Source: an uncultured Lachnoclostridium sp.
GTDB taxonomy: Bacteria > Bacillota > Clostridia > Lachnospirales > Lachnospiraceae
Direction of reading: 5' to 3'
DNA: 60,633 bases
Assembly (NCBI GenBank): GCA_944376715.1
Contig: CALWDO010000014.1
Location: forward strand, 1-60,633
Shown here: in pieces, positions 1 to 60,633 of the stretch
Position numbering within the stretch: position 1 is the first letter of the stretch
How the letters are laid out: each line of letters begins with the position of its first letter
Notes under the pieces: generated by a model
Databases searched by the model: none
Told to the model about the DNA's origin: nothing
Seen by the model: only the letters and a program-made list of their open reading frames with translations
Made by a program: the position numbers and the translations under genes

Positions 1-23
1 GTCATTTTTTTGTCAAACAAATA

Positions 24-52
24 TTGCCTTTTTCACCGATTCCTGTTAGCAT
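24..52 (+). promoter_or_regulatory. Possible promoter of the ABC-F gene
   Basis: TTGCCT (24-29) and TAGCAT (47-52) are 17 bases apart, a fair but imperfect sigma-A promoter. A good ribosome binding site (AAAGGAG) follows just before the ATG at 84. The match is weak and the upstream sequence is cut by the window edge. Confidence 0.35.
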
Positions 53-83
53 CAGATAGGATAGATAGAAAAGGAGAAATCAC

Positions 84-2000
84 ATGATACTGGCATGTCA
101 GAATATTAATAAGGCGTTCGGGGATCACCAGGTATTGAAGAACGCCTCTTTTCATGTAGAAGAATATGAGAAAGCGGCTGTTATCGGCATCAACGGGGCC
201 GGAAAATCCACGCTGCTGAAAATCATCATGGGAGAACTTCCCGCCGATAGCGGACAGGTCATCATCGCCAAGGGGAAAACCATCGGTTATCTGGCGCAGC
301 ACCAGGATATGGCAAGCAGCAACACCATCTTTGAGGAACTTCTGACTGTAAAACAGAATATCCTGGATCTGGAAGCCCGCATGCGCCAGGCTGAACAGGA
401 TATGAAACAGGCCGGCGGAGAACGGCTTCAGGAGTTGATGGACAGCTACGCGCGCATGAGCCATGAATTCGAGCAGCAGAACGGCTATGCCTGGAAAAGC
501 GAGATTACCGGTGTCCTGAAAGGACTCGGATTCACAGAGGAAGAATTCGGCAAACAGGTAGATACTCTGTCGGGAGGACAGAAAACCCGCGTCGCTCTGG
601 GCAAACTCCTCTTATCCCGCCCGGATATCATTCTTCTGGACGAGCCTACCAACCATCTGGATATGGGATCCATCACCTGGCTGGAAACGTTTTTAATGAA
701 TTATCAGGGCGCCGTCATCATTGTCTCCCATGACCGCTATTTTCTGAACCGGGTGGTGACCAAAATCATTGAGATCGATCAGGGCGAAGTCACCACGTTT
801 ATGGGGAACTACACGGACTATGCGCAGAAGAAAGCACAGCTTCGGGAAGCCCGCATGCAGGCATGGTTAAACCAGCAAAAAGAGATCCGGCATCAGGAAG
901 AGGTAATCGCGCGGCTTAAATCCTTTAACCGGGAAAAATCCATCCGCCGGGCCGAAAGCAGGGAAAAAATGCTGGAAAAAATGGATGTACTGGAAAAGCC
1001 CACGGAAGCGAAAGCAGACATGCGCATCGAACTGGAGCCGCAGACCATCAGCGGCAACGATGTGCTGACCGTCCGGGGACTTTCCAAGGCATTCCCCTCC
1101 CAGGAACTTTTCTCCGGACTGGATTTCGACATCAAGCGGGGAGAACGGGTCGCGCTGATCGGCAGCAACGGAACCGGCAAAACCACGATCCTGAAGATCA
1201 TCAACGGGGTAATCCCTGCCGATGCCGGAGAGATCCGGCTTGGTTCCCGGGTGCATATAGGATACTACGATCAGGAGCATCACGTGCTTCATATGGAAAA
1301 AACCATTTTCGAAGAGATCTCCGACGATTATCCCTCGCTGAACAATACTGCCATCCGCAATGTGCTCGCCGCCTTTTTGTTCACCGGAGACGACGTGTTC
1401 AAACGGATCGGGGATCTTTCCGGCGGAGAGCGCGGGCGCGTCTCCCTGGCCAAGCTGATGCTTTCAGAAGCAAATTTCCTGATCCTGGACGAACCTACCA
1501 ACCACCTGGATATCGTCTCCAAAGAGATCCTGGAGCAGGCTCTGAACCGTTATACAGGCACGGTGCTGTTCGTCTCCCACGACCGGTATTTTATCAATGC
1601 CACAGCCACCCGTATCCTGGATCTTTCCGGCCGCAAACTGACTAATTACGTGGGAAATTATGATTATTACGTGGAGAAGAAAGAAGAACTGGAAACAGTA
1701 GAGACCCCCTCTTCTATTTCCGAGAAGCCCGCTGCCGCCTCCGAAGCCAAACTGGACTGGCAGCAGCAGAAAGAACAGCAGGCAAAGCTGCGCAAGCTTC
1801 AAAACGATCTGAAGCGCACAGAAAGCCGGATTGAAGAGCTGGAGACCCGCGACAAAGAGATCGACACATCTCTGGAGCAGGAAGAAGTATTCACCAATGT
1901 GGCGGAAGTGACCAAACTCTCAAAAGAAAAAGAATCCATCCAGGCAGAGCTGGAAGGTCTGTACGAACAATGGGAGCAGCTGCAGGAAGAGCTTTCATAA
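84..2000 (+). CDS. ABC-F family ATP-binding protein
   Basis: A soluble twin-ATPase of the ABC-F family, which act on ribosomes as translation factors or antibiotic-protection proteins rather than as transporters. It has Walker A motifs at about residues 35-43 (GINGAGKST) and 360-368 (GSNGTGKTT), signature motifs LSGGQKTR (about 163) and LSGGERGR (about 446), and two LDEPTNHLD Walker B motifs. The charged inter-domain linker (about 250-315) and the C-terminal coiled coil (about 555-638) are typical of the YdiF/Uup-like type. There are no membrane segments. The ATG follows AAAGGAG. The stop lies only two bases from the stop of the converging PucR-type gene. Whether it is a housekeeping factor or a resistance protein cannot be told from the sequence. 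Confidence 0.9.
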   Translation: MILACQNINKAFGDHQVLKNASFHVEEYEKAAVIGINGAGKSTLLKIIMGELPADSGQVIIAKGKTIGYLAQHQDMASSNTIFEELLTVKQNILDLEARMRQAEQDMKQAGGERLQELMDSYARMSHEFEQQNGYAWKSEITGVLKGLGFTEEEFGKQVDTLSGGQKTRVALGKLLLSRPDIILLDEPTNHLDMGSITWLETFLMNYQGAVIIVSHDRYFLNRVVTKIIEIDQGEVTTFMGNYTDYAQKKAQLREARMQAWLNQQKEIRHQEEVIARLKSFNREKSIRRAESREKMLEKMDVLEKPTEAKADMRIELEPQTISGNDVLTVRGLSKAFPSQELFSGLDFDIKRGERVALIGSNGTGKTTILKIINGVIPADAGEIRLGSRVHIGYYDQEHHVLHMEKTIFEEISDDYPSLNNTAIRNVLAAFLFTGDDVFKRIGDLSGGERGRVSLAKLMLSEANFLILDEPTNHLDIVSKEILEQALNRYTGTVLFVSHDRYFINATATRILDLSGRKLTNYVGNYDYYVEKKEELETVETPSSISEKPAAASEAKLDWQQQKEQQAKLRKLQNDLKRTESRIEELETRDKEIDTSLEQEEVFTNVAEVTKLSKEKESIQAELEGLYEQWEQLQEELS

Positions 2001-2002
2001 TG

Positions 2003-3517
2003 CTATTCCCGCTGCTCCGCATTTTCCAAAAGTTTATAAGTAAGCAGCAGATACAAAAGCTGGTCCGGATCTTCCAGATCCAGAGAAACCAGTTCCTTGA
2101 TATGAGACATCCGGTATAAAAACGTACTGCGGTGGATAAACAATGCCTTGGCGGCTCTGACCGCGTTCATCTGGCTGGAAATATATACTTTCAGCGTCTC
2201 AAAATATTCTGTCTTGTGCTCCTCATCATATTTGCGCAGCTCCAGAACCGCCCTGCTGCACACCGCTTCCGGCCCCAGCTTCTCTGTACATTTTCCCAGC
2301 AGGTAATCCAGGGCAATATCCTCAAAACGGTTTACCCAACGCAGAGGATATCTTTTCATTCCTTCCTCCAAAGCGATCTTTGCCTGAAGATAGTACTGTT
2401 TCAGGGAACTCAGGCCCTCAAACTCATAACTGATCCCCGCTTTCAGATAACTGCTGCGCAGAAAACCGGCGATCAGATTCACCGCTTCTTCCATGGGTTG
2501 GCCGAAATGCGCCAGATTGGTATATACTACAATGCTTCCTTCCAGGAAAAAAGCGCAGCTCCCTTTGATCAGACTTTCGATCCGGTTGCAGATAAAACGA
2601 AGCACTGTGAGATTCTGCCGGTCCACCATGGACATATAGATATTCATGCAGAAATAAGTGTGCTCTTTTTTCCAGTGAAAATTCTCAAAACGAGGCTCCA
2701 GCGGCACATGCTCCATGCCTTCATCCGTGAGAACATTGGAGAGCAGACGATCCAGCGTATAGCTGATGTCGGATTGAGCCACCGTGTATTTTTCCAGCAT
2801 CTGGTGTACATATTTCGCCAGATGCAAAAGCAGATATTCGTCATAAAATTTCAGTTTCCGGGAAGCTTCCACAATAATGATCCGGTATACATGCCGGTTC
2901 ATATCGCAAATGTCCACGAACAGATTATTCTTTTTGGTTACCGGATCAAAATAATGCTGCACATAAGGGTTCCCGTCGCCGAGTCCTTTCCCGGGGTACA
3001 CGGTCACCTGATTATGATGCAGGATCTCCTGAAATTCCGGCATCATATCCATCAGACTGCTGTAATCGATGACGAATCCGTCCATAGTGCAGACCATGAT
3101 GGGATTATGAAAGATCCGATGAGAGCCGTCCAGCAATGTTTTCAGTGTGCGCTCCGTCATCGCCAGACTCTGCATCTTTTCGTCCCACGCGTCGTAGGTA
3201 TCAAAAATACGCTGTACCGTATTAAAGAGAACCTCCGAATGGATCGTATCTGAAAAAAAACAGACTCCAGGAATCTGATTATTCTCCGGGCAGTACCGCA
3301 TGCCTACGACCAGAAGCAGATTGTCTCCGTGCTCTTCCAGCAGTGTTTCCGTCATATCGGCTTCTCTGGCCACATATACTTTATTCTTTTTTAATTCCAT
3401 ACCGCTCTGGTACAGGAGCGGCCTTTTCAGATTCATCTCATCTGCCATCTTTCCCGCTGAAAAATCCGGATAATTCTGATGCAGCCGGTCGGCCAATATC
3501 TGCATGCTGATCCTCAT
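2003..3517 (-). CDS. PucR-type helix-turn-helix transcriptional regulator
   Basis: A 504-residue cytoplasmic regulator. The last 65 residues form the PucR/CdaR-type helix-turn-helix (AAKALFIHRSTFLYRM followed by a leucine-rich helix), usual for regulators of purine, sugar-diacid and other metabolic genes. The rest is an undefined sensor region, probably GAF- or GGDEF-like in the middle, with no membrane segment. It lies just downstream of folD on the same strand but has its own strong promoter at 3551-3579. Its position at the end of the Wood-Ljungdahl cluster makes it a candidate regulator of C1 metabolism. That is inference, and its ligand is unknown. Confidence 0.8.
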   Translation of the reverse strand: MRISMQILADRLHQNYPDFSAGKMADEMNLKRPLLYQSGMELKKNKVYVAREADMTETLLEEHGDNLLLVVGMRYCPENNQIPGVCFFSDTIHSEVLFNTVQRIFDTYDAWDEKMQSLAMTERTLKTLLDGSHRIFHNPIMVCTMDGFVIDYSSLMDMMPEFQEILHHNQVTVYPGKGLGDGNPYVQHYFDPVTKKNNLFVDICDMNRHVYRIIIVEASRKLKFYDEYLLLHLAKYVHQMLEKYTVAQSDISYTLDRLLSNVLTDEGMEHVPLEPRFENFHWKKEHTYFCMNIYMSMVDRQNLTVLRFICNRIESLIKGSCAFFLEGSIVVYTNLAHFGQPMEEAVNLIAGFLRSSYLKAGISYEFEGLSSLKQYYLQAKIALEEGMKRYPLRWVNRFEDIALDYLLGKCTEKLGPEAVCSRAVLELRKYDEEHKTEYFETLKVYISSQMNAVRAAKALFIHRSTFLYRMSHIKELVSLDLEDPDQLLYLLLTYKLLENAEQRE

Positions 3518-3550
3518 TTGTTCACCTCATCATCTGTTATCATGATACAA

Positions 3551-3579
3551 ATTGTACGAAAAAAATCTTCGTCTGTCAA
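3551..3579 (-). promoter_or_regulatory. Sigma-A promoter of the PucR-type gene
   Basis: Read on the minus strand, TTGACA (3574-3579) and TACAAT (3551-3556) are separated by exactly 17 bases, close to the vegetative consensus. It lies about 35 bases before the start codon at 3517, so the regulator can be transcribed apart from the Wood-Ljungdahl genes. Confidence 0.8.
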
Positions 3580-3595
3580 TCAGCTGCAATACGCA

Positions 3596-3638
3596 AAGAG
3601 GCCCGCCAGCCGTTTTACCAATGGCCGCGGACCTCTTG
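3596..3638 (-). terminator. Probable terminator after folD
   Basis: On the minus strand an imperfect stem (AAGAGGTCCGC pairing with GCGGGCCTCTT) is followed by TTTGCG. It lies just after the folD stop and would end the Wood-Ljungdahl transcript before the PucR promoter. The T-run is short, so termination may be partial. Confidence 0.55.
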
Positions 3639-3652
3639 TAATATTTATGGAT

Positions 3653-4504
3653 TTATCCGAATTTTCTCATGGCTGCTTCTACCACATGTCCCACCAGGAC
3701 AGAAGTGGTTACGCTTCCCACGCCGCCCGGTACCGGCGTGATCGCTTCCACGATAGGCTCCACTGCCGCGTAATCCACGTCTCCGCAGAGCTTTCCTTCT
3801 TCGTTCACATTGATGCCCACATCGATAACGATCTGGCCCGGAGATACATAATCAGCGCCTACCACGCCTGCGCGGCCGGCCGCCACCACCAGGATATCAG
3901 CTTCCCTCGTCACAGAAGGCATATCCACGGTTCTCGTATGGCAGACAGTTACTGTCGCATTCTTTTTGATCAGCATCATGGCTGCCGGTTTTCCAACCAC
4001 CAGAGAACGTCCGATCACCACTGCCTTTTTGCCGGTGCAGTCAATTCCGTAATGATCCAGGATCTCCATACATGCCTGCGGTGTACAGGGCGGGAATCCT
4101 ACTTTCTTTCCGGTAAACACGCCGCCCAGGGATGCGTCTGTCTGGCAGTCCACATCCTTCTCTGCGCACAGGGCGTTCTCCACCACGGTCTGATCGATGT
4201 GCTTCGGAAGCGGACGGAACATCAGGACACCGTGAATATTGTCGTCTTTGTTCACCTCATCGATCACTTTCAGAAGCTCTTCCTGGCTCACATCAGCCGG
4301 AAGCAGATATTTTTTGTATTCTACTCCGAGAGTCTCGCAGCGCTTGGTTGCGCCTCTTTCATAAGAAAGATCATCCGGTCTCTCGCCCACGCGGATAATG
4401 CCCAGCGTCGGTTTTACTCCTTTTGCGTTTAACGCTGCCACATCCGCTTTGATTCTCTCATTCAGAGCGGCAGTCACTTCTTTTCCTAATAACTGTCTTG
4501 CCAT
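3653..4504 (-). CDS. folD: Methylene-THF dehydrogenase (FolD family), probably monofunctional
   Basis: Oxidises or reduces between methenyl- and methylene-tetrahydrofolate in the methyl branch of the Wood-Ljungdahl pathway. Length (283 aa) and the conserved parts (KDVD, PPCTPQA, GRSLVVGKPAA Rossmann motif, ITPVPGGVG) are typical of FolD. Set against E. coli FolD from memory, without gaps, Tyr48 matches Tyr50 and Asp119 matches Asp121. However, the cyclohydrolase lysine (Lys54) is replaced by Ala52, and the QLPLP glutamine by Phe in the segment VLMFRPLP. Both changes predict loss of cyclohydrolase activity, which the separate fchA just upstream would supply. It is the last gene of the cluster, 13 bases after fchA. 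Cofactor preference (NAD or NADP) cannot be read from the sequence with confidence. Confidence 0.93.
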   Translation of the reverse strand: MARQLLGKEVTAALNERIKADVAALNAKGVKPTLGIIRVGERPDDLSYERGATKRCETLGVEYKKYLLPADVSQEELLKVIDEVNKDDNIHGVLMFRPLPKHIDQTVVENALCAEKDVDCQTDASLGGVFTGKKVGFPPCTPQACMEILDHYGIDCTGKKAVVIGRSLVVGKPAAMMLIKKNATVTVCHTRTVDMPSVTREADILVVAAGRAGVVGADYVSPGQIVIDVGINVNEEGKLCGDVDYAAVEPIVEAITPVPGGVGSVTTSVLVGHVVEAAMRKFG

Positions 4505-4517
4505 ATCCGTAAATCTC

Positions 4518-5147
4518 CTATCTTAATCTTGCATTGACTGCAGCAAAAATCTCGTCTGCCTTCTTACTGTAATCTGCAATCATCTTATCCGCTTTTTCAT
4601 TCAGGGAAGCCGCATACTCTTTATCCGCCATGGATTTGGTATTGATATATACATTCAGGGACGCTCCTAAAAGCGCTGCCTTACAGAATACCACGCCTAC
4701 TCCCGCGTCGGAAATCGCCAGCGCAGAACCTTTAGCGGCAAACTCCTCGATCACATCGATAGCCTCGCAGCATTTCTCCATGATCTCCATGGGAACCGCG
4801 CAGGCGTCTTTGAGCACGATCGCCATCACTCTTGCCTTTTCGGCCTTCTGCTCCTCTGTCTCTTTTGGCATGCCGTATGCCCTGGACAACGGCTCAAACG
4901 CCTCTGCGTCCGCGTCTACCAGACGAAGGAAGTCCGCCTGCAGGGCAGTCGCCTTTTCTTTCAGGGCAATGATATCGGCTTCCACATCCGCATATTTCTT
5001 TTTTCCAACGGTCAGGCTGCCTACCATATTGCCCAGCGCCATACCGATGGCTCCCACCAGCGCAGATGCGCCGCCGCCGCCTGGTACCGGCGCTTTGGAT
5101 GCCAGAACATCCACGAATTCTTCACATGTGTTTTTTGTAAATCCCAT
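4518..5147 (-). CDS. fchA: Methenyl-THF cyclohydrolase (FchA)
   Basis: Interconverts formyl- and methenyl-tetrahydrofolate. It belongs to the formiminotransferase-cyclodeaminase family, recognised by the start MGFTKNTCEEFVDVLASK, the PGGGGASALVGAIG loop and an otherwise all-helical chain. I chose the ATG at 5147 because GGAGGATATTT lies right before it. The frame stays open for 12 more codons upstream, but that stretch has no ribosome binding site and would add an unrelated tail. The resulting 209 aa is the usual size. It sits between fhs and folD, in pathway order. Confidence 0.93.
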   Translation of the reverse strand: MGFTKNTCEEFVDVLASKAPVPGGGGASALVGAIGMALGNMVGSLTVGKKKYADVEADIIALKEKATALQADFLRLVDADAEAFEPLSRAYGMPKETEEQKAEKARVMAIVLKDACAVPMEIMEKCCEAIDVIEEFAAKGSALAISDAGVGVVFCKAALLGASLNVYINTKSMADKEYAASLNEKADKMIADYSKKADEIFAAVNARLR

Positions 5148-5232
5148 AAATATCCTCCATGCACGACAGCGAGCAGGGGACATATGTTCCCTGCTTGCCG
5201 CATGTATTTTTTTATGATCCTATTATTTATAA

Positions 5233-6921
5233 TTAGAACAGACCTGTGATCTTTCCGTTCTCGTCCACGTCGATCTTCTCTGCGGCCGGAACTTTCGGCA
5301 GACCCGGCATGGTCATGATCTCTCCGGTCAGAGCTACGATGAAGCCGGCGCCCGCAGAAATTTTCAGGTTACGCACGGTTACTTCAAAGTCGGTCGGAGC
5401 GCCCAGCTTGGTCTGATCATCCGTCAGGCTGTACTGCGTCTTAGCCACGCAGATCGGGCACTTGTCAAATCCGAGAGCCGTCAGCTCTGCTGCCTGTTTC
5501 TGAGCGTTTGCCGTCAGAACAACTCTCTTGCCGCCGTATACTTTCTGAACGATCTGATTCAGCTTGTCTTCGATGGTTCCGTCCAGATCATAAGCATAAG
5601 TGAAGGAATCATTCGGCTGATCGCAGAGACGAACTACTTCTTCTGCCAGAGCTACGCCGCCTTCTCCGCCTTTTGCCCATACCTGGGAAAGAACTACGTT
5701 TACGCCCAGCTCTTTACATTTTCTCTCTACCAGTTCTACTTCTGCCTGGGTATCGGTCGGGAATTCGTTGATCGCAACCACGCAGGGCAGTTTGTAGACG
5801 TTGGTGATGTTGCTTACATGCTTCAGCAGGTTCGGAAGACCTTTCTCCAGAGCCTCCAGGTTCTCATTGTTCAGATCTGCCTTCGGAACGCCGCCGTTGT
5901 ACTTCAGAGCACGTACGGTAGCTACGATAACCACTGCGTTCGGTTTCAGACCTGCCATACGGCACTTGATGTCCAGGAACTTCTCAGCGCCCAAGTCAGC
6001 GCCGAAGCCTGCCTCGGTTACCGTATAGTCAGCCAGTTTCAGAGCCATACGGGTAGCGGTTACGGAGTTGCAGCCGTGAGCGATGTTTGCAAACGGTCCG
6101 CCGTGTACGATAGCCGGAGTGCCTTCCAGAGTCTGTACCAGGTTCGGTTTCAGGGCATCTTTCAAAAGAGCTGCCATAGCGCCTTCTGCGTGCAGATCTC
6201 CTGCGGTTACCGGTTTCTGCTCGGAAGCTTTTCCATATGTATATCCAACGATAATTCTTGCAAGTCTCTTCTTCAGGTCGCTGATATCGCTAGCCAGGCA
6301 AAGCACTGCCATGATCTCGGAAGCAACCGTGATATCATATCCGTCCTCTCTCGGCGTGCCGTTGGTTCTTCCGCCAAGTCCGTCCACGATGTTGCGGAGC
6401 TGACGGTCGTTCATATCCACACATCTTCTCCAGGTGATTTTCCTCGGGTCGATGTTCAGCGCGTTGCCCTGGAAAATGTGATTGTCGATCATAGCCGCCA
6501 GCAGGTTGTTCGCTGCGCCGATCGCATGGAAGTCACCGGTGAAATGAAGGTTGATATCTTCCATAGGAACTACCTGGGCATATCCGCCGCCGGCAGCGCC
6601 TCCTTTTACGCCGAATACAGGTCCCAGGGACGGCTCACGCAGAGCTACGACTACTTTCTTTCCAATCTTGGAAAGACCGTCTGCAAGACCTACAGAAGTG
6701 GTGGTTTTTCCTTCTCCTGCAGGAGTCGGGTTGATAGCGGTCACCAGAATCAGCTTGCCGTCTTTCGCGTCAGTCTCTTTCAGTAAATTATAATCGATTT
6801 TCGCTTTGTACTTTCCGTACTGCTCCAAATACTTGTCATCAATGCCGGCTTTCGCCGCAATCTCGGTAATCGGTCTCATTTCGCATTCCTGTGCGATTTC
6901 AATGTCGGATTTGAATCCCAT
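5233..6921 (-). CDS. fhs: Formate-tetrahydrofolate ligase
   Basis: Activates formate with ATP onto tetrahydrofolate, the first folate step of acetogenesis. The 562-residue length matches the family (about 556-560). The P-loop-like [10 protein letters not shown] is at residues 65-74, followed by the family motifs [11 protein letters not shown] and [11 protein letters not shown]. The ATG at 6921 follows AAAGGAG. It heads the fhs-fchA-folD group and is preceded by a 144-base leader full of small hairpins. This group has no formate dehydrogenase beside it. Confidence 0.97.
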
Positions 6922-6943
6922 AAGAATTACTCCTTTCTCGATC

Positions 6944-7013
6944 CCCGAAATCCTTCGGGAATCTGCGCTCCGCGCTTTCGTTTAAATTTTAACAAAGGAT
7001 CTTCGCTCCTTTG
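6944..7013 (-). promoter_or_regulatory. Hairpin-rich leader of fhs
   Basis: Three short hairpins lie between the DUF3786 gene and fhs: CAAAGGA/TCCTTTG (6993-7013), GCGC/GCGC (6965-6975) and CCCGAA/TTCGGG (6944-6959). None has a long T-run, so they look more like mRNA stabilising or processing structures than a terminator. A TATAAT lies upstream (about 7026-7031) without a convincing -35 box. The motif GCAGATTCC also occurs in the structured element at 13081-13162, which hints at a shared repeat family. Confidence 0.4.
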
Positions 7014-7065
7014 AACGTAACCAATTATATAATGATTTGTCCATCCCTGCATCCTACAATCTGTA

Positions 7066-7707
7066 CTATAATGACAAATTTTTCACAATCGTGATCGACA
7101 AATCCCCTGCAACCACCATATCCTCCGCATGGAAGCCATACGGGAAATTATCGCTGTACAGGATCTGCGCGGAGGGCGGGAACTCTTCGTCTCCAGCCCA
7201 GAACAGGAATCTCATATAATATCCGTTGACCAGTTCAAATTCATATGCCGTATCGGCTGCATGGATTTTTACAGCCCCCGGGATACGTTCCATAGCCCGT
7301 TCAAATACATCCAGCTTATAGCCGAAACCGTAAGTCAGTCTTTTAATGCATCGTCCCGTAAACGGCTGCAGATAAAGTTCGCCGTAAGTAGGAACCTCCC
7401 GGAATGTGATAAATTTTCCGCTGGACTTGATAAACTGACCTTCCAGCAGATAACGCAGAATAAAAGTCTGTGCCGGAAGATGATGCATCAGAAGGTTCTT
7501 TCCATCATCTTCTTCATCCAGCACACGCACTGCAAATTCCGGATAATCCGCCTCATATTCATGTCCCATGAAGCGGAAACGAAACTTTTGATTTTCTGCA
7601 TCATACAATATGTTCAATCTTTGTGCCGCTTCCTGAGGGTCCAGGGATTTGTACTTTTCCAGGTAATAGGCAAAGGGCACTTCTTCTTTATGGTTTTCAA
7701 TCTCCAT
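7066..7707 (-). CDS. DUF3786 family protein
   Basis: A soluble 213-residue protein that I match to the DUF3786 family, found in acetogens and other anaerobes near corrinoid and CODH/ACS genes. No catalytic motif, signal peptide or membrane segment is visible. It starts directly after the acsV stop and is surely co-transcribed with it, so a role in reactivation or assembly of the corrinoid iron-sulfur protein is a fair guess. The family name is from memory of the sequence pattern. Function unknown. Confidence 0.8.
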   Translation of the reverse strand: MEIENHKEEVPFAYYLEKYKSLDPQEAAQRLNILYDAENQKFRFRFMGHEYEADYPEFAVRVLDEEDDGKNLLMHHLPAQTFILRYLLEGQFIKSSGKFITFREVPTYGELYLQPFTGRCIKRLTYGFGYKLDVFERAMERIPGAVKIHAADTAYEFELVNGYYMRFLFWAGDEEFPPSAQILYSDNFPYGFHAEDMVVAGDLSITIVKNLSL

Positions 7708-9639
7708 CTATATCTCCTCCTGCTTTACGCTCGGGAACAGAGAAGTATCTGTATGGGGAATAAAGCACGCCGCCACAAATTCATCCATATAGCCAGGATC
7801 TGTGCTCAGTTCCAGATAAGTCATATTATGCGCTATCTCGTGTACCTTCTTCCTCGCATCCTCAGACATGGTTATGCAATAGGCGCCTGTCAGAGACGAA
7901 TTCCCTATATAATGGAATTTGTCCAGTTCCACATCCGGGAACATACCGATCGTCACCGCATTTTTCATGTTGATTCCGCTTCCGATTCCGCCAGCCACAT
8001 AGACATTCTCAATCATGGAAACGTCGAAATCCAGGGAACGCAGCAGAGTGCAGATTGCAGAGAATATTGCTCCTTTGGCGCGGATAAAGTTGTCGATGTC
8101 CACTTCATTGATGACCACATCCTTATGTCCCGCGGCCTCTTCCTTGAAAGCCAGCACATAACTGCCAATACCGTATTCGTCCCTGCGCACCCGCTTCCCT
8201 TCCCGGATGAATTTTCCTTTCGGACTGATAATATCGCACCGGAACAATTCCGCTATCACATCAATGATACCGGATCCGCAAAGGCCCACCGGCTTCTGTC
8301 CTTTATCTCCAATAATATGGAAAGTGGGCTCCATAGTCTTCGCGTCAATAGAGCACGCTTCGATCGCTCCGTCAGTAGCACGCATACCGCAGCTGATATC
8401 GCCGCCTTCAAACGCGGGTCCTGCAGAGCAGGCGCAGCTCATCATGAAGTCCGAATTTCCAAACACAATCTCACCATTGGTACCCAGGTCGATAAACAGA
8501 TTATATTCCGGCTTATTCCAGATCATGCTCACCAGCACACCGGCTGTAATATCTCCGCCTACATAACTTCCGATATTGGGCGCAAGTATCACATCCGCAT
8601 CCGCATGCGCGTGCAGTCTCAGATCACCGGCACTGATATTATCCGTCTCAAAGAAAGCCGGAATATATGGTTCCATACGTAAAGGATCCGCATTTACTCC
8701 CACAAACAGATGGTTCATAGTCGTATTGGAAGCCACGCACATATGATAGATATGGTCTGCCGGGATCTCAGCCGCACGGCACATATTATCAAGCATTGGA
8801 TTGATCGTTTCTTTTATGATTGCTTTCTGCAGTTTTTCCTGGCCGCCTTCTTTTCTGGATTCGATAATCCGGTTAATCACATCCGCTCCATAGCGGATCT
8901 GTCCGTTTCCGGAGGAAGCCTTCGCCAGGATCTTTCCGTCTCTCATGTCCAGAAGCACGCCGGACACTGTTGTAGTGCCAATATCTATAGCCGCCGCGCA
9001 GAGCTTCTGCTCTCCTGCCGGCAAAATATCATAGACCATAACCTGCTCTCCCAGGTCTTTCAGAACGACGCTCACATGGAACTTCTGTTCCCTCAGCACG
9101 TCCGGAAGCTTTCTGAGCACCTGATAGGTCAGCTTCACTTTCTTATCCTCAATATGTTCCTGGATTGCGCGGATCAAACGTTCGTTATCCGGCATAGTAT
9201 CCTGCAGCGTTGGTCTGTCCATAGACAATTCCATAACAGAAAATATATTCTGGAATGCAATTCCGGACGCCGCCACTTCTTCTCTTGCTTTATCAAATAT
9301 GGCCACTTCCTCACGGGAGCTTAAATCCGCCACTTTCATCCGGCTCTTATAGGCAGAAGCAATGTCCGGCACCAGGATTTCCACGTCGCCTGTTACCTTT
9401 GACAAGCATGCCAGCCGCCATCCGTCTGCGTACTCCTCGTCGGAAATATGCCTTGTTTTCTCACTTTCAAGCTCTCCGCTCAAATATTTTACTCTGCATT
9501 TACCGCAGAGCCCATTTCCTGAACAGGGCGCATCGATAGCCACATTCGCCTTGCGCGCCACATCCAGAAGAATCTCTCCGGCGGCAACTGTCACGTTTAC
9601 AGATGTGCCGTCCTCATGTCGAAAAATTACATTTGGCAT
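7708..9639 (-). CDS. acsV: Corrinoid protein reactivation ATPase/ferredoxin (AcsV/RACE type)
   Basis: Reduces the corrinoid iron-sulfur protein back to Co(I) after accidental oxidation. The first 90 residues are a 2Fe-2S ferredoxin domain with Cys39, Cys45, Cys48 and Cys78. A linker follows, then a large ASKHA-type ATPase domain (IDIGTTTVSGVLLD near residue 215, later LFIDLGTNGEIVFGN and VAGGIGSGI). The 643 aa is normal for RACE proteins. It lies between acsE and the DUF3786 gene. The terminator hairpin at 9677-9710 just upstream probably keeps its level below that of acsE, which would suit a repair enzyme needed in small amounts. Confidence 0.93.
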   Translation of the reverse strand: MPNVIFRHEDGTSVNVTVAAGEILLDVARKANVAIDAPCSGNGLCGKCRVKYLSGELESEKTRHISDEEYADGWRLACLSKVTGDVEILVPDIASAYKSRMKVADLSSREEVAIFDKAREEVAASGIAFQNIFSVMELSMDRPTLQDTMPDNERLIRAIQEHIEDKKVKLTYQVLRKLPDVLREQKFHVSVVLKDLGEQVMVYDILPAGEQKLCAAAIDIGTTTVSGVLLDMRDGKILAKASSGNGQIRYGADVINRIIESRKEGGQEKLQKAIIKETINPMLDNMCRAAEIPADHIYHMCVASNTTMNHLFVGVNADPLRMEPYIPAFFETDNISAGDLRLHAHADADVILAPNIGSYVGGDITAGVLVSMIWNKPEYNLFIDLGTNGEIVFGNSDFMMSCACSAGPAFEGGDISCGMRATDGAIEACSIDAKTMEPTFHIIGDKGQKPVGLCGSGIIDVIAELFRCDIISPKGKFIREGKRVRRDEYGIGSYVLAFKEEAAGHKDVVINEVDIDNFIRAKGAIFSAICTLLRSLDFDVSMIENVYVAGGIGSGINMKNAVTIGMFPDVELDKFHYIGNSSLTGAYCITMSEDARKKVHEIAHNMTYLELSTDPGYMDEFVAACFIPHTDTSLFPSVKQEEI

Positions 9640-9676
9640 CGTGTTTAATCTCCATTTATATTCAGGCAGCGCTTAC

Positions 9677-9710
9677 AAAAAATACTGCCAGCAAACATAC
9701 TGGCAGTATT
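9677..9710 (-). terminator. Intrinsic terminator or attenuator between acsE and acsV
   Basis: A perfect 11-bp inverted repeat (AATACTGCCAG at 9681-9691, CTGGCAGTATT at 9700-9710) with an 8-base loop is followed on the minus strand by six T residues (9682-9677). This is a good intrinsic terminator. No promoter fits in the 37 bases before acsV, so downstream genes probably rely on read-through. Confidence 0.75.
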
Positions 9711-9729
9711 GTAATACAGTCGCTGTATA

Positions 9730-10515
9730 TTAGATCTCCAGATAAGAGTCTGCGTACAGAGTATTATTCTTGATGATATCACAGGACTTGATCGTTTCCA
9801 TCAGACGAAGGTCATTCGGGTTTACGATTGCGGAAGTCAGACCGCACATCATAGCCATGGCAACCATCGCGGAGTCCATGATCGGACGGATGGCCTTCGG
9901 CATACCATTGGAGTTATTGGAAAGTCCGCCGGTGGAATTCAGTTCCATATCGGACAGCATCTTGATGAACTCCAGAATCTGCATCTGCTTGTCCTGCATT
10001 CCCTTGATAACCAGGAACAGCGGATCAAACCACATATCCTGAGGATCCATACCGAGCTCCATACCTCTCTCCAGCATGGTCTGGCAGTAGGTCATACGCT
10101 CGTCATTGTCAGCTGCGATACCTTCTGCGTTGCAAAGTGCGATAACGATCGCATCATTTGCAGCTGCCAGGTCGATGTATTCGATTCTTCCGCCTGCATC
10201 TGCAGAGTTTACAATCGGTTTTCCTTTTGCACGGTTGTAAACGGAGATACCCGCTTCAATCGCTGCTTTGTTTGCGGTATCAAGAGCCAGCGGAACATTG
10301 TCGAATTCGCTCTGCAGCAGCTGTACCACCCATTTCATCAGTTCCGGTCCATCATTCTCAGCCGGTCCGATATTCACATCAAGATAAACAGCGCCTGCGT
10401 CAAGCTGCTGTTTTGCACGCTGAATAATCGGTTCGGGATCTCTGTTGGTAAAAGCCTTATTCACAGCCGGAGCCGTTGTAGATAATCTCTCACCAATCGT
10501 TACGAATTTTGCCAT
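9730..10515 (-). CDS. acsE: Methyl-THF:corrinoid iron-sulfur protein methyltransferase
   Basis: Moves the methyl group from methyl-tetrahydrofolate to the cobalt of the AcsCD corrinoid protein. At 261 aa it has the size of the Moorella enzyme and shows the pterin-binding TIM-barrel signatures IGERLSTTAPAV near the start, YLDVNIGPAENDG and VNSADAGGR. The ATG at 10515 follows AAAGGAG. It sits after acsC with a hairpin in the 92-base gap (8-bp stem at about 10552-10575, no T-run, likely an mRNA stability element). A terminator hairpin follows its stop. Confidence 0.95.
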   Translation of the reverse strand: MAKFVTIGERLSTTAPAVNKAFTNRDPEPIIQRAKQQLDAGAVYLDVNIGPAENDGPELMKWVVQLLQSEFDNVPLALDTANKAAIEAGISVYNRAKGKPIVNSADAGGRIEYIDLAAANDAIVIALCNAEGIAADNDERMTYCQTMLERGMELGMDPQDMWFDPLFLVIKGMQDKQMQILEFIKMLSDMELNSTGGLSNNSNGMPKAIRPIMDSAMVAMAMMCGLTSAIVNPNDLRLMETIKSCDIIKNNTLYADSYLEI

Positions 10516-10607
10516 CGTAGTGTTTCTCCTTTTGATTATTTATTTCAGGCGGCTGTCCGTACAGGGCAGCCGCTGATCATACATGCGGGATAAATCTCCG
10601 CTCTCTT

Positions 10608-11954
10608 TTAGATCTCGCCGTTTGCTTTCAGATCTTTCAGGAATTTCACAAGCTGTACTGCCTCGTTCGGAGCAACGATAATCTGCCAGCCCGGAAGCTT
10701 AGCCTCGAGGTCACCCTTCAGGACAGCGACTTTACCCGGAATTACAAGCTTTCTGCACTTAATCTTAGGCTCTACGTTCTCCTGAATAAAGGTTGCGATA
10801 GAGGTAGAAGAAAGTTTTCCTGCAGCCCATGCGGTCAGAACGGAAAGTCCGCCGGCATCGCTGATTACCAGGTTGCACGGCATACCGGATCTCTCCAGCT
10901 CGCCGGAAACTACGAAATATGTAAGAGCAAAGTCTACAGTGGTCAGTACCAGAGAGTTCTCGTCTCCGCCATTGATCGGGTAGATACCCGGCTCCACTTT
11001 CATCGGCTTCTGAGGATCGGTAAATACGTTCTGTCTCAGGCCGAAGAGCGGAAGTGCGGTAGCGTAATCCATCTTATCAAGCACTACGATGGAGCCGTAT
11101 TTCAGAACAAATACGGATGCCAGCGCAATCTGCATATTCTCATCGCCTGCAGCAAGTTTGCTCAGGTTTACAATAGACGGATAACCGCAGGTTCTGTCCG
11201 GATTCTTAGCCAGGCAGGCACGTCTGATCTGTACTGTGTTAGCAAAAGTTTCTTTTACGGTAGCTCCGGTGGTATCCAGAACCAGGTTCTTGTAGCCGAG
11301 TTTCTCGATTGCCGCGGTAGTATCGTACAGCTCGTCCAGGCTTGCGCCGGATACGCCCAGAACCACATCTGCAGCCTTGGCAACTTCTACCATCTCTGCA
11401 TAGTTGGAAGCGTCCGCGCCGTTCAGGATCGGTTTTTCAGCCTTGCATACTTCCAGGGCTGCCTTTGCAGCTTCCACGTCTTTACATCCGAGAATAAGGA
11501 CTTTGCCCTTTCCGCTGGCTTTCTTCACTGCCTCAGTATATGCCGCAGCGTCTCCGGTATACTCCACATATACCATCTCAGCATGCATACGCTCTCCGAT
11601 ACGGTCATAATCTACTTTAGAAGACTCTGCCAGTGCAGCTTCCACATCCATATCCGGAGTTACATTAACTGCGAATCTGGTCTTGCTCACGAAAGTCTTC
11701 TCATGTCTTGCCAGTACGGTCTCGCCGCCCAGCGAATATTCAGCATCACCGGTACCTACCTTGATCGTCTTCATAGGCGGAGCGGTTGCCTCAGATAAGG
11801 TTGCAAGAGCGTCCTCGGACATATGCGGACATTTGGAAATGTCTACAGCGCCCTGAGCCACTTTCATGGCGAATGCCATACAGGTCGGGCTTCCACACTC
11901 TTTGCAGTTTGTTTTTGGTGTCATTTTAAAAATATCTAACCCTTTTAATGCCAT
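10608..11954 (-). CDS. acsC: Corrinoid iron-sulfur protein, large (gamma) subunit
   Basis: Carries the cobamide and a low-potential 4Fe-4S cluster and, with AcsD, shuttles the methyl group from AcsE to AcsB. Cys17, Cys20, Cys25 and Cys42 of the N-terminal domain (TNCKECGSPTC...KCPHM) are the cluster ligands expected for the family. A TIM barrel and a C-terminal Rossmann-like corrinoid-binding domain follow. The length of 448 aa is standard. It starts 23 bases after acsD with a good ribosome binding site (GGAGGAAAATACG). Confidence 0.96.
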   Translation of the reverse strand: MALKGLDIFKMTPKTNCKECGSPTCMAFAMKVAQGAVDISKCPHMSEDALATLSEATAPPMKTIKVGTGDAEYSLGGETVLARHEKTFVSKTRFAVNVTPDMDVEAALAESSKVDYDRIGERMHAEMVYVEYTGDAAAYTEAVKKASGKGKVLILGCKDVEAAKAALEVCKAEKPILNGADASNYAEMVEVAKAADVVLGVSGASLDELYDTTAAIEKLGYKNLVLDTTGATVKETFANTVQIRRACLAKNPDRTCGYPSIVNLSKLAAGDENMQIALASVFVLKYGSIVVLDKMDYATALPLFGLRQNVFTDPQKPMKVEPGIYPINGGDENSLVLTTVDFALTYFVVSGELERSGMPCNLVISDAGGLSVLTAWAAGKLSSTSIATFIQENVEPKIKCRKLVIPGKVAVLKGDLEAKLPGWQIIVAPNEAVQLVKFLKDLKANGEI

Positions 11955-11977
11955 CGTATTTTCCTCCTCCCTGCGAA

Positions 11978-12919
11978 TTACATCAGCTCATTGATCATTT
12001 TAGAAATGGTAGCAACAGAAGCCGGATGTTTCAGGATAACGGCATTGGCGCCGCATGCCAGCACTGACGCTGCGGTAGATACTTCCATACCGATACCGCG
12101 GTCTTCCTGAGGACCCCACTCCGGCATATCTTCTTCTGTAGCCATAGCCTCTTTCACATTCCATGCCTCGTCAGCAACCGGAGTGATCATCGGCATCTGA
12201 AGCTGAGTATCATTCTGTCCGAGTGCAGCCGCTTTTACACGGTCCATAGTGGATACCACATACTCGAAACCATATCCTACTGCTGCGGTTCCTACATCCA
12301 TAACGATGTTAGCCGGAGCTACACCCAGCTGGGAGATTAATACGTTTAACTGTTTTGCAAGGTTGATATCGTCTGCGGATTCTGCTCCGACTTTCTGATT
12401 GTAAGCCAGACCTGCAGCTGCGGCAACCGTCTTGTAATCCTCTTCTCTTGCGGCCAGAATGATTACATTCTTGCCCTGAGCTACTTCAGCAGCCTTCTGC
12501 AGAAGTTCCGTATCTCTTGCCACATTCTTGCAGCCGGAAATAACCAGCGGTACGTCGATGGCGTCAACGACCTCTTTCACAGCTGCCATACACTCTTCCG
12601 TAGACTTGTTTGCACCGTTGGGATCTCCTCCCTCCAGCTTCAGGCATACAAAGTCCGCGCCCGGCATCTCCGCCGCTTTCTTGGCAATCTCGCCAAGAGT
12701 CGTGCATCCTTCATAATAAGCCTTTACGCCTGCCGGCTCATTTTCCAGGCCAAGGTCGGTGATCATGACACCAATCTTCGGTGCATTCTCGATCGGAGCA
12801 TCAAACGTATAGAACGGGAATACGTTCTCGCCGCCAATCTTCATCGCTTTCTCGCCACAGCCAACTTCAACTGTATTGATGGAAGCATTAAATTTTCCTG
12901 ATTTTCCATTGAATGGCAT
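11978..12919 (-). CDS. acsD: Corrinoid iron-sulfur protein, small (delta) subunit
   Basis: The TIM-barrel partner of AcsC in the methyl-carrying corrinoid protein. The 313-residue length and conserved stretches (MPFNGKSGKFNASINTVEVG at the start, GGDPNGANKS, DVGTAAVGYGFEY, MPMITPVADEAW) match the family. The start at 12919 has a strong ribosome binding site (AAGGAGGATATACCA). An extended -10 promoter (12953-12961) sits 34 bases upstream, so acsD-acsC-acsE can be transcribed apart from acsB. Confidence 0.95.
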   Translation of the reverse strand: MPFNGKSGKFNASINTVEVGCGEKAMKIGGENVFPFYTFDAPIENAPKIGVMITDLGLENEPAGVKAYYEGCTTLGEIAKKAAEMPGADFVCLKLEGGDPNGANKSTEECMAAVKEVVDAIDVPLVISGCKNVARDTELLQKAAEVAQGKNVIILAAREEDYKTVAAAAGLAYNQKVGAESADDINLAKQLNVLISQLGVAPANIVMDVGTAAVGYGFEYVVSTMDRVKAAALGQNDTQLQMPMITPVADEAWNVKEAMATEEDMPEWGPQEDRGIGMEVSTAASVLACGANAVILKHPASVATISKMINELM

Positions 12920-12952
12920 TGGTATATCCTCCTTAAAAATCTTTCTATAGCA

Positions 12953-12961
12953 TTATAACAT
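12953..12961 (-). promoter_or_regulatory. Extended -10 promoter before acsD
   Basis: The minus strand reads TGTTATAAT, a perfect -10 box with the TGn extension, 34 bases before the acsD start. There is no recognisable -35 box, as is common with extended -10 promoters. It would give extra transcript for the abundant corrinoid protein. Confidence 0.55.
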
Positions 12962-13006
12962 AAAACCTGCATCCGGGGAAGCATTTTCCTGCATACATTC
13001 CGAAAG

Positions 13007-13162
13007 GGCATGCCTCAAAATGAGGCTGCCCTAATGGAATATGCGAGTTAGGCTCCAGAAACGCGGAGCGTTTCTGTCGCTAAGCCCCTGCCCCTTTCGG
13101 GGCCTGCCGTCCCGCGTTTCACGCGGCCCGCCGGAATCTGCTTCGCAGCTTCCAGGGGCTTA
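13007..13162 (-). other. Cloverleaf-like structured element between acsB and acsD
   Basis: On the minus strand, from 13162, a 9-bp outer stem (TAAGCCCCT with AGGGGCTTA at 13081-13089) encloses three hairpins: GGAAgCTGC/GCAGaTTCC with a GAA loop (13153-13133), CCGCG/CGCGG (13126-13112) and GCCCC/GGGGC with a GAAA tetraloop (13103-13090). The outer stem begins with the acsB stop codon. Two more hairpins follow: AGAAACGC/GCGTTTCT (13076-13058) and GGGCAGCCTCA/TGAGGCATGCCC (13032-13007). The stems are visible by eye; function is unknown. It may be a dispersed structured repeat, an mRNA 3'-end protector or a weak terminator. Confidence 0.6.
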
Positions 13163-15289
13163 CATCATCGGCTCGAGGCCCAGTGCGGGGTGTCCTTTTT
13201 CGGTCAGGAGCGCAAGCGGCGGCTCCGGATCGGGCGCGATCGTCTCGTGTCCGATCATATCTGTGAAGTTGTCGATGTCGTACAGTTCTTTCGCCGTCTT
13301 GTTCAGTTTCTCTGCCACCTGGTCCTTCAGTTCCTTCGGCATCCATACGATTCTCTCTACTCCGCCTTCTGCCTTCATGAACTTCTTGGAGGAGATGAAC
13401 TGTTTTCCATGTCCCATGAAGCCCGGAGTCTGTACTCCGCCGCCCGTCATGCTTGCCAGCTCTCCGAAGGTCATTCCAAGCGGCGTCATGCCGGTGTACT
13501 CACGGTTCGTGATCGCCACTCCGTTGGAGAACGGCTCGATTCCGCAGATACACTCGAAGCATCCGCAGGAGGTCATCGGGTCTTCCATGATGGAGTACAG
13601 CGTTACATGCTCCACTGCTCCGCGGGAGAACTTCTGTACCGCTTCATCCACATCTTCATAACGGCCCAGTCTCTCGTCGATCACTCTCTCCTTCGTGATC
13701 ACCTGGCACGGTCCCTGTGGATCCAGCTCGTTGGTTGCCTTCGCATCCAGCCATGATACGGCTCCGCACAGGCCCAGACGTTCCGGTGTTACCACGCATA
13801 CATGGCTCGGGGAGAATGCCTGGCACATGATGCAGCTGTAATATACCGGTACGGACTCGTCGGTCATGGAGGTCAGTCTCTCGTCACGGCGGTTATATGC
13901 CGGGATCGCCAGTTCCTGACGCAGCTTCGTACATTCGTCCGGATCGGTGATGATCGTTACCGCGCATTTATCTACTACGGCGTCAAACTCGTTCTTGATA
14001 TTCACATACAGCACTTCCGCCAGGTCTTTCGCGCGGAAGCCTGCCTCGTAGGTGTTCTTGCTGATACGGATACGGATCATGTCACGCTGTCCCGTATGCA
14101 TCACGCCCTCGATGCAGTTGATGTAGCTGTGGAATTTACGCTCAAATACCGGCTCGAAATCTGCCTGCATGCTCTTTCCTGCCACATCCACGATATACGC
14201 GATCTGCTGCTTGCTTCCCACTTCCATCTGGTCGAAGTCCGGTCCGATCAGCGTGAACTTGTGGTCTTCCACTTCCGTCAGCTCTTTCGTGCATACCAGC
14301 TCGAAGCAGTCTTTCCTGGATCCGTCGAACTCTACCTGCATGTCTCCGCGGCGGATGATCTCGCCCTCGAATGCGGATGCGAAGGATACCGGGATATCGA
14401 TCTTCGTGATCTTGATCTTGATGTCGCGGGCTTCCAGAGAGGTCGCGTTGAATTTGGACACATCCTCCTGTACAATCAGGCTCTTCGGCACGCGGAAGAT
14501 GTTCTCGGTCTCGTTGGTGATAACCGGGAATCCCAGTGCGATGGCTCCTGCTCCACAGGCCACGATCACATCATCCAGCGGTGCGAAAGCATTTACGAAT
14601 GCCGGTACACGCTCGAAGGTGTATTTCATCAGGTTTCCTGCATCGCCCGGCGTAATGTTTCCGAAGATCAGGGCCGCACGGATTGCAACGGATACTGCAT
14701 GGATCACGCTGGTCACGTCTTTGCCCAGCGGGATGATACGCACTGCTCCGCCCATGTTCAGGCCTGCTTCCTGACACTGGTCGATGATGCCGCCTACCAG
14801 CGTTACCAGGATACCCTGCGCCTGGTAGCTCTTTACCAGATCCACTGCTTCTTCCTTGCTCGGAGCAGCGCCCAGGATAACCGCTACGCCCGGGATATCT
14901 CCCGTTACCAGCGGCACGCCCAGCTCACGGATCGTAGCATCCGGCAGATGTCCGCTGCAGGGCTCTTCATACGGGGTCTCGTTATTGATATATTTCAGGA
15001 CTTCGATGAACTCCGCGCAGAGGGCCGTAGCCACACCGCTCATGAATGCGTCGTTCAGTCTCTTTTCTCTGGTCATCAGGGTCTTGACCACGCCCAGGGC
15101 TGCTTTCAGCTCTCCCAGGTTGGATACCTTTGTGCCGGTCACTGCGTAGTAGCAGGGAAGGCTGTAAGCGGTATGCGGGAAAGCGATGGCCTGGTCTTCG
15201 CCGTACTGTGCGATTGCGTTGTCGATAGCAGTCTCAGTCAGGCCGTAGACTGCGTCGTTACCGCTGAATACTCTGTCAAATAATGTCAC
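13160..15289 (-). CDS. acsB: Acetyl-CoA synthase (CODH/ACS alpha subunit)
   Basis: Joins methyl, CO and coenzyme A into acetyl-CoA at the nickel-containing A cluster. The A-cluster ligands are visible: CIMCQAF (Cys about 485 and 488), CVVTP and CGAVSW for the 4Fe-4S part, and the CGCFECICG motif near residue 572 that supplies the distal nickel site. At 709 aa it is slightly shorter than the Moorella enzyme (729), mostly at the N-terminus. It starts 19 bases after the second cooC. Its stop codon is the first base-paired triplet of the structured element at 13007-13162. Confidence 0.97.
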   Translation of the reverse strand: MTLFDRVFSGNDAVYGLTETAIDNAIAQYGEDQAIAFPHTAYSLPCYYAVTGTKVSNLGELKAALGVVKTLMTREKRLNDAFMSGVATALCAEFIEVLKYINNETPYEEPCSGHLPDATIRELGVPLVTGDIPGVAVILGAAPSKEEAVDLVKSYQAQGILVTLVGGIIDQCQEAGLNMGGAVRIIPLGKDVTSVIHAVSVAIRAALIFGNITPGDAGNLMKYTFERVPAFVNAFAPLDDVIVACGAGAIALGFPVITNETENIFRVPKSLIVQEDVSKFNATSLEARDIKIKITKIDIPVSFASAFEGEIIRRGDMQVEFDGSRKDCFELVCTKELTEVEDHKFTLIGPDFDQMEVGSKQQIAYIVDVAGKSMQADFEPVFERKFHSYINCIEGVMHTGQRDMIRIRISKNTYEAGFRAKDLAEVLYVNIKNEFDAVVDKCAVTIITDPDECTKLRQELAIPAYNRRDERLTSMTDESVPVYYSCIMCQAFSPSHVCVVTPERLGLCGAVSWLDAKATNELDPQGPCQVITKERVIDERLGRYEDVDEAVQKFSRGAVEHVTLYSIMEDPMTSCGCFECICGIEPFSNGVAITNREYTGMTPLGMTFGELASMTGGGVQTPGFMGHGKQFISSKKFMKAEGGVERIVWMPKELKDQVAEKLNKTAKELYDIDNFTDMIGHETIAPDPEPPLALLTEKGHPALGLEPMM

Positions 15290-15308
15290 GGTATTGTACC
15301 TCCAATTT

Positions 15309-16085
15309 CTAATTCGATTGATCGAGAATCTCCTTAATCTTCCGGATCTCCTCGGTAGCGGACGCGCTCACATCGAAAGGCGACTGCCCCCGGCGGTCCG
15401 CATCTATCACTTCCGTATTGTAATGAATAAATCCAAGCAAATCTTCCGGCGGGATCTTAGAGCGGACAAACTCCTCGTCCTCGGCGCTGCGGACTTTATT
15501 CGCCACCACACGCACCTGCCGGATCCCCAGATCCTCTGCCAGACGTTTTACATTCTTATAAGTCTGTACGCTCCTTGCTCCCGGTTCAATGACAACAATG
15601 AACTGCTCCATGGATTCACAGGTGCCGCGTCCCAGATGTTCCAGTCCGGCTTCCATATCCATGATTACCACATCGTTGCTGCGAAGCACCAGATGACTGA
15701 TGATACGGCGGAGCATCACATGCTCCGGACATACGCAGCCTCCCCCTCCGGTCTCTACCGTACCGAGCAGGAGCAGCTTGACGCCGTTGTAGGTCTTGCT
15801 GTAAGTATCCGGAATATCGTCTACCTTCGGATTCAGCTTATAGAACTGATTATCCGCTCCGGCTCCTGTACGTTCTTCCACCAGTTTCCGCATCTTGGAA
15901 ATGGGAATAATGGAATCCAATATTTCTTCCGGGAAGCCCAGCGCCAGCCCCAGATTGGCATCCGGGTCCACATCCGCCGCCAGAACTGTCCTGCCTTCTG
16001 CCGCATACAGTCTGGCCAACGTGGCCGCAAATGTAGTCTTGCCGACTCCGCCTTTTCCGGTAATTGCAATCTTCAATGTTGTCAC
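15309..16085 (-). CDS. CooC-type nickel-insertion ATPase (AcsF-like)
   Basis: A MinD-like ATPase that matures the nickel sites of CODH or acetyl-CoA synthase. The deviant P-loop GKGGVGKTT is at residues 10-18, DVDPDANLGLALG follows, and a CVC pair (GGGCVCPEHV) matches the CxC metal-binding motif known for CooC. It lies between acsA and acsB and is one of two CooC paralogues flanking acsA. From position it more likely serves acetyl-CoA synthase (AcsF role), but the sequence alone does not decide which enzyme each paralogue serves. Confidence 0.88.
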   Translation of the reverse strand: MTTLKIAITGKGGVGKTTFAATLARLYAAEGRTVLAADVDPDANLGLALGFPEEILDSIIPISKMRKLVEERTGAGADNQFYKLNPKVDDIPDTYSKTYNGVKLLLLGTVETGGGGCVCPEHVMLRRIISHLVLRSNDVVIMDMEAGLEHLGRGTCESMEQFIVVIEPGARSVQTYKNVKRLAEDLGIRQVRVVANKVRSAEDEEFVRSKIPPEDLLGFIHYNTEVIDADRRGQSPFDVSASATEEIRKIKEILDQSN

Positions 16086-16115
16086 CCTCCGGTCATGCTT
16101 TTTATCTCTTCAGGA

Positions 16116-18008
16116 TCAGATGCCGATAGCGGCTCTCTTCTCCTCAATACGGTCGATCATCTTGTCAACCAGTTTCTCAATATCGGTTTCAACGGTATAA
16201 GCCGCCTCTACCCAGTCACGAACTCCTTCTGTCAGCCAGTAAGCCATCTGATCAGAACCGCTCACATACGGATCCACGCCTAAGAAGGTGTCGATACCGG
16301 TAGCTACCACGTAGTTTCCGATGGAAACTGCCTTCTCGGACATCCATTCCGGTGCGCATCCTACTACCGGCAGCTGAGAAATATTCAGTCCGGAATCTTT
16401 TGCCAGTGTTGCAACCAGAATCATCATACGGCTGATATCCACGCAGGATCCCATATGAAGTACCGGCGGAATGTCGGCCAGCTCACATACACGTTTCAGA
16501 CCTGCACCGCAGAAATCTTTCGCGCGTTTGTCCATCAGACCTGCTTTCGCGGCAGCCTGAGCTGCACAGCCGGATGCAACAACGATGATATCATTGGCAA
16601 TCAGCTTCTTCATCAGTTCAATATGCGCGTAGTCAGGACGGATCTTCGGATTGTTGCATCCTACCATTGCCACAGCGCCGCGGATAACGCCGGAAGTAAT
16701 GCACTCGATCAGCGGTTTGGTGGTACCCATCTCATCTACCTGAGAGTTGGTCACGCCGTCCAGTGTCTTTACAATTGCTTCTACGGAATATCCTACGGTT
16801 GCCTTCTGTTTCATATCCGGAATGTATACCAGCTCCGGTTTTCTGTTTTTGAAGTTGTCGATTGCAAGCTTCACAATCTGTTTTGCCTTCTCAGCGGCGG
16901 TTCCTACATCAAAACGGATGTACTCGGAATCCGGCATCTGCGCGATCGGAGAAGTGGTGATGAATTTGGTGTGGAAACATTTGCTCAGAGGCCCAAGTGC
17001 CGGGAAGATACACTGTACGTCTACAACAATTGCCTCGCACGCACCGGTCAGAACCACATTTTCCTGCTGCAGGAAGTTACCTGCCATCGGGATACCGCGG
17101 CGCATAGCCACTTCATTGGAAGTACAGCATACACCGGATACCGTGATGCCTTTTGCTCCTACGGATTTCGCGTATGCGATCATCTCCGGATCATCCGCGT
17201 ATTCGCAGACCATCTCAGACAGAGACGGATCATGTCCGTGTACTACGATATTTACGTTCTCAGCGTTCATAACACCCAGGTTTGCTTCCGTATCGATCGG
17301 CTTCGGAGTTCCAAACAGAACGTCGGAAAACTCGGTACCGCACATGGAACCACCCCATCCATCGCAGAGGCCCGCACGCAGAGACTGACGTACCAGAGCT
17401 TCCGGCTTGGAAGAACATCCCATATGAGTCATATGTAAAGAACAAGCAACCTCACGGTCGATTGCTCTCGGAGCGATCTCTGCCTTCTCCCAAAGATCCT
17501 GGGTATGCTGCGGAGCACGTTTCAGCCAACGCTGATATCCGAAAGGCTTACCATATTCCATCAGAGCGGTTTCAGCTACTTCATGCGCCAGATCATAGAT
17601 ATCTTTTCCTTCTGTCTCGATATTCCATTCTTTTGCAATACGGATCAGTTTTTCCGGATCTTTTACTTTATAAGCGCCATCTGCAGCGGCGTGATACAGG
17701 GTATGGCAGATCTCACGTCCGTGATCGGAGTGGGTAGCTGCGCCGCCGGCAGTAAATTTCAGATAATTACGTCCTACGATACCATGCGCGTCGCATCCGC
17801 AGATTCCTCTCGGAGCTTTCGGAGTAATACGGCACGGACCCATAGAACAGATACGGCAGCAGATACCCTGCTCACCGAACTTACAATGTGGTGTCTGGTT
17901 CTTTACACGAAGCTGCCACGCATCAGCGCCAACCTTAGCGCCAGTTTCAAGCAGTCGGTTAGTAGCGGCTTCAAACTCTTCTACTGTTGTTAATTTAAAG
18001 TCTCCCAT
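16116..18008 (-). CDS. acsA: Carbon monoxide dehydrogenase catalytic subunit
   Basis: The Ni-Fe-S CODH that reduces CO2 to CO for acetyl-CoA synthase. Its N-terminal cysteine-rich region (CKFGEQGICCRICSMGPCRI, then CGCDAHGIVGRNYLKF) binds the B and D clusters. Later motifs HGHDPSLSEM, GVCCTSNEV and CNNPKIRPD carry C-cluster ligands. The length of 630 aa is normal for CooS/AcsA (about 630-675). The gene lies between the two cooC genes, with short gaps, and has GGAG before the ATG. Confidence 0.96.
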   Translation of the reverse strand: MGDFKLTTVEEFEAATNRLLETGAKVGADAWQLRVKNQTPHCKFGEQGICCRICSMGPCRITPKAPRGICGCDAHGIVGRNYLKFTAGGAATHSDHGREICHTLYHAAADGAYKVKDPEKLIRIAKEWNIETEGKDIYDLAHEVAETALMEYGKPFGYQRWLKRAPQHTQDLWEKAEIAPRAIDREVACSLHMTHMGCSSKPEALVRQSLRAGLCDGWGGSMCGTEFSDVLFGTPKPIDTEANLGVMNAENVNIVVHGHDPSLSEMVCEYADDPEMIAYAKSVGAKGITVSGVCCTSNEVAMRRGIPMAGNFLQQENVVLTGACEAIVVDVQCIFPALGPLSKCFHTKFITTSPIAQMPDSEYIRFDVGTAAEKAKQIVKLAIDNFKNRKPELVYIPDMKQKATVGYSVEAIVKTLDGVTNSQVDEMGTTKPLIECITSGVIRGAVAMVGCNNPKIRPDYAHIELMKKLIANDIIVVASGCAAQAAAKAGLMDKRAKDFCGAGLKRVCELADIPPVLHMGSCVDISRMMILVATLAKDSGLNISQLPVVGCAPEWMSEKAVSIGNYVVATGIDTFLGVDPYVSGSDQMAYWLTEGVRDWVEAAYTVETDIEKLVDKMIDRIEEKRAAIGI

Positions 18009-18034
18009 ATAAATCTCCTTTTAAGCAGCCTGTC

Positions 18035-18805
18035 TCACAGGTCCAGACTGTCTATAATCTTGTATAATGCCTGTCTGACCGGGTTTTCCGGCGGAAGCTC
18101 GGTCGTTGGGGTCCCGGCGCTGTCATATTCATACACGCCTTCATCATGGGGAACCACTCCCAAAAGTTCGAGTCCCTGTTTCTGGATCTCTTCCTGGACA
18201 CCCTCGTTAAGCACCCCTCCCGGGGCACGGTTCACAATCAGGCCAACCTTTCCTGGCTTCAGTCCGCATTCCGGAATCAGACGGGCGATACGCCCCACTG
18301 CCTGAATCCCTCTGCGGGAACAGTCGCTGACCAGAATCACAATATCTACGTTTGGCAGAATGCCCCTGCTGATATGCTCCATACCAGCCTCATTGTCCAC
18401 CACTACATATTTATAATTCTTGGAACGTCTGGCAACCTGAGCAGACAAAAGACCGTTGACAAAACAGTAGCAGCCTTTCCCCTGAGTGTGTCCCATGACC
18501 AGAAGATCATAATCATCTTCCTCCGTCAGCGCTGAATCAAATCTGTACTCCATGTAGTCCTGCTTGGACATTCCGGGCGGAATAGGATTATTATCTGACA
18601 GTTCCGCCTTTGCGACTTCTTCACGAATATCGCCCAGCGTTTCTTCTACTTCTACTCCCAGCACTTCATTCAGATTGGAATTCGCATCTGCATCGACCGC
18701 CAGGATCGGGCCTTTTTTCTTTTCAATCAAATACTGGATCAGCATGCCGGTCAGCGTCGTCTTTCCCACGCCTCCCTTGCCTGCCACTGCAATCGTCTTC
18801 GGCAT
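18035..18805 (-). CDS. cooC: CooC nickel-insertion ATPase for CODH
   Basis: A second CooC: P-loop GKGGVGKTT near the start, VDADANSNLNEVLG, and a CYC pair in GKGCYCFVNG as the CxC metal-binding motif. At 256 aa it is the usual CooC size. It is directly upstream of acsA (26-base gap), which suggests it loads nickel into the CODH C cluster. It differs clearly in sequence from the copy at 15309-16085, so the two are old paralogues, not a recent duplication. Confidence 0.9.
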   Translation of the reverse strand: MPKTIAVAGKGGVGKTTLTGMLIQYLIEKKKGPILAVDADANSNLNEVLGVEVEETLGDIREEVAKAELSDNNPIPPGMSKQDYMEYRFDSALTEEDDYDLLVMGHTQGKGCYCFVNGLLSAQVARRSKNYKYVVVDNEAGMEHISRGILPNVDIVILVSDCSRRGIQAVGRIARLIPECGLKPGKVGLIVNRAPGGVLNEGVQEEIQKQGLELLGVVPHDEGVYEYDSAGTPTTELPPENPVRQALYKIIDSLDL

Positions 18806-18840
18806 AATGTCATCTCCTAAATCTTAATTTTGCCTTTCTT

Positions 18841-18915
18841 TTATGTCTTTGGCGGAGACACCCCGAAAGAGAGGAGCCTTTTGTTATTCATGGCTTCTGA
18901 CACTTTCAACATCAT
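18841..18915 (-). CDS. Possible 24-aa small protein between cooT and cooC
   Basis: In the 162-base gap a short frame begins with ATGATGTTGAAAGTG right after AAAGGGGGG and ends in TAA at 18841. It encodes 24 residues beginning MMLKVSEAMNNK and ending SFGVSPPKT. The strong purine-rich site suggests it is translated. It could be a leader peptide or a real small protein. I do not recognise it, and chance cannot be excluded at this length. Confidence 0.35.
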   Translation of the reverse strand: MMLKVSEAMNNKRLLSFGVSPPKT

Positions 18916-18967
18916 CACCCCCCTTTATTTATAGTTTTTATTGCATCCCATATACAATAATCATTAC

Positions 18968-19159
18968 TTACTCGGCGCAGTTGATCTTCACAACCGAATT
19001 CGCCAGGTCAACCATCGTAATGGCGCCCTCCACAGTAATCTCCTGCCCCATGATGTCTCTGATACAGATCGTCGTACCGTCCACATCAATGCGGCTGGCA
19101 TTCTTGATCAAAATGCTTTCACTGTCCTGTTTCTTTCCATAAACTGTCGCAAGACACAT
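18968..19159 (-). CDS. cooT: CooT family nickel-binding protein
   Basis: A 63-residue beta-rich protein starting MCLATVYGKK, the hallmark of CooT, whose Cys2 is a nickel ligand in the characterised homologue. I chose the ATG at 19159: AGGAGG lies 8 bases upstream, and this start puts the cysteine at position 2. An in-frame GTG nine bases earlier falls inside the ribosome binding site itself. It lies between the His-rich gene and cooC, which fits a role in nickel delivery for CODH maturation. Confidence 0.85.
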   Translation of the reverse strand: MCLATVYGKKQDSESILIKNASRIDVDGTTICIRDIMGQEITVEGAITMVDLANSVVKINCAE

Positions 19160-19171
19160 AAGGCTCACCTC

Positions 19172-19468
19172 CTATTTCAAAAGAGACAGTGCAATGGACA
19201 ATCTCATATTGCCTTTCTCAAAATCTTCCACACCGCGCTCAACCTGAGCAGCAGCCTCTTCTTTGCCCTGTTCTCTCAAATGCTTCGCTATTACAGCCAA
19301 CTCCTGCGCATGATGTTTATTGTGATCCAGCATATACGCCAGAACCGCCGTATCTTCATCTTTTGGCTGTTCTCCGTGTGCATGCTCATGATCATGCGTA
19401 TGTTCATGCTCATGCCCGTGATCATGGCAGCAGCCGCAATGGCTGTGGTCTTCATTCGTTACGTGCAT
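19172..19468 (-). CDS. His-rich metal-binding protein of the CODH/ACS cluster
   Basis: A 98-residue protein whose first 35 residues are packed with histidines (HSHCGCCHDHGHEHEHTHDHE is the core), like nickel-storing tails of HypB and SlyD. A helical, charged domain without known motifs follows. The ATG at 19468 has GGAGAG eight bases upstream; the in-frame TTG two codons earlier is less likely. It is the first gene after a good promoter (19526-19554) and stands 12 bases before cooT, so a nickel store or chaperone for CODH/ACS is the natural reading. Nickel binding is inferred from composition. Confidence 0.8.
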   Translation of the reverse strand: MHVTNEDHSHCGCCHDHGHEHEHTHDHEHAHGEQPKDEDTAVLAYMLDHNKHHAQELAVIAKHLREQGKEEAAAQVERGVEDFEKGNMRLSIALSLLK

Positions 19469-19525
19469 TGACAAATCTCTCCTTTCCTCAAAAAATTATG
19501 TTAATTTTTTGACATTCTTGACTGT

Positions 19526-19554
19526 ATTATACCCCCTGGGGAGATATTTGGCAA
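19526..19554 (-). promoter_or_regulatory. Promoter of the nickel-handling unit with a CsoR-like palindrome
   Basis: The minus strand reads TTGCCA (19554-19549), 17 bases, TATAAT (19531-19526), a strong sigma-A promoter. The spacer holds CTCCCCAGGGGG next to the -10 box, giving an imperfect palindrome of the form TATACCCCCTGGGGAGATA on the plus strand. GC-tract palindromes flanked by TA-rich ends are the kind of operator used by CsoR/RcnR-family metal sensors. The operator reading is inference; the promoter itself is well supported. Confidence 0.65.
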
Positions 19555-19562
19555 GCAGTTTC

Positions 19563-19609
19563 AAATAATAGCCAAGCCGAAATATTTCATTCACACCTGG
19601 CTATTATTT
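19563..19609 (-). terminator. Inverted repeat after metF, probable weak terminator
   Basis: A perfect 12-bp inverted repeat (AAATAATAGCCA at 19563-19574, TGGCTATTATTT at 19598-19609) with a 23-base loop lies seven bases after the metF stop. The downstream arm ends in TTATTT, a poor T-run. It separates the metF unit from the promoter at 19526-19554. It could instead be an operator. Confidence 0.45.
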
Positions 19610-19615
19610 TCATTC

Positions 19616-20494
19616 TCAGATCCCGGCCTGTTTCAGGAGTTCCGGTACTTTGGACTCCCATCCAAGCGCCATGATATGTACACCCTGGCAGTAAGGTCTG
19701 CACTCTTTGATAATACGTGCCGCAATCTCCACGCCGGTAATGCCTGCTTTGGTCTTTTCTTTATCCTTCTTAAGTTCTTCGATCATTTCGTCCGGAACAT
19801 GGATACCGGCCACATTATCGTTCATAAACTTTGCCATACCTGCGGATTTCGGAATGATGATGCCTACCTGCACCGGCTTGCCGAACTGTTTTGCCTTCTC
19901 CATAAATTTGATGAATTTCTCCGGTTCGAATACTGCCTGAGTTTGGAAATACTCCGCGCCCGCGCGAACTTTTCTCTCCATCTTTGCCAGCTGAGCATCT
20001 ACGGAATCACTGCACGGAGATACAACTGCTCCCTTCGCGAATTTGGGCGGTTCGCCAACCAGTTTATTTCCGCCCAGGTCAACGCCCTCTTCCAGCTGCT
20101 TTACCGCGTGGATCAGAGATACAGAATCCAGGTCAAACACCGGTTTTGCCTGCGGATGGTCTCCCAGACTGGTATGGTCTCCGGTCAGAAGCAGCAGGTT
20201 CTCGATGCCGAACATAGCTGCGCTCAGAAGATCTGACTGAAGAGCAATACGGTTTCTGTCACGGCAGGTCAGCTGATAGATCGGGGTAAGCCCCTCGTCT
20301 TTCAGAGCTTTGCACATTGCCAGAGAGCCGAGACGCATGACGGAGGACTGGTTGTCGGTCACGTTCACGGCTGTAACGCCACTCAGATAAGTCTTCGCCT
20401 CTTCCAGCAGATGTTCAACATGAAATCCTTTAGGCGGTCCTACTTCCGCAGAAACCACAAATTCACCACGTTCAAATAACTCTGTAATCTTCAT
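19616..20494 (-). CDS. metF: Methylene-THF reductase, MetF subunit
   Basis: Reduces methylene- to methyl-tetrahydrofolate, ending the methyl branch. The 292-residue TIM-barrel flavoprotein shows the family pattern: start MKITELFERGEFVVSAEVGPPKG (first half typical of MetF), VTAVNVTDN, LLLLTGDH and YFQTQAVFE. It is the third gene of rnfC2-metV-metF, the arrangement of the Acetobacterium woodii reductase complex as I recall it. The 34-base gap after metV holds a weak ribosome binding site (AGGAGC). Confidence 0.95.
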   Translation of the reverse strand: MKITELFERGEFVVSAEVGPPKGFHVEHLLEEAKTYLSGVTAVNVTDNQSSVMRLGSLAMCKALKDEGLTPIYQLTCRDRNRIALQSDLLSAAMFGIENLLLLTGDHTSLGDHPQAKPVFDLDSVSLIHAVKQLEEGVDLGGNKLVGEPPKFAKGAVVSPCSDSVDAQLAKMERKVRAGAEYFQTQAVFEPEKFIKFMEKAKQFGKPVQVGIIIPKSAGMAKFMNDNVAGIHVPDEMIEELKKDKEKTKAGITGVEIAARIIKECRPYCQGVHIMALGWESKVPELLKQAGI

Positions 20495-20528
20495 TATACA
20501 TTGCTCCTAATCATCATATTTTTTGTGT

Positions 20529-21155
20529 TTACTGTTGAGACACTTCTTTATCCGTCGCGTAATTGCGCACCTGAGTCGGGCATTTCAGCACATCCAGACG
20601 TCCGATCTCCTTCAGGCGTCTGTATATGCGTTCCCAGCCGCATTCCATATTATTGTCCACTTCACACATACCATTCTTTGCGCCGCCGCACTGGCCATTG
20701 ACCAGACTCTTGGAACAGGCCGTGATCGGGCAGATCCCGCCGGTCAGATTCAGGTAACATTCTCCGCACTGACCGCAGTCATATTCCAACGGAGTCACTC
20801 CCTGAAATCCCGGAAGTCTGCAGGTATCGCAGCCCGCGTAGACCGGCTTGTCCTCCAGATATGCGGAGACTGCCTGCACTCCTACGCCGCAGGAGAATAC
20901 CAGTACTGCATCAGCGGCATTGATCTCGTCCATATGCTTTTTGAGCCGAAGCTCCATATTCTCAGGATTGCATATATAATCCGTGGTCATGATTCCGGTC
21001 ACGTTCCCGGCGTCTGCCAGTTCCTTCTGAAGCGCCGCGGCTTCTTTTTCCGGAAAATACACCTCTTTGCACCCATGACAGTTAATGATAAAAACTTTCT
21101 TTCCCTCTGTCAGCGATGCGATCGTATCTCTTGCTTTTAACTGGGTAATCAACAT
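20529..21155 (-). CDS. metV: MetV subunit of methylene-THF reductase
   Basis: The zinc and iron-sulfur partner of MetF in acetogens. At 208 aa it shows the family features: CHGCKEVYF near residue 25, CGVGVQAV, the cluster-binding CGQCGECYLNLTGGICPI, and the strongly conserved SLVNGQCGGAKNGMCEVD. It begins immediately after the rnfC2 stop with GGGGGATGA as ribosome binding site. Its whole length is paralogous to the first 200 residues of RnfC2. Confidence 0.92.
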   Translation of the reverse strand: MLITQLKARDTIASLTEGKKVFIINCHGCKEVYFPEKEAAALQKELADAGNVTGIMTTDYICNPENMELRLKKHMDEINAADAVLVFSCGVGVQAVSAYLEDKPVYAGCDTCRLPGFQGVTPLEYDCGQCGECYLNLTGGICPITACSKSLVNGQCGGAKNGMCEVDNNMECGWERIYRRLKEIGRLDVLKCPTQVRNYATDKEVSQQ

Positions 21156-21156
21156 A

Positions 21157-23118
21157 TTACTTCATCCCCCTTACGGCATTTTTTCCGGCTTTGATCTTGG
21201 CAACCAGCGGGATCTTGGAAGAGCAGATATATTCGCAGCATCTGCATTCCACGCAGTCCATAACGTTCTTGTCCTTCATGCCCTGCCAGTTCTCTTCATC
21301 CGCATATTTCGCGAAATACAGAGGAGAAAGTTCCATAGGACATACATCCATACAACGTCCACACTTGATGCAGGGCTGCTCAACCGTATGATCGGTCTCC
21401 ACTGCGATGATGCCGTTAGAGCCTTTCATAATCGGCACATTCAGATCAGAAAGAACAAATCCCATCATCGGTCCGCCTGCCTTGATCGTGACATCGTCAT
21501 CTGTCAGACCGCCGCAGTAATCGATCAGGTCTTTAGTGTTCGTACCGATCTTTACTATGTAATTGCCCGGCTTCTTCAGTTTTTCACCGGTCACGGTCAC
21601 CACGCGCTCAATCAGGGGCATCCCCTTCTGGATAGCGTCGGAAATGGCCTTTGTGGTACTGATATTGCTTACAATGCATCCCACATCTGCCGGCAGTCCG
21701 CCGCTTGGAACCTTTCTTCCCGTCACGCGCTTGATGAGCATCTTCTCAGCTCCCTGGGGATATTTGGTTCTGGCAACCACCACATCCATATTGTCATAAC
21801 CGGCTGTCTTTTCTTTCATCAATTCGATGGCATCCGGCTTGTTGTCTTCGATGACGATCAGACCTTTCTCAGCGCCTGTCGCTTTTAAGATCGCTTTCAG
21901 TCCGAAAATCACATCGTCCGCAAACTCCAGAAGCACCCGGTGGTCTGCGGTCAGGAGAGGCTCGCACTCGCAGCCGTTCAGCAAGATCGTGTCTACAGGT
22001 TTAGCCGGTTTCAGTTTCACAGAAGTGGGAAATCCTGCGCCGCCCATGCCTACGATACCTGCGTCGCGGACAATCTCCACAATCTCGTCCGGTGTCAGGT
22101 CGTCCAGTCCTTTATGCGGCTGCACCGACTCATGAAGCGTATTCTTTCCGTCTGACCGGATCACTACGGAGAGGCACTCGCCCCTTGTAGCGTGTCCGTG
22201 GTTCTCGATAGCCGTCACGGTACCGCTGACACTGGAATGAACCGGGCTGCTGATGAATCCTGCGGACTCACCGATCACCTGGCCCACTTTTACGGTGTCG
22301 CCCACCTGTACCACAGGATTTGCCGGAGCGCCCGCATGCATGGACAACGGAATCACTACGGTCTCCGGATCCGGGAATTTTTCCAAAGGAAGGTGCTCGG
22401 TAAACTCTTTGCGCTCTGTGGGATGTACGCCGCCATAATAACCGTCAAGCCGGTTCTCACGGACGGATTTGACATATTCTGTCACAAACTTGTGGTCTGC
22501 CTTGGAATAATCTCTCATCTGTACCGGCTGATTCAGGAACTCGTCAAGGCGTCCCTGCTTTTCCAGCCTTCTGTAGATTTTCTCCCATGCGCAGTCTTTG
22601 CTGCTGTCCACTTCACACTTCCCATTTTTCGCGCCGCCGCACTGACCGTTAACCAGACTCTTGGAGCAGTCTACGATCGGACAGACACCGCCTGTGACAT
22701 TCAGATAGCACTGAGCACATGCGTCACAGCTCTTCTTCGTCAGGGCCATACCGTGATGTCCCCGATAGTTCAGAGAATCTGCCGCTGCATATACAGGAAC
22801 ATTGACCATGTCCGCGACAGTCTGAACGCCCAGTCCGCAGGAAATCACGAAAACATGCTCCGTGCCTTCCGGAATCATATCCTGCAATTTTCTCTCAGTC
22901 TGGACTTTGTTGCACAAAAAATCGACCTTTGCACTACCTGTGATTGTTTTTCCTTCTTCTGAAACAATTTTCTCAAATTCGTCGCAATCTGGTTCGTCAA
23001 CGGTCTCAAATTCTTTGAAGCACTTGTTACAGGCGATGATGAACAGGTTGTCCGTACCGGTCAGCACCGATGCCAGTTCGTCGCGCCCTTTCAACTTATA
23101 CTTGGTATAGTTTTCCAA
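21157..23118 (-). CDS. rnfC2: RnfC2: MetV-like domain fused to an RnfC-type NADH module
   Basis: Feeds electrons from NADH into the MetFV reductase. Counting from the upstream ATG at 23154, residues 1-215 repeat the MetV fold (CDACAQCYLN, GGAKNGKCEVD). The rest is RnfC-like: a flavin/NADH Rossmann region (GGAGFPTSVKLKP, GCECEPLLTADHR), an SLBB-like part and two 4Fe-4S motifs, CIKCGRCMDVCP and CVECRCCEYIC. I prefer the TTG start at 23118 (653 aa): AAGGAAGG lies seven bases upstream, its N-terminus lines up with MetV, and the ATG at 23154 would sit only about 8 bases from the predicted transcription start. The fused layout agrees with the size of A. woodii RnfC2 as I remember it. No other Rnf genes are nearby. 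Confidence 0.9.
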   Translation of the reverse strand: MENYTKYKLKGRDELASVLTGTDNLFIIACNKCFKEFETVDEPDCDEFEKIVSEEGKTITGSAKVDFLCNKVQTERKLQDMIPEGTEHVFVISCGLGVQTVADMVNVPVYAAADSLNYRGHHGMALTKKSCDACAQCYLNVTGGVCPIVDCSKSLVNGQCGGAKNGKCEVDSSKDCAWEKIYRRLEKQGRLDEFLNQPVQMRDYSKADHKFVTEYVKSVRENRLDGYYGGVHPTERKEFTEHLPLEKFPDPETVVIPLSMHAGAPANPVVQVGDTVKVGQVIGESAGFISSPVHSSVSGTVTAIENHGHATRGECLSVVIRSDGKNTLHESVQPHKGLDDLTPDEIVEIVRDAGIVGMGGAGFPTSVKLKPAKPVDTILLNGCECEPLLTADHRVLLEFADDVIFGLKAILKATGAEKGLIVIEDNKPDAIELMKEKTAGYDNMDVVVARTKYPQGAEKMLIKRVTGRKVPSGGLPADVGCIVSNISTTKAISDAIQKGMPLIERVVTVTGEKLKKPGNYIVKIGTNTKDLIDYCGGLTDDDVTIKAGGPMMGFVLSDLNVPIMKGSNGIIAVETDHTVEQPCIKCGRCMDVCPMELSPLYFAKYADEENWQGMKDKNVMDCVECRCCEYICSSKIPLVAKIKAGKNAVRGMK

Positions 23119-23168
23119 TTGCTCACCTTCCTTATGTAATTGATTTTTAACCATTTAATACATTGTGA

Positions 23169-23177
23169 AGTATAACA
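23169..23177 (-). promoter_or_regulatory. Extended -10 promoter at the head of the Wood-Ljungdahl cluster
   Basis: The minus strand reads TGTTATACT in an AT-rich stretch about 40 bases before the TTG start of rnfC2. The -35 region is poor, which extended -10 promoters tolerate. It is the first promoter of the cluster. Confidence 0.55.
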
Positions 23178-23238
23178 CATAATATCTAATTTATCTAGCC
23201 TAAAACATATTTTTGCGTCGAAATAATGCATCCTGCAC

Positions 23239-23280
23239 AAAAAGCGGCGTATCCCTTTTATTCCCGGGATATCCGCCGCT
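23239..23280 (-). terminator. Strong terminator of the injection-system operon
   Basis: On the minus strand a long GC-rich stem (AGCGGCG and TATCCC with GGGATA and CGCCGCT, one small bulge) is followed by TTTTTG. It lies eight bases after the stop of the gpI-like gene and separates the eCIS operon from the Wood-Ljungdahl promoter. Confidence 0.88.
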
Positions 23281-23288
23281 CTCTTATT

Positions 23289-24383
23289 TCAGCCAAGTAT
23301 GTAATTTTCACTGAGTACTACGCCGCCCGCATCCCCAAATTCCGGAACAGACAGGCAGCTGTTCTGATCCAGATAACAGTGCGTATCCATATGGCTGTTC
23401 CAGTCCAGAAATACCACGTTGCAGCACATGCCCAGCGGAGTAAAATCTTGCAGGAAACGACGCAGTTTTTCTTCGGATATTTCCATACCAGGATCAGCCA
23501 TATCAATAAGCACGGTAAATGTATCTTCTCTCTTCCCGAACAGGCGCTCATATTCTTCCAGCAGCCCTTTGCTTTTCTTCATCCAGTCGTGCCATTTGAA
23601 ATATTCTATGATCCTTGCCTCCCGTCCGGTGACCAGATATACCATATCCCGCATCACCGACTTCGTTCCCCGGCCGCTCTGGATCCTCTGCAGATTCCGG
23701 ATCACTTCCCGAAGCTGTCCGGATGTAAACTCCCTGTCTCTGGCCCATCCGCCCGTCCATTCAGAAAAAGCATGCAGGTTTTCCTCCGAAGTCAGCTCAT
23801 AATCCAGATACTCCGGAATATGATCCACTTCTTTCTCCAAATCTTCATACATACTCTGAAGGGCAGCCATATATCGTTCAAAAAAAGAGTTTCTTCCCTC
23901 TTCCTGATAAATCTCCGGCAGATACTCGGAAAAACTCTGCCACGGAAATTCGGCCTGAAATCCTTCCAGACAGAAACGGCTGTCCGCAGCCGCTCCGGAG
24001 ACGCTGACCATCACCCAGAGGTATCTGCCTGTCAGCTCATGCAGCAGCATATCGTCCGTATTGACCCTGCGGATCCAGGAATATTGTTTCAGTATCTCGG
24101 CTTTCTGCGGGAAGGTCAGGCCGCCGTCTTCCATCTCTTCCCGGAGGTCCGCATCGGCAGCCGCAGCCAGCACTTCATATTTGCAGTTCTCGAATACCCC
24201 TGCAAGACGGAGCCTGTGCCAGGTTCCTCCCTGATCCATAGAGTCAAACACCGGCGCCAGCCAGGCAAAATATCCTCCTCCGGACCCGCAGAGGCGATCG
24301 TCGTCCGTAAGCTCCATCCGGTACTTTATGCCCCGCCGAAGAGCCAGTCGAAACATATTCACTTTTTTTGCAGTCTTCACCAT
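23289..24383 (-). CDS. eCIS baseplate protein, phage gpI-like
   Basis: The last gene of the injection-system operon. The second half (about residues 150-300) carries the gpI/TIGR02242-type tail signature: LPEIYQ, RYMAALQSMYEDLEKEVDHIPEYLD, FSEWTGGW and GRGTKSVMRDMVYLVTG in sequence, which places it in the baseplate where gpI helps tie gpJ proteins together. The first 130 residues are not recognisable and may form a peripheral or host-facing domain. It follows the shorter gpJ-like gene by 24 bases, the expected neighbour order. A strong terminator follows. Confidence 0.8.
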   Translation of the reverse strand: MVKTAKKVNMFRLALRRGIKYRMELTDDDRLCGSGGGYFAWLAPVFDSMDQGGTWHRLRLAGVFENCKYEVLAAAADADLREEMEDGGLTFPQKAEILKQYSWIRRVNTDDMLLHELTGRYLWVMVSVSGAAADSRFCLEGFQAEFPWQSFSEYLPEIYQEEGRNSFFERYMAALQSMYEDLEKEVDHIPEYLDYELTSEENLHAFSEWTGGWARDREFTSGQLREVIRNLQRIQSGRGTKSVMRDMVYLVTGREARIIEYFKWHDWMKKSKGLLEEYERLFGKREDTFTVLIDMADPGMEISEEKLRRFLQDFTPLGMCCNVVFLDWNSHMDTHCYLDQNSCLSVPEFGDAGGVVLSENYILG

Positions 24384-24407
24384 CGCCGGTATTCCTCCTT
24401 GTCCCGC

Positions 24408-26264
24408 TTAATAAAATCCCAGATCCGCAGCCTCCAGATAGCTGAGAGCGTCTTCTCTCAGAAGAATGTCTCCTCTTTCGTTCTTCACTGCCGCGCTTCC
24501 GGTACGTTCCAGAGTCAGCTCCTGTACCCGTTCCACCTCATCCAGCGCCTCCAGTCTCATAAAAAGCTTTCCGCCGGAAATCGTCGCTCCGAACGGTTGT
24601 TCTTTTCGTTCATAATCAATCATATCTTTCAGGCACTCTATGACCTTTTCCCGATCCCGGGGCGTATCCCGGATCAGATGTATCTTCCCGTGCACAGTAA
24701 TTCCTACATAAGCAGGCTCCTCAATGCTTACTTTCGTGTTCAGCAGCCGGAAAGGCTCCATGTATGTTTCAATCCGCGCCCGGTATATGTCTGAAAGCCC
24801 CGCCTTTTTCTCTCTGCTGTAAGGTTTTACAACCACGACCACTTCATTGACGCCGCGCAGCTTTCCTGTAATCTCTCCATACACGGTACCAGGAATCACA
24901 TGTGCAGTTTCCAGCATCAATCCCGGTGTGTTCAAGATCACGCTCTTATAATCTTCTGCAGAAGCCATCCTCTGCTGATGAAACAATTCTTCCTCCATGC
25001 GGGCAGCCATCTGGCGAACTGTCTCTCGGCCTTTTCCTCCATGCGCGTCTTCCGGATTCCAGACCCTGAAGGATGAGTCCCCAGCATCCGCGGCAACGCT
25101 GATACTTCCGGCCATCGCATTACCCTTTTCATACATAGAACACACCAGTCCGGTCACATGAATCAGACAGTTCTGCGGCGGTACTGCCCCGTGGATGCCA
25201 TCTCCAAACCGGACGCACTGAGTATCTCTGTCATAAGTGAATACCTGATCCCGATATCCCGCCTGATCCAGATCTTCCGTGTATTTCCATATGTCAAAGT
25301 GCTTTTCCCCGGTCTCCAGCGCCAGGGAAAAACGGCAGATGTCCGGATAATCAAACAGCAGTTCCTGGCCGGCGCAGCCGTCCGTCCGTCCGATCTGCAG
25401 TTCCGGAAGGATCTCGCCTTCTTTACAAACCGTTTTCTGCTGTACTACTTCCAAAGGATTCACATAAATCATCCCTATGCCCGGAAGAGCATCATAAGCA
25501 TCTTCCTCCAGAATGCAGCGGATATAATATGCTTCTCCCATCCCTTCCGGGTGACGGAAACGCTCCATGGCGCTGATCCCGCCCACACGGACAATCCCGC
25601 TCTTCAGAAAACCGCAGGTGCCGTCTTCTGTATCCAGATCCGTCCAGCCCGCTTCTCCGAAAAACTGCCACCGAAGACTGCACAGCCTGAAATCCTCATC
25701 AAACGGATTTCGCCGCTCATCTGCTTTTATACATATATATAACCGATCCCCGTCGGACAGGGGCTTTTCAAATCCCAGATACAATATCGAAGAATCATGG
25801 AAATAATGCGCGAAAGCCCGGGCATATTCTCCGTCTGCTCCAGCAAATGCAGTCAAGTTCATCGCACTGCCGTCGGTTTCACTGATAAATGAGCAGAACC
25901 TGTTTCCTGTCCCCATATACTCTTCTTCTGACTCGAAGGGGATCTCGCCTGCCAGGAACCGCGTCCCCGCCGGGATACGGATCTCTCCCTCTTCTCCTTC
26001 CACAGCCAGGTAGCATCTGGCTGCCTGAGCAGGGAGCGGTTCGATACCCAAAAGCTTCAGATACTTTTCAATATGCACATCCCCCGTCGCGTTCAGATAA
26101 TAATTCAACATATCGGTCAGCCACGCATAAGCCTGCAGCACCGTTATCCCGGGATCATGATTATTGAAATCCGTCCACTGGTCCGTCATGGCCGGTATGC
26201 GGCTTACTGCCCTCTGTATCATCTGTTCATAGCTCAGATCATCCAGTCTTGGTACTTTTAACAT
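24408..26264 (-). CDS. eCIS baseplate protein, gpJ-like (Afp11/Pvc11 type)
   Basis: A 618-residue baseplate-assembly protein. The N-terminus (LDDLSYEQMIQRAVSRIPAM, then FNNHDPGITVLQAYAWL) is the typical start of Afp11/Pvc11-like gpJ proteins that form the baseplate wedges around the spike. The middle is a beta-rich insert. The C-terminal half (NTPGLMLETAHVIPG, a VVVVKPY segment, APRDREKVIECLKD-like end) resembles the gpJ core. The start overlaps the end of the larger gpJ-like gene by seven bases, so the pair is translationally coupled. Confidence 0.85.
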   Translation of the reverse strand: MLKVPRLDDLSYEQMIQRAVSRIPAMTDQWTDFNNHDPGITVLQAYAWLTDMLNYYLNATGDVHIEKYLKLLGIEPLPAQAARCYLAVEGEEGEIRIPAGTRFLAGEIPFESEEEYMGTGNRFCSFISETDGSAMNLTAFAGADGEYARAFAHYFHDSSILYLGFEKPLSDGDRLYICIKADERRNPFDEDFRLCSLRWQFFGEAGWTDLDTEDGTCGFLKSGIVRVGGISAMERFRHPEGMGEAYYIRCILEEDAYDALPGIGMIYVNPLEVVQQKTVCKEGEILPELQIGRTDGCAGQELLFDYPDICRFSLALETGEKHFDIWKYTEDLDQAGYRDQVFTYDRDTQCVRFGDGIHGAVPPQNCLIHVTGLVCSMYEKGNAMAGSISVAADAGDSSFRVWNPEDAHGGKGRETVRQMAARMEEELFHQQRMASAEDYKSVILNTPGLMLETAHVIPGTVYGEITGKLRGVNEVVVVVKPYSREKKAGLSDIYRARIETYMEPFRLLNTKVSIEEPAYVGITVHGKIHLIRDTPRDREKVIECLKDMIDYERKEQPFGATISGGKLFMRLEALDEVERVQELTLERTGSAAVKNERGDILLREDALSYLEAADLGFY

Positions 26265-29110
26265 TCACTCACCTCGATATATACCATATGATCTCCATTT
26301 ACCGCCATGAGAAACGGATCCTGCATTCTCCCGTAAAACTCTTCGTTCACCGGGACTTCTTTTCCCTCCACATATGCCGTCATCACGATCCGCGACACGC
26401 TGCACCCGACTATGCCCGCGCGCAGCCGGGCTGTCACCTGAGAAGTTCTCGGCATCTCGCCGATCTCCCAGCCATCTCCTCCCATGCCGCCTTTCAGGGG
26501 ATCCAGAAATTCCCGAATCAGGTCCTGCGCCCTCTGCTGAAGATCATATGCATGATCTATACCTTCCTTTTCCAGCCACACTCTCACGCTGAACCGTATA
26601 AAGTGAGGCTGGATCAATACCAGTTCTTTTCCCAAAGGAATCAGCGAACTGTCTCTCATCAGGCGCTCCCGGATCGCCTTCTTGATCTCCGAAAATACAT
26701 GCGCGCCTTTTTCATATTCTTCTATCAGGACGGCAATGGTCACACAGCCGGGTCTGTCTTTCCCTTCGGCATCCGTATGATTGCAGCATTTCACCTTCCG
26801 CACCCCGTAAGAAACCTGAAAAATAATGTCAAACAGATCACGGTTAGTCACAGCCCGGTTCCTGGTACGCAGCATCCCTCCTGCGAGACGTTTCACGCTT
26901 TCCTCTGTATATCCGTCGTACCCGCCGTAGGTAGGGAAGGGGTTGTTTACCGAAGAAATATACCGGATCGCGGATCCCAGCACTTTGATCGAACCGGCAG
27001 GCAGATTCGCCTTTGTTCCGGTATAATTGCAGTGATGTACCCGGATCTGGGGGCCTTCCTCCGGTATGCGGAAATTCACAAACGTATTTTTCCGGAAATG
27101 GAGCACCCCGTCCGCCATATCCAGCTGGAATGTCCTTCCGCCTTCATATGCCCGCTGCGCACGCTTCCAGGAAACCCATCTGCGCCCCTCTTCCGTATCC
27201 TCCAGGATTTCCACTGAAGCACGCAAAAGATTTTGCTGGGACAACTGGATATCCAGAGCTTCTTCCATGCTGTCAAGATAAAATTCTTCAGTCACCGTAT
27301 TTACGTTGACCACTTTGGCCATATTCGGATAGATTCCGCGGATTACCGGAAGCGCGTATTCCGGATTTTCTTTATTGTAATCTATAAACCGCAGGAAATA
27401 TCCTTCTTTTCCGAACATGGATCTGCGCGCCATATCTCCCGGTATTACCAGCAGCATATTGCCGGAACCGCAGAAACCGCCCGTATAATCCGACACCCGG
27501 ACGGGCGCGAAGCCATGATCGGACCAGTATTCTACCTGGAAATCCACCGGACGGTCGCTGTAATTCTCGATATCAAAATACAGGCTGAACGGCGTACCCG
27601 AGACCGGAGCGTCAAACCCCAGGTACATGGTGCGTTTCCCATGTTCCGTATGACAGAAAAGATTCGTGTTTCCGCCATATCTCAGATCTTTTGTCACATC
27701 TCTTTCATCAAAATTATTTTTGCTCAGGGCATAATCCGCTCCCTGCTTTTCGTCCGCGTACGAATAGGCAAGGTTCAGGGCCGAAACAAACGGGCAGCGG
27801 TACACGGCCGGCATCCGGTAAATATTCTCTGCCTGCAGAAGCCTCGCCCGGATACGGCCTTCTCTTCTTCCGGCATCATAATCCACCATATCGGAAGGGC
27901 AGACAAACTCCAACGTCACCTCGCCCTCTCGGGACCCGTTAAACAAAGCGTTCAGATGTTCTTCTTTAAACAGCCGTTTCCAGCCGGTCACACTCAGATA
28001 TTCCCAGCATACATAGTCCGCGACCACTTCAGCCGGACGTATGGACAAGGGCTTTTTCGGTTTTTTCATGATCGCCTTGTATTCTGTGTCGATCTCGGGC
28101 ATCTCCAGAATTTCTTCATGCACCCGGTAATCCAACCGGAAACGAATCTGCACCTTCGCCCCTTTTCTGCTCAGAACCTCCGGATCGTCAAACGCGAATC
28201 CGCTGTAAAGTCCCATTGGTTTTCCGAAAGGATAAAAAGCGCCCGCGTTTTCCTCCACGCCGTTGACATAGACCTCTTCCGGAATCACGTTATCCTTTTC
28301 AAAGGCAACGCTCACCGTATCCACATAGAGGTCCGGCATCTGTCCGGTACAGGTCAATATCAGACAATAGCATTCTTTCTGCCCCACAGTCGTTTTCCCG
28401 GGCATATAATCGTCCATCCTTACCGCAATATGCCCCTCTTCTTTTTTCACATCCGGAAGCGCTTTCTCCTTCCCCCCTGCTTCCAGCATGGACCACCGTA
28501 ACTGATCTGATACCAGAAAATCCAGCAGAGCTTCCTGTTCCCCTTCGCTGACCGCTCTGATATATATCTTCAGTTCCGGACTGCGCACTTCATCGAACAG
28601 ACTGTCAAAACACAGATACAGCCGGTGCTCTGCCCGGTTCTCTCCCCGAACACTGAAAGCGGTAAAAGGGGAACGTTCCTCCGGCCCGCAGCTGTGAACC
28701 ACGATCCGGTCTTCCTCCCGGTCCGTCACTGCCGCCAGAACGGGATTCGCGTCCGTCACCGTCAGGCTGTGCTCTGTCTCAAAGATTACATCTCCGGTCT
28801 CCGGAGCTTCCGCCATGGTTCTCGTTCCTTTGGGAACCAGGATCATACCTTCATACCCCGTTACCGGACGGAACTGCACATACCCTTTTGAAGCGCTGAC
28901 CGGCTCCTTTAATAAAGATTCAAACAGATTCAGGTACTGAATATAATGCTTATCCAGTACCCTGTCATATCTCTCCCGGCATTCTTCCAGCATACTTCCG
29001 CAAAGATCGGTCATGACGGAACCCGGATCATCCCCTCCGTGTTCATAGGCAAATTCCGGAACATAGGAGTTCATTGTTCTCTGCAGTTTTTCGTATGTAT
29101 TCTCCATCAT
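26258..29110 (-). CDS. Large eCIS baseplate protein, gpJ-like (Afp12/Pvc12 type)
   Basis: A 950-residue gpJ-family protein that in Afp/PVC particles forms the outer ring of the baseplate together with the Afp11-like partner. It opens with a helical segment (MNSYVPEFAYEHGGDDPGSV), runs through large beta-rich inserts, and ends in a gpJ-type core (GGMLRTRNRAVTNRDLFDI, then GCVTIAVLIEE and a final VEVSEC). Length agrees with Afp12-like proteins (about 900-1000). It starts 24 bases after gp25 with a GAAAGGAGAG site. No membrane segment is seen. Confidence 0.85.
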   Translation of the reverse strand: MMENTYEKLQRTMNSYVPEFAYEHGGDDPGSVMTDLCGSMLEECRERYDRVLDKHYIQYLNLFESLLKEPVSASKGYVQFRPVTGYEGMILVPKGTRTMAEAPETGDVIFETEHSLTVTDANPVLAAVTDREEDRIVVHSCGPEERSPFTAFSVRGENRAEHRLYLCFDSLFDEVRSPELKIYIRAVSEGEQEALLDFLVSDQLRWSMLEAGGKEKALPDVKKEEGHIAVRMDDYMPGKTTVGQKECYCLILTCTGQMPDLYVDTVSVAFEKDNVIPEEVYVNGVEENAGAFYPFGKPMGLYSGFAFDDPEVLSRKGAKVQIRFRLDYRVHEEILEMPEIDTEYKAIMKKPKKPLSIRPAEVVADYVCWEYLSVTGWKRLFKEEHLNALFNGSREGEVTLEFVCPSDMVDYDAGRREGRIRARLLQAENIYRMPAVYRCPFVSALNLAYSYADEKQGADYALSKNNFDERDVTKDLRYGGNTNLFCHTEHGKRTMYLGFDAPVSGTPFSLYFDIENYSDRPVDFQVEYWSDHGFAPVRVSDYTGGFCGSGNMLLVIPGDMARRSMFGKEGYFLRFIDYNKENPEYALPVIRGIYPNMAKVVNVNTVTEEFYLDSMEEALDIQLSQQNLLRASVEILEDTEEGRRWVSWKRAQRAYEGGRTFQLDMADGVLHFRKNTFVNFRIPEEGPQIRVHHCNYTGTKANLPAGSIKVLGSAIRYISSVNNPFPTYGGYDGYTEESVKRLAGGMLRTRNRAVTNRDLFDIIFQVSYGVRKVKCCNHTDAEGKDRPGCVTIAVLIEEYEKGAHVFSEIKKAIRERLMRDSSLIPLGKELVLIQPHFIRFSVRVWLEKEGIDHAYDLQQRAQDLIREFLDPLKGGMGGDGWEIGEMPRTSQVTARLRAGIVGCSVSRIVMTAYVEGKEVPVNEEFYGRMQDPFLMAVNGDHMVYIEVSEC

Positions 29111-29134
29111 CTCCGCTCTCTCCTTTCTTCCGCC

Positions 29135-29548
29135 TTACAGTTCTCCGATCCCTTCTTCCAGATAATACGGAAATACCAGGTTATTCGGATTGTTGGTTGC
29201 TCGTACCGTGTAATGAATATTCAGATACACAGCCCCCCTGTCTGTTCTCCGCCTGTCCACATCCACTTTCACATTTCGGATCCTCGGCTCATATTTGGTC
29301 AGCGCGTCCTCCACTTCATGGCTGATCCGCACTGCGAATGCAGAATCCGGCACATCAAACAGATACTCGTGAACCGCACACCCGAAATCCGGCAGCATGG
29401 CCCTCTCTTTTTTCCGCGTCATTAAAATAATATAGATCGACTGGCGGATATCTTCTTCATTCTCCGCCATCACAAACTGCCCGGTAGCCGGGTCGATCCT
29501 GGGAGGAAACGCGAAGCCTCTCCCCAAAAATGCTTTTGTTCTGTCCAT
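29135..29548 (-). CDS. gp25-like baseplate wedge protein
   Basis: A 137-residue homologue of T4 gp25 (Afp9), the small wedge protein that starts sheath polymerisation on the baseplate. The signature is clear: LGRGFAFPPRID, DIRQSIYIILMTRKKERAMLPDFGC and a final beta-rich part. I take the ATG at 29548 (MDRTKAF) as start, with GGCGGGAAAGG before it; six more codons upstream are open, but the purine-rich sequence there directly abuts that ATG, with no spacing. Confidence 0.9.
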   Translation of the reverse strand: MDRTKAFLGRGFAFPPRIDPATGQFVMAENEEDIRQSIYIILMTRKKERAMLPDFGCAVHEYLFDVPDSAFAVRISHEVEDALTKYEPRIRNVKVDVDRRRTDRGAVYLNIHYTVRATNNPNNLVFPYYLEEGIGEL

Positions 29549-29586
29549 ACCTTTCCCGCCTTTCATCTCCGACTGCCGCGCTCCTA

Positions 29587-30366
29587 TCAGTTCACCTGTA
29601 CGACGGCTCCCTTCAATGCCAGCGGACCGGATGCCTGCACGTTTACCTGTGCCTGTCCCTTCAGATCTACCTGCGCCCCTTCCATCTTAAGAGACGCGTT
29701 TGCTTTCAGCCCGATCTCATTGTCGGCTGAAACAGAAACTTTGGAAGCTTTCAGCTGGATATTTCCTCCGCTTCCATCCATGGTCAGCTCTGTGCTCCCT
29801 GCTTTCAGGCTGATCTTTTTATCTGCCTGCACAGACACTCCGCCGTTTTTATAATCCAGTTCCAGAAAATTTTTTCCATCCTTATCAGCCACGCGCACGC
29901 TCTCCTTTTCATCGTCCGCCGTGATCACATGTCCTTTGGGCGTGGTCAGTGTGATATTTGCTTTCCCTTCCTCCTCCTGGATCAGGATATCCAGACCGCC
30001 CTTGGTTTTCAAATGCTTCTTTAAATTTTTATCGTCAAAGCTGTCATTTACAATGGATGCCCCCTCCGGATACAGACTTCCCAGCAGGAAAGGCCGTTTC
30101 AGACTGCCGCCGATAAACCCTACCAGTACAGTCTCATCGATCTCCGGAACACAGTACATCCCATAGTCTTTTCCTGTATACGGGGAAAGCAGCCGCACCC
30201 ATTCGCACATATTTTTCCCGGTCTCCCAGACAGTGAATTCTACTTTCACCATTCCTTTGAAATCCGGATTATTGTTTTCCACCACCGTTCCCTGGACGAA
30301 TCCGGGGACGGTCTGGCTGTCATAACGTTCATTTTCTTTCTGCAGCAAATCGGTTATGGAATTCAC
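29587..30366 (-). CDS. Spike protein, gpV/gp5-like
   Basis: The central spike tip base of the injection system, corresponding to the C-terminal part of VgrG or Afp8. It has an OB-fold domain (VPGFVQGTVVENNNPDFKGMV start of the gpV pattern), CVPEIDETVLVGFIGG, LLGSLYPEG, and then a repeating beta-helix-like tail with regular ISLKAGSTEL, IQLKASKV and LKMEGAQVDLKG units. I chose the GTG at 30366: it overlaps the gpD stop as GTGA and has GGAGGT nine bases before it, giving 259 aa. The frame is open farther upstream, but that part merely lies under gpD. Confidence 0.88.
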   Translation of the reverse strand: MNSITDLLQKENERYDSQTVPGFVQGTVVENNNPDFKGMVKVEFTVWETGKNMCEWVRLLSPYTGKDYGMYCVPEIDETVLVGFIGGSLKRPFLLGSLYPEGASIVNDSFDDKNLKKHLKTKGGLDILIQEEEGKANITLTTPKGHVITADDEKESVRVADKDGKNFLELDYKNGGVSVQADKKISLKAGSTELTMDGSGGNIQLKASKVSVSADNEIGLKANASLKMEGAQVDLKGQAQVNVQASGPLALKGAVVQVN

Positions 30367-31460
30367 AGACTGTCCACCTCCGCCTTCAAATATGTACGGT
30401 AGCCGCTTCTGTCCACCACATGCCGCACACAGGTCACATAATATTTCCGGTTCATACGCGAGGACAGCTGATCCAGCTCCACGTAGCGTCCCGGCGCCAG
30501 CTCCGGGATTCCGATACATTCGCAGTCCATCTGTCCGAAACGGGCAAGCCCCGCATCCAGGCGGGTCTGAGCGCGTAATTTGGCCTCCGCGGCGTCCTTA
30601 ACGCCCGGCTCATAATAAACCTGATGAGAATCTCCCATCATTTTTTTCGGGCCGGAACCGCTGCCATACGTTCCTGCCGGCGATGCCTCTCCGCTGATCT
30701 GCTTCCCGCTGGAAGCATCGATGCTGCGCACCTCGATCTTTTTTACCAGTTCCTGTCCCGATATCGTGAAACGGGCATTGAGCAGCCCTTTTCCCGGAAC
30801 CAGCTTCATGATCGGAGAAGTCACTTTTCTGCGCTTTCGAAAATACACCTTTCCCTGCAGCACAAAAAATTCAAAACCGTTCTTTGAGGCCTGCTCCACA
30901 ATCAGGTCATAGTCCGACATCATGTGGCTGCGCAGCGGTACTTCCTCTTCCGGACATCGATCCAGCTCTTTTCCCGCCAGATAGCTGCTGGCCGGCGTTT
31001 CTCCCAGAACCGCCGAAACTACGGCGTCCGCACTTTTCTGGGTAAAAAACTCCATCCGCCGGGTCTTCATCAGGAGCCCTTTCAGATCCATGCATTCCAC
31101 ATAAATATCAAAGCCGCTGCCATCTGAACCGTACCTGTATTCGATCCGGTTAATGTATCCTTTAAACACCGACTCCAGACGTACATATCCCAAGGATACC
31201 TCCACGGTCTCGCCCAGCTGCAGGACGTCTGTCTCGCTGATATAGTCTGTCAGTTTCGGTTCATAAGCCCCGATCACCAGGAACGTACACCCGGAGGCCT
31301 CGAATCCGTTGGTCAGCTCCAGTTCCAGTTCCCCGATCTGAAGTTTTTCCCCCGATATCAGTTTCCTGCTGCCCACCTGAATCTCCAGCTCCGGAGACAC
31401 AAAACCATTGTATTTCTTTTCCAGTTCCGCATAGGTGGCGGTAACGCTCATCAAATCCAT
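30363..31460 (-). CDS. Spike hub protein, gpD/gp27-like
   Basis: Forms the hub that links the tube to the spike, like T4 gp27 or the first half of VgrG. The 365-residue chain shows the late-control-gene-D pattern: LEIQVGSRKLISGEKLQIGELELELTNGF in parts, LGYVRLESVFKGYINRIEY, YVECMDLKGLLM and a final RKYYVTCVRHVVDRSGYRTYL region. The ATG at 31460 follows GGAGGGCAGCAT. Its stop overlaps the start of the gpV-like gene (GTGA), so hub and spike are separate but translationally coupled, unlike the fused VgrG of type VI systems. Confidence 0.88.
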   Translation of the reverse strand: MDLMSVTATYAELEKKYNGFVSPELEIQVGSRKLISGEKLQIGELELELTNGFEASGCTFLVIGAYEPKLTDYISETDVLQLGETVEVSLGYVRLESVFKGYINRIEYRYGSDGSGFDIYVECMDLKGLLMKTRRMEFFTQKSADAVVSAVLGETPASSYLAGKELDRCPEEEVPLRSHMMSDYDLIVEQASKNGFEFFVLQGKVYFRKRRKVTSPIMKLVPGKGLLNARFTISGQELVKKIEVRSIDASSGKQISGEASPAGTYGSGSGPKKMMGDSHQVYYEPGVKDAAEAKLRAQTRLDAGLARFGQMDCECIGIPELAPGRYVELDQLSSRMNRKYYVTCVRHVVDRSGYRTYLKAEVDSL

Positions 31461-31482
31461 ATGCTGCCCTCCGTTCCTGCTT

Positions 31483-32214
31483 CTACAGCGCCGGGATCTT
31501 CAGACGTTTTGTATAATCCACTTTTCTGGGATTCAATATCCCATTTTCCCGTGCGATCTCTTTCCAGCATGACACATCGTCATACTCCATGTCCGCAAGC
31601 ATCCAAAGTTCCTCTCTGGGGTTCATCCTGCGGTACTTTGTGCGGTCCGGGGACTGGCGCGGATTTGCCCCGATATCATTCAGGAGTTCTTTTTCTTCGC
31701 CTTTTATCGACATCTCTATATTCGCCCTCACCGGCTGTCCGTTTCGGTTGAACATCTGGTACTGAATCGTCAAAGAAGTCACAATGCCGTAAAATTCCAT
31801 AGTCCCCCATGAAAAGCAGAGCAGATCATTTTTATGAGAATCAGGAGTGATCTTCGTGAGCATGGACAGATCTTTGCAGATCCCCGCCAGTTCATTCTCA
31901 TCTTTTAAATAATCCGGATATTTTTCAACTTCATCGTCTTCTTCTACATAGGTTGTCGTGTCCAGACGAAGCTTAACCTGCATCGTGGCCAGGCTTTCCT
32001 GCTCCTGCTGCTGCTGTTCCGGCGTTGCGTTCTGTCCTTTTCCGTTCGTTTCACTGGAATTAACGCCCCGGCTGATCGAATACTCAGCAGGATTAAACTG
32101 AACCTCTATAGATTTCTTCTTGTTTTTGTCAAGAGGATCCGGATATGTCAGAGTCGCTTTGATCAGCGTCCCGTCTCCCCAAATCAGTTTTCGTCTCTCA
32201 TCATTGGAAATCAT
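31483..32214 (-). CDS. Tube/LysM baseplate adaptor protein (Afp7-like)
   Basis: A 243-residue protein of the CIS tube/LysM group (Afp7, T4 gp53-like function), which joins the inner tube initiator to the baseplate. The first half carries IEVQFNPAEYSISRGV, a strong signature of the family, and the last 50 residues (MNPREELWMLADMEYDDVSCWKEIARENGI) form a LysM-like segment. It begins at the stop of the preceding gene with the overlap TAATG and is followed by the hub gene, the standard order in eCIS loci. Confidence 0.87.
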   Translation of the reverse strand: MISNDERRKLIWGDGTLIKATLTYPDPLDKNKKKSIEVQFNPAEYSISRGVNSSETNGKGQNATPEQQQQEQESLATMQVKLRLDTTTYVEEDDEVEKYPDYLKDENELAGICKDLSMLTKITPDSHKNDLLCFSWGTMEFYGIVTSLTIQYQMFNRNGQPVRANIEMSIKGEEKELLNDIGANPRQSPDRTKYRRMNPREELWMLADMEYDDVSCWKEIARENGILNPRKVDYTKRLKIPAL

Positions 32215-35177
32215 TACCGAAATCCTCTCCTTTCCCTCTCTGTCTTCAGTCGTTCTTCTAGTCTGCGGTAAACCTGGTCCGCGATCCTGCCCACGCTTTT
32301 ATCCAGCTGCAGGTTCAGCGCGCGTTCCATCTGCCGGGCAAGCTGAATGCCGCTTTTCCCTTCTGTCAGCAAAGACGGGTGGTTCGTAATGACCTCCCTG
32401 ACGATCTCTTTCTGGCGTTCCATCAGTTTTTCCTGATGTATCACGGTCTTTTCCTTCTCAGTTCTGATCTCCGTGACGATCTCTTCCACTTCTTTTTTCA
32501 GCCGTCTGGTTTCCTGCTGCGTTTCCTTCGGGTCTGTTTCTCTGGCAAAAACCATCGCGGCAGGTTCCGGACGCATCGTCAAAGTCACGCCTTCACCCGG
32601 AAATTTCATCCGGACGCCCGTACCCCTTTTCTCCGCCGTCAGGGGACCTGGATGTTCCATCATTTCTTCTGACTGGACTCGTACCTGATAAACTCTCAGG
32701 ATCGTCTCAAGCGCTTCTTTTGTCTCCGGAGCCCCTGCCCGATTTCCGGCATAATCCGCAAGCACCTTTTCTGCCTGCTGCAGGGCCACGGACCTGGCCG
32801 CCGGGTTTCCTCCTGTGTGCCCTGCAGACACATCCGCTCTCCGAAGCATCTGTTCTGCGGTTTCATGGACAGTCCGCTTCAAAAGGACTGACGGCTCCGC
32901 AGGTACGGTTCCCTGCCGGATTTCCGGAAGGACCGTTTCGATAATCTCACGGCGGTTCTGCGCCGTCTCATCCCGGGTATACTCCAGTACTGCCGGCGCC
33001 ATCTCAAATCTCCGGAATACAGCGCCTTCTTTCTTTCCAGTCTCTGCGCTCAGATGAAGCATCAAATCCGCATGCCTCGTCACCGACTCTGTAAACTCCC
33101 TGTTTCTCTGTATATGATCCTGCAGTGCAGACTCGCTTTTCTCCTGTTCTTCCGGTGTCCGGTGCACCGCCTTTGCCCCCTGCGCCGTTGTCTGCACAGA
33201 CACGGTATCCTGTGGCGTCTGACGCGCGGACACAGGGTCTTCCGGCATCCGCCGCGCGGATATTTCCTCTCTGCGGGGCTGCGATGCCTGCAGCTGTTTT
33301 TCCGGGGTTCCTTCCGCGTCGGAACGGTCCCCGGTCTCTTCCAGATAGACGATCGGGATGTCCGCATCTGCGCGGACAGATGCATGCCTCGTCACCGACT
33401 CTGTAAACTCCCTGTTTCTCTGTATATGATCCTGCAGTGCAGACTCGCTTTTCTCCTGTTCTTCCGGTGTCCGGTGCACCGCCTTTGCCCCCTGCGCCGT
33501 TGTCTGCACAGACACGGTATCCTGTGGCGTCTGACGCGCGGACACAGGGTCTTCCGGCATCCGCCGCGCGGATATTTCCTCTCTGCGGGGCTGCGATGCC
33601 TGCAGCTGTTTTTCCGGGGTTCCTTCCGCATCGGAACGGTCCCCGGTCTCTTCCAGATAGACGATCGGAATGTCCGTATCTGCGCGGACAGATGTATGTC
33701 CCGTCACCGATTCTGTAAATTCCCTGTTTTTCTGTATATGATCCTGCAGTGCGGATTCGCTTTTCTCCTGCCCCTCCGATGTCCGGTACACTGCCTTTGC
33801 ATCCTGCGCCGTTGTCTGCGCAGACACGGTATCCTGTGGCATCTGACGTGCGGACGCAGGGTCTTCCGGCATCCGCCGCGAGGGTGTTTCCTCTCTGCGG
33901 GGCTGCGATGCCTGCGGCTGTTTTTCCGGGGTCCTTTCCGCGTCAGAACGGTCCCCGGTCTCTTCCAGATAGACGATCGGGATGTCTGTATCTGCGCGGA
34001 CAGATACTTCTTTCGCCCTGTCTGCATGCTCTCTTTTTAGCTCTGCCTTTTCTTCCACCTCTCTGGTAAAATCCAGGCTTCGCCTTATGGCGTCGTCCCA
34101 GACATTTCTTTCTTTTTCATCTGCCGGTCCTAAAGATGCAGGCTTTCCTTCCCGGCTCTGCTGCTCCTGCGCTGCCGGAAATTCTGCCGGTTTCCCCGGC
34201 TGAGAGGTAAACTCCCTTTCTACATTGGCAAATTGTACCGGCATCTCTTTCTGTACCCCGGCACGGGCAGCCGCATCTGACAGAGAAAGCGTCTCCTGTC
34301 CCGCTTTTTCCGCCGCCCTGCCTTCTGGTTCATATTCCTGCGTCCGCGCTTCTTCAGGATATTCCAGGGACAGGAAATCGGTACGCTGCCGGGGAAGAAC
34401 ATTTCCTGCGTCCTGAAAAAGAAAAGAAGTTTTCTGTTCTATGCTCCCGGTCTGCCTTCTGGCCTCTACCAGCGCTTTTTCCAGAAAATAGGTCTGTCCG
34501 GCAGACTCCTCTTCCGGATAATTGAAATGCACCGGCTCCTCTGGTACAATTTCTGTTCTCTCCCGGCGTTTCGCCAAAGACTGTCCCGCAGATTCCCGGA
34601 ATACAGACCAGGTCTGTCCGCCCGGCTGCAAGACCCGGTTCTCCGGATACCGATCCGTATAATACTGCTGAACCGTTGTCGCATAAATACTGCTGTTATA
34701 TATATTTTCAAGTTTCCGAAACAGAATTGTCTGTTCCTTCTGCTCACTGTTTTCTTCTTCCTGTGCCGGAAGCAGCCGTTCTTTCAATATCTCCAGCCGC
34801 CTTGTCCCGCCCTCTTTCATGAGCGTGCGGATTTCCCGGCTAAAATCCCGTATCACCCGTTCCCGGGCTTCGGGCATCTCTTCTCTTACCGCTCTTTCTA
34901 TCTGCTTTTCCAGACCAGGATAAAGCGGCTGATAGATCCGGTTTTCCAGAATCTGCGTCAAAAAAGTCAGATTCTGCCGATACAGGTAATTTTCTTCTTT
35001 CAGATTTGTAACCTGAAAAAGATTCGTCACATATTGTTTCTGCTCACGAATCCCCTCCGGTTCCGGATCCTCTTCTTCTAAATATACCATCGGTGCGGAT
35101 TCATAGTCGTATCCGAAGCCGCTGTGTTTTTTTATGATGCTGTCCGCGAAATCCAGAAAACGGCTCAAAGTCTTCAT
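32214..35177 (-). CDS. 987-aa repeat-rich, mostly disordered eCIS protein
   Basis: Not recognised. An extremely Glu/Arg/Gln-rich, low-hydrophobicity protein with no signal or membrane segment. The first 190 residues look helical (FLTQILENRIYQPLYPGLEKQ). Residues about 391-703 are three tandem 104-residue repeats, each containing IPIVYLEETGDRSDAE. The last 200 residues are long charged helices ending MERALNLQLDKSVGRIADQVY. It sits between the second tube gene and the Afp7-like gene, overlapping the latter by one base. By position and helical content it could be the tape measure, since no other candidate exists here, but a scaffold or a cargo-related protein is equally possible. Confidence 0.75.
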   Translation of the reverse strand: MKTLSRFLDFADSIIKKHSGFGYDYESAPMVYLEEEDPEPEGIREQKQYVTNLFQVTNLKEENYLYRQNLTFLTQILENRIYQPLYPGLEKQIERAVREEMPEARERVIRDFSREIRTLMKEGGTRRLEILKERLLPAQEEENSEQKEQTILFRKLENIYNSSIYATTVQQYYTDRYPENRVLQPGGQTWSVFRESAGQSLAKRRERTEIVPEEPVHFNYPEEESAGQTYFLEKALVEARRQTGSIEQKTSFLFQDAGNVLPRQRTDFLSLEYPEEARTQEYEPEGRAAEKAGQETLSLSDAAARAGVQKEMPVQFANVEREFTSQPGKPAEFPAAQEQQSREGKPASLGPADEKERNVWDDAIRRSLDFTREVEEKAELKREHADRAKEVSVRADTDIPIVYLEETGDRSDAERTPEKQPQASQPRREETPSRRMPEDPASARQMPQDTVSAQTTAQDAKAVYRTSEGQEKSESALQDHIQKNREFTESVTGHTSVRADTDIPIVYLEETGDRSDAEGTPEKQLQASQPRREEISARRMPEDPVSARQTPQDTVSVQTTAQGAKAVHRTPEEQEKSESALQDHIQRNREFTESVTRHASVRADADIPIVYLEETGDRSDAEGTPEKQLQASQPRREEISARRMPEDPVSARQTPQDTVSVQTTAQGAKAVHRTPEEQEKSESALQDHIQRNREFTESVTRHADLMLHLSAETGKKEGAVFRRFEMAPAVLEYTRDETAQNRREIIETVLPEIRQGTVPAEPSVLLKRTVHETAEQMLRRADVSAGHTGGNPAARSVALQQAEKVLADYAGNRAGAPETKEALETILRVYQVRVQSEEMMEHPGPLTAEKRGTGVRMKFPGEGVTLTMRPEPAAMVFARETDPKETQQETRRLKKEVEEIVTEIRTEKEKTVIHQEKLMERQKEIVREVITNHPSLLTEGKSGIQLARQMERALNLQLDKSVGRIADQVYRRLEERLKTERERRGFR
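33071..34006 (-). repeat. Three tandem 312-bp in-frame repeats
   Basis: The unit runs 33071-33382, 33383-33694 and 33695-34006, exactly 312 bp (104 codons) each. By eye the first two differ at only three bases. The third is more diverged. The repeats keep the reading frame of the 987-aa protein, so copy number can change without breaking it. They are not a CRISPR or a mobile element. Confidence 0.92.
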
Positions 35178-35206
35178 TTATCACAACGCCTCCGTCCTGC
35201 TGTTCA

Positions 35207-35692
35207 TTACCAGTCCCAATCGTCCGGATCCATACCGCTCTTCTGATATCCGTCTTCTTCCAGCGTCTGGTATGTCATCTCCAGCGTCAGCGACATGATC
35301 CCGCTGTTCTCCGCATTCAGCTCGCTCAATGACGCCTTGCGGATCATGCATCCCTGCAGCTCATAGGATTTTACCGTCTCCCCTTCCGCCCCCAGCACAT
35401 AGATCGATACCTCGCCCCGGATCCGGCGCCCCGGATAGTATTGGGTAAATTCGTCCTCATTCTGCAGCAGCCCTCTCTCCAGCGTCAGGATCTTTTCTTC
35501 GCGGACCGAGTCCCCCACGCTGTATACCATCCAGTTTCGTCCGCCTTCCACGAAAGTTTCCGTCGGGCGCGTCATCTCCAGACCGGATATCCTGCGGAAC
35601 GGAACCTGCTTCATGCCGCCCAGGAAAACATTAAAGTTATAACCCCGGCGGTATAATTCTCTGTTCTTGCTCTGTTGGGATGATTTTGCCAT
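35207..35692 (-). CDS. Second tube protein (gp19-like, Afp5 type)
   Basis: A tail-tube family protein of 161 residues. The N-terminal YNFNVFLGGMKQVPFRRISGLEM followed by RNWMVYSVGD is the T4 gp19/tube fold seen in Afp1 and Afp5. Such second tube proteins form the first rings between baseplate and main tube. I chose the ATG at 35692 (MAKSSQQ) because it has GGAGGCGGAG before it; an earlier in-frame ATG (35716) lacks a good site. It lies right after the small DUF6760-like gene, as in other eCIS loci. Confidence 0.87.
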   Translation of the reverse strand: MAKSSQQSKNRELYRRGYNFNVFLGGMKQVPFRRISGLEMTRPTETFVEGGRNWMVYSVGDSVREEKILTLERGLLQNEDEFTQYYPGRRIRGEVSIYVLGAEGETVKSYELQGCMIRKASLSELNAENSGIMSLTLEMTYQTLEEDGYQKSGMDPDDWDW

Positions 35693-35705
35693 AACTCCGC
35701 CTCCG

Positions 35706-35879
35706 TTACACTTCAAATATATTTTTCGGTTTTCCGGATACTTTCTTATGAATCTCCGAAATCTCCGCGCAGAATCTCCGTCTGGTCCGGTGGTCCAGCT
35801 GCATCACGGTTTCATAGCTCCAGTGAAAATAATAAGCCAGGAAAGAAATCTCTTTATACAGCTCATCCTCCGGATACAC
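35706..35879 (-). CDS. Small DUF6760-like eCIS protein (57 aa)
   Basis: A short gene starting with GTG at 35879, two bases after the stop of the tail-assembly gene. It encodes 57 residues beginning MYPEDELYKEISFLAYYF and containing HWSYETVMQLDHRTRRRFC. This matches, from memory, the DUF6760 family of small proteins found in the same place in many eCIS and related phage-tail loci, just before the second tube gene. It is probably an assembly factor. The overlap of neighbours and the conserved pattern (YPxDxLYxE, AYYFHWSY, RRRxC) make it real despite its size. Confidence 0.82.
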   Translation of the reverse strand: MYPEDELYKEISFLAYYFHWSYETVMQLDHRTRRRFCAEISEIHKKVSGKPKNIFEV

Positions 35880-35881
35880 GG

Positions 35882-36250
35882 CTATTCCGCCCTCATAAAA
35901 TTTACCGGTTTTTCAAATTTCTCGCCGCAGTGGGGACACACGCAGGTCTCCGTCAAAGTGTCCATGGAGTTGATCGTCTGGTACATATTCTGCAGGAACG
36001 CCAGATCGGCGGAAAACAATTTTTCAATAGTCGCCGGACGAATATGCTGCAGCGTTCCCAGCGAAGTGATCACACGGGACAACAGGATAATGGTCAGATA
36101 ACCCGGGTTGTTCACCACTCTCGGATCCCTCAGCGGAAGGATCTCATCCGCCGCCGTCGCCAGCCTCATAACCCCTTTTTTATGGATCTCTCCGTTCTCG
36201 TCCACATATCCTTTTGGAAGTTCAAATTCAAATTCTGTAATCAGTTCCAT
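35882..36250 (-). CDS. Tail-assembly protein with C-terminal zinc-type motif
   Basis: A 122-residue protein of the phage tail-assembly/gp41-like group usual between the main tube and the second tube in eCIS operons. It starts MELITEFEFELPKGYVDENG (ATG at 36250, AAGGAG six bases before) and contains the typical GVMRLATAADEI and PGYLTIILLSRVITSLG segments. It ends in CVCPHCGEKF, a likely zinc-binding CxxC region. It probably acts as an assembly chaperone, which is inference from position. The in-frame extension up to 36316 has no start signal. Confidence 0.82.
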   Translation of the reverse strand: MELITEFEFELPKGYVDENGEIHKKGVMRLATAADEILPLRDPRVVNNPGYLTIILLSRVITSLGTLQHIRPATIEKLFSADLAFLQNMYQTINSMDTLTETCVCPHCGEKFEKPVNFMRAE

Positions 36251-36370
36251 AAATTCTCCTTTTCCTGCAGGCAGCGGTCCGGGCGGGTCTGTGACGCCGC
36301 CCTCCGTCTGCCGCAAGGGATTCCTGCGGCCGTCATGCCGCAGACACCTCCCCTGTCAATCCGGTCTTAT

Positions 36371-36811
36371 TTAGCTTTCTCTGTCCATGGACTCATACAC
36401 CAGTTCCACGCTCTCAAACGCGATCTCACTGGAGCTTGCGTTAAAATCCGGAGCCGTATATTTGCTCGGCCATGCGTTGTAAAGATTCCACACTGCCAGC
36501 GCGGTCTCCCCGTCATCGTCAAACAGGGTGATCGTCACGTCTTTGTTATGATCCTCGCCCAGAGAAGTTCCCTGAGAGATAGAGGTTACCCACTCATAGA
36601 AACTCATGGAGCTGGTCATGCCCCATTTCAGAGTTACGTTTCCGAATTTGGTCAGTCCGCTCATTTTTCTGGACCAGTTTACGCCTTCATCGCCTGTCCT
36701 GTACTCGATTACGTCGATACTCGCGTCAAAACCGCTTACCTCTGAAAAGCTCGCCTCGGTGATGCCATCGATCTCGACCTTATAGTTATATTTTTTAAAT
36801 GGATATGCCAC
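36371..36811 (-). CDS. Main inner tube protein (gp19-like, Afp1 type)
   Basis: The Hcp-like subunit that stacks into the inner tube. The 146-aa length and the pattern YPFKKYNYKVEIDGITEASFSEVSG at the start, VIEYRTGDEG, KFGNVTLKWG and VWNLYNAWPSKY near the end are diagnostic. It follows the sheath gene by 35 bases. The 120-base gap after its stop (36251-36370) holds an imperfect hairpin built on TCTGCGGCA/TGCGGCAGA, which may set off the highly expressed sheath-tube pair from later genes. Confidence 0.93.
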   Translation of the reverse strand: MAYPFKKYNYKVEIDGITEASFSEVSGFDASIDVIEYRTGDEGVNWSRKMSGLTKFGNVTLKWGMTSSMSFYEWVTSISQGTSLGEDHNKDVTITLFDDDGETALAVWNLYNAWPSKYTAPDFNASSSEIAFESVELVYESMDRES

Positions 36812-36846
36812 GTTGCTGTTCCTCCTTTACTATTCTTCTATAAGCC

Positions 36847-38565
36847 TTATGACTCTTCCATAAACTGAGTAATCCTGAAGATAACGAACTCAGCAGGGCG
36901 GCTGGGCGCCACGCCGATCTCGCAGATCAGACGGCCGTTCAGGATATCGTTCTGGGACATGGTATCTCTGCCGATATTAACGAAGAAGGCCTGATCTTCC
37001 GTAGTTCCTACCAGAGCTCCGTTTCTCCACATGTCGCGCAGGAATGCGCGGATCGTTCTTCCGACTCTCGCCCACAGCATTTCGTCATTCGGCTCAAATA
37101 CTGCCCAGTTGGTCTGGGATTTGATGCTCTCTTCCAGATAAATGAAGAGACGGCGTACGTTGACATATTTCCACAGGCTGTTGCTGGAGCAGGTTCTTGC
37201 GCCCCATACACGGATTCCCTGTCCGGGAAGCGCACGGATCAGGTTCACGCCCGCCGGATTCAGGATATCCTGCTCTGCCTTGTTGTACAGGCAGGAAAGT
37301 CCGATGCAGTTATATACCACTTCATTTGCCGGAGCCTTATGTACTCCGCGCTCATTGTCTGTTCTTGCGTAGATACCGCAGACAGCTCCCGAAGGCGGAA
37401 TGTATGCCGGTTTCTTGTTCAGCGCGTCATAGATCTGAATCCACGGATGATACATTGCCGCGTAATCGGAATCGATCTTTTCCCTGTGCGCCAGCACATC
37501 CTGTGGTTTCACCAGCTCCTGCGGCACATCCAGGACCGCGAAGCTTGCGCCGGTATTGGCGCAGTGCGCAACCAGGGCCAGCTGTACTGCAGGACTCGTC
37601 ACACCCGGGATCGCCATGATGCTCACATTATTCAGCTCTTTGAACGCTGCCAGTCCGGTTCTCCTGCCGGGACCTCCGTCCACGCCCATGAACACATCGT
37701 CGGTGATGCCTTTCTTTCCTCCGTCAGAACCGCCTGCCAGGAAGACCACTGCCTTCTCCGGATCCGCGGCCGCCGTAAATACAGACAGAGGATTCACCGC
37801 GTCTTTTGTCTCGCCGGCGGTCACATCCACCAGTTCGGATTTCGCCATTACTTTGGCGATATAAGATGCGGAAGAAACATTCAGGGAAACGCCTTCATAC
37901 AGCTCCACCGCATCTCTGTAGGTTACTTCCACATTCATCTCACATACAGAGATTGTTTTCTTCGGAACCGGATTCTTGTCTACCAGGTCTTCCTTCACCG
38001 GCACAGCCAGAGTGATGGTATTGCCCTGTGCCATGGCGATCTTGTTGTAACCGGTCACCTTTCCGTTGTTGCGGATCACGATCGTATCGCCTTCTGCAAA
38101 CGCGGAACCATTTGCCACCGTATAAACCTTGCCTGTGGCATCATCGCCGGTTGCCTCCAGGACCGCCGTCTTGCCCTTGGGCGCCGCCACTGCGGTCACT
38201 TTGATCTCGTTGCCCCATTTTCCGGGATTCTTTGCAGCGATCGTGATGCCGTTCGCTGATACGGACGCCACGGCCGCATCGGACGCCACGGTACGCATTA
38301 CGTAGCAGCGGGATCCTCCGTTCGCGAAGAACTGCTCTACCGCATAAGCCAGATAACGATATTCTCCGTAGGTGTTCTCCGGCAGATATCCGCCGAATTT
38401 CCGGCTGAAATCCGCGAAGCTGGTCACGAACTCCGGCGTACCTACTGTCTTTCCTTTTTCCGCCATACCGATAAATCCTGCGGTACTGGTACTCACACCC
38501 TCCATCGGTCTCATGCCGGACTCAAATTCCTCTACGTATACTCCTGGGGATAAATATTCTGCCAT
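36847..38565 (-). CDS. Contractile sheath protein
   Basis: Forms the contracting outer sheath. It has the family start MAEYLSPGVYVEEFESG, STAGFIGMAEKG, a variable outward-facing middle (about residues 100-260), and the strongly conserved C-terminal part (VWGARTCSSNSLWKYVNVRRL, then FLRDMWRNGALVGTT and a final FVIFRITQF). Only one sheath gene is present; Afp has three and PVC also has several. The start codon has no ribosome binding site nearby; AGGAGG lies about 40 bases upstream, beyond a GAAGC/GCTTC hairpin. Confidence 0.95.
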   Translation of the reverse strand: MAEYLSPGVYVEEFESGMRPMEGVSTSTAGFIGMAEKGKTVGTPEFVTSFADFSRKFGGYLPENTYGEYRYLAYAVEQFFANGGSRCYVMRTVASDAAVASVSANGITIAAKNPGKWGNEIKVTAVAAPKGKTAVLEATGDDATGKVYTVANGSAFAEGDTIVIRNNGKVTGYNKIAMAQGNTITLAVPVKEDLVDKNPVPKKTISVCEMNVEVTYRDAVELYEGVSLNVSSASYIAKVMAKSELVDVTAGETKDAVNPLSVFTAAADPEKAVVFLAGGSDGGKKGITDDVFMGVDGGPGRRTGLAAFKELNNVSIMAIPGVTSPAVQLALVAHCANTGASFAVLDVPQELVKPQDVLAHREKIDSDYAAMYHPWIQIYDALNKKPAYIPPSGAVCGIYARTDNERGVHKAPANEVVYNCIGLSCLYNKAEQDILNPAGVNLIRALPGQGIRVWGARTCSSNSLWKYVNVRRLFIYLEESIKSQTNWAVFEPNDEMLWARVGRTIRAFLRDMWRNGALVGTTEDQAFFVNIGRDTMSQNDILNGRLICEIGVAPSRPAEFVIFRITQFMEES

Positions 38566-38630
38566 GTTTTTGTTTGGTTTTGAAGCGTATGCTTCTCACC
38601 CATCCTCCTTTCCATTTGGTTGACATTTTT

Positions 38631-38653
38631 ATTCTACACTATGGCACCATAGT
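38631..38653 (-). promoter_or_regulatory. Possible internal promoter or operator before the sheath gene
   Basis: An inverted repeat ACTATGG-CA-CCATAGT (38638-38653) overlaps the stop codon of the PAAR-like gene and abuts TAGAAT (minus strand, 38636-38631). It may be a regulated promoter for the sheath-tube genes. No clear -35 box is seen, so this is tentative. Confidence 0.25.
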
Positions 38654-39031
38654 TGTAGTCGCGGGTCCCGGTGATACGACCTGTATCACACCGGCCCAGT
38701 TACACATGCATTTACACGTGTTGTTTACTGCAGGTTTTCCTCCCACCAGTACGGTTGGAGAGCCTGGTGCCCAGGGCGCGGCAATCACCGGTATGCATGG
38801 CATCGGAGTCAGTACTCCGAGAGCTGCTGCGGTTGCGGCTGCCACCTGCGGATTTGCCAGGGAAGTGCACATTCCAAACGGCATGATGTTTACCATGGGC
38901 ACATTGTCCATGATGCAGGCAGCGGGCATATTGCTGCACAAAACCTTTCCGGCCGGAAGTACATTCAGCGCAGACGGCGCCATTCCAAAACTGCACATGA
39001 GCTGCGCTCCCGACGTTACAATGATAGACAC
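38639..39031 (-). CDS. PAAR-like spike tip protein (DUF4280 type)
   Basis: A small cysteine- and proline-rich protein (130 aa) that caps the spike. The motifs MSIIVTSGAQLMCSFGMAPS, PFGMCTSLANP and a final GGKPAVNNTCKCMCNWAGVI match DUF4280/PAAR-like proteins. The regular short beta units and the cysteines fit a metal-bound needle point. It lies between the 233-aa unknown and the sheath gene. Confidence 0.85.
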   Translation of the reverse strand: MSIIVTSGAQLMCSFGMAPSALNVLPAGKVLCSNMPAACIMDNVPMVNIMPFGMCTSLANPQVAAATAAALGVLTPMPCIPVIAAPWAPGSPTVLVGGKPAVNNTCKCMCNWAGVIQVVSPGPATTTMVP

Positions 39032-39049
39032 GTTTGACCTCCTCTCGTT

Positions 39050-39751
39050 CTAAGATGGTAATATATGTTGAAGTATTCTTACTTCCCCTATGATATTTTC
39101 CTCCCCTGCATCCACAGGGATAGAATATGCTCCGTTTCTGTCCGTTACGGAACGGTAGACCCGTATCAGCGGTGTCCCGGGGCTGACCTCATCCGGCAGC
39201 CTGACTATCGGTTCGATCCGATATTCATTAATCCCTCGCTTTTCACCAAGTACAAACAGAGCATCCTCTCCTTTACTGTTCAGTGAAAAGACTTTTCCGG
39301 TCAGCTTTTCTCTGGTAAATCCCTGGAACCAGACCCAATGCTCTCCTTCAATATTCCGGTATTCCCGAAAAGCAAGACCTGTGGGGCTGTTCTTCTCTGC
39401 GTACACTTCTGCCGGAAACGCAGCCGGTTCACTGATAATCCCCGTCAGCCAGCCGCGCGATCTGGAATATTCTCCCCCGGGACATTCATACATTCTTACA
39501 TCGGCCACCGGTTCTTCCGGATCCAGAAGCTCACTCTCTATCATTACATTGCAGGAGTGATAACCGCCGCCTTCAATCCGGATTCTGCTCTTCTTTTCCT
39601 GCGGTTCCAGGAAAATATAAAGCCCCTCATCCTTTTCTACCGGATGAACCACTCTGCCGCCGGAAAAAAACAGGAATTTTCTTCCCCTGATGCACTGTCC
39701 GGAAAAATCATCCACCAGCCTTAAAGCAAACGCGATCTTCAGGCGAATCAT
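39050..39751 (-). CDS. Unknown eCIS-associated beta-sandwich protein
   Basis: Not recognised. The 233-residue protein begins IRLKIAFALRLVDDFSGQ and has a G-Y-rich beta pattern (KDEGLYIFLEP, GGGYHSCNVMIE) like carboxypeptidase-regulatory or transthyretin-type domains. The final part (TPLIRVYRSVTDRNGAYSIP) repeats that style. No signal peptide or membrane segment. Its start overlaps the stop of the DUF4255 gene by four bases (ATGA), so it belongs to the particle genes. A tip or fibre-adaptor role is possible but unproven. Confidence 0.7.
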   Translation of the reverse strand: MIRLKIAFALRLVDDFSGQCIRGRKFLFFSGGRVVHPVEKDEGLYIFLEPQEKKSRIRIEGGGYHSCNVMIESELLDPEEPVADVRMYECPGGEYSRSRGWLTGIISEPAAFPAEVYAEKNSPTGLAFREYRNIEGEHWVWFQGFTREKLTGKVFSLNSKGEDALFVLGEKRGINEYRIEPIVRLPDEVSPGTPLIRVYRSVTDRNGAYSIPVDAGEENIIGEVRILQHILPS

Positions 39752-40332
39752 CCCCGCCTCCCGTCCGCGGCGCGTTCCTGTGTTATATCAAAATCAGCCG
39801 CCACCACACGCTTGAAGCTGCGGATACGCCTCGAAGACAGAAGCACCGGCGCCACACTAAAATAAACTCCCAACTGATACGGAAGAGACAATACAGACCA
39901 GATCTTCGTCTTCTCTTCAAAACTGAGCGGCAGCAGCGTGATGGACGAGGCTGCCTCGTCTTCGTCCGCTGTCCCATACAAAATGGAATGATCCATCAGA
40001 ACCTGCATGGACCGGCCCAGAATTCTCTGTTCATTTTCCGCGTTGGACATCAGCTGCGATCTGGTATTGATGTAGAGCGCAAAAAAGAGATTCAAAGGTT
40101 TCGGCGGATACTGCGCCTGATTCCCTTTCATGCGGATCAGATCCAACTGCTGATATTCTCTCAGCTCCTGGATATCGTACAGATACAATCCCAGCTGGAA
40201 ATCCGCATTTTTATCCGTAGGCGCCGCCAGCGTGATGGACTCCTGCGACTGAATGAGCTCCGGACAAATATTTTCCCGCAGAAGTTTCAACACTTCGTTG
40301 CTTACGTCTGAGATGATGGAAAAATCTGCCAT
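39748..40332 (-). CDS. DUF4255 tail terminator/cap protein (Afp16/Pvc16-like)
   Basis: Caps the distal end of sheath and tube. The first 150 residues carry the DUF4255 pattern seen in Afp16 and Pvc16: ISDVSNEVLKLLRENICPEL, FQLGLYLYDIQELREY and PPKPLNLFFALYINT. The length of 194 aa is short for Afp16 but normal for stand-alone DUF4255 proteins. It is followed directly by the 233-aa unknown. It comes 18 bases after the MORN-repeat gene, so the membrane block and the particle genes share one transcript. Confidence 0.85.
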   Translation of the reverse strand: MADFSIISDVSNEVLKLLRENICPELIQSQESITLAAPTDKNADFQLGLYLYDIQELREYQQLDLIRMKGNQAQYPPKPLNLFFALYINTRSQLMSNAENEQRILGRSMQVLMDHSILYGTADEDEAASSITLLPLSFEEKTKIWSVLSLPYQLGVYFSVAPVLLSSRRIRSFKRVVAADFDITQERAADGRRG

Positions 40333-40350
40333 TCCTATCTACCCCCTCTC

Positions 40351-42051
40351 TTAATAGTTTTCTACCGTGACAAACTTCAGCTCGTTCGGAGTATCCATCT
40401 GATAACACAGACGGTATCTCACTCCGTCCAGATCATATACCTCTTCATAGATCGCATTCGCCAGGTTGATTCCGCTGACCTGCAGATAAGTCCGATTCAA
40501 AGTCGTCACTTCATAGTTGATGCTGCTGAATGCAGTAGGTTCTGTCAGACGGATTCTCTCAATCGCCACGCATTCCTGCAGAGATGCCGCCCCGTTCTCC
40601 GGGGTCATCTCATACTCTTCCAGGAAACTCACATCTGTATCCGCCTGATAGGTCGTTACTCCCGTGATGGTGACTGCGCTCTTGTCCAGATCCGCCTCTC
40701 TCTGCCATTCATCTGTCGCCAGATAGTAGTAAATATGATATATATTATCCACCGGAAGATTTTCCAGTTCCTCCGCTTCTTCAGCTGTCATTCCATCCAT
40801 GGACTGACGCAGTTCTTCCAGCGCACCGGCCACGGCGTCTTCTTCCGACGCATCCGTTTCTTCCTCTGTTGGATCCAGCTGGCTGTCCTCCGTTTCCGGC
40901 AGGGTATCTCCCTCCTCATCCGGCATATACCAGACTCCGCTGCCGGAAGTCGCCTCCTCACTGATACGCAGTTCCACCAGGCAGTCTGTCTTCAGAATCA
41001 CCTGCGCGGTTTCAAACAGAAAACTGGTACCGCCGTCGCTGAAATAAACCACCGGCGTTTCCTGGAACATAGCCTCCGCGTCTTCCAGTGTCATGCCAAG
41101 CAGGGCTTCGTAGTGGATCTCATCTCTGGCGAAAGGACCCGAAAAAAGTGTTCTGCCTGCCGAAGAATACAAAGTTCCCTGCCCCTGGGCGCGTCCCATG
41201 TAGAACTCCCCCTCGTAACGTTTGATGCCGCTGTCGTAATAACTTACGCCCGATCCGTGATAGAGTCCGCTCTGGAAGCTGCCTTCATAGATCATGACTC
41301 CGTCCTCATTGTAGAGAACTCCCTCTCCGGAAAACACGCCGTTTTCAAAGTTTCCTTCATACTGGATGCTGCCGTCCTGGTAATACAGGATGCCGGCGCC
41401 GGAGAAATTATTGTCCTGAAACTCTCCTGTATATTGAACAGATCCGCTGGAATAATACAGTGTTCCGTTGCCTTCAAATTTATTATTCGCGAAAGCCCCC
41501 TCATAGATCAGGACACCGTCCTGGTTCCAGAGCGTTCCGTTGCCGGTGCATACGCCTGCCGAGATATCCCCGGTATACACCACCTCTCCATTGGCCGCCC
41601 GGATATTCGCTTTTCCGCTGTATTCTCCCAGATCCATATCGTCATAGTCGTAATACACGGAGGTGATCAGGTTCTCTGTGGTAGTAGTATCTTCCACAGC
41701 AGGTGCGAGCCATCCGAAATAGAGGAATACAGCCGCGCAGGCACACAAGATTACAATAAAAACCAGTGTCTTGGAGATCCAGAACCGCCCGACTGTATAA
41801 TAATCCTCGGGAGATTTTGCCTCCGCGCTCATGATCTTGCGGACCTTCTTCGTGATAGGCGCCATCAGTTTCGCAGTGATCATATTCACATTGAAGAACT
41901 GACCGACTCTCCTCATGATCCTGCGGAACGGGCTCGTCACCGCAGTACGCATTCTGGAGAAAGCGCTTCCCACCAGGTTAAAGGCGAAAGAACCCTTTAC
42001 GCCCCGAAAAAGGCTTCTTATGATATTTCCCAAAAAACCAAAAGGATTCAT
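40351..42051 (-). CDS. Membrane-anchored MORN-repeat protein
   Basis: A 566-residue protein with a basic cytoplasmic N-terminus (about 1-90), one membrane segment at about 92-117, and then about seven MORN-type repeats (residues 155-320; units such as YEGNFENGVFSGEGVLYNEDG). A spacer with acidic low-complexity sequence (about 405-445) and a 120-residue C-terminal domain of unknown fold follow. With the positive-inside rule the repeats would lie outside the cell. MORN repeats bind proteins or membranes in other systems. It lies between the HAMP sensor and the DUF4255 gene in the same operon. Function unknown; an anchor or tether for the particle is conceivable. Confidence 0.75.
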   Translation of the reverse strand: MNPFGFLGNIIRSLFRGVKGSFAFNLVGSAFSRMRTAVTSPFRRIMRRVGQFFNVNMITAKLMAPITKKVRKIMSAEAKSPEDYYTVGRFWISKTLVFIVILCACAAVFLYFGWLAPAVEDTTTTENLITSVYYDYDDMDLGEYSGKANIRAANGEVVYTGDISAGVCTGNGTLWNQDGVLIYEGAFANNKFEGNGTLYYSSGSVQYTGEFQDNNFSGAGILYYQDGSIQYEGNFENGVFSGEGVLYNEDGVMIYEGSFQSGLYHGSGVSYYDSGIKRYEGEFYMGRAQGQGTLYSSAGRTLFSGPFARDEIHYEALLGMTLEDAEAMFQETPVVYFSDGGTSFLFETAQVILKTDCLVELRISEEATSGSGVWYMPDEEGDTLPETEDSQLDPTEEETDASEEDAVAGALEELRQSMDGMTAEEAEELENLPVDNIYHIYYYLATDEWQREADLDKSAVTITGVTTYQADTDVSFLEEYEMTPENGAASLQECVAIERIRLTEPTAFSSINYEVTTLNRTYLQVSGINLANAIYEEVYDLDGVRYRLCYQMDTPNELKFVTVENY

Positions 42052-42076
42052 CTTGCTGATTCCCCCAACCGGTTAC

Positions 42077-44749
42077 TTATTTTCTGTTCTGAAGCGCCTC
42101 GCAACGGAAGATGTAATATCTGGCCGCCATATCCTGCTGATTCTCTCTCAGCACCATGGCGAACATGTTTTTCGCTTCGTAGTAATATTCCTTTTCATAA
42201 AGATCCATGGCTTTATCAAAGACATGCTGTGTCTGTCTCATCAGCCGGATCTGATCCGCGCTCCGGTCATCATAAATATCGTACAGTCCCACATCCAGCT
42301 CTTCCGCCGTCAGATGACCAATGTAACGATGCGCGTAAGAATCTATGCCTGCCGCGTTCCGGTAGGCAGCCGCCGTCATCAGGAAACGGCTTCCCATCTG
42401 GCGGAGAAACTCTCCATGAGAAAGAAGGTTCTCAAATTCCGGCGCCAGCACTACCGGTATGTAACGCTCCTCGTCTCCGCAGATACCGAAATATACATCG
42501 GTCTGATCCAGAACGAAGACAGTATTCAGCTGCTCTTCCTCTCCATACAGCTTATTGTCGGCGTCGATCCTGGCAAGCACCGTCAGGGCAGTCACAATGG
42601 CTGACTCCACGCCGTTCTGGCAGATCAGCATCATGCTCTGCAGATTGGCGTCGTCCACGATGGAGATAATGCCGCTCTGCTGGCCGAACCGGTTTACCGT
42701 ATTGAAGAAACGGTTCACGAGCTTTTCGGTACGTTCCAGATCCGTGGTGTCTTCCAGATAAAGCCGGACATTCAGCACTGCGAAATCTCCCCGCACATTG
42801 CTTCCCAGCGTCAGGGACCCCAGATTGTTCTGTCCCAGACGGCTGATAATACTGGGGGGAACAAATCGGTAATAGGTCTCGCTCAACCGCTGCAGATTCA
42901 GGATCTGTACGTCAATATCGTCCGCCATCTTGTTGAACACCTGGGCGATGCCCGTCAGCTCGTCCTCCGATGCCATATGGATCCGGATGCTGCGATCTCC
43001 GTCGGCAAAAAGCTGCATGTTTCTCTTGATCTCCCCTATAGGGAACAGAATCTGATAGAAAAGTATCAGCAGCACCACCATGACAATGATCAGGAACGCC
43101 ACACACACGATGACGAAATCTTTCACAAAAGTGGATGTATAACTGGTGATATTCGACGTGTAAACGCCGCTCTCCAACAGATATACCGTGTCGCCGGACA
43201 GACCGCCCACGGGCGTGATGCACACCAGCCGTTCTCCCAGCTGATCCCGGATCGTCCCTGTCACTTCCTCGCCGGTCAGGGCCGCCTGCCGGTACAGATC
43301 CTCAATCCCTGTATTCATCAGGATATCGAAGGGATAGAAACAGGGGCTGCCTGCGTCCACTCCGATATACAGCTCGCCGTTTTCATAATAGATAACCCGG
43401 CTGTACAGATCTCTGGTGGCCAGCTGCTGACTCAGATAGGTATACGCCTCTCCGGAATAATCATAAGGATATTCGATCTCGTTAAACGACTCCTGCCCAA
43501 ACAGCGCCGACAGCATGTTGCCTTCATCCACCGCCTGCTTGACGAAGTTATCCTCGATCGCTCCCCGGTAATATTGATAAGAGATCATCCCGAACAGCGC
43601 CATGGTCAGGACCAGAAGCGGTATTGTCGCGCTGACCAGACGCTCCATGATCGTATGCCCCCCGCGGATGCTGACCGCAAAGAGCGCCAGAAGACCGATC
43701 AGGATCTCGCCTGCCGCCGCAAAGAGAAACCAGTTTCCAAGGAAATTCCCCGCCACAAAGACCCAGCCATATTTCACGGCCCGGATCACATGCATCGAAC
43801 CTTCCTGGGATACCAGGATCTGGAAGGATCCGCTCTGGGAATCCTTTACCAGGGCCGAAAAAGTATTCAGATTGGACATGGACATAGCCACCACATCTCT
43901 GGGCGTATAGAGACTGGAGCCCGAAAAAGGACTGCTTCCGCTTAAAACCGTCTCTTCCTCGCCGTTTTCCAGATTCAGCCGGGACACATTTCCTGTCTCA
44001 TGCTCCTGAAAATAGATATATCCGCTCTCCGCATACGCGATCCAGGTAGGATACATGAGTGTCTCCAGTGTTCTGGCCGGATATACTTCCTGCACGTTTT
44101 CTTCATCTGCCCGGTAGATCTTTCCCGAATCAGAGATATAGACCAGATCAGTGCTGTTGGCCATGGCCTTATAGATCCCTTCGCCTGCAGCCAGCGGATA
44201 CGTCCGGGTATTCCGCAATGACAGCGTGTCTTCCAACACGGTGCCGAACTCATAGCTCTCACGGACCGCTTCTGTCTCATACTCGTCCACCGCGATCAGT
44301 GTAATCGTATCGCCGGACGCGTTGACCCATCCGTATTCATACCCTTCCTCGCCGGTCAATTCAAATACCTTCTGCGTTTTTCCCCGGAATCCGCCGAAGT
44401 CCACTACCATCAGTTCCTGTCCCTGCAGAGTCCCGTCATAGCGGTTCACACGATTTCTAAGCACATATGTATATCTGCCGCCGGAGGCGACACCTTTGAT
44501 ATTGTACATGGAGTCTCCGCTCTCCGTACGGAAACGGATCGATTTGTCCGCGCTGCCGTTCCTGCCCACATGGGCAATCACCGTATGATCGCCATCGTAC
44601 CAGCTCAGGATTGTATATCCGTCCTCCGCCGTACTGAATGCCAGAAGAGAATCCAGGGGCACGGTACTGTCCTGTATACTCCGGTATCCCGCAATGATCC
44701 CGGCAATCACCAGCACTGCCAGCATGATTCTTCTCAATACCTTGCTCAT
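42077..44749 (-). CDS. HAMP-domain membrane sensor with degenerate cyclase-like domain
   Basis: An 890-residue multi-pass protein. A membrane segment at about 7-22 precedes an outside domain of beta-propeller style (30-330). Segments at about 341-361 and 373-393 lead to a second outside domain (400-540) that looks Cache-like. A fourth segment (543-567) leads to a HAMP domain (568-620) and a domain like class III nucleotide cyclases (YYRFVPPSIISRLGQNNLG, then DFAVLNVRL). The usual metal-binding aspartates are missing (VLNVRLYLED where cyclases have VLFxDIRxFT), so it is probably not catalytic. A TPR-like helical tail follows (840-885). It lies in the eCIS operon, so a sensing or gating role is likely but untested. 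Confidence 0.75.
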   Translation of the reverse strand: MSKVLRRIMLAVLVIAGIIAGYRSIQDSTVPLDSLLAFSTAEDGYTILSWYDGDHTVIAHVGRNGSADKSIRFRTESGDSMYNIKGVASGGRYTYVLRNRVNRYDGTLQGQELMVVDFGGFRGKTQKVFELTGEEGYEYGWVNASGDTITLIAVDEYETEAVRESYEFGTVLEDTLSLRNTRTYPLAAGEGIYKAMANSTDLVYISDSGKIYRADEENVQEVYPARTLETLMYPTWIAYAESGYIYFQEHETGNVSRLNLENGEEETVLSGSSPFSGSSLYTPRDVVAMSMSNLNTFSALVKDSQSGSFQILVSQEGSMHVIRAVKYGWVFVAGNFLGNWFLFAAAGEILIGLLALFAVSIRGGHTIMERLVSATIPLLVLTMALFGMISYQYYRGAIEDNFVKQAVDEGNMLSALFGQESFNEIEYPYDYSGEAYTYLSQQLATRDLYSRVIYYENGELYIGVDAGSPCFYPFDILMNTGIEDLYRQAALTGEEVTGTIRDQLGERLVCITPVGGLSGDTVYLLESGVYTSNITSYTSTFVKDFVIVCVAFLIIVMVVLLILFYQILFPIGEIKRNMQLFADGDRSIRIHMASEDELTGIAQVFNKMADDIDVQILNLQRLSETYYRFVPPSIISRLGQNNLGSLTLGSNVRGDFAVLNVRLYLEDTTDLERTEKLVNRFFNTVNRFGQQSGIISIVDDANLQSMMLICQNGVESAIVTALTVLARIDADNKLYGEEEQLNTVFVLDQTDVYFGICGDEERYIPVVLAPEFENLLSHGEFLRQMGSRFLMTAAAYRNAAGIDSYAHRYIGHLTAEELDVGLYDIYDDRSADQIRLMRQTQHVFDKAMDLYEKEYYYEAKNMFAMVLRENQQDMAARYYIFRCEALQNRK

Positions 44750-44774
44750 TAATCTATGCCCTCACTTTTTCGGA

Positions 44775-45665
44775 TTATTCTTCATTGCCCAGATAGACAT
44801 TTCCTATGTATTCGATCCCGTTATAACTGACATTGTTCTCATATGCCCTGCGGGCTCTTGCGCGCGTATAGATCTGGACGCCCGCGTAGATCAAAGTCAC
44901 CGTCACCAACACTGTCATAAACGCAGTCATGGAATTACGGAACAGAAATCCTTTTGCCCGACGGAAATGACTCCGTATCCACCAGAGGATCCCCCTCATC
45001 TCCACAGGTTTGTCCGCCATGCTGCGGATCGTGGAGATGATATGGCCCAGGGAAGGGAATCCTGTCGTCTGCATCTTCAGCCAGAACACGCGTAAATCAT
45101 CCGGGTAGCTTTCCGGCGATTCATATCTTCCCTTATAGTTCAGCTCCAGGATCCCAAAGATTGTCCCCGCCGCTTTTCTCAGCCAGGCGCCCTCCTCGAT
45201 CCCGGGATTCAGTTCCGCGAAGTCCAGGAAGTAATTAAACTGAATATCTCCGTCCCTCGTCACATTGATATTTCTTTCATCCAGCAGGAGCATGCCCAGA
45301 TCCGGGTCCGCTCCGCACTCCGCACAGGCGGCCGCCAGGTTCAGCGCCGCTCTCTTACAGTCCGTGAACTCTGCCAGATATACGCCGCCCAACAGGGACA
45401 GCAGATTCTCATGGTAGTATCGAAAGACCAGATTCAGCCGGCTCTCATAGACAAAGGACCCGATAAAATCCCGGTTGGAGAAAAACATCCGGTCGGTATT
45501 CAGTTTTTCTGCCATAATCTTGCGGCATCCGGTGTCCCGGATGGAGATCATGGTGTAAAATACGCCGGTGTCCTTCAGAAGGTCCGTGCAGACATAGATA
45601 TCGTTCACCTCGTTCTGCAGAACCGTCCGGACTATCTCCAGCTCCATATTTAATGCAGGAAACAT
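44775..45665 (-). CDS. Membrane pseudokinase, EssB/YukC-like in layout
   Basis: About 296 residues: an N-terminal soluble domain (to about 225), a membrane segment (about 247-270 counted from a GTG at 45674) and a short outside tail. The soluble part resembles a protein-kinase C-lobe (LLLDERNINVTRDGDIQFNY, then FLDF) but lacks the HRD and DFG catalytic residues and a glycine loop, so I read it as a pseudokinase. The same arrangement occurs in EssB/YukC of type VII secretion. I favour the ATG at 45665; the GTG at 45674 is possible. It lies between the 596-aa unknown and the HAMP sensor. The family link is by pattern only. Confidence 0.6.
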   Translation of the reverse strand: MFPALNMELEIVRTVLQNEVNDIYVCTDLLKDTGVFYTMISIRDTGCRKIMAEKLNTDRMFFSNRDFIGSFVYESRLNLVFRYYHENLLSLLGGVYLAEFTDCKRAALNLAAACAECGADPDLGMLLLDERNINVTRDGDIQFNYFLDFAELNPGIEEGAWLRKAAGTIFGILELNYKGRYESPESYPDDLRVFWLKMQTTGFPSLGHIISTIRSMADKPVEMRGILWWIRSHFRRAKGFLFRNSMTAFMTVLVTVTLIYAGVQIYTRARARRAYENNVSYNGIEYIGNVYLGNEE

Positions 45666-45698
45666 GGGTCCCACCCGCTTTCATTCACATTCTAAAAA

Positions 45699-47489
45699 CT
45701 ATTCTTCCGTCTTCTTCTGGGAAACGATGATAAACGCGTGAGTAAAGATCTCCGGATCGCTCAAAGCCGCGGCCTTGATCTCGTAGACTCCCTCCTGTGC
45801 CGGCGCCGTATAAAGACCGGTGTTGTCGATCTTTCCTCCCTCCGGATCCAGCAGCGTGTAGCTCAGCGCCTCTTCCGGCATATTGATGAAAACCGGATTG
45901 ATATGGACGCTTCCCTTCGGCGGCAGCACGATGGTATCCGGCTGGATCATGATGCAGCCTTTCTGTTCGCTGCGGTCGTATACCCGCTGCTCCAGATCCT
46001 CCGGTTTGAACGCGTACCAGCGGATCCTCAGACCGATCCGTCCCATCTTTACTCTGGGACGCACGCCGACGATAAAGGTTCCCCTGTCGGGCAGGATCTT
46101 GACCGCCTGATCCACCTGGAAGATTTTTTCATCTGTCACCGTACTGTCGGACTCGAAGATACTGCCGTCGCCAAGGATAATGGATTCCCGGTCTCCGGAA
46201 GCGTTCACGTCCCGGCTGATGTATTCGATGCCGATATCCACATATACCGGTCCATTGCCCAGGCCGTGCATGATCTCATCGGAAAAATAGACCTTTCCCA
46301 CTTCGCCGCCGGATCCCAGAGACATCTCGAACACGCCGCTGGAATTGCTGCGCCGTTCCGGTGCCGCGGCAGCGCTCCGCTCAGAGTTTCCCTGTACATA
46401 TACCTGCGGTCTGCCTGCCGAGCCGTCCTGGGGAATCAGAAATTCTTCCAGCTTTTCCAATATCATCAGCTGCTCGCTGCTATATACATACTGATCAAAC
46501 GGAGCCCTCTCCACACGATCGATGATCGAATGACGTTCCGAGCGGATCAGCTGGATCCCGGCGATCCAGAGCTTTTCGTCATATTTCCGGTCCAGATCCA
46601 CATCCAGATTGCCTCTGTAACTGGTCTTATGCACATATTCCAGCGCGGTCCCATATACCGGAGTCAATGCCATAGAAGTATCCGGCGCCGTTTCCTTCAC
46701 ACCCGATTTCTGGACGGTAATCCCGCTGAAGCGGACGGACACATCTCCGTTGCCAAAGATATACTCCTCCGGACGGAAGGTCTGCTCCAGCACCATCGTC
46801 TCGCCGTACTCCTGGCTCACATTATCCGCGCGGATCTGTGTCTCTCCGGGGATCATGCCGTCCGTATCCACTTTGCAGCTGAAAGAGCACACAAAAGGCA
46901 TATGGCTGGTCTTGTGAATCTCCGTACGTGCTTTTACCAGCATGCCCGGTACCGCAAACGTAGGCAGATACTGCGTGATGCGCAGATCGTCGTCCTGATA
47001 CAACACTTTCCAGGCGATATACTCATCCTCTTTTTTAGGCTCCCGCACGCAGTCTCGGCTGTCCTGCAAAAATAATTCATATCCTTCTTTCAGATGATTG
47101 TACTGGCGTTCCTGCGCGTCCGCGTCCTTATTCATCACCGCGTAGACCGGCTCTGTCTTCTCTTCCGCGTAAGCGATTCCCAGGCAGACGCTGCTGGTCT
47201 TCAGATCGCTGTAGCCGCGGATCGTGGACAGCTTCACCACCTGGGTACTGGGCACCACGATCTCTCTGCCGCTGGAATCCAATGCCAGACCGGACTGTAT
47301 CACGACGGAAGATTCATCCACGGCCACCACATCCAGTCCATAGACGATACCGGCTCCATGCAGGACACGGTTGATCAGTCTCCGCTTATTGTTCATATAA
47401 TTCTGCTCGTCTTCAAAATCCCTCGACGTCAGCAGCTTTCCGTAGAAATAGTTGTTGCGTTCAAACGAATAATATCTCCGGTTATTCAT
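45699..47489 (-). CDS. Conserved eCIS-associated protein of unknown function
   Basis: 596 residues without signal peptide or membrane segment. The N-terminus (NYFYGKLLTSRDFEDEQNYM, then NRVLHGAGIVYGLDVV and GLALDSSGREIVVP) follows a pattern I have seen in proteins encoded by eCIS loci of actinobacteria and cyanobacteria, where function is also unknown. The middle is beta-rich. The last 80 residues (GSVHINPVFINMP, IDNTGLYTAPAQEGVYEI) resemble a bacterial Ig-like domain. The gene overlaps the end of the 1645-aa gene by eight bases. An external particle component, for example a fibre or cage part, is a reasonable guess. Confidence 0.7.
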   Translation of the reverse strand: MNNRRYYSFERNNYFYGKLLTSRDFEDEQNYMNNKRRLINRVLHGAGIVYGLDVVAVDESSVVIQSGLALDSSGREIVVPSTQVVKLSTIRGYSDLKTSSVCLGIAYAEEKTEPVYAVMNKDADAQERQYNHLKEGYELFLQDSRDCVREPKKEDEYIAWKVLYQDDDLRITQYLPTFAVPGMLVKARTEIHKTSHMPFVCSFSCKVDTDGMIPGETQIRADNVSQEYGETMVLEQTFRPEEYIFGNGDVSVRFSGITVQKSGVKETAPDTSMALTPVYGTALEYVHKTSYRGNLDVDLDRKYDEKLWIAGIQLIRSERHSIIDRVERAPFDQYVYSSEQLMILEKLEEFLIPQDGSAGRPQVYVQGNSERSAAAAPERRSNSSGVFEMSLGSGGEVGKVYFSDEIMHGLGNGPVYVDIGIEYISRDVNASGDRESIILGDGSIFESDSTVTDEKIFQVDQAVKILPDRGTFIVGVRPRVKMGRIGLRIRWYAFKPEDLEQRVYDRSEQKGCIMIQPDTIVLPPKGSVHINPVFINMPEEALSYTLLDPEGGKIDNTGLYTAPAQEGVYEIKAAALSDPEIFTHAFIIVSQKKTEE

Positions 47490-50400
47490 CCTGCTCTCTG
47501 CCCTCTCTCTTCATTTTTCTTGACCGGTATAAAAGGAAAACTCCCGTACCGATCAGCACCACCGCTGCCGTATAAATCACCGGAAGCCATGGAAAATCCC
47601 CCGTCTGTTCCTGAAAATCCGTCGGCGCAGCGATGGCGTAAACACTCAGATGATCCGTCACCACATAAGCCACGCCTCCGGATCTCCTGGTGTCGAAAAC
47701 TTCTATGGATCCGTCCTCCTGCACGTGTATCACCCGGATCAGGGAATTCTCATAATCCACCGGGATCGGCAGACCGATCTCGATCTCTCCGTCCGGCTGG
47801 ACTTCCTCTCCGTCAACCAGAAGCGTTACGTCATAACCGGCCACAACGCCGTAGTTGTCGCTGATCATCTGACGGACCATATTATCCACGGATTCTGTCA
47901 CCTGGGTACGTTCCACCTGCAGCTGCACATTCTCCGGCAGGACTTCTTCCTCGGCAGACACCACCGCTCCGTAGACCGCATTACGAAGCACAATACCTGA
48001 AAAACTGGGCCCGGATTCTGTATCAGAAAAGCTTCTGCGGCTCTGCAGCCGTCCGCTCGTCTCCGTGATGACCTGCGTCTCCTCCGGCTCTTCCTCCAGC
48101 ACTGCTTCCGGCTCCCTCACTGTATACCCCACTGTGAGTATCCGGCTGTCCTGCATGTGATCCATGACCGCGATCACCTTGAAGGTCGTCGCCCGGCTCA
48201 CGGCGATGGGGCCCGTATACATTTCCAGTTCCTGGACGCGGCTCGGGTCGGGATCCACGCCGTCGGTGCGGTAATAGATCGTAGCCCCTTCCGTTTCGCA
48301 GGAGAACGTCACCGTAGTTCCCACCTCCAGTTCACCGCTGGCGTAATTCGCCACCGGAGTGGCTACCTGATCCGCGAAACCGTACGTGTAGGTGCTCACA
48401 TCGCTCTGCTCAAAGTCGTCGGCCACCGCGATGGCTTTCAGCGTCATGGACTCGTCTACCAGGATCGGCGTGCGGTAAAGATTGCTGGCTGTGGTGGGAT
48501 CCGTCCCATCCGTCGTATAATAGATCCTTCCGGTCTCCGCCGTCAGCGACACCTCTCCCTCCGAGGTAAACACGGCCCCGTCAGGCACTGACGCCGAAGG
48601 CGCGGCCAGTTTGTCCATGATCGTGTAGGTGAAGGTAGCCGAAGAGATCGACCGCTCCGTGCCTTCCGCTATGGCAATGGCCATAACGATCACGTTCTCT
48701 CCGGGATCGCCGGTAATGGTGACCGCATTTCCGGAAGCGCTGCTCTCTGTGGGTGTGGATCCGTCCGTGGTATAATAAATTACCGCATCGGAAACGTCCG
48801 TGTTCAGATGGATCACATCGCCGTTTCTCACAGTGCTTCCGCTCTCCACATCGGCGTAGATACCGCCGTCATAGGAACTGATATTGTAGCTGTAAGTCCC
48901 CACTTCACTGTCGCTGTAGCCCGTCCTGGACGCATAAGTCCTGAGGACTACCATATTGCCGGCCTCGCCGGACAGCACCACGCTGCTTCCCACCAGAACT
49001 TTGGTATTATCCGGGGCTTTGGGGTCGCTGCCGTCCAGAGTATAATAGATTGTGGCGCCGCTGTCGGCTTCCAGCGTGATCCTGGTTCCTGAAGGAACCG
49101 TTGTCCCTGTGTCTACAGACGGGGTGGGTGTGGCGAGCTTTGTAGAAACATCGTATGTAAAGGTAGCTACCGCGCTCTCCATCCCCCTGCTGACCGCGAA
49201 AGCCTTGATCGTCGTCCTGCGCGAGATCCGGAACGGATTCCCGCTGTCAAATACGCTGCTCTCCGTGGTGGGATCCGCGGGCGTATCGTCCCCGTAAGCA
49301 ATCTCGTAATAGATAATCGCGCCTTCTGTGGAACACTGCAGCGTTACTTCTGTGTTCTCCGTCACCGAACCGGACGTCGGTGTGGCATACGGCATAGAAA
49401 CCGCAGACGGGTAACGGAACACCAGCCGGGAAAGCGCACTGGTAGCCAGCCCTTCCCGGTATGCCACCGCCGTGATCGTGAACATGGTATTGTCCCCCGG
49501 TTCCGGCACCGTGACGCCATTGGTGTACAGATATGTGTTTTCCCCTACCTCGCCGGTATCTTCATCAAAGACCGGCTCGCTTCCGTCCAGCGTATAATAG
49601 ATTTGTACGCCGTCTGTATTACAGTAAAGCTGGATCGAAGAACCTGCTTCCACCTCCGCAGGGCTGTCCGCGCTGGTAGCGGGTACCGACATCACGGTCT
49701 CTACCGCTGCCTGATCGCTCACCTGATAGGTAAAACGGACCACTTCGCTGTCTTCATTTACCCGGTACACGCCGCCGTTGTAGGATGTATAGGTCACCGC
49801 CTGCGCCGTGATCGTGAATGTCCTGCCGTAGGTGGCAAAATCTTCCGTCACCATGATCGGAGAATCTGACGTGTATTCTCTCGTGCTTCCTGATGGGGCC
49901 AGATCGCTGCCGCTGGCATCAATGACCGGAACGCTGCCGTCCAGAGTATAAAAGATCCTGCTTCCTGTAGTCGTGCAGAGCAGTCCGATGGTCTCGCCCA
50001 TCTGTATCTCGGTTACATTGTCAGAGCTTGTCGCGATCGTAGAAGTAGGCGCCGCCGTCTGGTTATTCATCCCGTAATAGTAACGGAACGATGTAAAGTT
50101 CCCCAGCTCATGCCCTTCTTCTACTGCCATCGCGTATAATACGATCACGGTATCCTGGCGCAGGCTCTCGTCCGCCGCCACCGCCAGACTGGCGCTGTCA
50201 GTGAGCTGGATCGATAAATCCGAGCACCGGTACCATATATCGTTCAGTTTCAGATATGCCTGCCCGTCTGCCGCGGCGATCCCCATATCTTCCGTCACCT
50301 GGCTGTCCAGCCCGAGCGAGCTTCTCTCCTCTGCCGTCAATACTGTCAGGGTAGGCATCCGGGACGCGAACACATACAGGATCCGGCTGCTGTCAGAGGA

Positions 50401-52419
50401 GGATGTAAGGGTTATACTGTCTCCCACATCCACGGAAGCCCCTCCCGCCGGAGACGCCGTGACCGTGCCCGCCGTCTCAGAGTCCAGAAAACCGAGCCGC
50501 ACTTCTAAGGCGTCGCTGTCTGTGTACCCGTTGTTCCCCAGCGTATGGCAGCGGACATACAGGTATGCTGTCTGATTGCTGCTGACAGAACTCAAAGAAA
50601 CAGAACCGCTGTAATTCGTCCAGGACGCAGTTCCGAGCGCGTCCGCATCCAACTGTGTTTCACTTAATATATACTGCAGGGAACCGCGCTGCGACTGTGT
50701 ATTCTCCAGCAGGATCCGCTCATCCTGGGATAACGTTCCGGTTATGGCGGCTCCGCTCTGCGTGGTCACATCCGATTCCGCCGGCGTATCCAGCTTCATC
50801 GTCCAGGAAAACTTTGTAAAGCCTCCCATCTCCGAACCTTCCTTGACAGCCAGCGCATAGACAGAATCCAGATGGTCCTCCTGCCGCAGATCATCTACAT
50901 TTACCGGGGTGCTTCCGCCTGGAGCCAGGACTGCACCTGCCGGACAACGATACCAGCGGTCATTGACATACAAATACTGGCCGCTTCTCACTGTCACAAG
51001 GGCCGGGGAAGACGTTCCCGCCGATGATAATGCAGTGTCAAGTCCGCTCCTTTCTCCCCCCGATATCTCTGTCAGAGACGGATCCGTATTTCCGATCACG
51101 TACAGGATGCTCGATCCGGAAGCCTCTGTGGGAGCGGTCAAGGTGATAGTTCCGCCCGCTGAAACTTCATTATTTGCTACCGGAGATGAAGTCACTGGAC
51201 CGGGAGCAGTTCTTAGATAAGTCAATTCAATGCATTTTGTATTGCTTCGCACATATTGGGTGCCGTCATCCTGCTCCGCCGGATAACTTCTTATGTATAA
51301 ATGACTGCTGTTACCGGGAGAAAACGGTCCGCTGTAATCCTGCCAGTCAAGATTTTCATCTGGCAAATTGTCTCCACTCGCTAATACATACTGTAAGGTA
51401 TAGACGCCTTCCGTATCAGTCGTGGAGAGAAGGATCTCTTCTTCGCCGGATATAGGACCACTGTCGGAAGATCCAATCTCTGCGCCGCTGGCGGTGGAGA
51501 CGGTCGGTTCCTGCAAAGCCACAGGTGCGCCTTCCCCGTCTGTTCCGTAAGTAAAGGTATAGGTATGGCTGGTGGCAAGAAGGCCGTCCAGACGAAACGT
51601 ACCCCTGCTACCAAAGAAAGGATTGACATATATCTGACTCTTCAAATTGCTGACCGTGAGCATTTCTATCTGATAAACCGCTTTTCCATCTCTGGTCAGA
51701 GGAATACCCTCCTCCTGGTCATACTGTTCCAGATTATATTCTTGTGCGAAACTTTCCAGCAAATCCTGACAGTAGTTTCCGCCCCCGACCGCTGCCATTA
51801 TGTTCTCACTATACCTTTGGGCATATTCGCTCATATGATTAACATAATATTCTGCCAGACTGTCTTCCAGATCTTTTGTCTCTTGTGTACCTGTAGATAC
51901 CCGGTAATAAGTTATAGATTCAGCAATCCCGGTTTCCTGATTTCTATACAAAACTGGAAACGCCTCCCGGAAATTTGACCAGCTACTAGGGCTTTCAATT
52001 GTTTCTCCATCTTCGGTAACAGTCCAATTCAATTCCGGATCTGAAATGACAGGATCGAACATTATCTCAGAATTATAGCTTTCCACAGATACAGCAATCG
52101 GATTTTCAGGGTTTACATTCTCTGAGGAATCCGAATGATTAGAATCATAATTGTTATCAATCTCAAACTCATCCGACTTAACATCGAAAGTATGCCAATA
52201 TACCAACGTATCATCCGGCTCAGCCTCTCCCCAATCCATATCTGTTTCAACATCGCTTATACGCAAAATTCCGGAAACTGACACCGCCGCCCTTACGCTG
52301 CCCCCTGCAAGGAGTGCGGCAGCCAACGCGCAGAGAACGCCTGCTCCCAGAAGCGAGGGTTTTCTGATCTGTCTTATCTCATTATGAATTTTTTTCCATA
52401 CTCTCTGCCTTCTGCTCAT
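47482..52419 (-). CDS. Giant surface protein with CHB_HEX_C-type repeats (1645 aa)
   Basis: A type I membrane protein: basic N-terminus, signal-anchor at about 22-40, a huge outside region, a C-terminal membrane segment at about 1612-1631 and a basic tail; no LPxTG. Residues about 780-1430 hold about seven repeats with the chitobiase/hexosaminidase C-terminal motif IYYTLDGSDP or IYYTTDGSTP; two degenerate ones lie before. A conserved domain with EIEIGLPIPVDYEN precedes the final segment and recurs in the 2308-aa paralogue. These repeats are usual in adhesins and cell-wall proteins. Placement inside an eCIS operon is unusual. It starts 69 bases after the paralogue. Confidence 0.78.
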   Translation of the reverse strand: MSRRQRVWKKIHNEIRQIRKPSLLGAGVLCALAAALLAGGSVRAAVSVSGILRISDVETDMDWGEAEPDDTLVYWHTFDVKSDEFEIDNNYDSNHSDSSENVNPENPIAVSVESYNSEIMFDPVISDPELNWTVTEDGETIESPSSWSNFREAFPVLYRNQETGIAESITYYRVSTGTQETKDLEDSLAEYYVNHMSEYAQRYSENIMAAVGGGNYCQDLLESFAQEYNLEQYDQEEGIPLTRDGKAVYQIEMLTVSNLKSQIYVNPFFGSRGTFRLDGLLATSHTYTFTYGTDGEGAPVALQEPTVSTASGAEIGSSDSGPISGEEEILLSTTDTEGVYTLQYVLASGDNLPDENLDWQDYSGPFSPGNSSHLYIRSYPAEQDDGTQYVRSNTKCIELTYLRTAPGPVTSSPVANNEVSAGGTITLTAPTEASGSSILYVIGNTDPSLTEISGGERSGLDTALSSAGTSSPALVTVRSGQYLYVNDRWYRCPAGAVLAPGGSTPVNVDDLRQEDHLDSVYALAVKEGSEMGGFTKFSWTMKLDTPAESDVTTQSGAAITGTLSQDERILLENTQSQRGSLQYILSETQLDADALGTASWTNYSGSVSLSSVSSNQTAYLYVRCHTLGNNGYTDSDALEVRLGFLDSETAGTVTASPAGGASVDVGDSITLTSSSDSSRILYVFASRMPTLTVLTAEERSSLGLDSQVTEDMGIAAADGQAYLKLNDIWYRCSDLSIQLTDSASLAVAADESLRQDTVIVLYAMAVEEGHELGNFTSFRYYYGMNNQTAAPTSTIATSSDNVTEIQMGETIGLLCTTTGSRIFYTLDGSVPVIDASGSDLAPSGSTREYTSDSPIMVTEDFATYGRTFTITAQAVTYTSYNGGVYRVNEDSEVVRFTYQVSDQAAVETVMSVPATSADSPAEVEAGSSIQLYCNTDGVQIYYTLDGSEPVFDEDTGEVGENTYLYTNGVTVPEPGDNTMFTITAVAYREGLATSALSRLVFRYPSAVSMPYATPTSGSVTENTEVTLQCSTEGAIIYYEIAYGDDTPADPTTESSVFDSGNPFRISRRTTIKAFAVSRGMESAVATFTYDVSTKLATPTPSVDTGTTVPSGTRITLEADSGATIYYTLDGSDPKAPDNTKVLVGSSVVLSGEAGNMVVLRTYASRTGYSDSEVGTYSYNISSYDGGIYADVESGSTVRNGDVIHLNTDVSDAVIYYTTDGSTPTESSASGNAVTITGDPGENVIVMAIAIAEGTERSISSATFTYTIMDKLAAPSASVPDGAVFTSEGEVSLTAETGRIYYTTDGTDPTTASNLYRTPILVDESMTLKAIAVADDFEQSDVSTYTYGFADQVATPVANYASGELEVGTTVTFSCETEGATIYYRTDGVDPDPSRVQELEMYTGPIAVSRATTFKVIAVMDHMQDSRILTVGYTVREPEAVLEEEPEETQVITETSGRLQSRRSFSDTESGPSFSGIVLRNAVYGAVVSAEEEVLPENVQLQVERTQVTESVDNMVRQMISDNYGVVAGYDVTLLVDGEEVQPDGEIEIGLPIPVDYENSLIRVIHVQEDGSIEVFDTRRSGGVAYVVTDHLSVYAIAAPTDFQEQTGDFPWLPVIYTAAVVLIGTGVFLLYRSRKMKREGREQDE

Positions 52420-52488
52420 ATGCGCTCTCCTCTATATGGTATGCTAACACAATCCCTTCCGGGGGGCATTACTCGTTCGGGTAGTCTT

Positions 52489-55400
52489 TCATCGGTTTTC
52501 GCGGTACTTTTTTACTTTCCGGCTGATGTAATACGCTATGCCCGCAATGGCTGTCAGCCCTGCGGCAACCTCCAGGATCAGAAGATAATTGAATCCGCTG
52601 CCGGCTCCGTCCGGATGTTCCAGACCGATCAGTACATAGTGATTCTGGTCCGTCATATACGCGTAAACCATTCCGTCTTCCCGCCTTGTCTCCAGCGGTG
52701 TGACCGCATTGTTTCCATCGATGCTGGCGATGATTACCGCTGCGTTTTCGTATCCTTCCGGAATCGGGATGCCGATCTCTGTATCTCCGTCCGGGCGCAC
52801 CGCCGTGCTTCCTGACATCAGGCGGATGTCATAGGACGCCAGTATCGTGTAATCGTCGCCATAAAGCAGTTTTACATTGTCCAGTTCCGCATTTGAATAA
52901 TCCATTACTTCCGTTACCAGGCGCACATTGTCCGGCGCCGCGTCCCTGGCAAAAGAAGCCACGGTATAATATTCTTCTTCCTCCAGCTGGCGCATGCCCG
53001 CAGTATCAGAAGCATTCACTCTGCGCGCAAGGCCGGACGCGTCCGTATCGTGCAGTCCTTCCTCTGCCAAACGCTCTGCCTCCGCCTGTTTCATCTCTAC
53101 TGCCGGGATGGTATCTACTTCATAGTAGAATTCAGACACATCGGACAGCTGCAGGTCTTCCCGGTACGCTACCGCTTTGACGGTAACAGTCCGGTTGACC
53201 GCGATGCCCTCTTCCGTATATTCCAGCAGACTTTCCATATTGTCCAGAGTCGGTTCCGTGCCGTCTGTCGAGTAGTAGATCACCGCGTCGGCAGTGTCCG
53301 TATACAGAGATACCACAGTGCCCGGATCCAGTACCGCGCCATCTTCCCTGGAAGCGGTAGGCGCCGCGGCTTTCGACGCCGCCGTATACTGGAACGATGA
53401 CACTTCACTGACTTCACCGTCTGCGGAAACCGCGATCGCGCGCAGGTTCGTGGTGCGGTCGATCAGGATAGGCTCTGTATAGAGACTGGAGCTTTCCGTC
53501 GGCGTGGTGCCGTCTGTAGTATAATAGATCTGGTCCCCGTTGGAGCTGAGGATTACCCGTGTCGCTATCGTCAGCGTTCCTCCGGACGGAGAGGCTGTCG
53601 GCGCGTTGGGCACTTCCTTGATACGATACATAAAGGAGACTACCGTCCCGGATACTCCGTCCACTCTGGCTACCGCCTTGATCGTAAACGTGCTCCCGGG
53701 AGTTCCCTGGATCGTCACCGTGGATCCTTCAATCCCGCTGTCGTCCGGAGAAGAGCCGTCCGTTGTATAATAAATCGTCGCTCCGGTCACATCCGTCATC
53801 AGATTGACCTTGGATCCATTGGATACCGAGCTTCCTGTCGGCACATCCGCTGTCACGCCTCCTGTGTTCGCGCTGAACTGATAAGTAAACGTAGCCACTT
53901 CGCTGTCTGATTTCCCTTCCTGCCGCGCTACTGCCATGATCGTGATCTGCTCTCCCGCCGCGCCGTTAAGCGTCAGGGAATCTCCCTGTACCACCGCCGT
54001 GTTGCTAAGATCTGTCGGGTCGCTGCCGTCCATCGTATAGTAGACCGTCGCTCCGGACGCCGCGCTAAGGTGAAGTACGGTTCCCCTAGATACGACTGTG
54101 CCGCTCTCGATAGACGCCGTCGGCGCGCCCAGGGTATCCATCAAAGTATAAGTAAACTCCGCCACCTCGCTGGCAACGCCGTCTTTGACAGCAATCGCCT
54201 TGATCGTGGTCGTCTGCGTGATCACAAAGGGCTGGCTTTCGTCAAACACCGGGCTGGACACCGTCGGATCCGCCGGTTCTTCCCCTCCGTATGCCACGGT
54301 ATAATAGATCACCGCGTCTTCCGTACGGTTCCGCAACACCACAGAAGTGGATGCGGAAACGCTGCCGGACGAGACACTGGCATACGGCGCCATCACATCT
54401 CCCGGATATGCAAATGTCAGATGTACTTCGCTGCTCAGCACGAGCCCTGTCCTGGCCGCTACCGCCGTAATGGTAAAATATCCGCTGCTGCCTTCCGGCA
54501 TGACGATGCCCTGGGTAGCGTCGTACAGCATGGTCGAAGAACCTTCCGCGATCTGGAAACTGCCGTCTTCCAGCTCTTCCAGCTGCGGAGAAGTACCATC
54601 CGTCGTATAATAGATGGACGCGCCCCTGGTCAGGGTAGACAGCAGGATCTTCTCGCCGGGCACTACCTGCGCAGGCGACGCCGACGAAGTGGTCGGAACC
54701 GAAGTAGGCGCATCCGCCGCGTCCTTATCCGCGATATTGTAGACAAATGTACGGATCTCACTGTCCAGCATACCGTCCCGCACCGCCATTACACGTACTG
54801 TAAATGTCTCGCTGTAGGAGCCTTCCACAATGATTCCTGTGCTCGGATCATACGGCGTATCAGGCACTCCTGTGCTGTTGCCGATGGAATAATACAGCTC
54901 CGCTCCCTGCGTCGCGCTGGAGAACGAAAGAGAGGCTCCCATATCGATCTCCGTCCGTTCCAGATCTTCGCCGCCGGGCAGATAATAGGTGGACAGGGCC
55001 GCTTCCGGCGCGGAAACCTGCTGCTGCGGATTGACATTATATACATAAGTCGTCACCGCTCCCGGTTCCATATCTTCCATCAGATTTACCGCATAGACAT
55101 AGACAAGCTGTGCATCTGACTCTTCATTGCGGATCACCGCTCCGTCGGCCTCGTCATATACGGTCACTTCATCGGACGACACTCTGTACCATCTGCTGCT
55201 GTTCTGGAAATAGGTGTAACCGCCGCTCACGCCGCCGTCTGCCATCCCGCTGACCAGCGAAGCGTCTGTCACTCTCTCTATCGTAAACGGTGCGTAGCTC
55301 CCGCCGGACGCCAGATAGATAATCCTCGCGCCGGAGGTCTGAGAGGACAGGTTCACCACCTCGCCCGCGTCGATCGAATACGCGCCGCCCGCATCCGGCG

Positions 55401-58400
55401 GCGTACCCTCTTCGGTGGAAGAACCGGTATTCGGCGATATCCGGATTCCGTCGCAGCTGTCCCCTGCTGTAAAGGTATATTCTGCAACCGCGCTGTAACT
55501 GCTGTCCGAATATCTTGCCCTGGTGTAGACATACACGGTCGAACCGGAAGCAGCCAGCTGCGGCTTATCGGCCTCATTGTAATCGCTCCAGGTATGGCTT
55601 TCGCTCTCGCTGGACCGGATCTCATACTGGAGAGTCACGCCGTCTCTGTTGCTGCCGAGGGATAATACATCCCCGGGCACAACGGTCGCCCCCTCTTCCA
55701 GCACCGTCCCTGTCTCCGGGATCAGCGCCTGCGCGGAGATCTGCGTACGCGGGCCGACCTGAATCGGTCCGTAACAGTAAACAGCATCATTATAATTCTC
55801 TTTTGACACCTGCAAATACAAATATACCGTCGTTGTCTCAGCATAATCCGGGAGTGTCATACTGCCGGCGTATTCACTGCTGCCTTCCATCAGACCGGAA
55901 ATATCACCGCCGGTATAACGTCCGCTGTACTTTCCACTATGACTTTCATCCGTCATGTCCCATTCATCGGCAACCGGTTCCGATGTGGAGAATAGATACC
56001 GCAGCGTATATCCTTCCATTCCGCTGATATCCGCTCTCAGATCGCTTCCGCTTTCGTAGACATTTCCATCTTGCAGACCCTGGTAATCCTCCCTCGACCC
56101 GTCCTCCTGATAACCTCCGGAAATTGTCACATCGGGTTTCAGCAAAGGTTCGCGGGAATCAGCATTATATGCGGGAGACGAAATCGTGGGATATATATAT
56201 CCTTGAATCATCGGAGTCAGCCAGTATTGAACCGTCTCTGCATCAAACGGAAGCTGAGCCGTTTGATTTGTTATATTTGCCGTTTCAGATTCTTCTGTTG
56301 GAATTCCATTTGTATTAAGATAGTAAATACTTCCATTCACTACCGTTTCAAAAGTCAATTCAATGACATCCGAGCCATCGTCCATACGCACAACATTCCA
56401 CTCAATGCTATCAGCTTCATATGGGTTCTGAGCCGGGTTATCGCTATATGGGAAAACCGTCGCTTGGTTCTCTTCCGGTATATCCTGTATATAATGGTAA
56501 AATCCATCCGTTGAATACAAATTCAGCAATGTATAATACCCGCTCCGGCCGAGTTCCACTTCAACTTCAGAACCGGCCGGATCATTAACCGCAACATACA
56601 ACGTAGGGTCCGCCGACTCCGACATCGATTTTCTCGCCTCGTAAGCAACATAATATGTCAGATTCTGATTGGTTTTCGGAACTGCAACAGACACCGTAAA
56701 GCTGCCATTCCCATCCTGACCAACTGTTACATCCTCATCTTCAAATTCAGCATCAGAAATGACCAGCCATGACAGATCCAATACCGTCTCTTCTGATCCA
56801 CTACTTGTATAATGAGTGAAAGACTTCCAATTGGCATCATCTGCATTTGCCAGCTGATATCCCGAGTTGATGTTGTAAAAAACCTGATTTTCTGATGTAA
56901 CTCCTGAAGCGCCTTCCGCCAGTATCAGGGAATTTTCCAATGTAATATTGGCATTATCTCCCAGAAGCGCCACTACCGTTCCGGAACTGCCCGTGGCAGA
57001 AGGAGATTTTATTATATAGAGATATGAAACTTTTGCTCCGCTCTGGCCCTGGCCCATGATACCGCCGACAGCCAGCAAAGCGCCATTTTCCGCTGCAGTG
57101 TCTACTGTGCCATTTAAGGAAAGGTTCTGTTTCACCTCTGTGATGCTGCCGGAACTGGTACCGGCGATAACACCGGTGTAAAGGTTATTGCCGGAGTTTT
57201 TAGTTAAATTAGTCGGCTGTGGATCATCATTCCCGTAATTAGGTTCACTATATTGCCCTTCTTCTTTCTGGTCTTCTATAATGTCCAAGCTCTCATAATC
57301 AACATATTTATAACTATTTGTGTTTCCATAAATATCTGTACATTCACCAGTAATCATTCCTGTGGATGCAGTCAAAGTTAGCGGAACATTTTCGTTGCCT
57401 AACGTCGACACAGTATAAGCCCCCGTTAACGCTATATTGTCTCCTGCATTTAATGTTCCATTTGACGCGGGATCTTCAGAAACATTCCACGTTATAGTCC
57501 CTGTAATTCCCGTACCCGAAATAGGCCCTGTAATTCCCTGCTCAACCTGTGCAATAACGATTTCCTTGTCTGTCTGAGCGTTTCCAACCGCACTTGTCCA
57601 TGTATTTTCAAGGGTCAACGTATAATTAATCTGGTCTCCCACAAAATAATTTGTTTGACCTGTAGACAATGTCCATTCTAAATCTCCAGTTTTGCCAGAT
57701 ACACTTGTTGAACCTCCTGGTGAAATCACTTGCGTACTCACGGGACTGGTACTTGTGGTTTTATCGGTTGACTCAGTATAACTTACAGTAAATTCTGGAG
57801 TTACGGTCTCTGATGATTGTGGACTATAAGTACATATAAAGGTCTGAGATTCATTACCTTCTAATTCAAAATTTCCAGCATCTATAGTGACCGTTCCACC
57901 ATCAACCTCTATATCCATTCCGTTAATATCCGATGTCAAACTAATACCTGAAATCTGCTGATCGCTGTTATTTCCAACAGTGACTGTAAATGTATTATTA
58001 TTTACGTCATCCTTCACTGCGGATACCGCAAGACTGCCTACCTCCGTTGATTGCGTAGGTACAGAAACTGTTTGTAAATATTGAACATTTTGTTCCCAAC
58101 CCGCCGTAAACACAATACTGAAATTATCTCCTGATGAGTTAGCGTTTACAGAATATCTAAATTTCTTAGTTTCACCTTGCGTAAGCGAAAAAACATCATA
58201 ATCATCGCCGCCTTCTACGGCGGTCCAGTACCCTCCGTTTACACTAGCCCCCAAAACAATATTGTCAATTTGTGCTTGTGAATTGTTTTTTACTGCCACA
58301 TTGTACGTTATTGTTCCATCTGCATCGACATACTCTGGCGCCGTCACTGTTATTTGTAATTCATTGTCACCTGTATTAATGTTAACTGTTTGCTCACCCG

Positions 58401-59415
58401 GTGCATAAACTTTTACCTGACCATTAGTAGCAGTTACGCTTTCATCAGACACCTTCATTTCCGTGCCCCGAGTAACCTCATAATAAAAATATTGGGAGCG
58501 CGAACCTGTTCTGCTTTCCTGATAGGTAACAGAAGACGCTTTTTGTATGACTGTCAGATTTTCGCCACACACCTCCACCTTTGATACCGTTGCCCCTGAT
58601 GAAAGTGTCCCGCATAAGATTCCAAAAAAATCCGTCGACGGTTCCGAAAGATTATATGTAACTGTTTCCGTTACTTCTTGATCCTTTTCATCTCTTTTAT
58701 ACTCTGTATAGATCCTGCCTTCTTCAGGCCGTTCATCCGTAAGTGTTCCATCATTTAACACATACCACGACTTCGAAGCATCTAATTTTTTTGCAAATTC
58801 GCTTTCATTTGGATTAGTATTTACGCTTGACAATATCGCATCCTGGTATGATGCTGACGGTTCTGCGCCATATGTCAGCTCTGTATCCGCCTGAGTATCG
58901 CTATGTTCTACTATTGAAGTCCTTGTATATGATGCATCATTGTCTGTGATATTAATAATTAAATTCTGTACAATCGCCTCACCTTCAATTGTTCCGAACA
59001 AAATACCTTCCGATACATCTTCTTCACTTGTACTGGTGCTTTCAAGATTAACATTCTCTATCGTCAGCACATGTCCATCGCCATCAAAGGTTCCTGCAAA
59101 ACTCCCGTCAGCCGCATCTGTTCCGGTAAAGGAGACCGTCAGGTCACTTTCCAGACGAAATATTTTATTTTCAGTCTCCCCTCCTGAAGCACCTCTTAAA
59201 GCACTTAAATCCGCTTGCGTTTTAATCAAATATGCGCCATTCTCAAAATCAAAATTATAATTTTCTCCCCCAAGCGTAATCTCTTCCGCTCTCACCCCGT
59301 TTCCCACACTCAGCGCCAGCGCCGCACCGGCCAGCGCCAGCAGGAGCGTCCCGGCCGCCGCGTACTTCGTACTCTCTTTCTGCCACCATGTTTTGATCCG
59401 ACTTCCGATCCTCAT
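52489..59415 (-). CDS. Giant surface protein with GLUG-like, CARDB-like and CHB_HEX_C repeats (2308 aa)
   Basis: Same plan as the 1645-aa protein: signal-anchor at about 18-36, outside region, C-terminal membrane segment at about 2276-2298, basic tail, no sorting motif. The N-terminal third has GLUG-like beta units (DGSFAGTFDGDGHVLTIENV, GGIMGQGQSG) and CARDB/Ig-like stretches (VTAPEYVDADGTITYNVAV). Residues about 1430-2100 carry about seven IYYTTDGTTP-type repeats, and a TEIGIPIPEGYEN domain closes the outside part. The first third of the gene (about 56200-59260) is clearly richer in A+T than the rest, suggesting a swapped or separately acquired module. It lies 18 bases after the AAA+ gene. 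Confidence 0.78.
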   Translation of the reverse strand: MRIGSRIKTWWQKESTKYAAAGTLLLALAGAALALSVGNGVRAEEITLGGENYNFDFENGAYLIKTQADLSALRGASGGETENKIFRLESDLTVSFTGTDAADGSFAGTFDGDGHVLTIENVNLESTSTSEEDVSEGILFGTIEGEAIVQNLIINITDNDASYTRTSIVEHSDTQADTELTYGAEPSASYQDAILSSVNTNPNESEFAKKLDASKSWYVLNDGTLTDERPEEGRIYTEYKRDEKDQEVTETVTYNLSEPSTDFFGILCGTLSSGATVSKVEVCGENLTVIQKASSVTYQESRTGSRSQYFYYEVTRGTEMKVSDESVTATNGQVKVYAPGEQTVNINTGDNELQITVTAPEYVDADGTITYNVAVKNNSQAQIDNIVLGASVNGGYWTAVEGGDDYDVFSLTQGETKKFRYSVNANSSGDNFSIVFTAGWEQNVQYLQTVSVPTQSTEVGSLAVSAVKDDVNNNTFTVTVGNNSDQQISGISLTSDINGMDIEVDGGTVTIDAGNFELEGNESQTFICTYSPQSSETVTPEFTVSYTESTDKTTSTSPVSTQVISPGGSTSVSGKTGDLEWTLSTGQTNYFVGDQINYTLTLENTWTSAVGNAQTDKEIVIAQVEQGITGPISGTGITGTITWNVSEDPASNGTLNAGDNIALTGAYTVSTLGNENVPLTLTASTGMITGECTDIYGNTNSYKYVDYESLDIIEDQKEEGQYSEPNYGNDDPQPTNLTKNSGNNLYTGVIAGTSSGSITEVKQNLSLNGTVDTAAENGALLAVGGIMGQGQSGAKVSYLYIIKSPSATGSSGTVVALLGDNANITLENSLILAEGASGVTSENQVFYNINSGYQLANADDANWKSFTHYTSSGSEETVLDLSWLVISDAEFEDEDVTVGQDGNGSFTVSVAVPKTNQNLTYYVAYEARKSMSESADPTLYVAVNDPAGSEVEVELGRSGYYTLLNLYSTDGFYHYIQDIPEENQATVFPYSDNPAQNPYEADSIEWNVVRMDDGSDVIELTFETVVNGSIYYLNTNGIPTEESETANITNQTAQLPFDAETVQYWLTPMIQGYIYPTISSPAYNADSREPLLKPDVTISGGYQEDGSREDYQGLQDGNVYESGSDLRADISGMEGYTLRYLFSTSEPVADEWDMTDESHSGKYSGRYTGGDISGLMEGSSEYAGSMTLPDYAETTTVYLYLQVSKENYNDAVYCYGPIQVGPRTQISAQALIPETGTVLEEGATVVPGDVLSLGSNRDGVTLQYEIRSSESESHTWSDYNEADKPQLAASGSTVYVYTRARYSDSSYSAVAEYTFTAGDSCDGIRISPNTGSSTEEGTPPDAGGAYSIDAGEVVNLSSQTSGARIIYLASGGSYAPFTIERVTDASLVSGMADGGVSGGYTYFQNSSRWYRVSSDEVTVYDEADGAVIRNEESDAQLVYVYAVNLMEDMEPGAVTTYVYNVNPQQQVSAPEAALSTYYLPGGEDLERTEIDMGASLSFSSATQGAELYYSIGNSTGVPDTPYDPSTGIIVEGSYSETFTVRVMAVRDGMLDSEIRTFVYNIADKDAADAPTSVPTTSSASPAQVVPGEKILLSTLTRGASIYYTTDGTSPQLEELEDGSFQIAEGSSTMLYDATQGIVMPEGSSGYFTITAVAARTGLVLSSEVHLTFAYPGDVMAPYASVSSGSVSASTSVVLRNRTEDAVIYYTVAYGGEEPADPTVSSPVFDESQPFVITQTTTIKAIAVKDGVASEVAEFTYTLMDTLGAPTASIESGTVVSRGTVLHLSAASGATVYYTMDGSDPTDLSNTAVVQGDSLTLNGAAGEQITIMAVARQEGKSDSEVATFTYQFSANTGGVTADVPTGSSVSNGSKVNLMTDVTGATIYYTTDGSSPDDSGIEGSTVTIQGTPGSTFTIKAVARVDGVSGTVVSFMYRIKEVPNAPTASPSGGTLTIATRVILSSNGDQIYYTTDGTTPTESSSLYTEPILIDRTTNLRAIAVSADGEVSEVSSFQYTAASKAAAPTASREDGAVLDPGTVVSLYTDTADAVIYYSTDGTEPTLDNMESLLEYTEEGIAVNRTVTVKAVAYREDLQLSDVSEFYYEVDTIPAVEMKQAEAERLAEEGLHDTDASGLARRVNASDTAGMRQLEEEEYYTVASFARDAAPDNVRLVTEVMDYSNAELDNVKLLYGDDYTILASYDIRLMSGSTAVRPDGDTEIGIPIPEGYENAAVIIASIDGNNAVTPLETRREDGMVYAYMTDQNHYVLIGLEHPDGAGSGFNYLLILEVAAGLTAIAGIAYYISRKVKKYRENR

Positions 59416-59433
59416 CCGTGCGCCTCCTGTCTT

Positions 59434-60633
59434 CTATAAAAATGCATCAGCCAGCTCTTTCTGGGAAGAACTGAAATTCTTGCCTTGTTTTCCATATTCA
59501 TTGCGGATGCCGTCCAGAATGTGCCGCATCCCCACGGACGTATCTTCCGCCCTCGCCAGAAGCGCCGCGTGCATCGCCGCATTCTTGATCGACGCTCCGG
59601 ACAGTTCAAATGCCTGCGCCAGCATCCGGCAGTCTACCTCCGGAGATACCGGCGTATGTTTCGGGAAGATCCCTTCCCAGAGTTCTGTCCTCAGATCCGT
59701 ATCCGGCATGGGGAAATGCACCATATAGGAGATTCTCCTGCGGAACGCATCGTCAAAATTCTGCAAAAGGTTCGTCGCCAGGATGGAGACGCCCCCGTAC
59801 TGCTCGATCCGCTGCAGCAGGTAAGCCGTCTCCGCGTTGGAATAGCGGTCCTGCGCGTCGGATACGTCGCTTCGTTTGGTAAAGATCGCATCCGCCTCGT
59901 CAAACAGCAGGATACAGTCGCATTTATCGGCTTCGTCGAAGACCCTGCCGATATTTTTCTGGGTTTCCCCGATATATTTGCTGATGAGCTGGGACAGATC
60001 CACCCGATAAAGGGGCATCCCCAGTTCACCCGCCAGGACCTGCGCCGCCATGGTCTTTCCTGTGCCCGGCGCGCCGTAAAACAGGACCGAGATCCCGTTC
60101 CCATAGGAAAATTTGTCTCCGAATCCCCACTGCTCCATCACCTCTTCTCTGGAAGAGATCATGGCGCACAATTTTTTCAGAAGTTCCATCTGCGCCCCGG
60201 GAAGTTTCAGCTCCGCGAAGGTGCGGTTTGCCGCCAGCAGATTCAGCCGGGCGGAGACCGGCGTTCTCAGCAGACATTCCCGGTCTGCGCTTCCCAGCTC
60301 CAGCTCTGCCCGTATATTATGCAGATATCTCAGAAATGCCCCCGTGGGAAGCTGTCTGCCCGTAATCTGATGTATGGACACGTCTTCCGGCAGACGCTCT
60401 GTCAGATCTCCCAGTACATCCTGCGCTATCCGAAGCTTCATCTGACGGTCCGGACGGGAGAGCGTGCGCTCCACCACCGCGCAGCCTGCCCCCTCGGCCA
60501 GCTCCCGGTCCTTATCTTTCAGTATCCCGAAAGCGCCGAAGCACGCCGTGAATTCTTCCAGCAGGTCTTCCCGTATCTCTTTGTCCAGCCGGACGCAGGG
60601 AAACGCATCATAGAGACGCACGCACAGAACCCC
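59434..60633 (-). CDS. AAA+ ATPase of the injection system (Afp15/Pvc15-like), 5' end missing
   Basis: The ATPase that marks eCIS loci and is thought to help assembly or loading. The AAA module has Walker A GAPGTGKT, Walker B CILLFDEADAIF, and the arginine-finger region FDDAFRRRISYMVHFPMP. A helical domain precedes it. The frame is open to the edge of the window (no stop before 60633), so the true start lies outside; the GTG at 60621 is probably internal. It is the first visible gene of the operon, 18 bases before the giant surface protein. Confidence 0.88.
   Translation of the reverse strand, partial: GVLCVRLYDAFPCVRLDKEIREDLLEEFTACFGAFGILKDKDRELAEGAGCAVVERTLSRPDRQMKLRIAQDVLGDLTERLPEDVSIHQITGRQLPTGAFLRYLHNIRAELELGSADRECLLRTPVSARLNLLAANRTFAELKLPGAQMELLKKLCAMISSREEVMEQWGFGDKFSYGNGISVLFYGAPGTGKTMAAQVLAGELGMPLYRVDLSQLISKYIGETQKNIGRVFDEADKCDCILLFDEADAIFTKRSDVSDAQDRYSNAETAYLLQRIEQYGGVSILATNLLQNFDDAFRRRISYMVHFPMPDTDLRTELWEGIFPKHTPVSPEVDCRMLAQAFELSGASIKNAAMHAALLARAEDTSVGMRHILDGIRNEYGKQGKNFSSSQKELADAFL

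Follow-up and report, generated by a model that had tools for sequence, protein, structure and literature searches.

A contractile injection operon of the eCIS type in Clostridia and its conserved four-gene cassette of a CIS13-like protein and predicted membrane proteins

A phage-tail-like contractile injection machine of the eCIS type is found in many Clostridia, gut species above all, and its gene cluster in most cases contains a fixed cassette of four genes, encoding a CIS13-like protein (U597), a pseudokinase with a transmembrane (TM) segment (PK), a HAMP receptor carrying a dead cyclase domain and a TM-MORN protein. Three of the four are predicted membrane proteins, which points to a machine that is attached to the membrane of its own cell and triggered there, and not simply released. 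We infer the anchoring, localisation and triggering of the particle from sequence.

The window, the whole stretch of 60,633 nucleotides that was analysed, comes from an uncultured Lachnoclostridium sp. Positions 23289-60633 are occupied by an eCIS-type operon on the minus strand, with the following genes:

59434..60633, minus: AAA+ ATPase, Cis15-type (Pfam AAA, 4.8e-27), 5' end truncated at the window border
52489..59415, minus: GIANT1, 2308 aa, N-terminal signal/TM, Fn3_assoc/CHB_HEX_C_1 Ig-like repeats, C-terminal TM
47482..52419, minus: GIANT2, 1645 aa, architecture as GIANT1
45699..47489, minus: U597, cassette gene 1, CIS13 family, 596 aa (NCBIfam CIS13_fam, 1.6e-27)
44775..45665, minus: PK, cassette gene 2, pseudokinase with one TM and a short tail, 296 aa from the ATG
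42077..44749, minus: HAMP receptor, cassette gene 3, 890 aa
40351..42051, minus: MORN protein, cassette gene 4, 566 aa (Pfam MORN, 3.3e-20)
39748..40332, minus: cap, Pvc16_N/DUF4255 (Pfam, 2.3e-25)
39050..39751, minus: U234, conserved eCIS protein, function unassigned, without family match (Pfam, NCBIfam)
38639..39031, minus: DUF4280/PAAR-like protein (Pfam, 1e-34)
36847..38565, minus: contractile sheath (Pfam)
36371..36811, minus: inner tube 1, gp19-type (Pfam, 4.8e-44)
35882..36316, minus: U144, tail assembly chaperone-like (PHROG 508, 1e-7)
35207..35716, minus: inner tube 2, gp19-type (Pfam, 3.8e-15)
32214..35177, minus: U987, length-variable, three 312-bp repeats, possibly the tape measure
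31483..32214, minus: CIS_tube-family protein (Pfam, 9.9e-30)
30363..31460, minus: baseplate hub GPD (Pfam, 1.8e-9)
29587..30519, minus: spike, Phage_base_V (Pfam, 2.2e-24)
29135..29566, minus: gp25 baseplate protein (Pfam, 3.9e-26)
26258..29110, minus: Baseplate_J 1, Cis11-type (Pfam, 9.8e-6)
24408..26264, minus: Baseplate_J 2 (Pfam, 8.7e-8)
23289..24383, minus: CIS12-family/tail protein, last gene (NCBIfam CIS12_fam, 1.5e-21, below its cut-off; TIGR02242, 1.7e-15)

Sheath, tube, spike, gp25, Baseplate_J, CIS_tube, Pvc16_N cap and AAA+ genes thus all lie within one cluster (Pfam, NCBIfam). An earlier note on this DNA had recognised an eCIS here, in agreement with the Pfam matches of the particle set (AAA, Pvc16_N, DUF4280, sheath, two gp19-type tubes, CIS_tube, GPD, Phage_base_V, gp25 and two Baseplate_J) and with the CIS12 and TIGR02242 matches in NCBIfam. 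The ATPase measures 615 aa in the near-identical genome G014. The true start of the spike gene is probably further in, because the matches in G006 and G003 begin at residue 52. A terminator-like hairpin, read by eye, lies 3' of the last gene.

Six large minus-strand genes separate the ATPase from the cap gene, tightly packed as the earlier note had described: the seven junctions from ATPase to cap measure +18, +69, -8, +33, +25, +25 and +18 nt, and such small gaps and overlaps are consistent with a single transcript. A promoter and terminator scan of positions 38000-53000 gave signal not clearly above shuffled sequences, a result without bearing on internal promoters. TM segments are predicted in five of the six large genes, the exception being the 596-aa protein, by a simple hydropathy scan that is crude, its cut-off of 1.6 also flagging the sheath (1.65) and the DUF4280 protein (1.67). 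This count fits the four or five membrane proteins proposed before. The pseudokinase, pseudo-cyclase, MORN and giant repeat assignments made at that stage likewise stand, resting on fold (AlphaFold, Foldseek), on lost metal aspartates, on Pfam, and on Fn3_assoc/CHB_HEX_C_1 repeats, respectively. The 'unknown' that had been placed in the membrane set is instead a predicted baseplate-side protein with a match to the CIS13 family, so that a membrane protein or free-standing unknown is rejected for U597. No holin or endolysin family is listed for the operon proteins (Pfam, E<=0.01), and PADLOC returned nothing useful.

The four cassette genes keep their order far beyond chance, as it recurs in dozens of loci whose proteins are down to 17-30% identical to those of the window. 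A search via U597 found 449 loci, of which 80 named loci were retained; where there was room, PK followed U597 on the same strand in 74 of 74, HAMP in 66 of 66 and MORN in 65 of 65. The cassette also keeps the same company across three operon arrangements and is therefore more than a mere neighbourhood. Distance matrices correlate among the cassette genes (r 0.84-0.96, 67 loci) and with the cap protein (r 0.71-0.94, 42 loci), although high Mantel correlations are expected of any linked, vertically inherited genes. The dN/dS values of PK, HAMP and MORN against G006 (0.09-0.11) are similar to that of Baseplate_J 1. This eCIS subtype almost always includes the cassette, which the open-access literature that was searched does not describe.

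An order-wide sample delimits this association. A sheath was found in 30 of 344 genomes; 21 of these have all four cassette genes, three have a partial cassette at contig ends, and in the stretches read of the other six PK, HAMP and MORN are all absent. Since these six belong to the same order, the cassette is dispensable for a contractile injection system (CIS) as such. The expectation that all six large genes would recur in related eCIS loci held for the four strongly kept genes, and failed for the giants, which are limited to one subgroup, and for these six genomes. Among 38 U597 matches in the order sample, 11 lie in sheath-less genomes, ten of them covering only the C-terminal part; G049 has a near full-length match, with sheath and cassette absent within the 20 kb read. 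Across the phylum (348 genomes, including G000 and G064), sheath occurs in 17 genomes and PK in four, three of which (G000, G064 and G614) are sheath-positive, so that 14 of the 17 sheath genomes lack a PK match. In the same sample G492 has a short contig with U597, PK, MORN, cap, U234 and HAMP, and no sheath match. A U597-like gene without PK, HAMP or MORN match was found in the eCIS stretches of G322, G346, G222, Paenibacillus cellulosilyticus and Haloferax larsenii.

The CIS13_fam match covers residues 8-149 of U597. In the window protein this N-terminal match of about 140 residues scores 96.8 bits, well under the full-length equivalog cut-off of 370, and the family was found in all 30 U597 members scanned, the window included. 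In the same N-terminal register the U597 profile matches All3314 (7b5h; E=0.0042), a protein of the thylakoid-anchored CIS (tCIS). The N-terminal 150 residues or so are thus a predicted domain of the baseplate-attachment type. No TM was detected in the window protein by the hydropathy scan, nor in 75 of 80 homologues; yet the next cassette gene encodes the TM pseudokinase. A published TssK-like reading of eBAP3 fibres raised the idea of TssK kinship for U597. Such kinship is not claimed here; a whole-chain fold search with a multi-domain model (pLDDT 76) gave no TssK among the 50 matches listed and was uninformative.

In PK, a degenerate kinase fold precedes a TM. The AlphaFold model of PK (pLDDT 88) matches protein kinases (Foldseek, E about 1e-6, prob 1.00), while the window protein has no family match at E<=1. 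In hhalign register, the HRD Asp is present in none of 43 members and the beta-3 Lys in 20 of 43. The TM segment is weak in the window (1.78) and reaches up to about 3.3 at the same place in homologues. By sequence profile, PK resembles EssB weakly (hhalign P=0.0014, probability 7%): PF10140 (YukC) is not among the 25 listed of 26 families matched by the 43 members, and no EssB structure is among the 50 fold matches listed. We retain EssB as an analogy.

The HAMP protein comprises four TMs, two extracytoplasmic domains, HAMP, a degenerate class III cyclase-like domain and a TPR-like tail. It shares HAMP, cyclase-like fold and TPR-like tail with HAMP-linked class III adenylyl cyclases, and aligns with L063 and L064, genomic homologues outside eCIS with intact motifs. 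In contrast, the metal aspartates are lost in the eCIS-linked set: Asp occupies site 1 in one and site 2 in six of 78 proteins, and L070 and L071 are the only two of the 78 with acidic residues (D or E) at both sites. Active cyclase signalling was rejected on this ground. The N-terminus of the MORN protein is basic and is followed by one TM, then by MORN repeats and a C-terminal part.

The giants, both with one predicted TM near the N-terminus and another near the C-terminus (hydropathy scan) and Fn3_assoc/CHB_HEX_C_1 repeats (Pfam), are lineage-specific, restricted to one subgroup, and stand outside the conserved cassette; a single block of all six genes was therefore rejected. Giant-type genes occur in 15 of the 80 named loci and a secreted OEP/TolC-like protein in 51, never together in any of the 80, and hence the two look like alternative outer parts. 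Their exclusion follows clade, and common descent may be a partial cause.

The dedicated membrane block postulated earlier does exist and accompanies the particle genes, so that a device docked at the membrane or triggered by a signal is plausible. We hypothesize that the CIS of these monoderm cells docks to the cytoplasmic membrane, where the pseudokinase would be the hub, in the manner of EssB/TraF, and the HAMP sensor the trigger; we give this reading an even chance. The CIS13-like protein would sit on the baseplate via its N-terminal domain and bind the cytoplasmic pseudokinase, which would act as membrane hub, like EssB/YukC in type VII and TraF in Gram-positive type IV secretion. The HAMP receptor would sense an outside ligand and license firing through a conformational change relayed to the docked baseplate, without cAMP as messenger. 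MORN and exchangeable outer parts may line or guide the route through the wall, the latter being giant Ig-repeat proteins in the window lineage and elsewhere an OEP/TolC-like protein that is in most cases accompanied by a second secreted protein. More tentatively, and with somewhat less than an even chance, we speculate that in commensal Clostridia a monoderm counterpart of the T6SS has evolved, a contractile injection machine that is docked to the envelope and gated by a signal, combining a pseudokinase-hub platform, a dead-cyclase receptor and an exchangeable wall-spanning outer part (giant Ig-repeat pairs or TolC-like proteins).

The main rival is a cytoplasmic, self-targeting CIS like that of Streptomyces, in which the cassette would be an own-membrane receptor that recruits and fires particles on stress, leading to cell death or differentiation. 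A sensor receptor suits stress triggering, and in arrangements B and C the cassette directly follows the CIS12-like gene; however, the large extracytoplasmic parts (giants, OEP-like proteins, MORN repeats past the TM) seem excessive for self-killing, and we regard this reading as rather unlikely. Less likely again is a conventional eCIS that is released from the cell; its membrane cassette would regulate how particles are made, loaded or let out, or would protect the producer, and would not contact the particle. Regulators near these loci would fit such control: G014 has a MalT/LuxR-type gene upstream, and in G052 a response regulator lies upstream of U597. GerE is reported to adjoin 25.8% of eCIS loci. 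Against it, the HAMP protein shows no recognisable output domain of kinase, active cyclase or DNA-binding type, structural genes are interleaved with the cassette in all three arrangements seen, and the CIS13-like protein resembles a particle part. The reading that the membrane genes ride along as passengers, with no relation to the particle, could draw on the six sheath genomes without PK, HAMP and MORN, but is strongly disfavoured, and very improbable, given an order invariant in 65 to 74 loci despite the low identity, a cassette kept through operon rearrangement, and purifying selection.

The assertion that known eCIS particles are released freely goes too far, since publications describe CIS that are anchored to the thylakoid, CIS that stay in the cytoplasm (Streptomyces, with the membrane protein CisA) and CIS anchored to the membrane of haloarchaea. 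The tCIS of Anabaena, like the window, has an eCIS-type particle; its CIS13- and CIS12-family proteins are described as membrane connectors at the baseplate (PMC8894136), and both families have matches in the window operon. Its Cis13 is reported to anchor the particle to the thylakoid by its own TM helix, whereas the window protein has none and is followed by the pseudokinase-TM gene; HAMP receptor, MORN and pseudokinase-TM partners are not mentioned in the sections consulted (PMC8894136). Streptomyces CISSc is likewise a Gram-positive CIS and is described as needing the membrane protein CisA for function (PMC12237407); CisA is a single bitopic protein, whereas the window has a conserved set of several genes, to which a sensor and outer parts belong. 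The haloarchaeal membrane-anchored CIS (archaeal T6SS) of single-membrane cells is reported to be closest to Bacillota CIS by Cis11, with a conserved putative anchor gene that tracks with the T6SS-like mode and encodes six TMs and a cytoplasmic domain of about 150 residues (PMC11566945). No window cassette protein has the six predicted TMs of this Hbor_38620-type anchor, and PK, HAMP and MORN have no match in a 33.7 kb Haloferax larsenii plasmid stretch, representing one haloarchaeal eCIS. EssB/YukC (T7SSb) and TraF (pIP501 T4SS) are described as Gram-positive secretion hubs with an N-terminal cytoplasmic pseudokinase and one TM; PK shares this layout but has a short outer tail and belongs to a contractile system. 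No TssJLM-type family of the membrane complex of canonical T6SS (i-iii) is listed for the operon proteins (Pfam, E<=0.01).

Contractile action through a Gram-positive wall was called difficult to conceptualise by the Streptomyces CIS authors (PMC10066040), and the conserved gene set offers direct candidates for membrane platform, trigger and wall path. According to published surveys, eCIS are depleted from the digestive system except in Bacteroides and relatives, or human-gut eCIS are mainly those of Bacteroidota. A widespread clostridial subtype would alter this picture. Lachnoclostridium sp. An196 (L065), which we take to be a cultured chicken-caecum isolate, is among the bearers and carries no MAG label in its record.

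On the minus strand of the 60.6-kb window, from contig 14 of its genome, a cluster of eCIS (contractile injection) hallmark genes runs from 23289 to the window end (Pfam, NCBIfam), and the operon probably extends beyond it. Six large genes separate the AAA+ ATPase gene from that of the Pvc16_N cap, with the order, sizes and small gaps described in the earlier note: two giant genes, U597, a pseudokinase gene (PK), the gene of a HAMP receptor with a cyclase-like domain (HAMP) and a MORN-repeat gene (MORN). A subtype of eCIS exists in which the last four form a near-constant cassette; three of the four products are predicted membrane proteins, and U597, the first, belongs to the CIS13 family. The claim of four or five membrane proteins among the six agrees with the transmembrane (TM) segments predicted in five by a simple hydropathy scan, a crude scan in which the sheath and the DUF4280 protein also score just over the cut-off. 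U597, previously counted as an unknown within the membrane block, does not belong there, as it lacks a TM segment and matches CIS13_fam. Two cassette genes are located as follows:

45699-47489, minus strand: U597, NCBIfam CIS13_fam match over residues 8-149 (96.8 bits; the full-length cut-off of 370 is not reached)
44775-45665, minus strand: PK, protein-kinase fold (model pLDDT 88)

The constancy of the cassette was assessed in named loci from a U597 profile scan of one genome per species, of which the best 80 of 449 relatives were kept. With profile HMMs, PK comes next after U597 in 74/74 loci with 1 kb to spare, HAMP next after PK in 66/66 with 4 kb of room, and MORN next after HAMP in 65/65 with 5.5 kb; the HMMs were refined once on the same loci, but nearly all of the final hits had been obtained before refinement: 78/78 (PK), 74/78 (HAMP) and 67/67 (MORN). 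Since the loci were selected by U597, as the best 80 of 449, this conservation describes the company of U597 of this type, and not of every type. Recurrence of the six-gene set beside eCIS genes elsewhere holds for the four cassette genes and is limited for the giants, which occur in 15/80 loci. The titles of the 80 loci include 50 Lachnospiraceae and 4 Oscillospiraceae, and many give rumen, caecum, colon, rectum or faeces; environmental species such as Herbivorax and Anaerobacterium are also among them. The closest named record, Lachnoclostridium sp. An196, has a 99% identical U597. A sheath is present in 13/61 relatives, and all of these but G022, a short contig, have a HAMP homologue on the sheath contig (12/13).

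An order-wide sample of 344 genomes contains the sheath in 30, a U597 match in 38 and both in 27. Stretches from all 30 sheath genomes were read: 21 have all four cassette genes, with cassette and sheath on separate contigs in four (G351, G113, G350, G097), and three (G219, G304, G355) show part of the cassette before the contig ends. PK lies on the opposite strand in G074, and its frame is short in G184. PK, HAMP and MORN were not found in the stretches of the other six (G322, G346, G222, G103, G235, G332), three of these negatives being limited by contigs of just 3-6 kb (G332) or by stretches with sheath and tube and no baseplate genes (G103, G235). A genome-wide PK search of these six gave one marginal hit (E=9.8e-4), on a different contig of G222, and nothing in the other five. 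The phylum sample (348 genomes) has the sheath in 17 and PK in four, three of them with sheath, and the Paenibacillus and Haloferax plasmid loci carry particle genes yet no PK, HAMP or MORN match. The cassette is therefore the mark of an eCIS subtype, not of all eCIS. The same sheath region of G235 occurs on two contigs (L182, L183) in mirrored order, which may reflect an inverted duplication or an artefact of assembly.

The cassette occurs in three arrangements: upstream of the cap and sheath genes, the form seen in the window (A); after a CIS12-like gene with HAMP relocated behind the PAAR gene (B); and intact after the CIS12-like gene (C). In all three, the cap, U234 (without a named family) and PAAR genes follow MORN where the stretch suffices, G292 having no U234 call. 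Distance matrices of the cassette proteins correlate with one another (Mantel r 0.84-0.96, 67 loci) and with that of the cap protein (r 0.71-0.94, 42 loci), values reached by 0/200 permutations; linked, vertically inherited genes would give the same result, so that the agreement counts as supporting evidence only. Between the window and G006, dN/dS is 0.113 for PK, 0.105 for HAMP and 0.087 for MORN, with 0.104 for the first Baseplate_J gene, 0.052 for the sheath and 0.041 for the cap as comparison; U597 (0.115) was compared only with G003, where synonymous sites are saturated in 4/7 genes.

The outer part appears exchangeable. An OEP-like secreted protein (TolC family; two members match Pfam at 1.2e-13 and 1.4e-4) is encoded in 51/80 named loci, together with a giant in 0/80. 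Neither type is seen in 14/80, of which only L108 and L111 extend beyond HAMP into MORN, both ending less than 1.4 kb past it. In the 42 loci that show both MORN and cap, the interval between them holds an OEP-like and a second secreted protein in 25, the OEP-like protein alone in three, and neither in 14, which are the giant carriers L065-L078. The position filled elsewhere by OEP/TolC proteins is empty in giant-bearing loci; monoderm examples of the filled position are L046 9201-11255 and L052 5605-7458. We interpret the distribution of giants and OEP-like proteins as a single slot for an extracytoplasmic component with two alternative fillings, a pattern confounded with clade structure. OEP-like genes are found in arrangement C as well, and neither type was found in the stretches read of arrangement B.

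U597 is most likely a particle part on the baseplate side, because CIS13_fam matches all 30 family members scanned (window protein included), the family profile finds the thylakoid-anchored CIS (tCIS) protein All3314 (7b5h) in the same N-terminal register (E=0.0042), and a U597-like gene directly follows the CIS12/tail gene in a Paenibacillus eCIS, as in arrangements B and C. G049, which has no sheath match, encodes a U597-like protein of near full length (L163); in ten other sheath-less genomes the match is restricted to the C-terminal part.

The naming of a pseudokinase and a pseudo-cyclase is borne out, both domains being degenerate. The PK fold search gave 1242 matches at E≤0.001, eukaryotic kinases prevailing among the 50 listed. 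In the hhalign register, the HRD Asp is absent from all 43 sequences and the beta-3 Lys is retained in 20/43; Asp148, nearly invariant (39/43), may be the DFG site. Among 77 PK homologues the TM scan predicts one segment in 54, two in 20 and none in three, the last segment beginning 40-59 residues from the C-terminus in 70 of the 74 homologues that have at least one; that of the window scores only 1.78, homologues reaching about 3.3.

The HAMP protein has four predicted TMs in 57/71 homologues and two extracytoplasmic domains, the first weakly matching NHL/propeller structures, followed by a HAMP domain (recognised by Pfam in 16/18 scanned members), a cyclase-like domain (matching Guanylate_cyc in 1/18, E=9.3e-9) and a TPR-like tail, its best-conserved part (mean pairwise identity 42% vs 20% for the first ectodomain, n=18). 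Both metal aspartates are present in two aligned non-eCIS homologues. Among 78 eCIS-locus proteins (71 from named loci, one from the window and six from loci of sampled genomes, with some near-identical proteins and a few second copies included), Asp occurs at site 1 in one and at site 2 in six, and both sites are acidic (D/E) only in L070 and L071. The genome of the window also encodes a homologous HAMP-cyclase with intact metal-site motifs (L064 9744-12521, contig 20, 925 aa), with no match to other eCIS genes within the 20 kb read. In G555, the cap and sheath genes of an eCIS with no PK or MORN match directly adjoin the gene of a HAMP/Guanylate_cyc protein (L190 11937-14678), which may represent a simpler or ancestral condition. 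The MORN protein combines a basic N-terminus with MORN repeats, and one TM is predicted in 58/61 homologues.

We hypothesize that the CIS13-like protein would link the baseplate with the pseudokinase, which could serve as a hub, that the HAMP receptor might gate firing through its conformation, and that MORN and the outer parts may make up the path or contact. Known systems lend support: Cis13 and Cis12 carry the tCIS particle to its membrane (PMC8894136), haloarchaeal CIS are membrane-anchored with Bacillota as nearest relatives by Cis11 (PMC11566945), and YukC/EssB touches all T7SSb parts (PMC9600267), TraF being its structural relative in a Gram-positive T4SS (PMC13037476). The chief alternative is that a cytoplasmic CIS fires at the cell's own membrane, as described for Streptomyces (PMC12237407, PMC10066040). 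The particle itself and the general idea of membrane docking are already known; novelty seems to lie in the cassette, in how constant it is and in an exchangeable outer part, no description of the cassette being found in the parts of the open-licence PMC literature that were searched.

Wood-Ljungdahl-type genes (CdhD-like, prismane/CODH, MTHFR, RnfC-like) follow the eCIS downstream, likewise on the minus strand (10608-23154), in the examined part of the region below 23.2 kb. In G014, a near-identical relative, the ATPase gene is preceded upstream by another AAA+ gene and a regulator of MalT/LuxR type (L036 4520-10064). The operon gene U987 contains three 312-bp tandem copies (33070-34005, 94% matches) and is shorter in G014 (938 aa vs 987 aa). 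The 165-nt gap between the tail assembly chaperone-like U144 and tube 2 (35717-35881) looks by eye like a small coding frame, possibly for a protein of the DUF6760 type found in the Haloferax annotation. With its listed start, the spike gene (29587-30519) shares 157 nt with the hub gene, and spike matches in G006 and G003 start only at residue 52.
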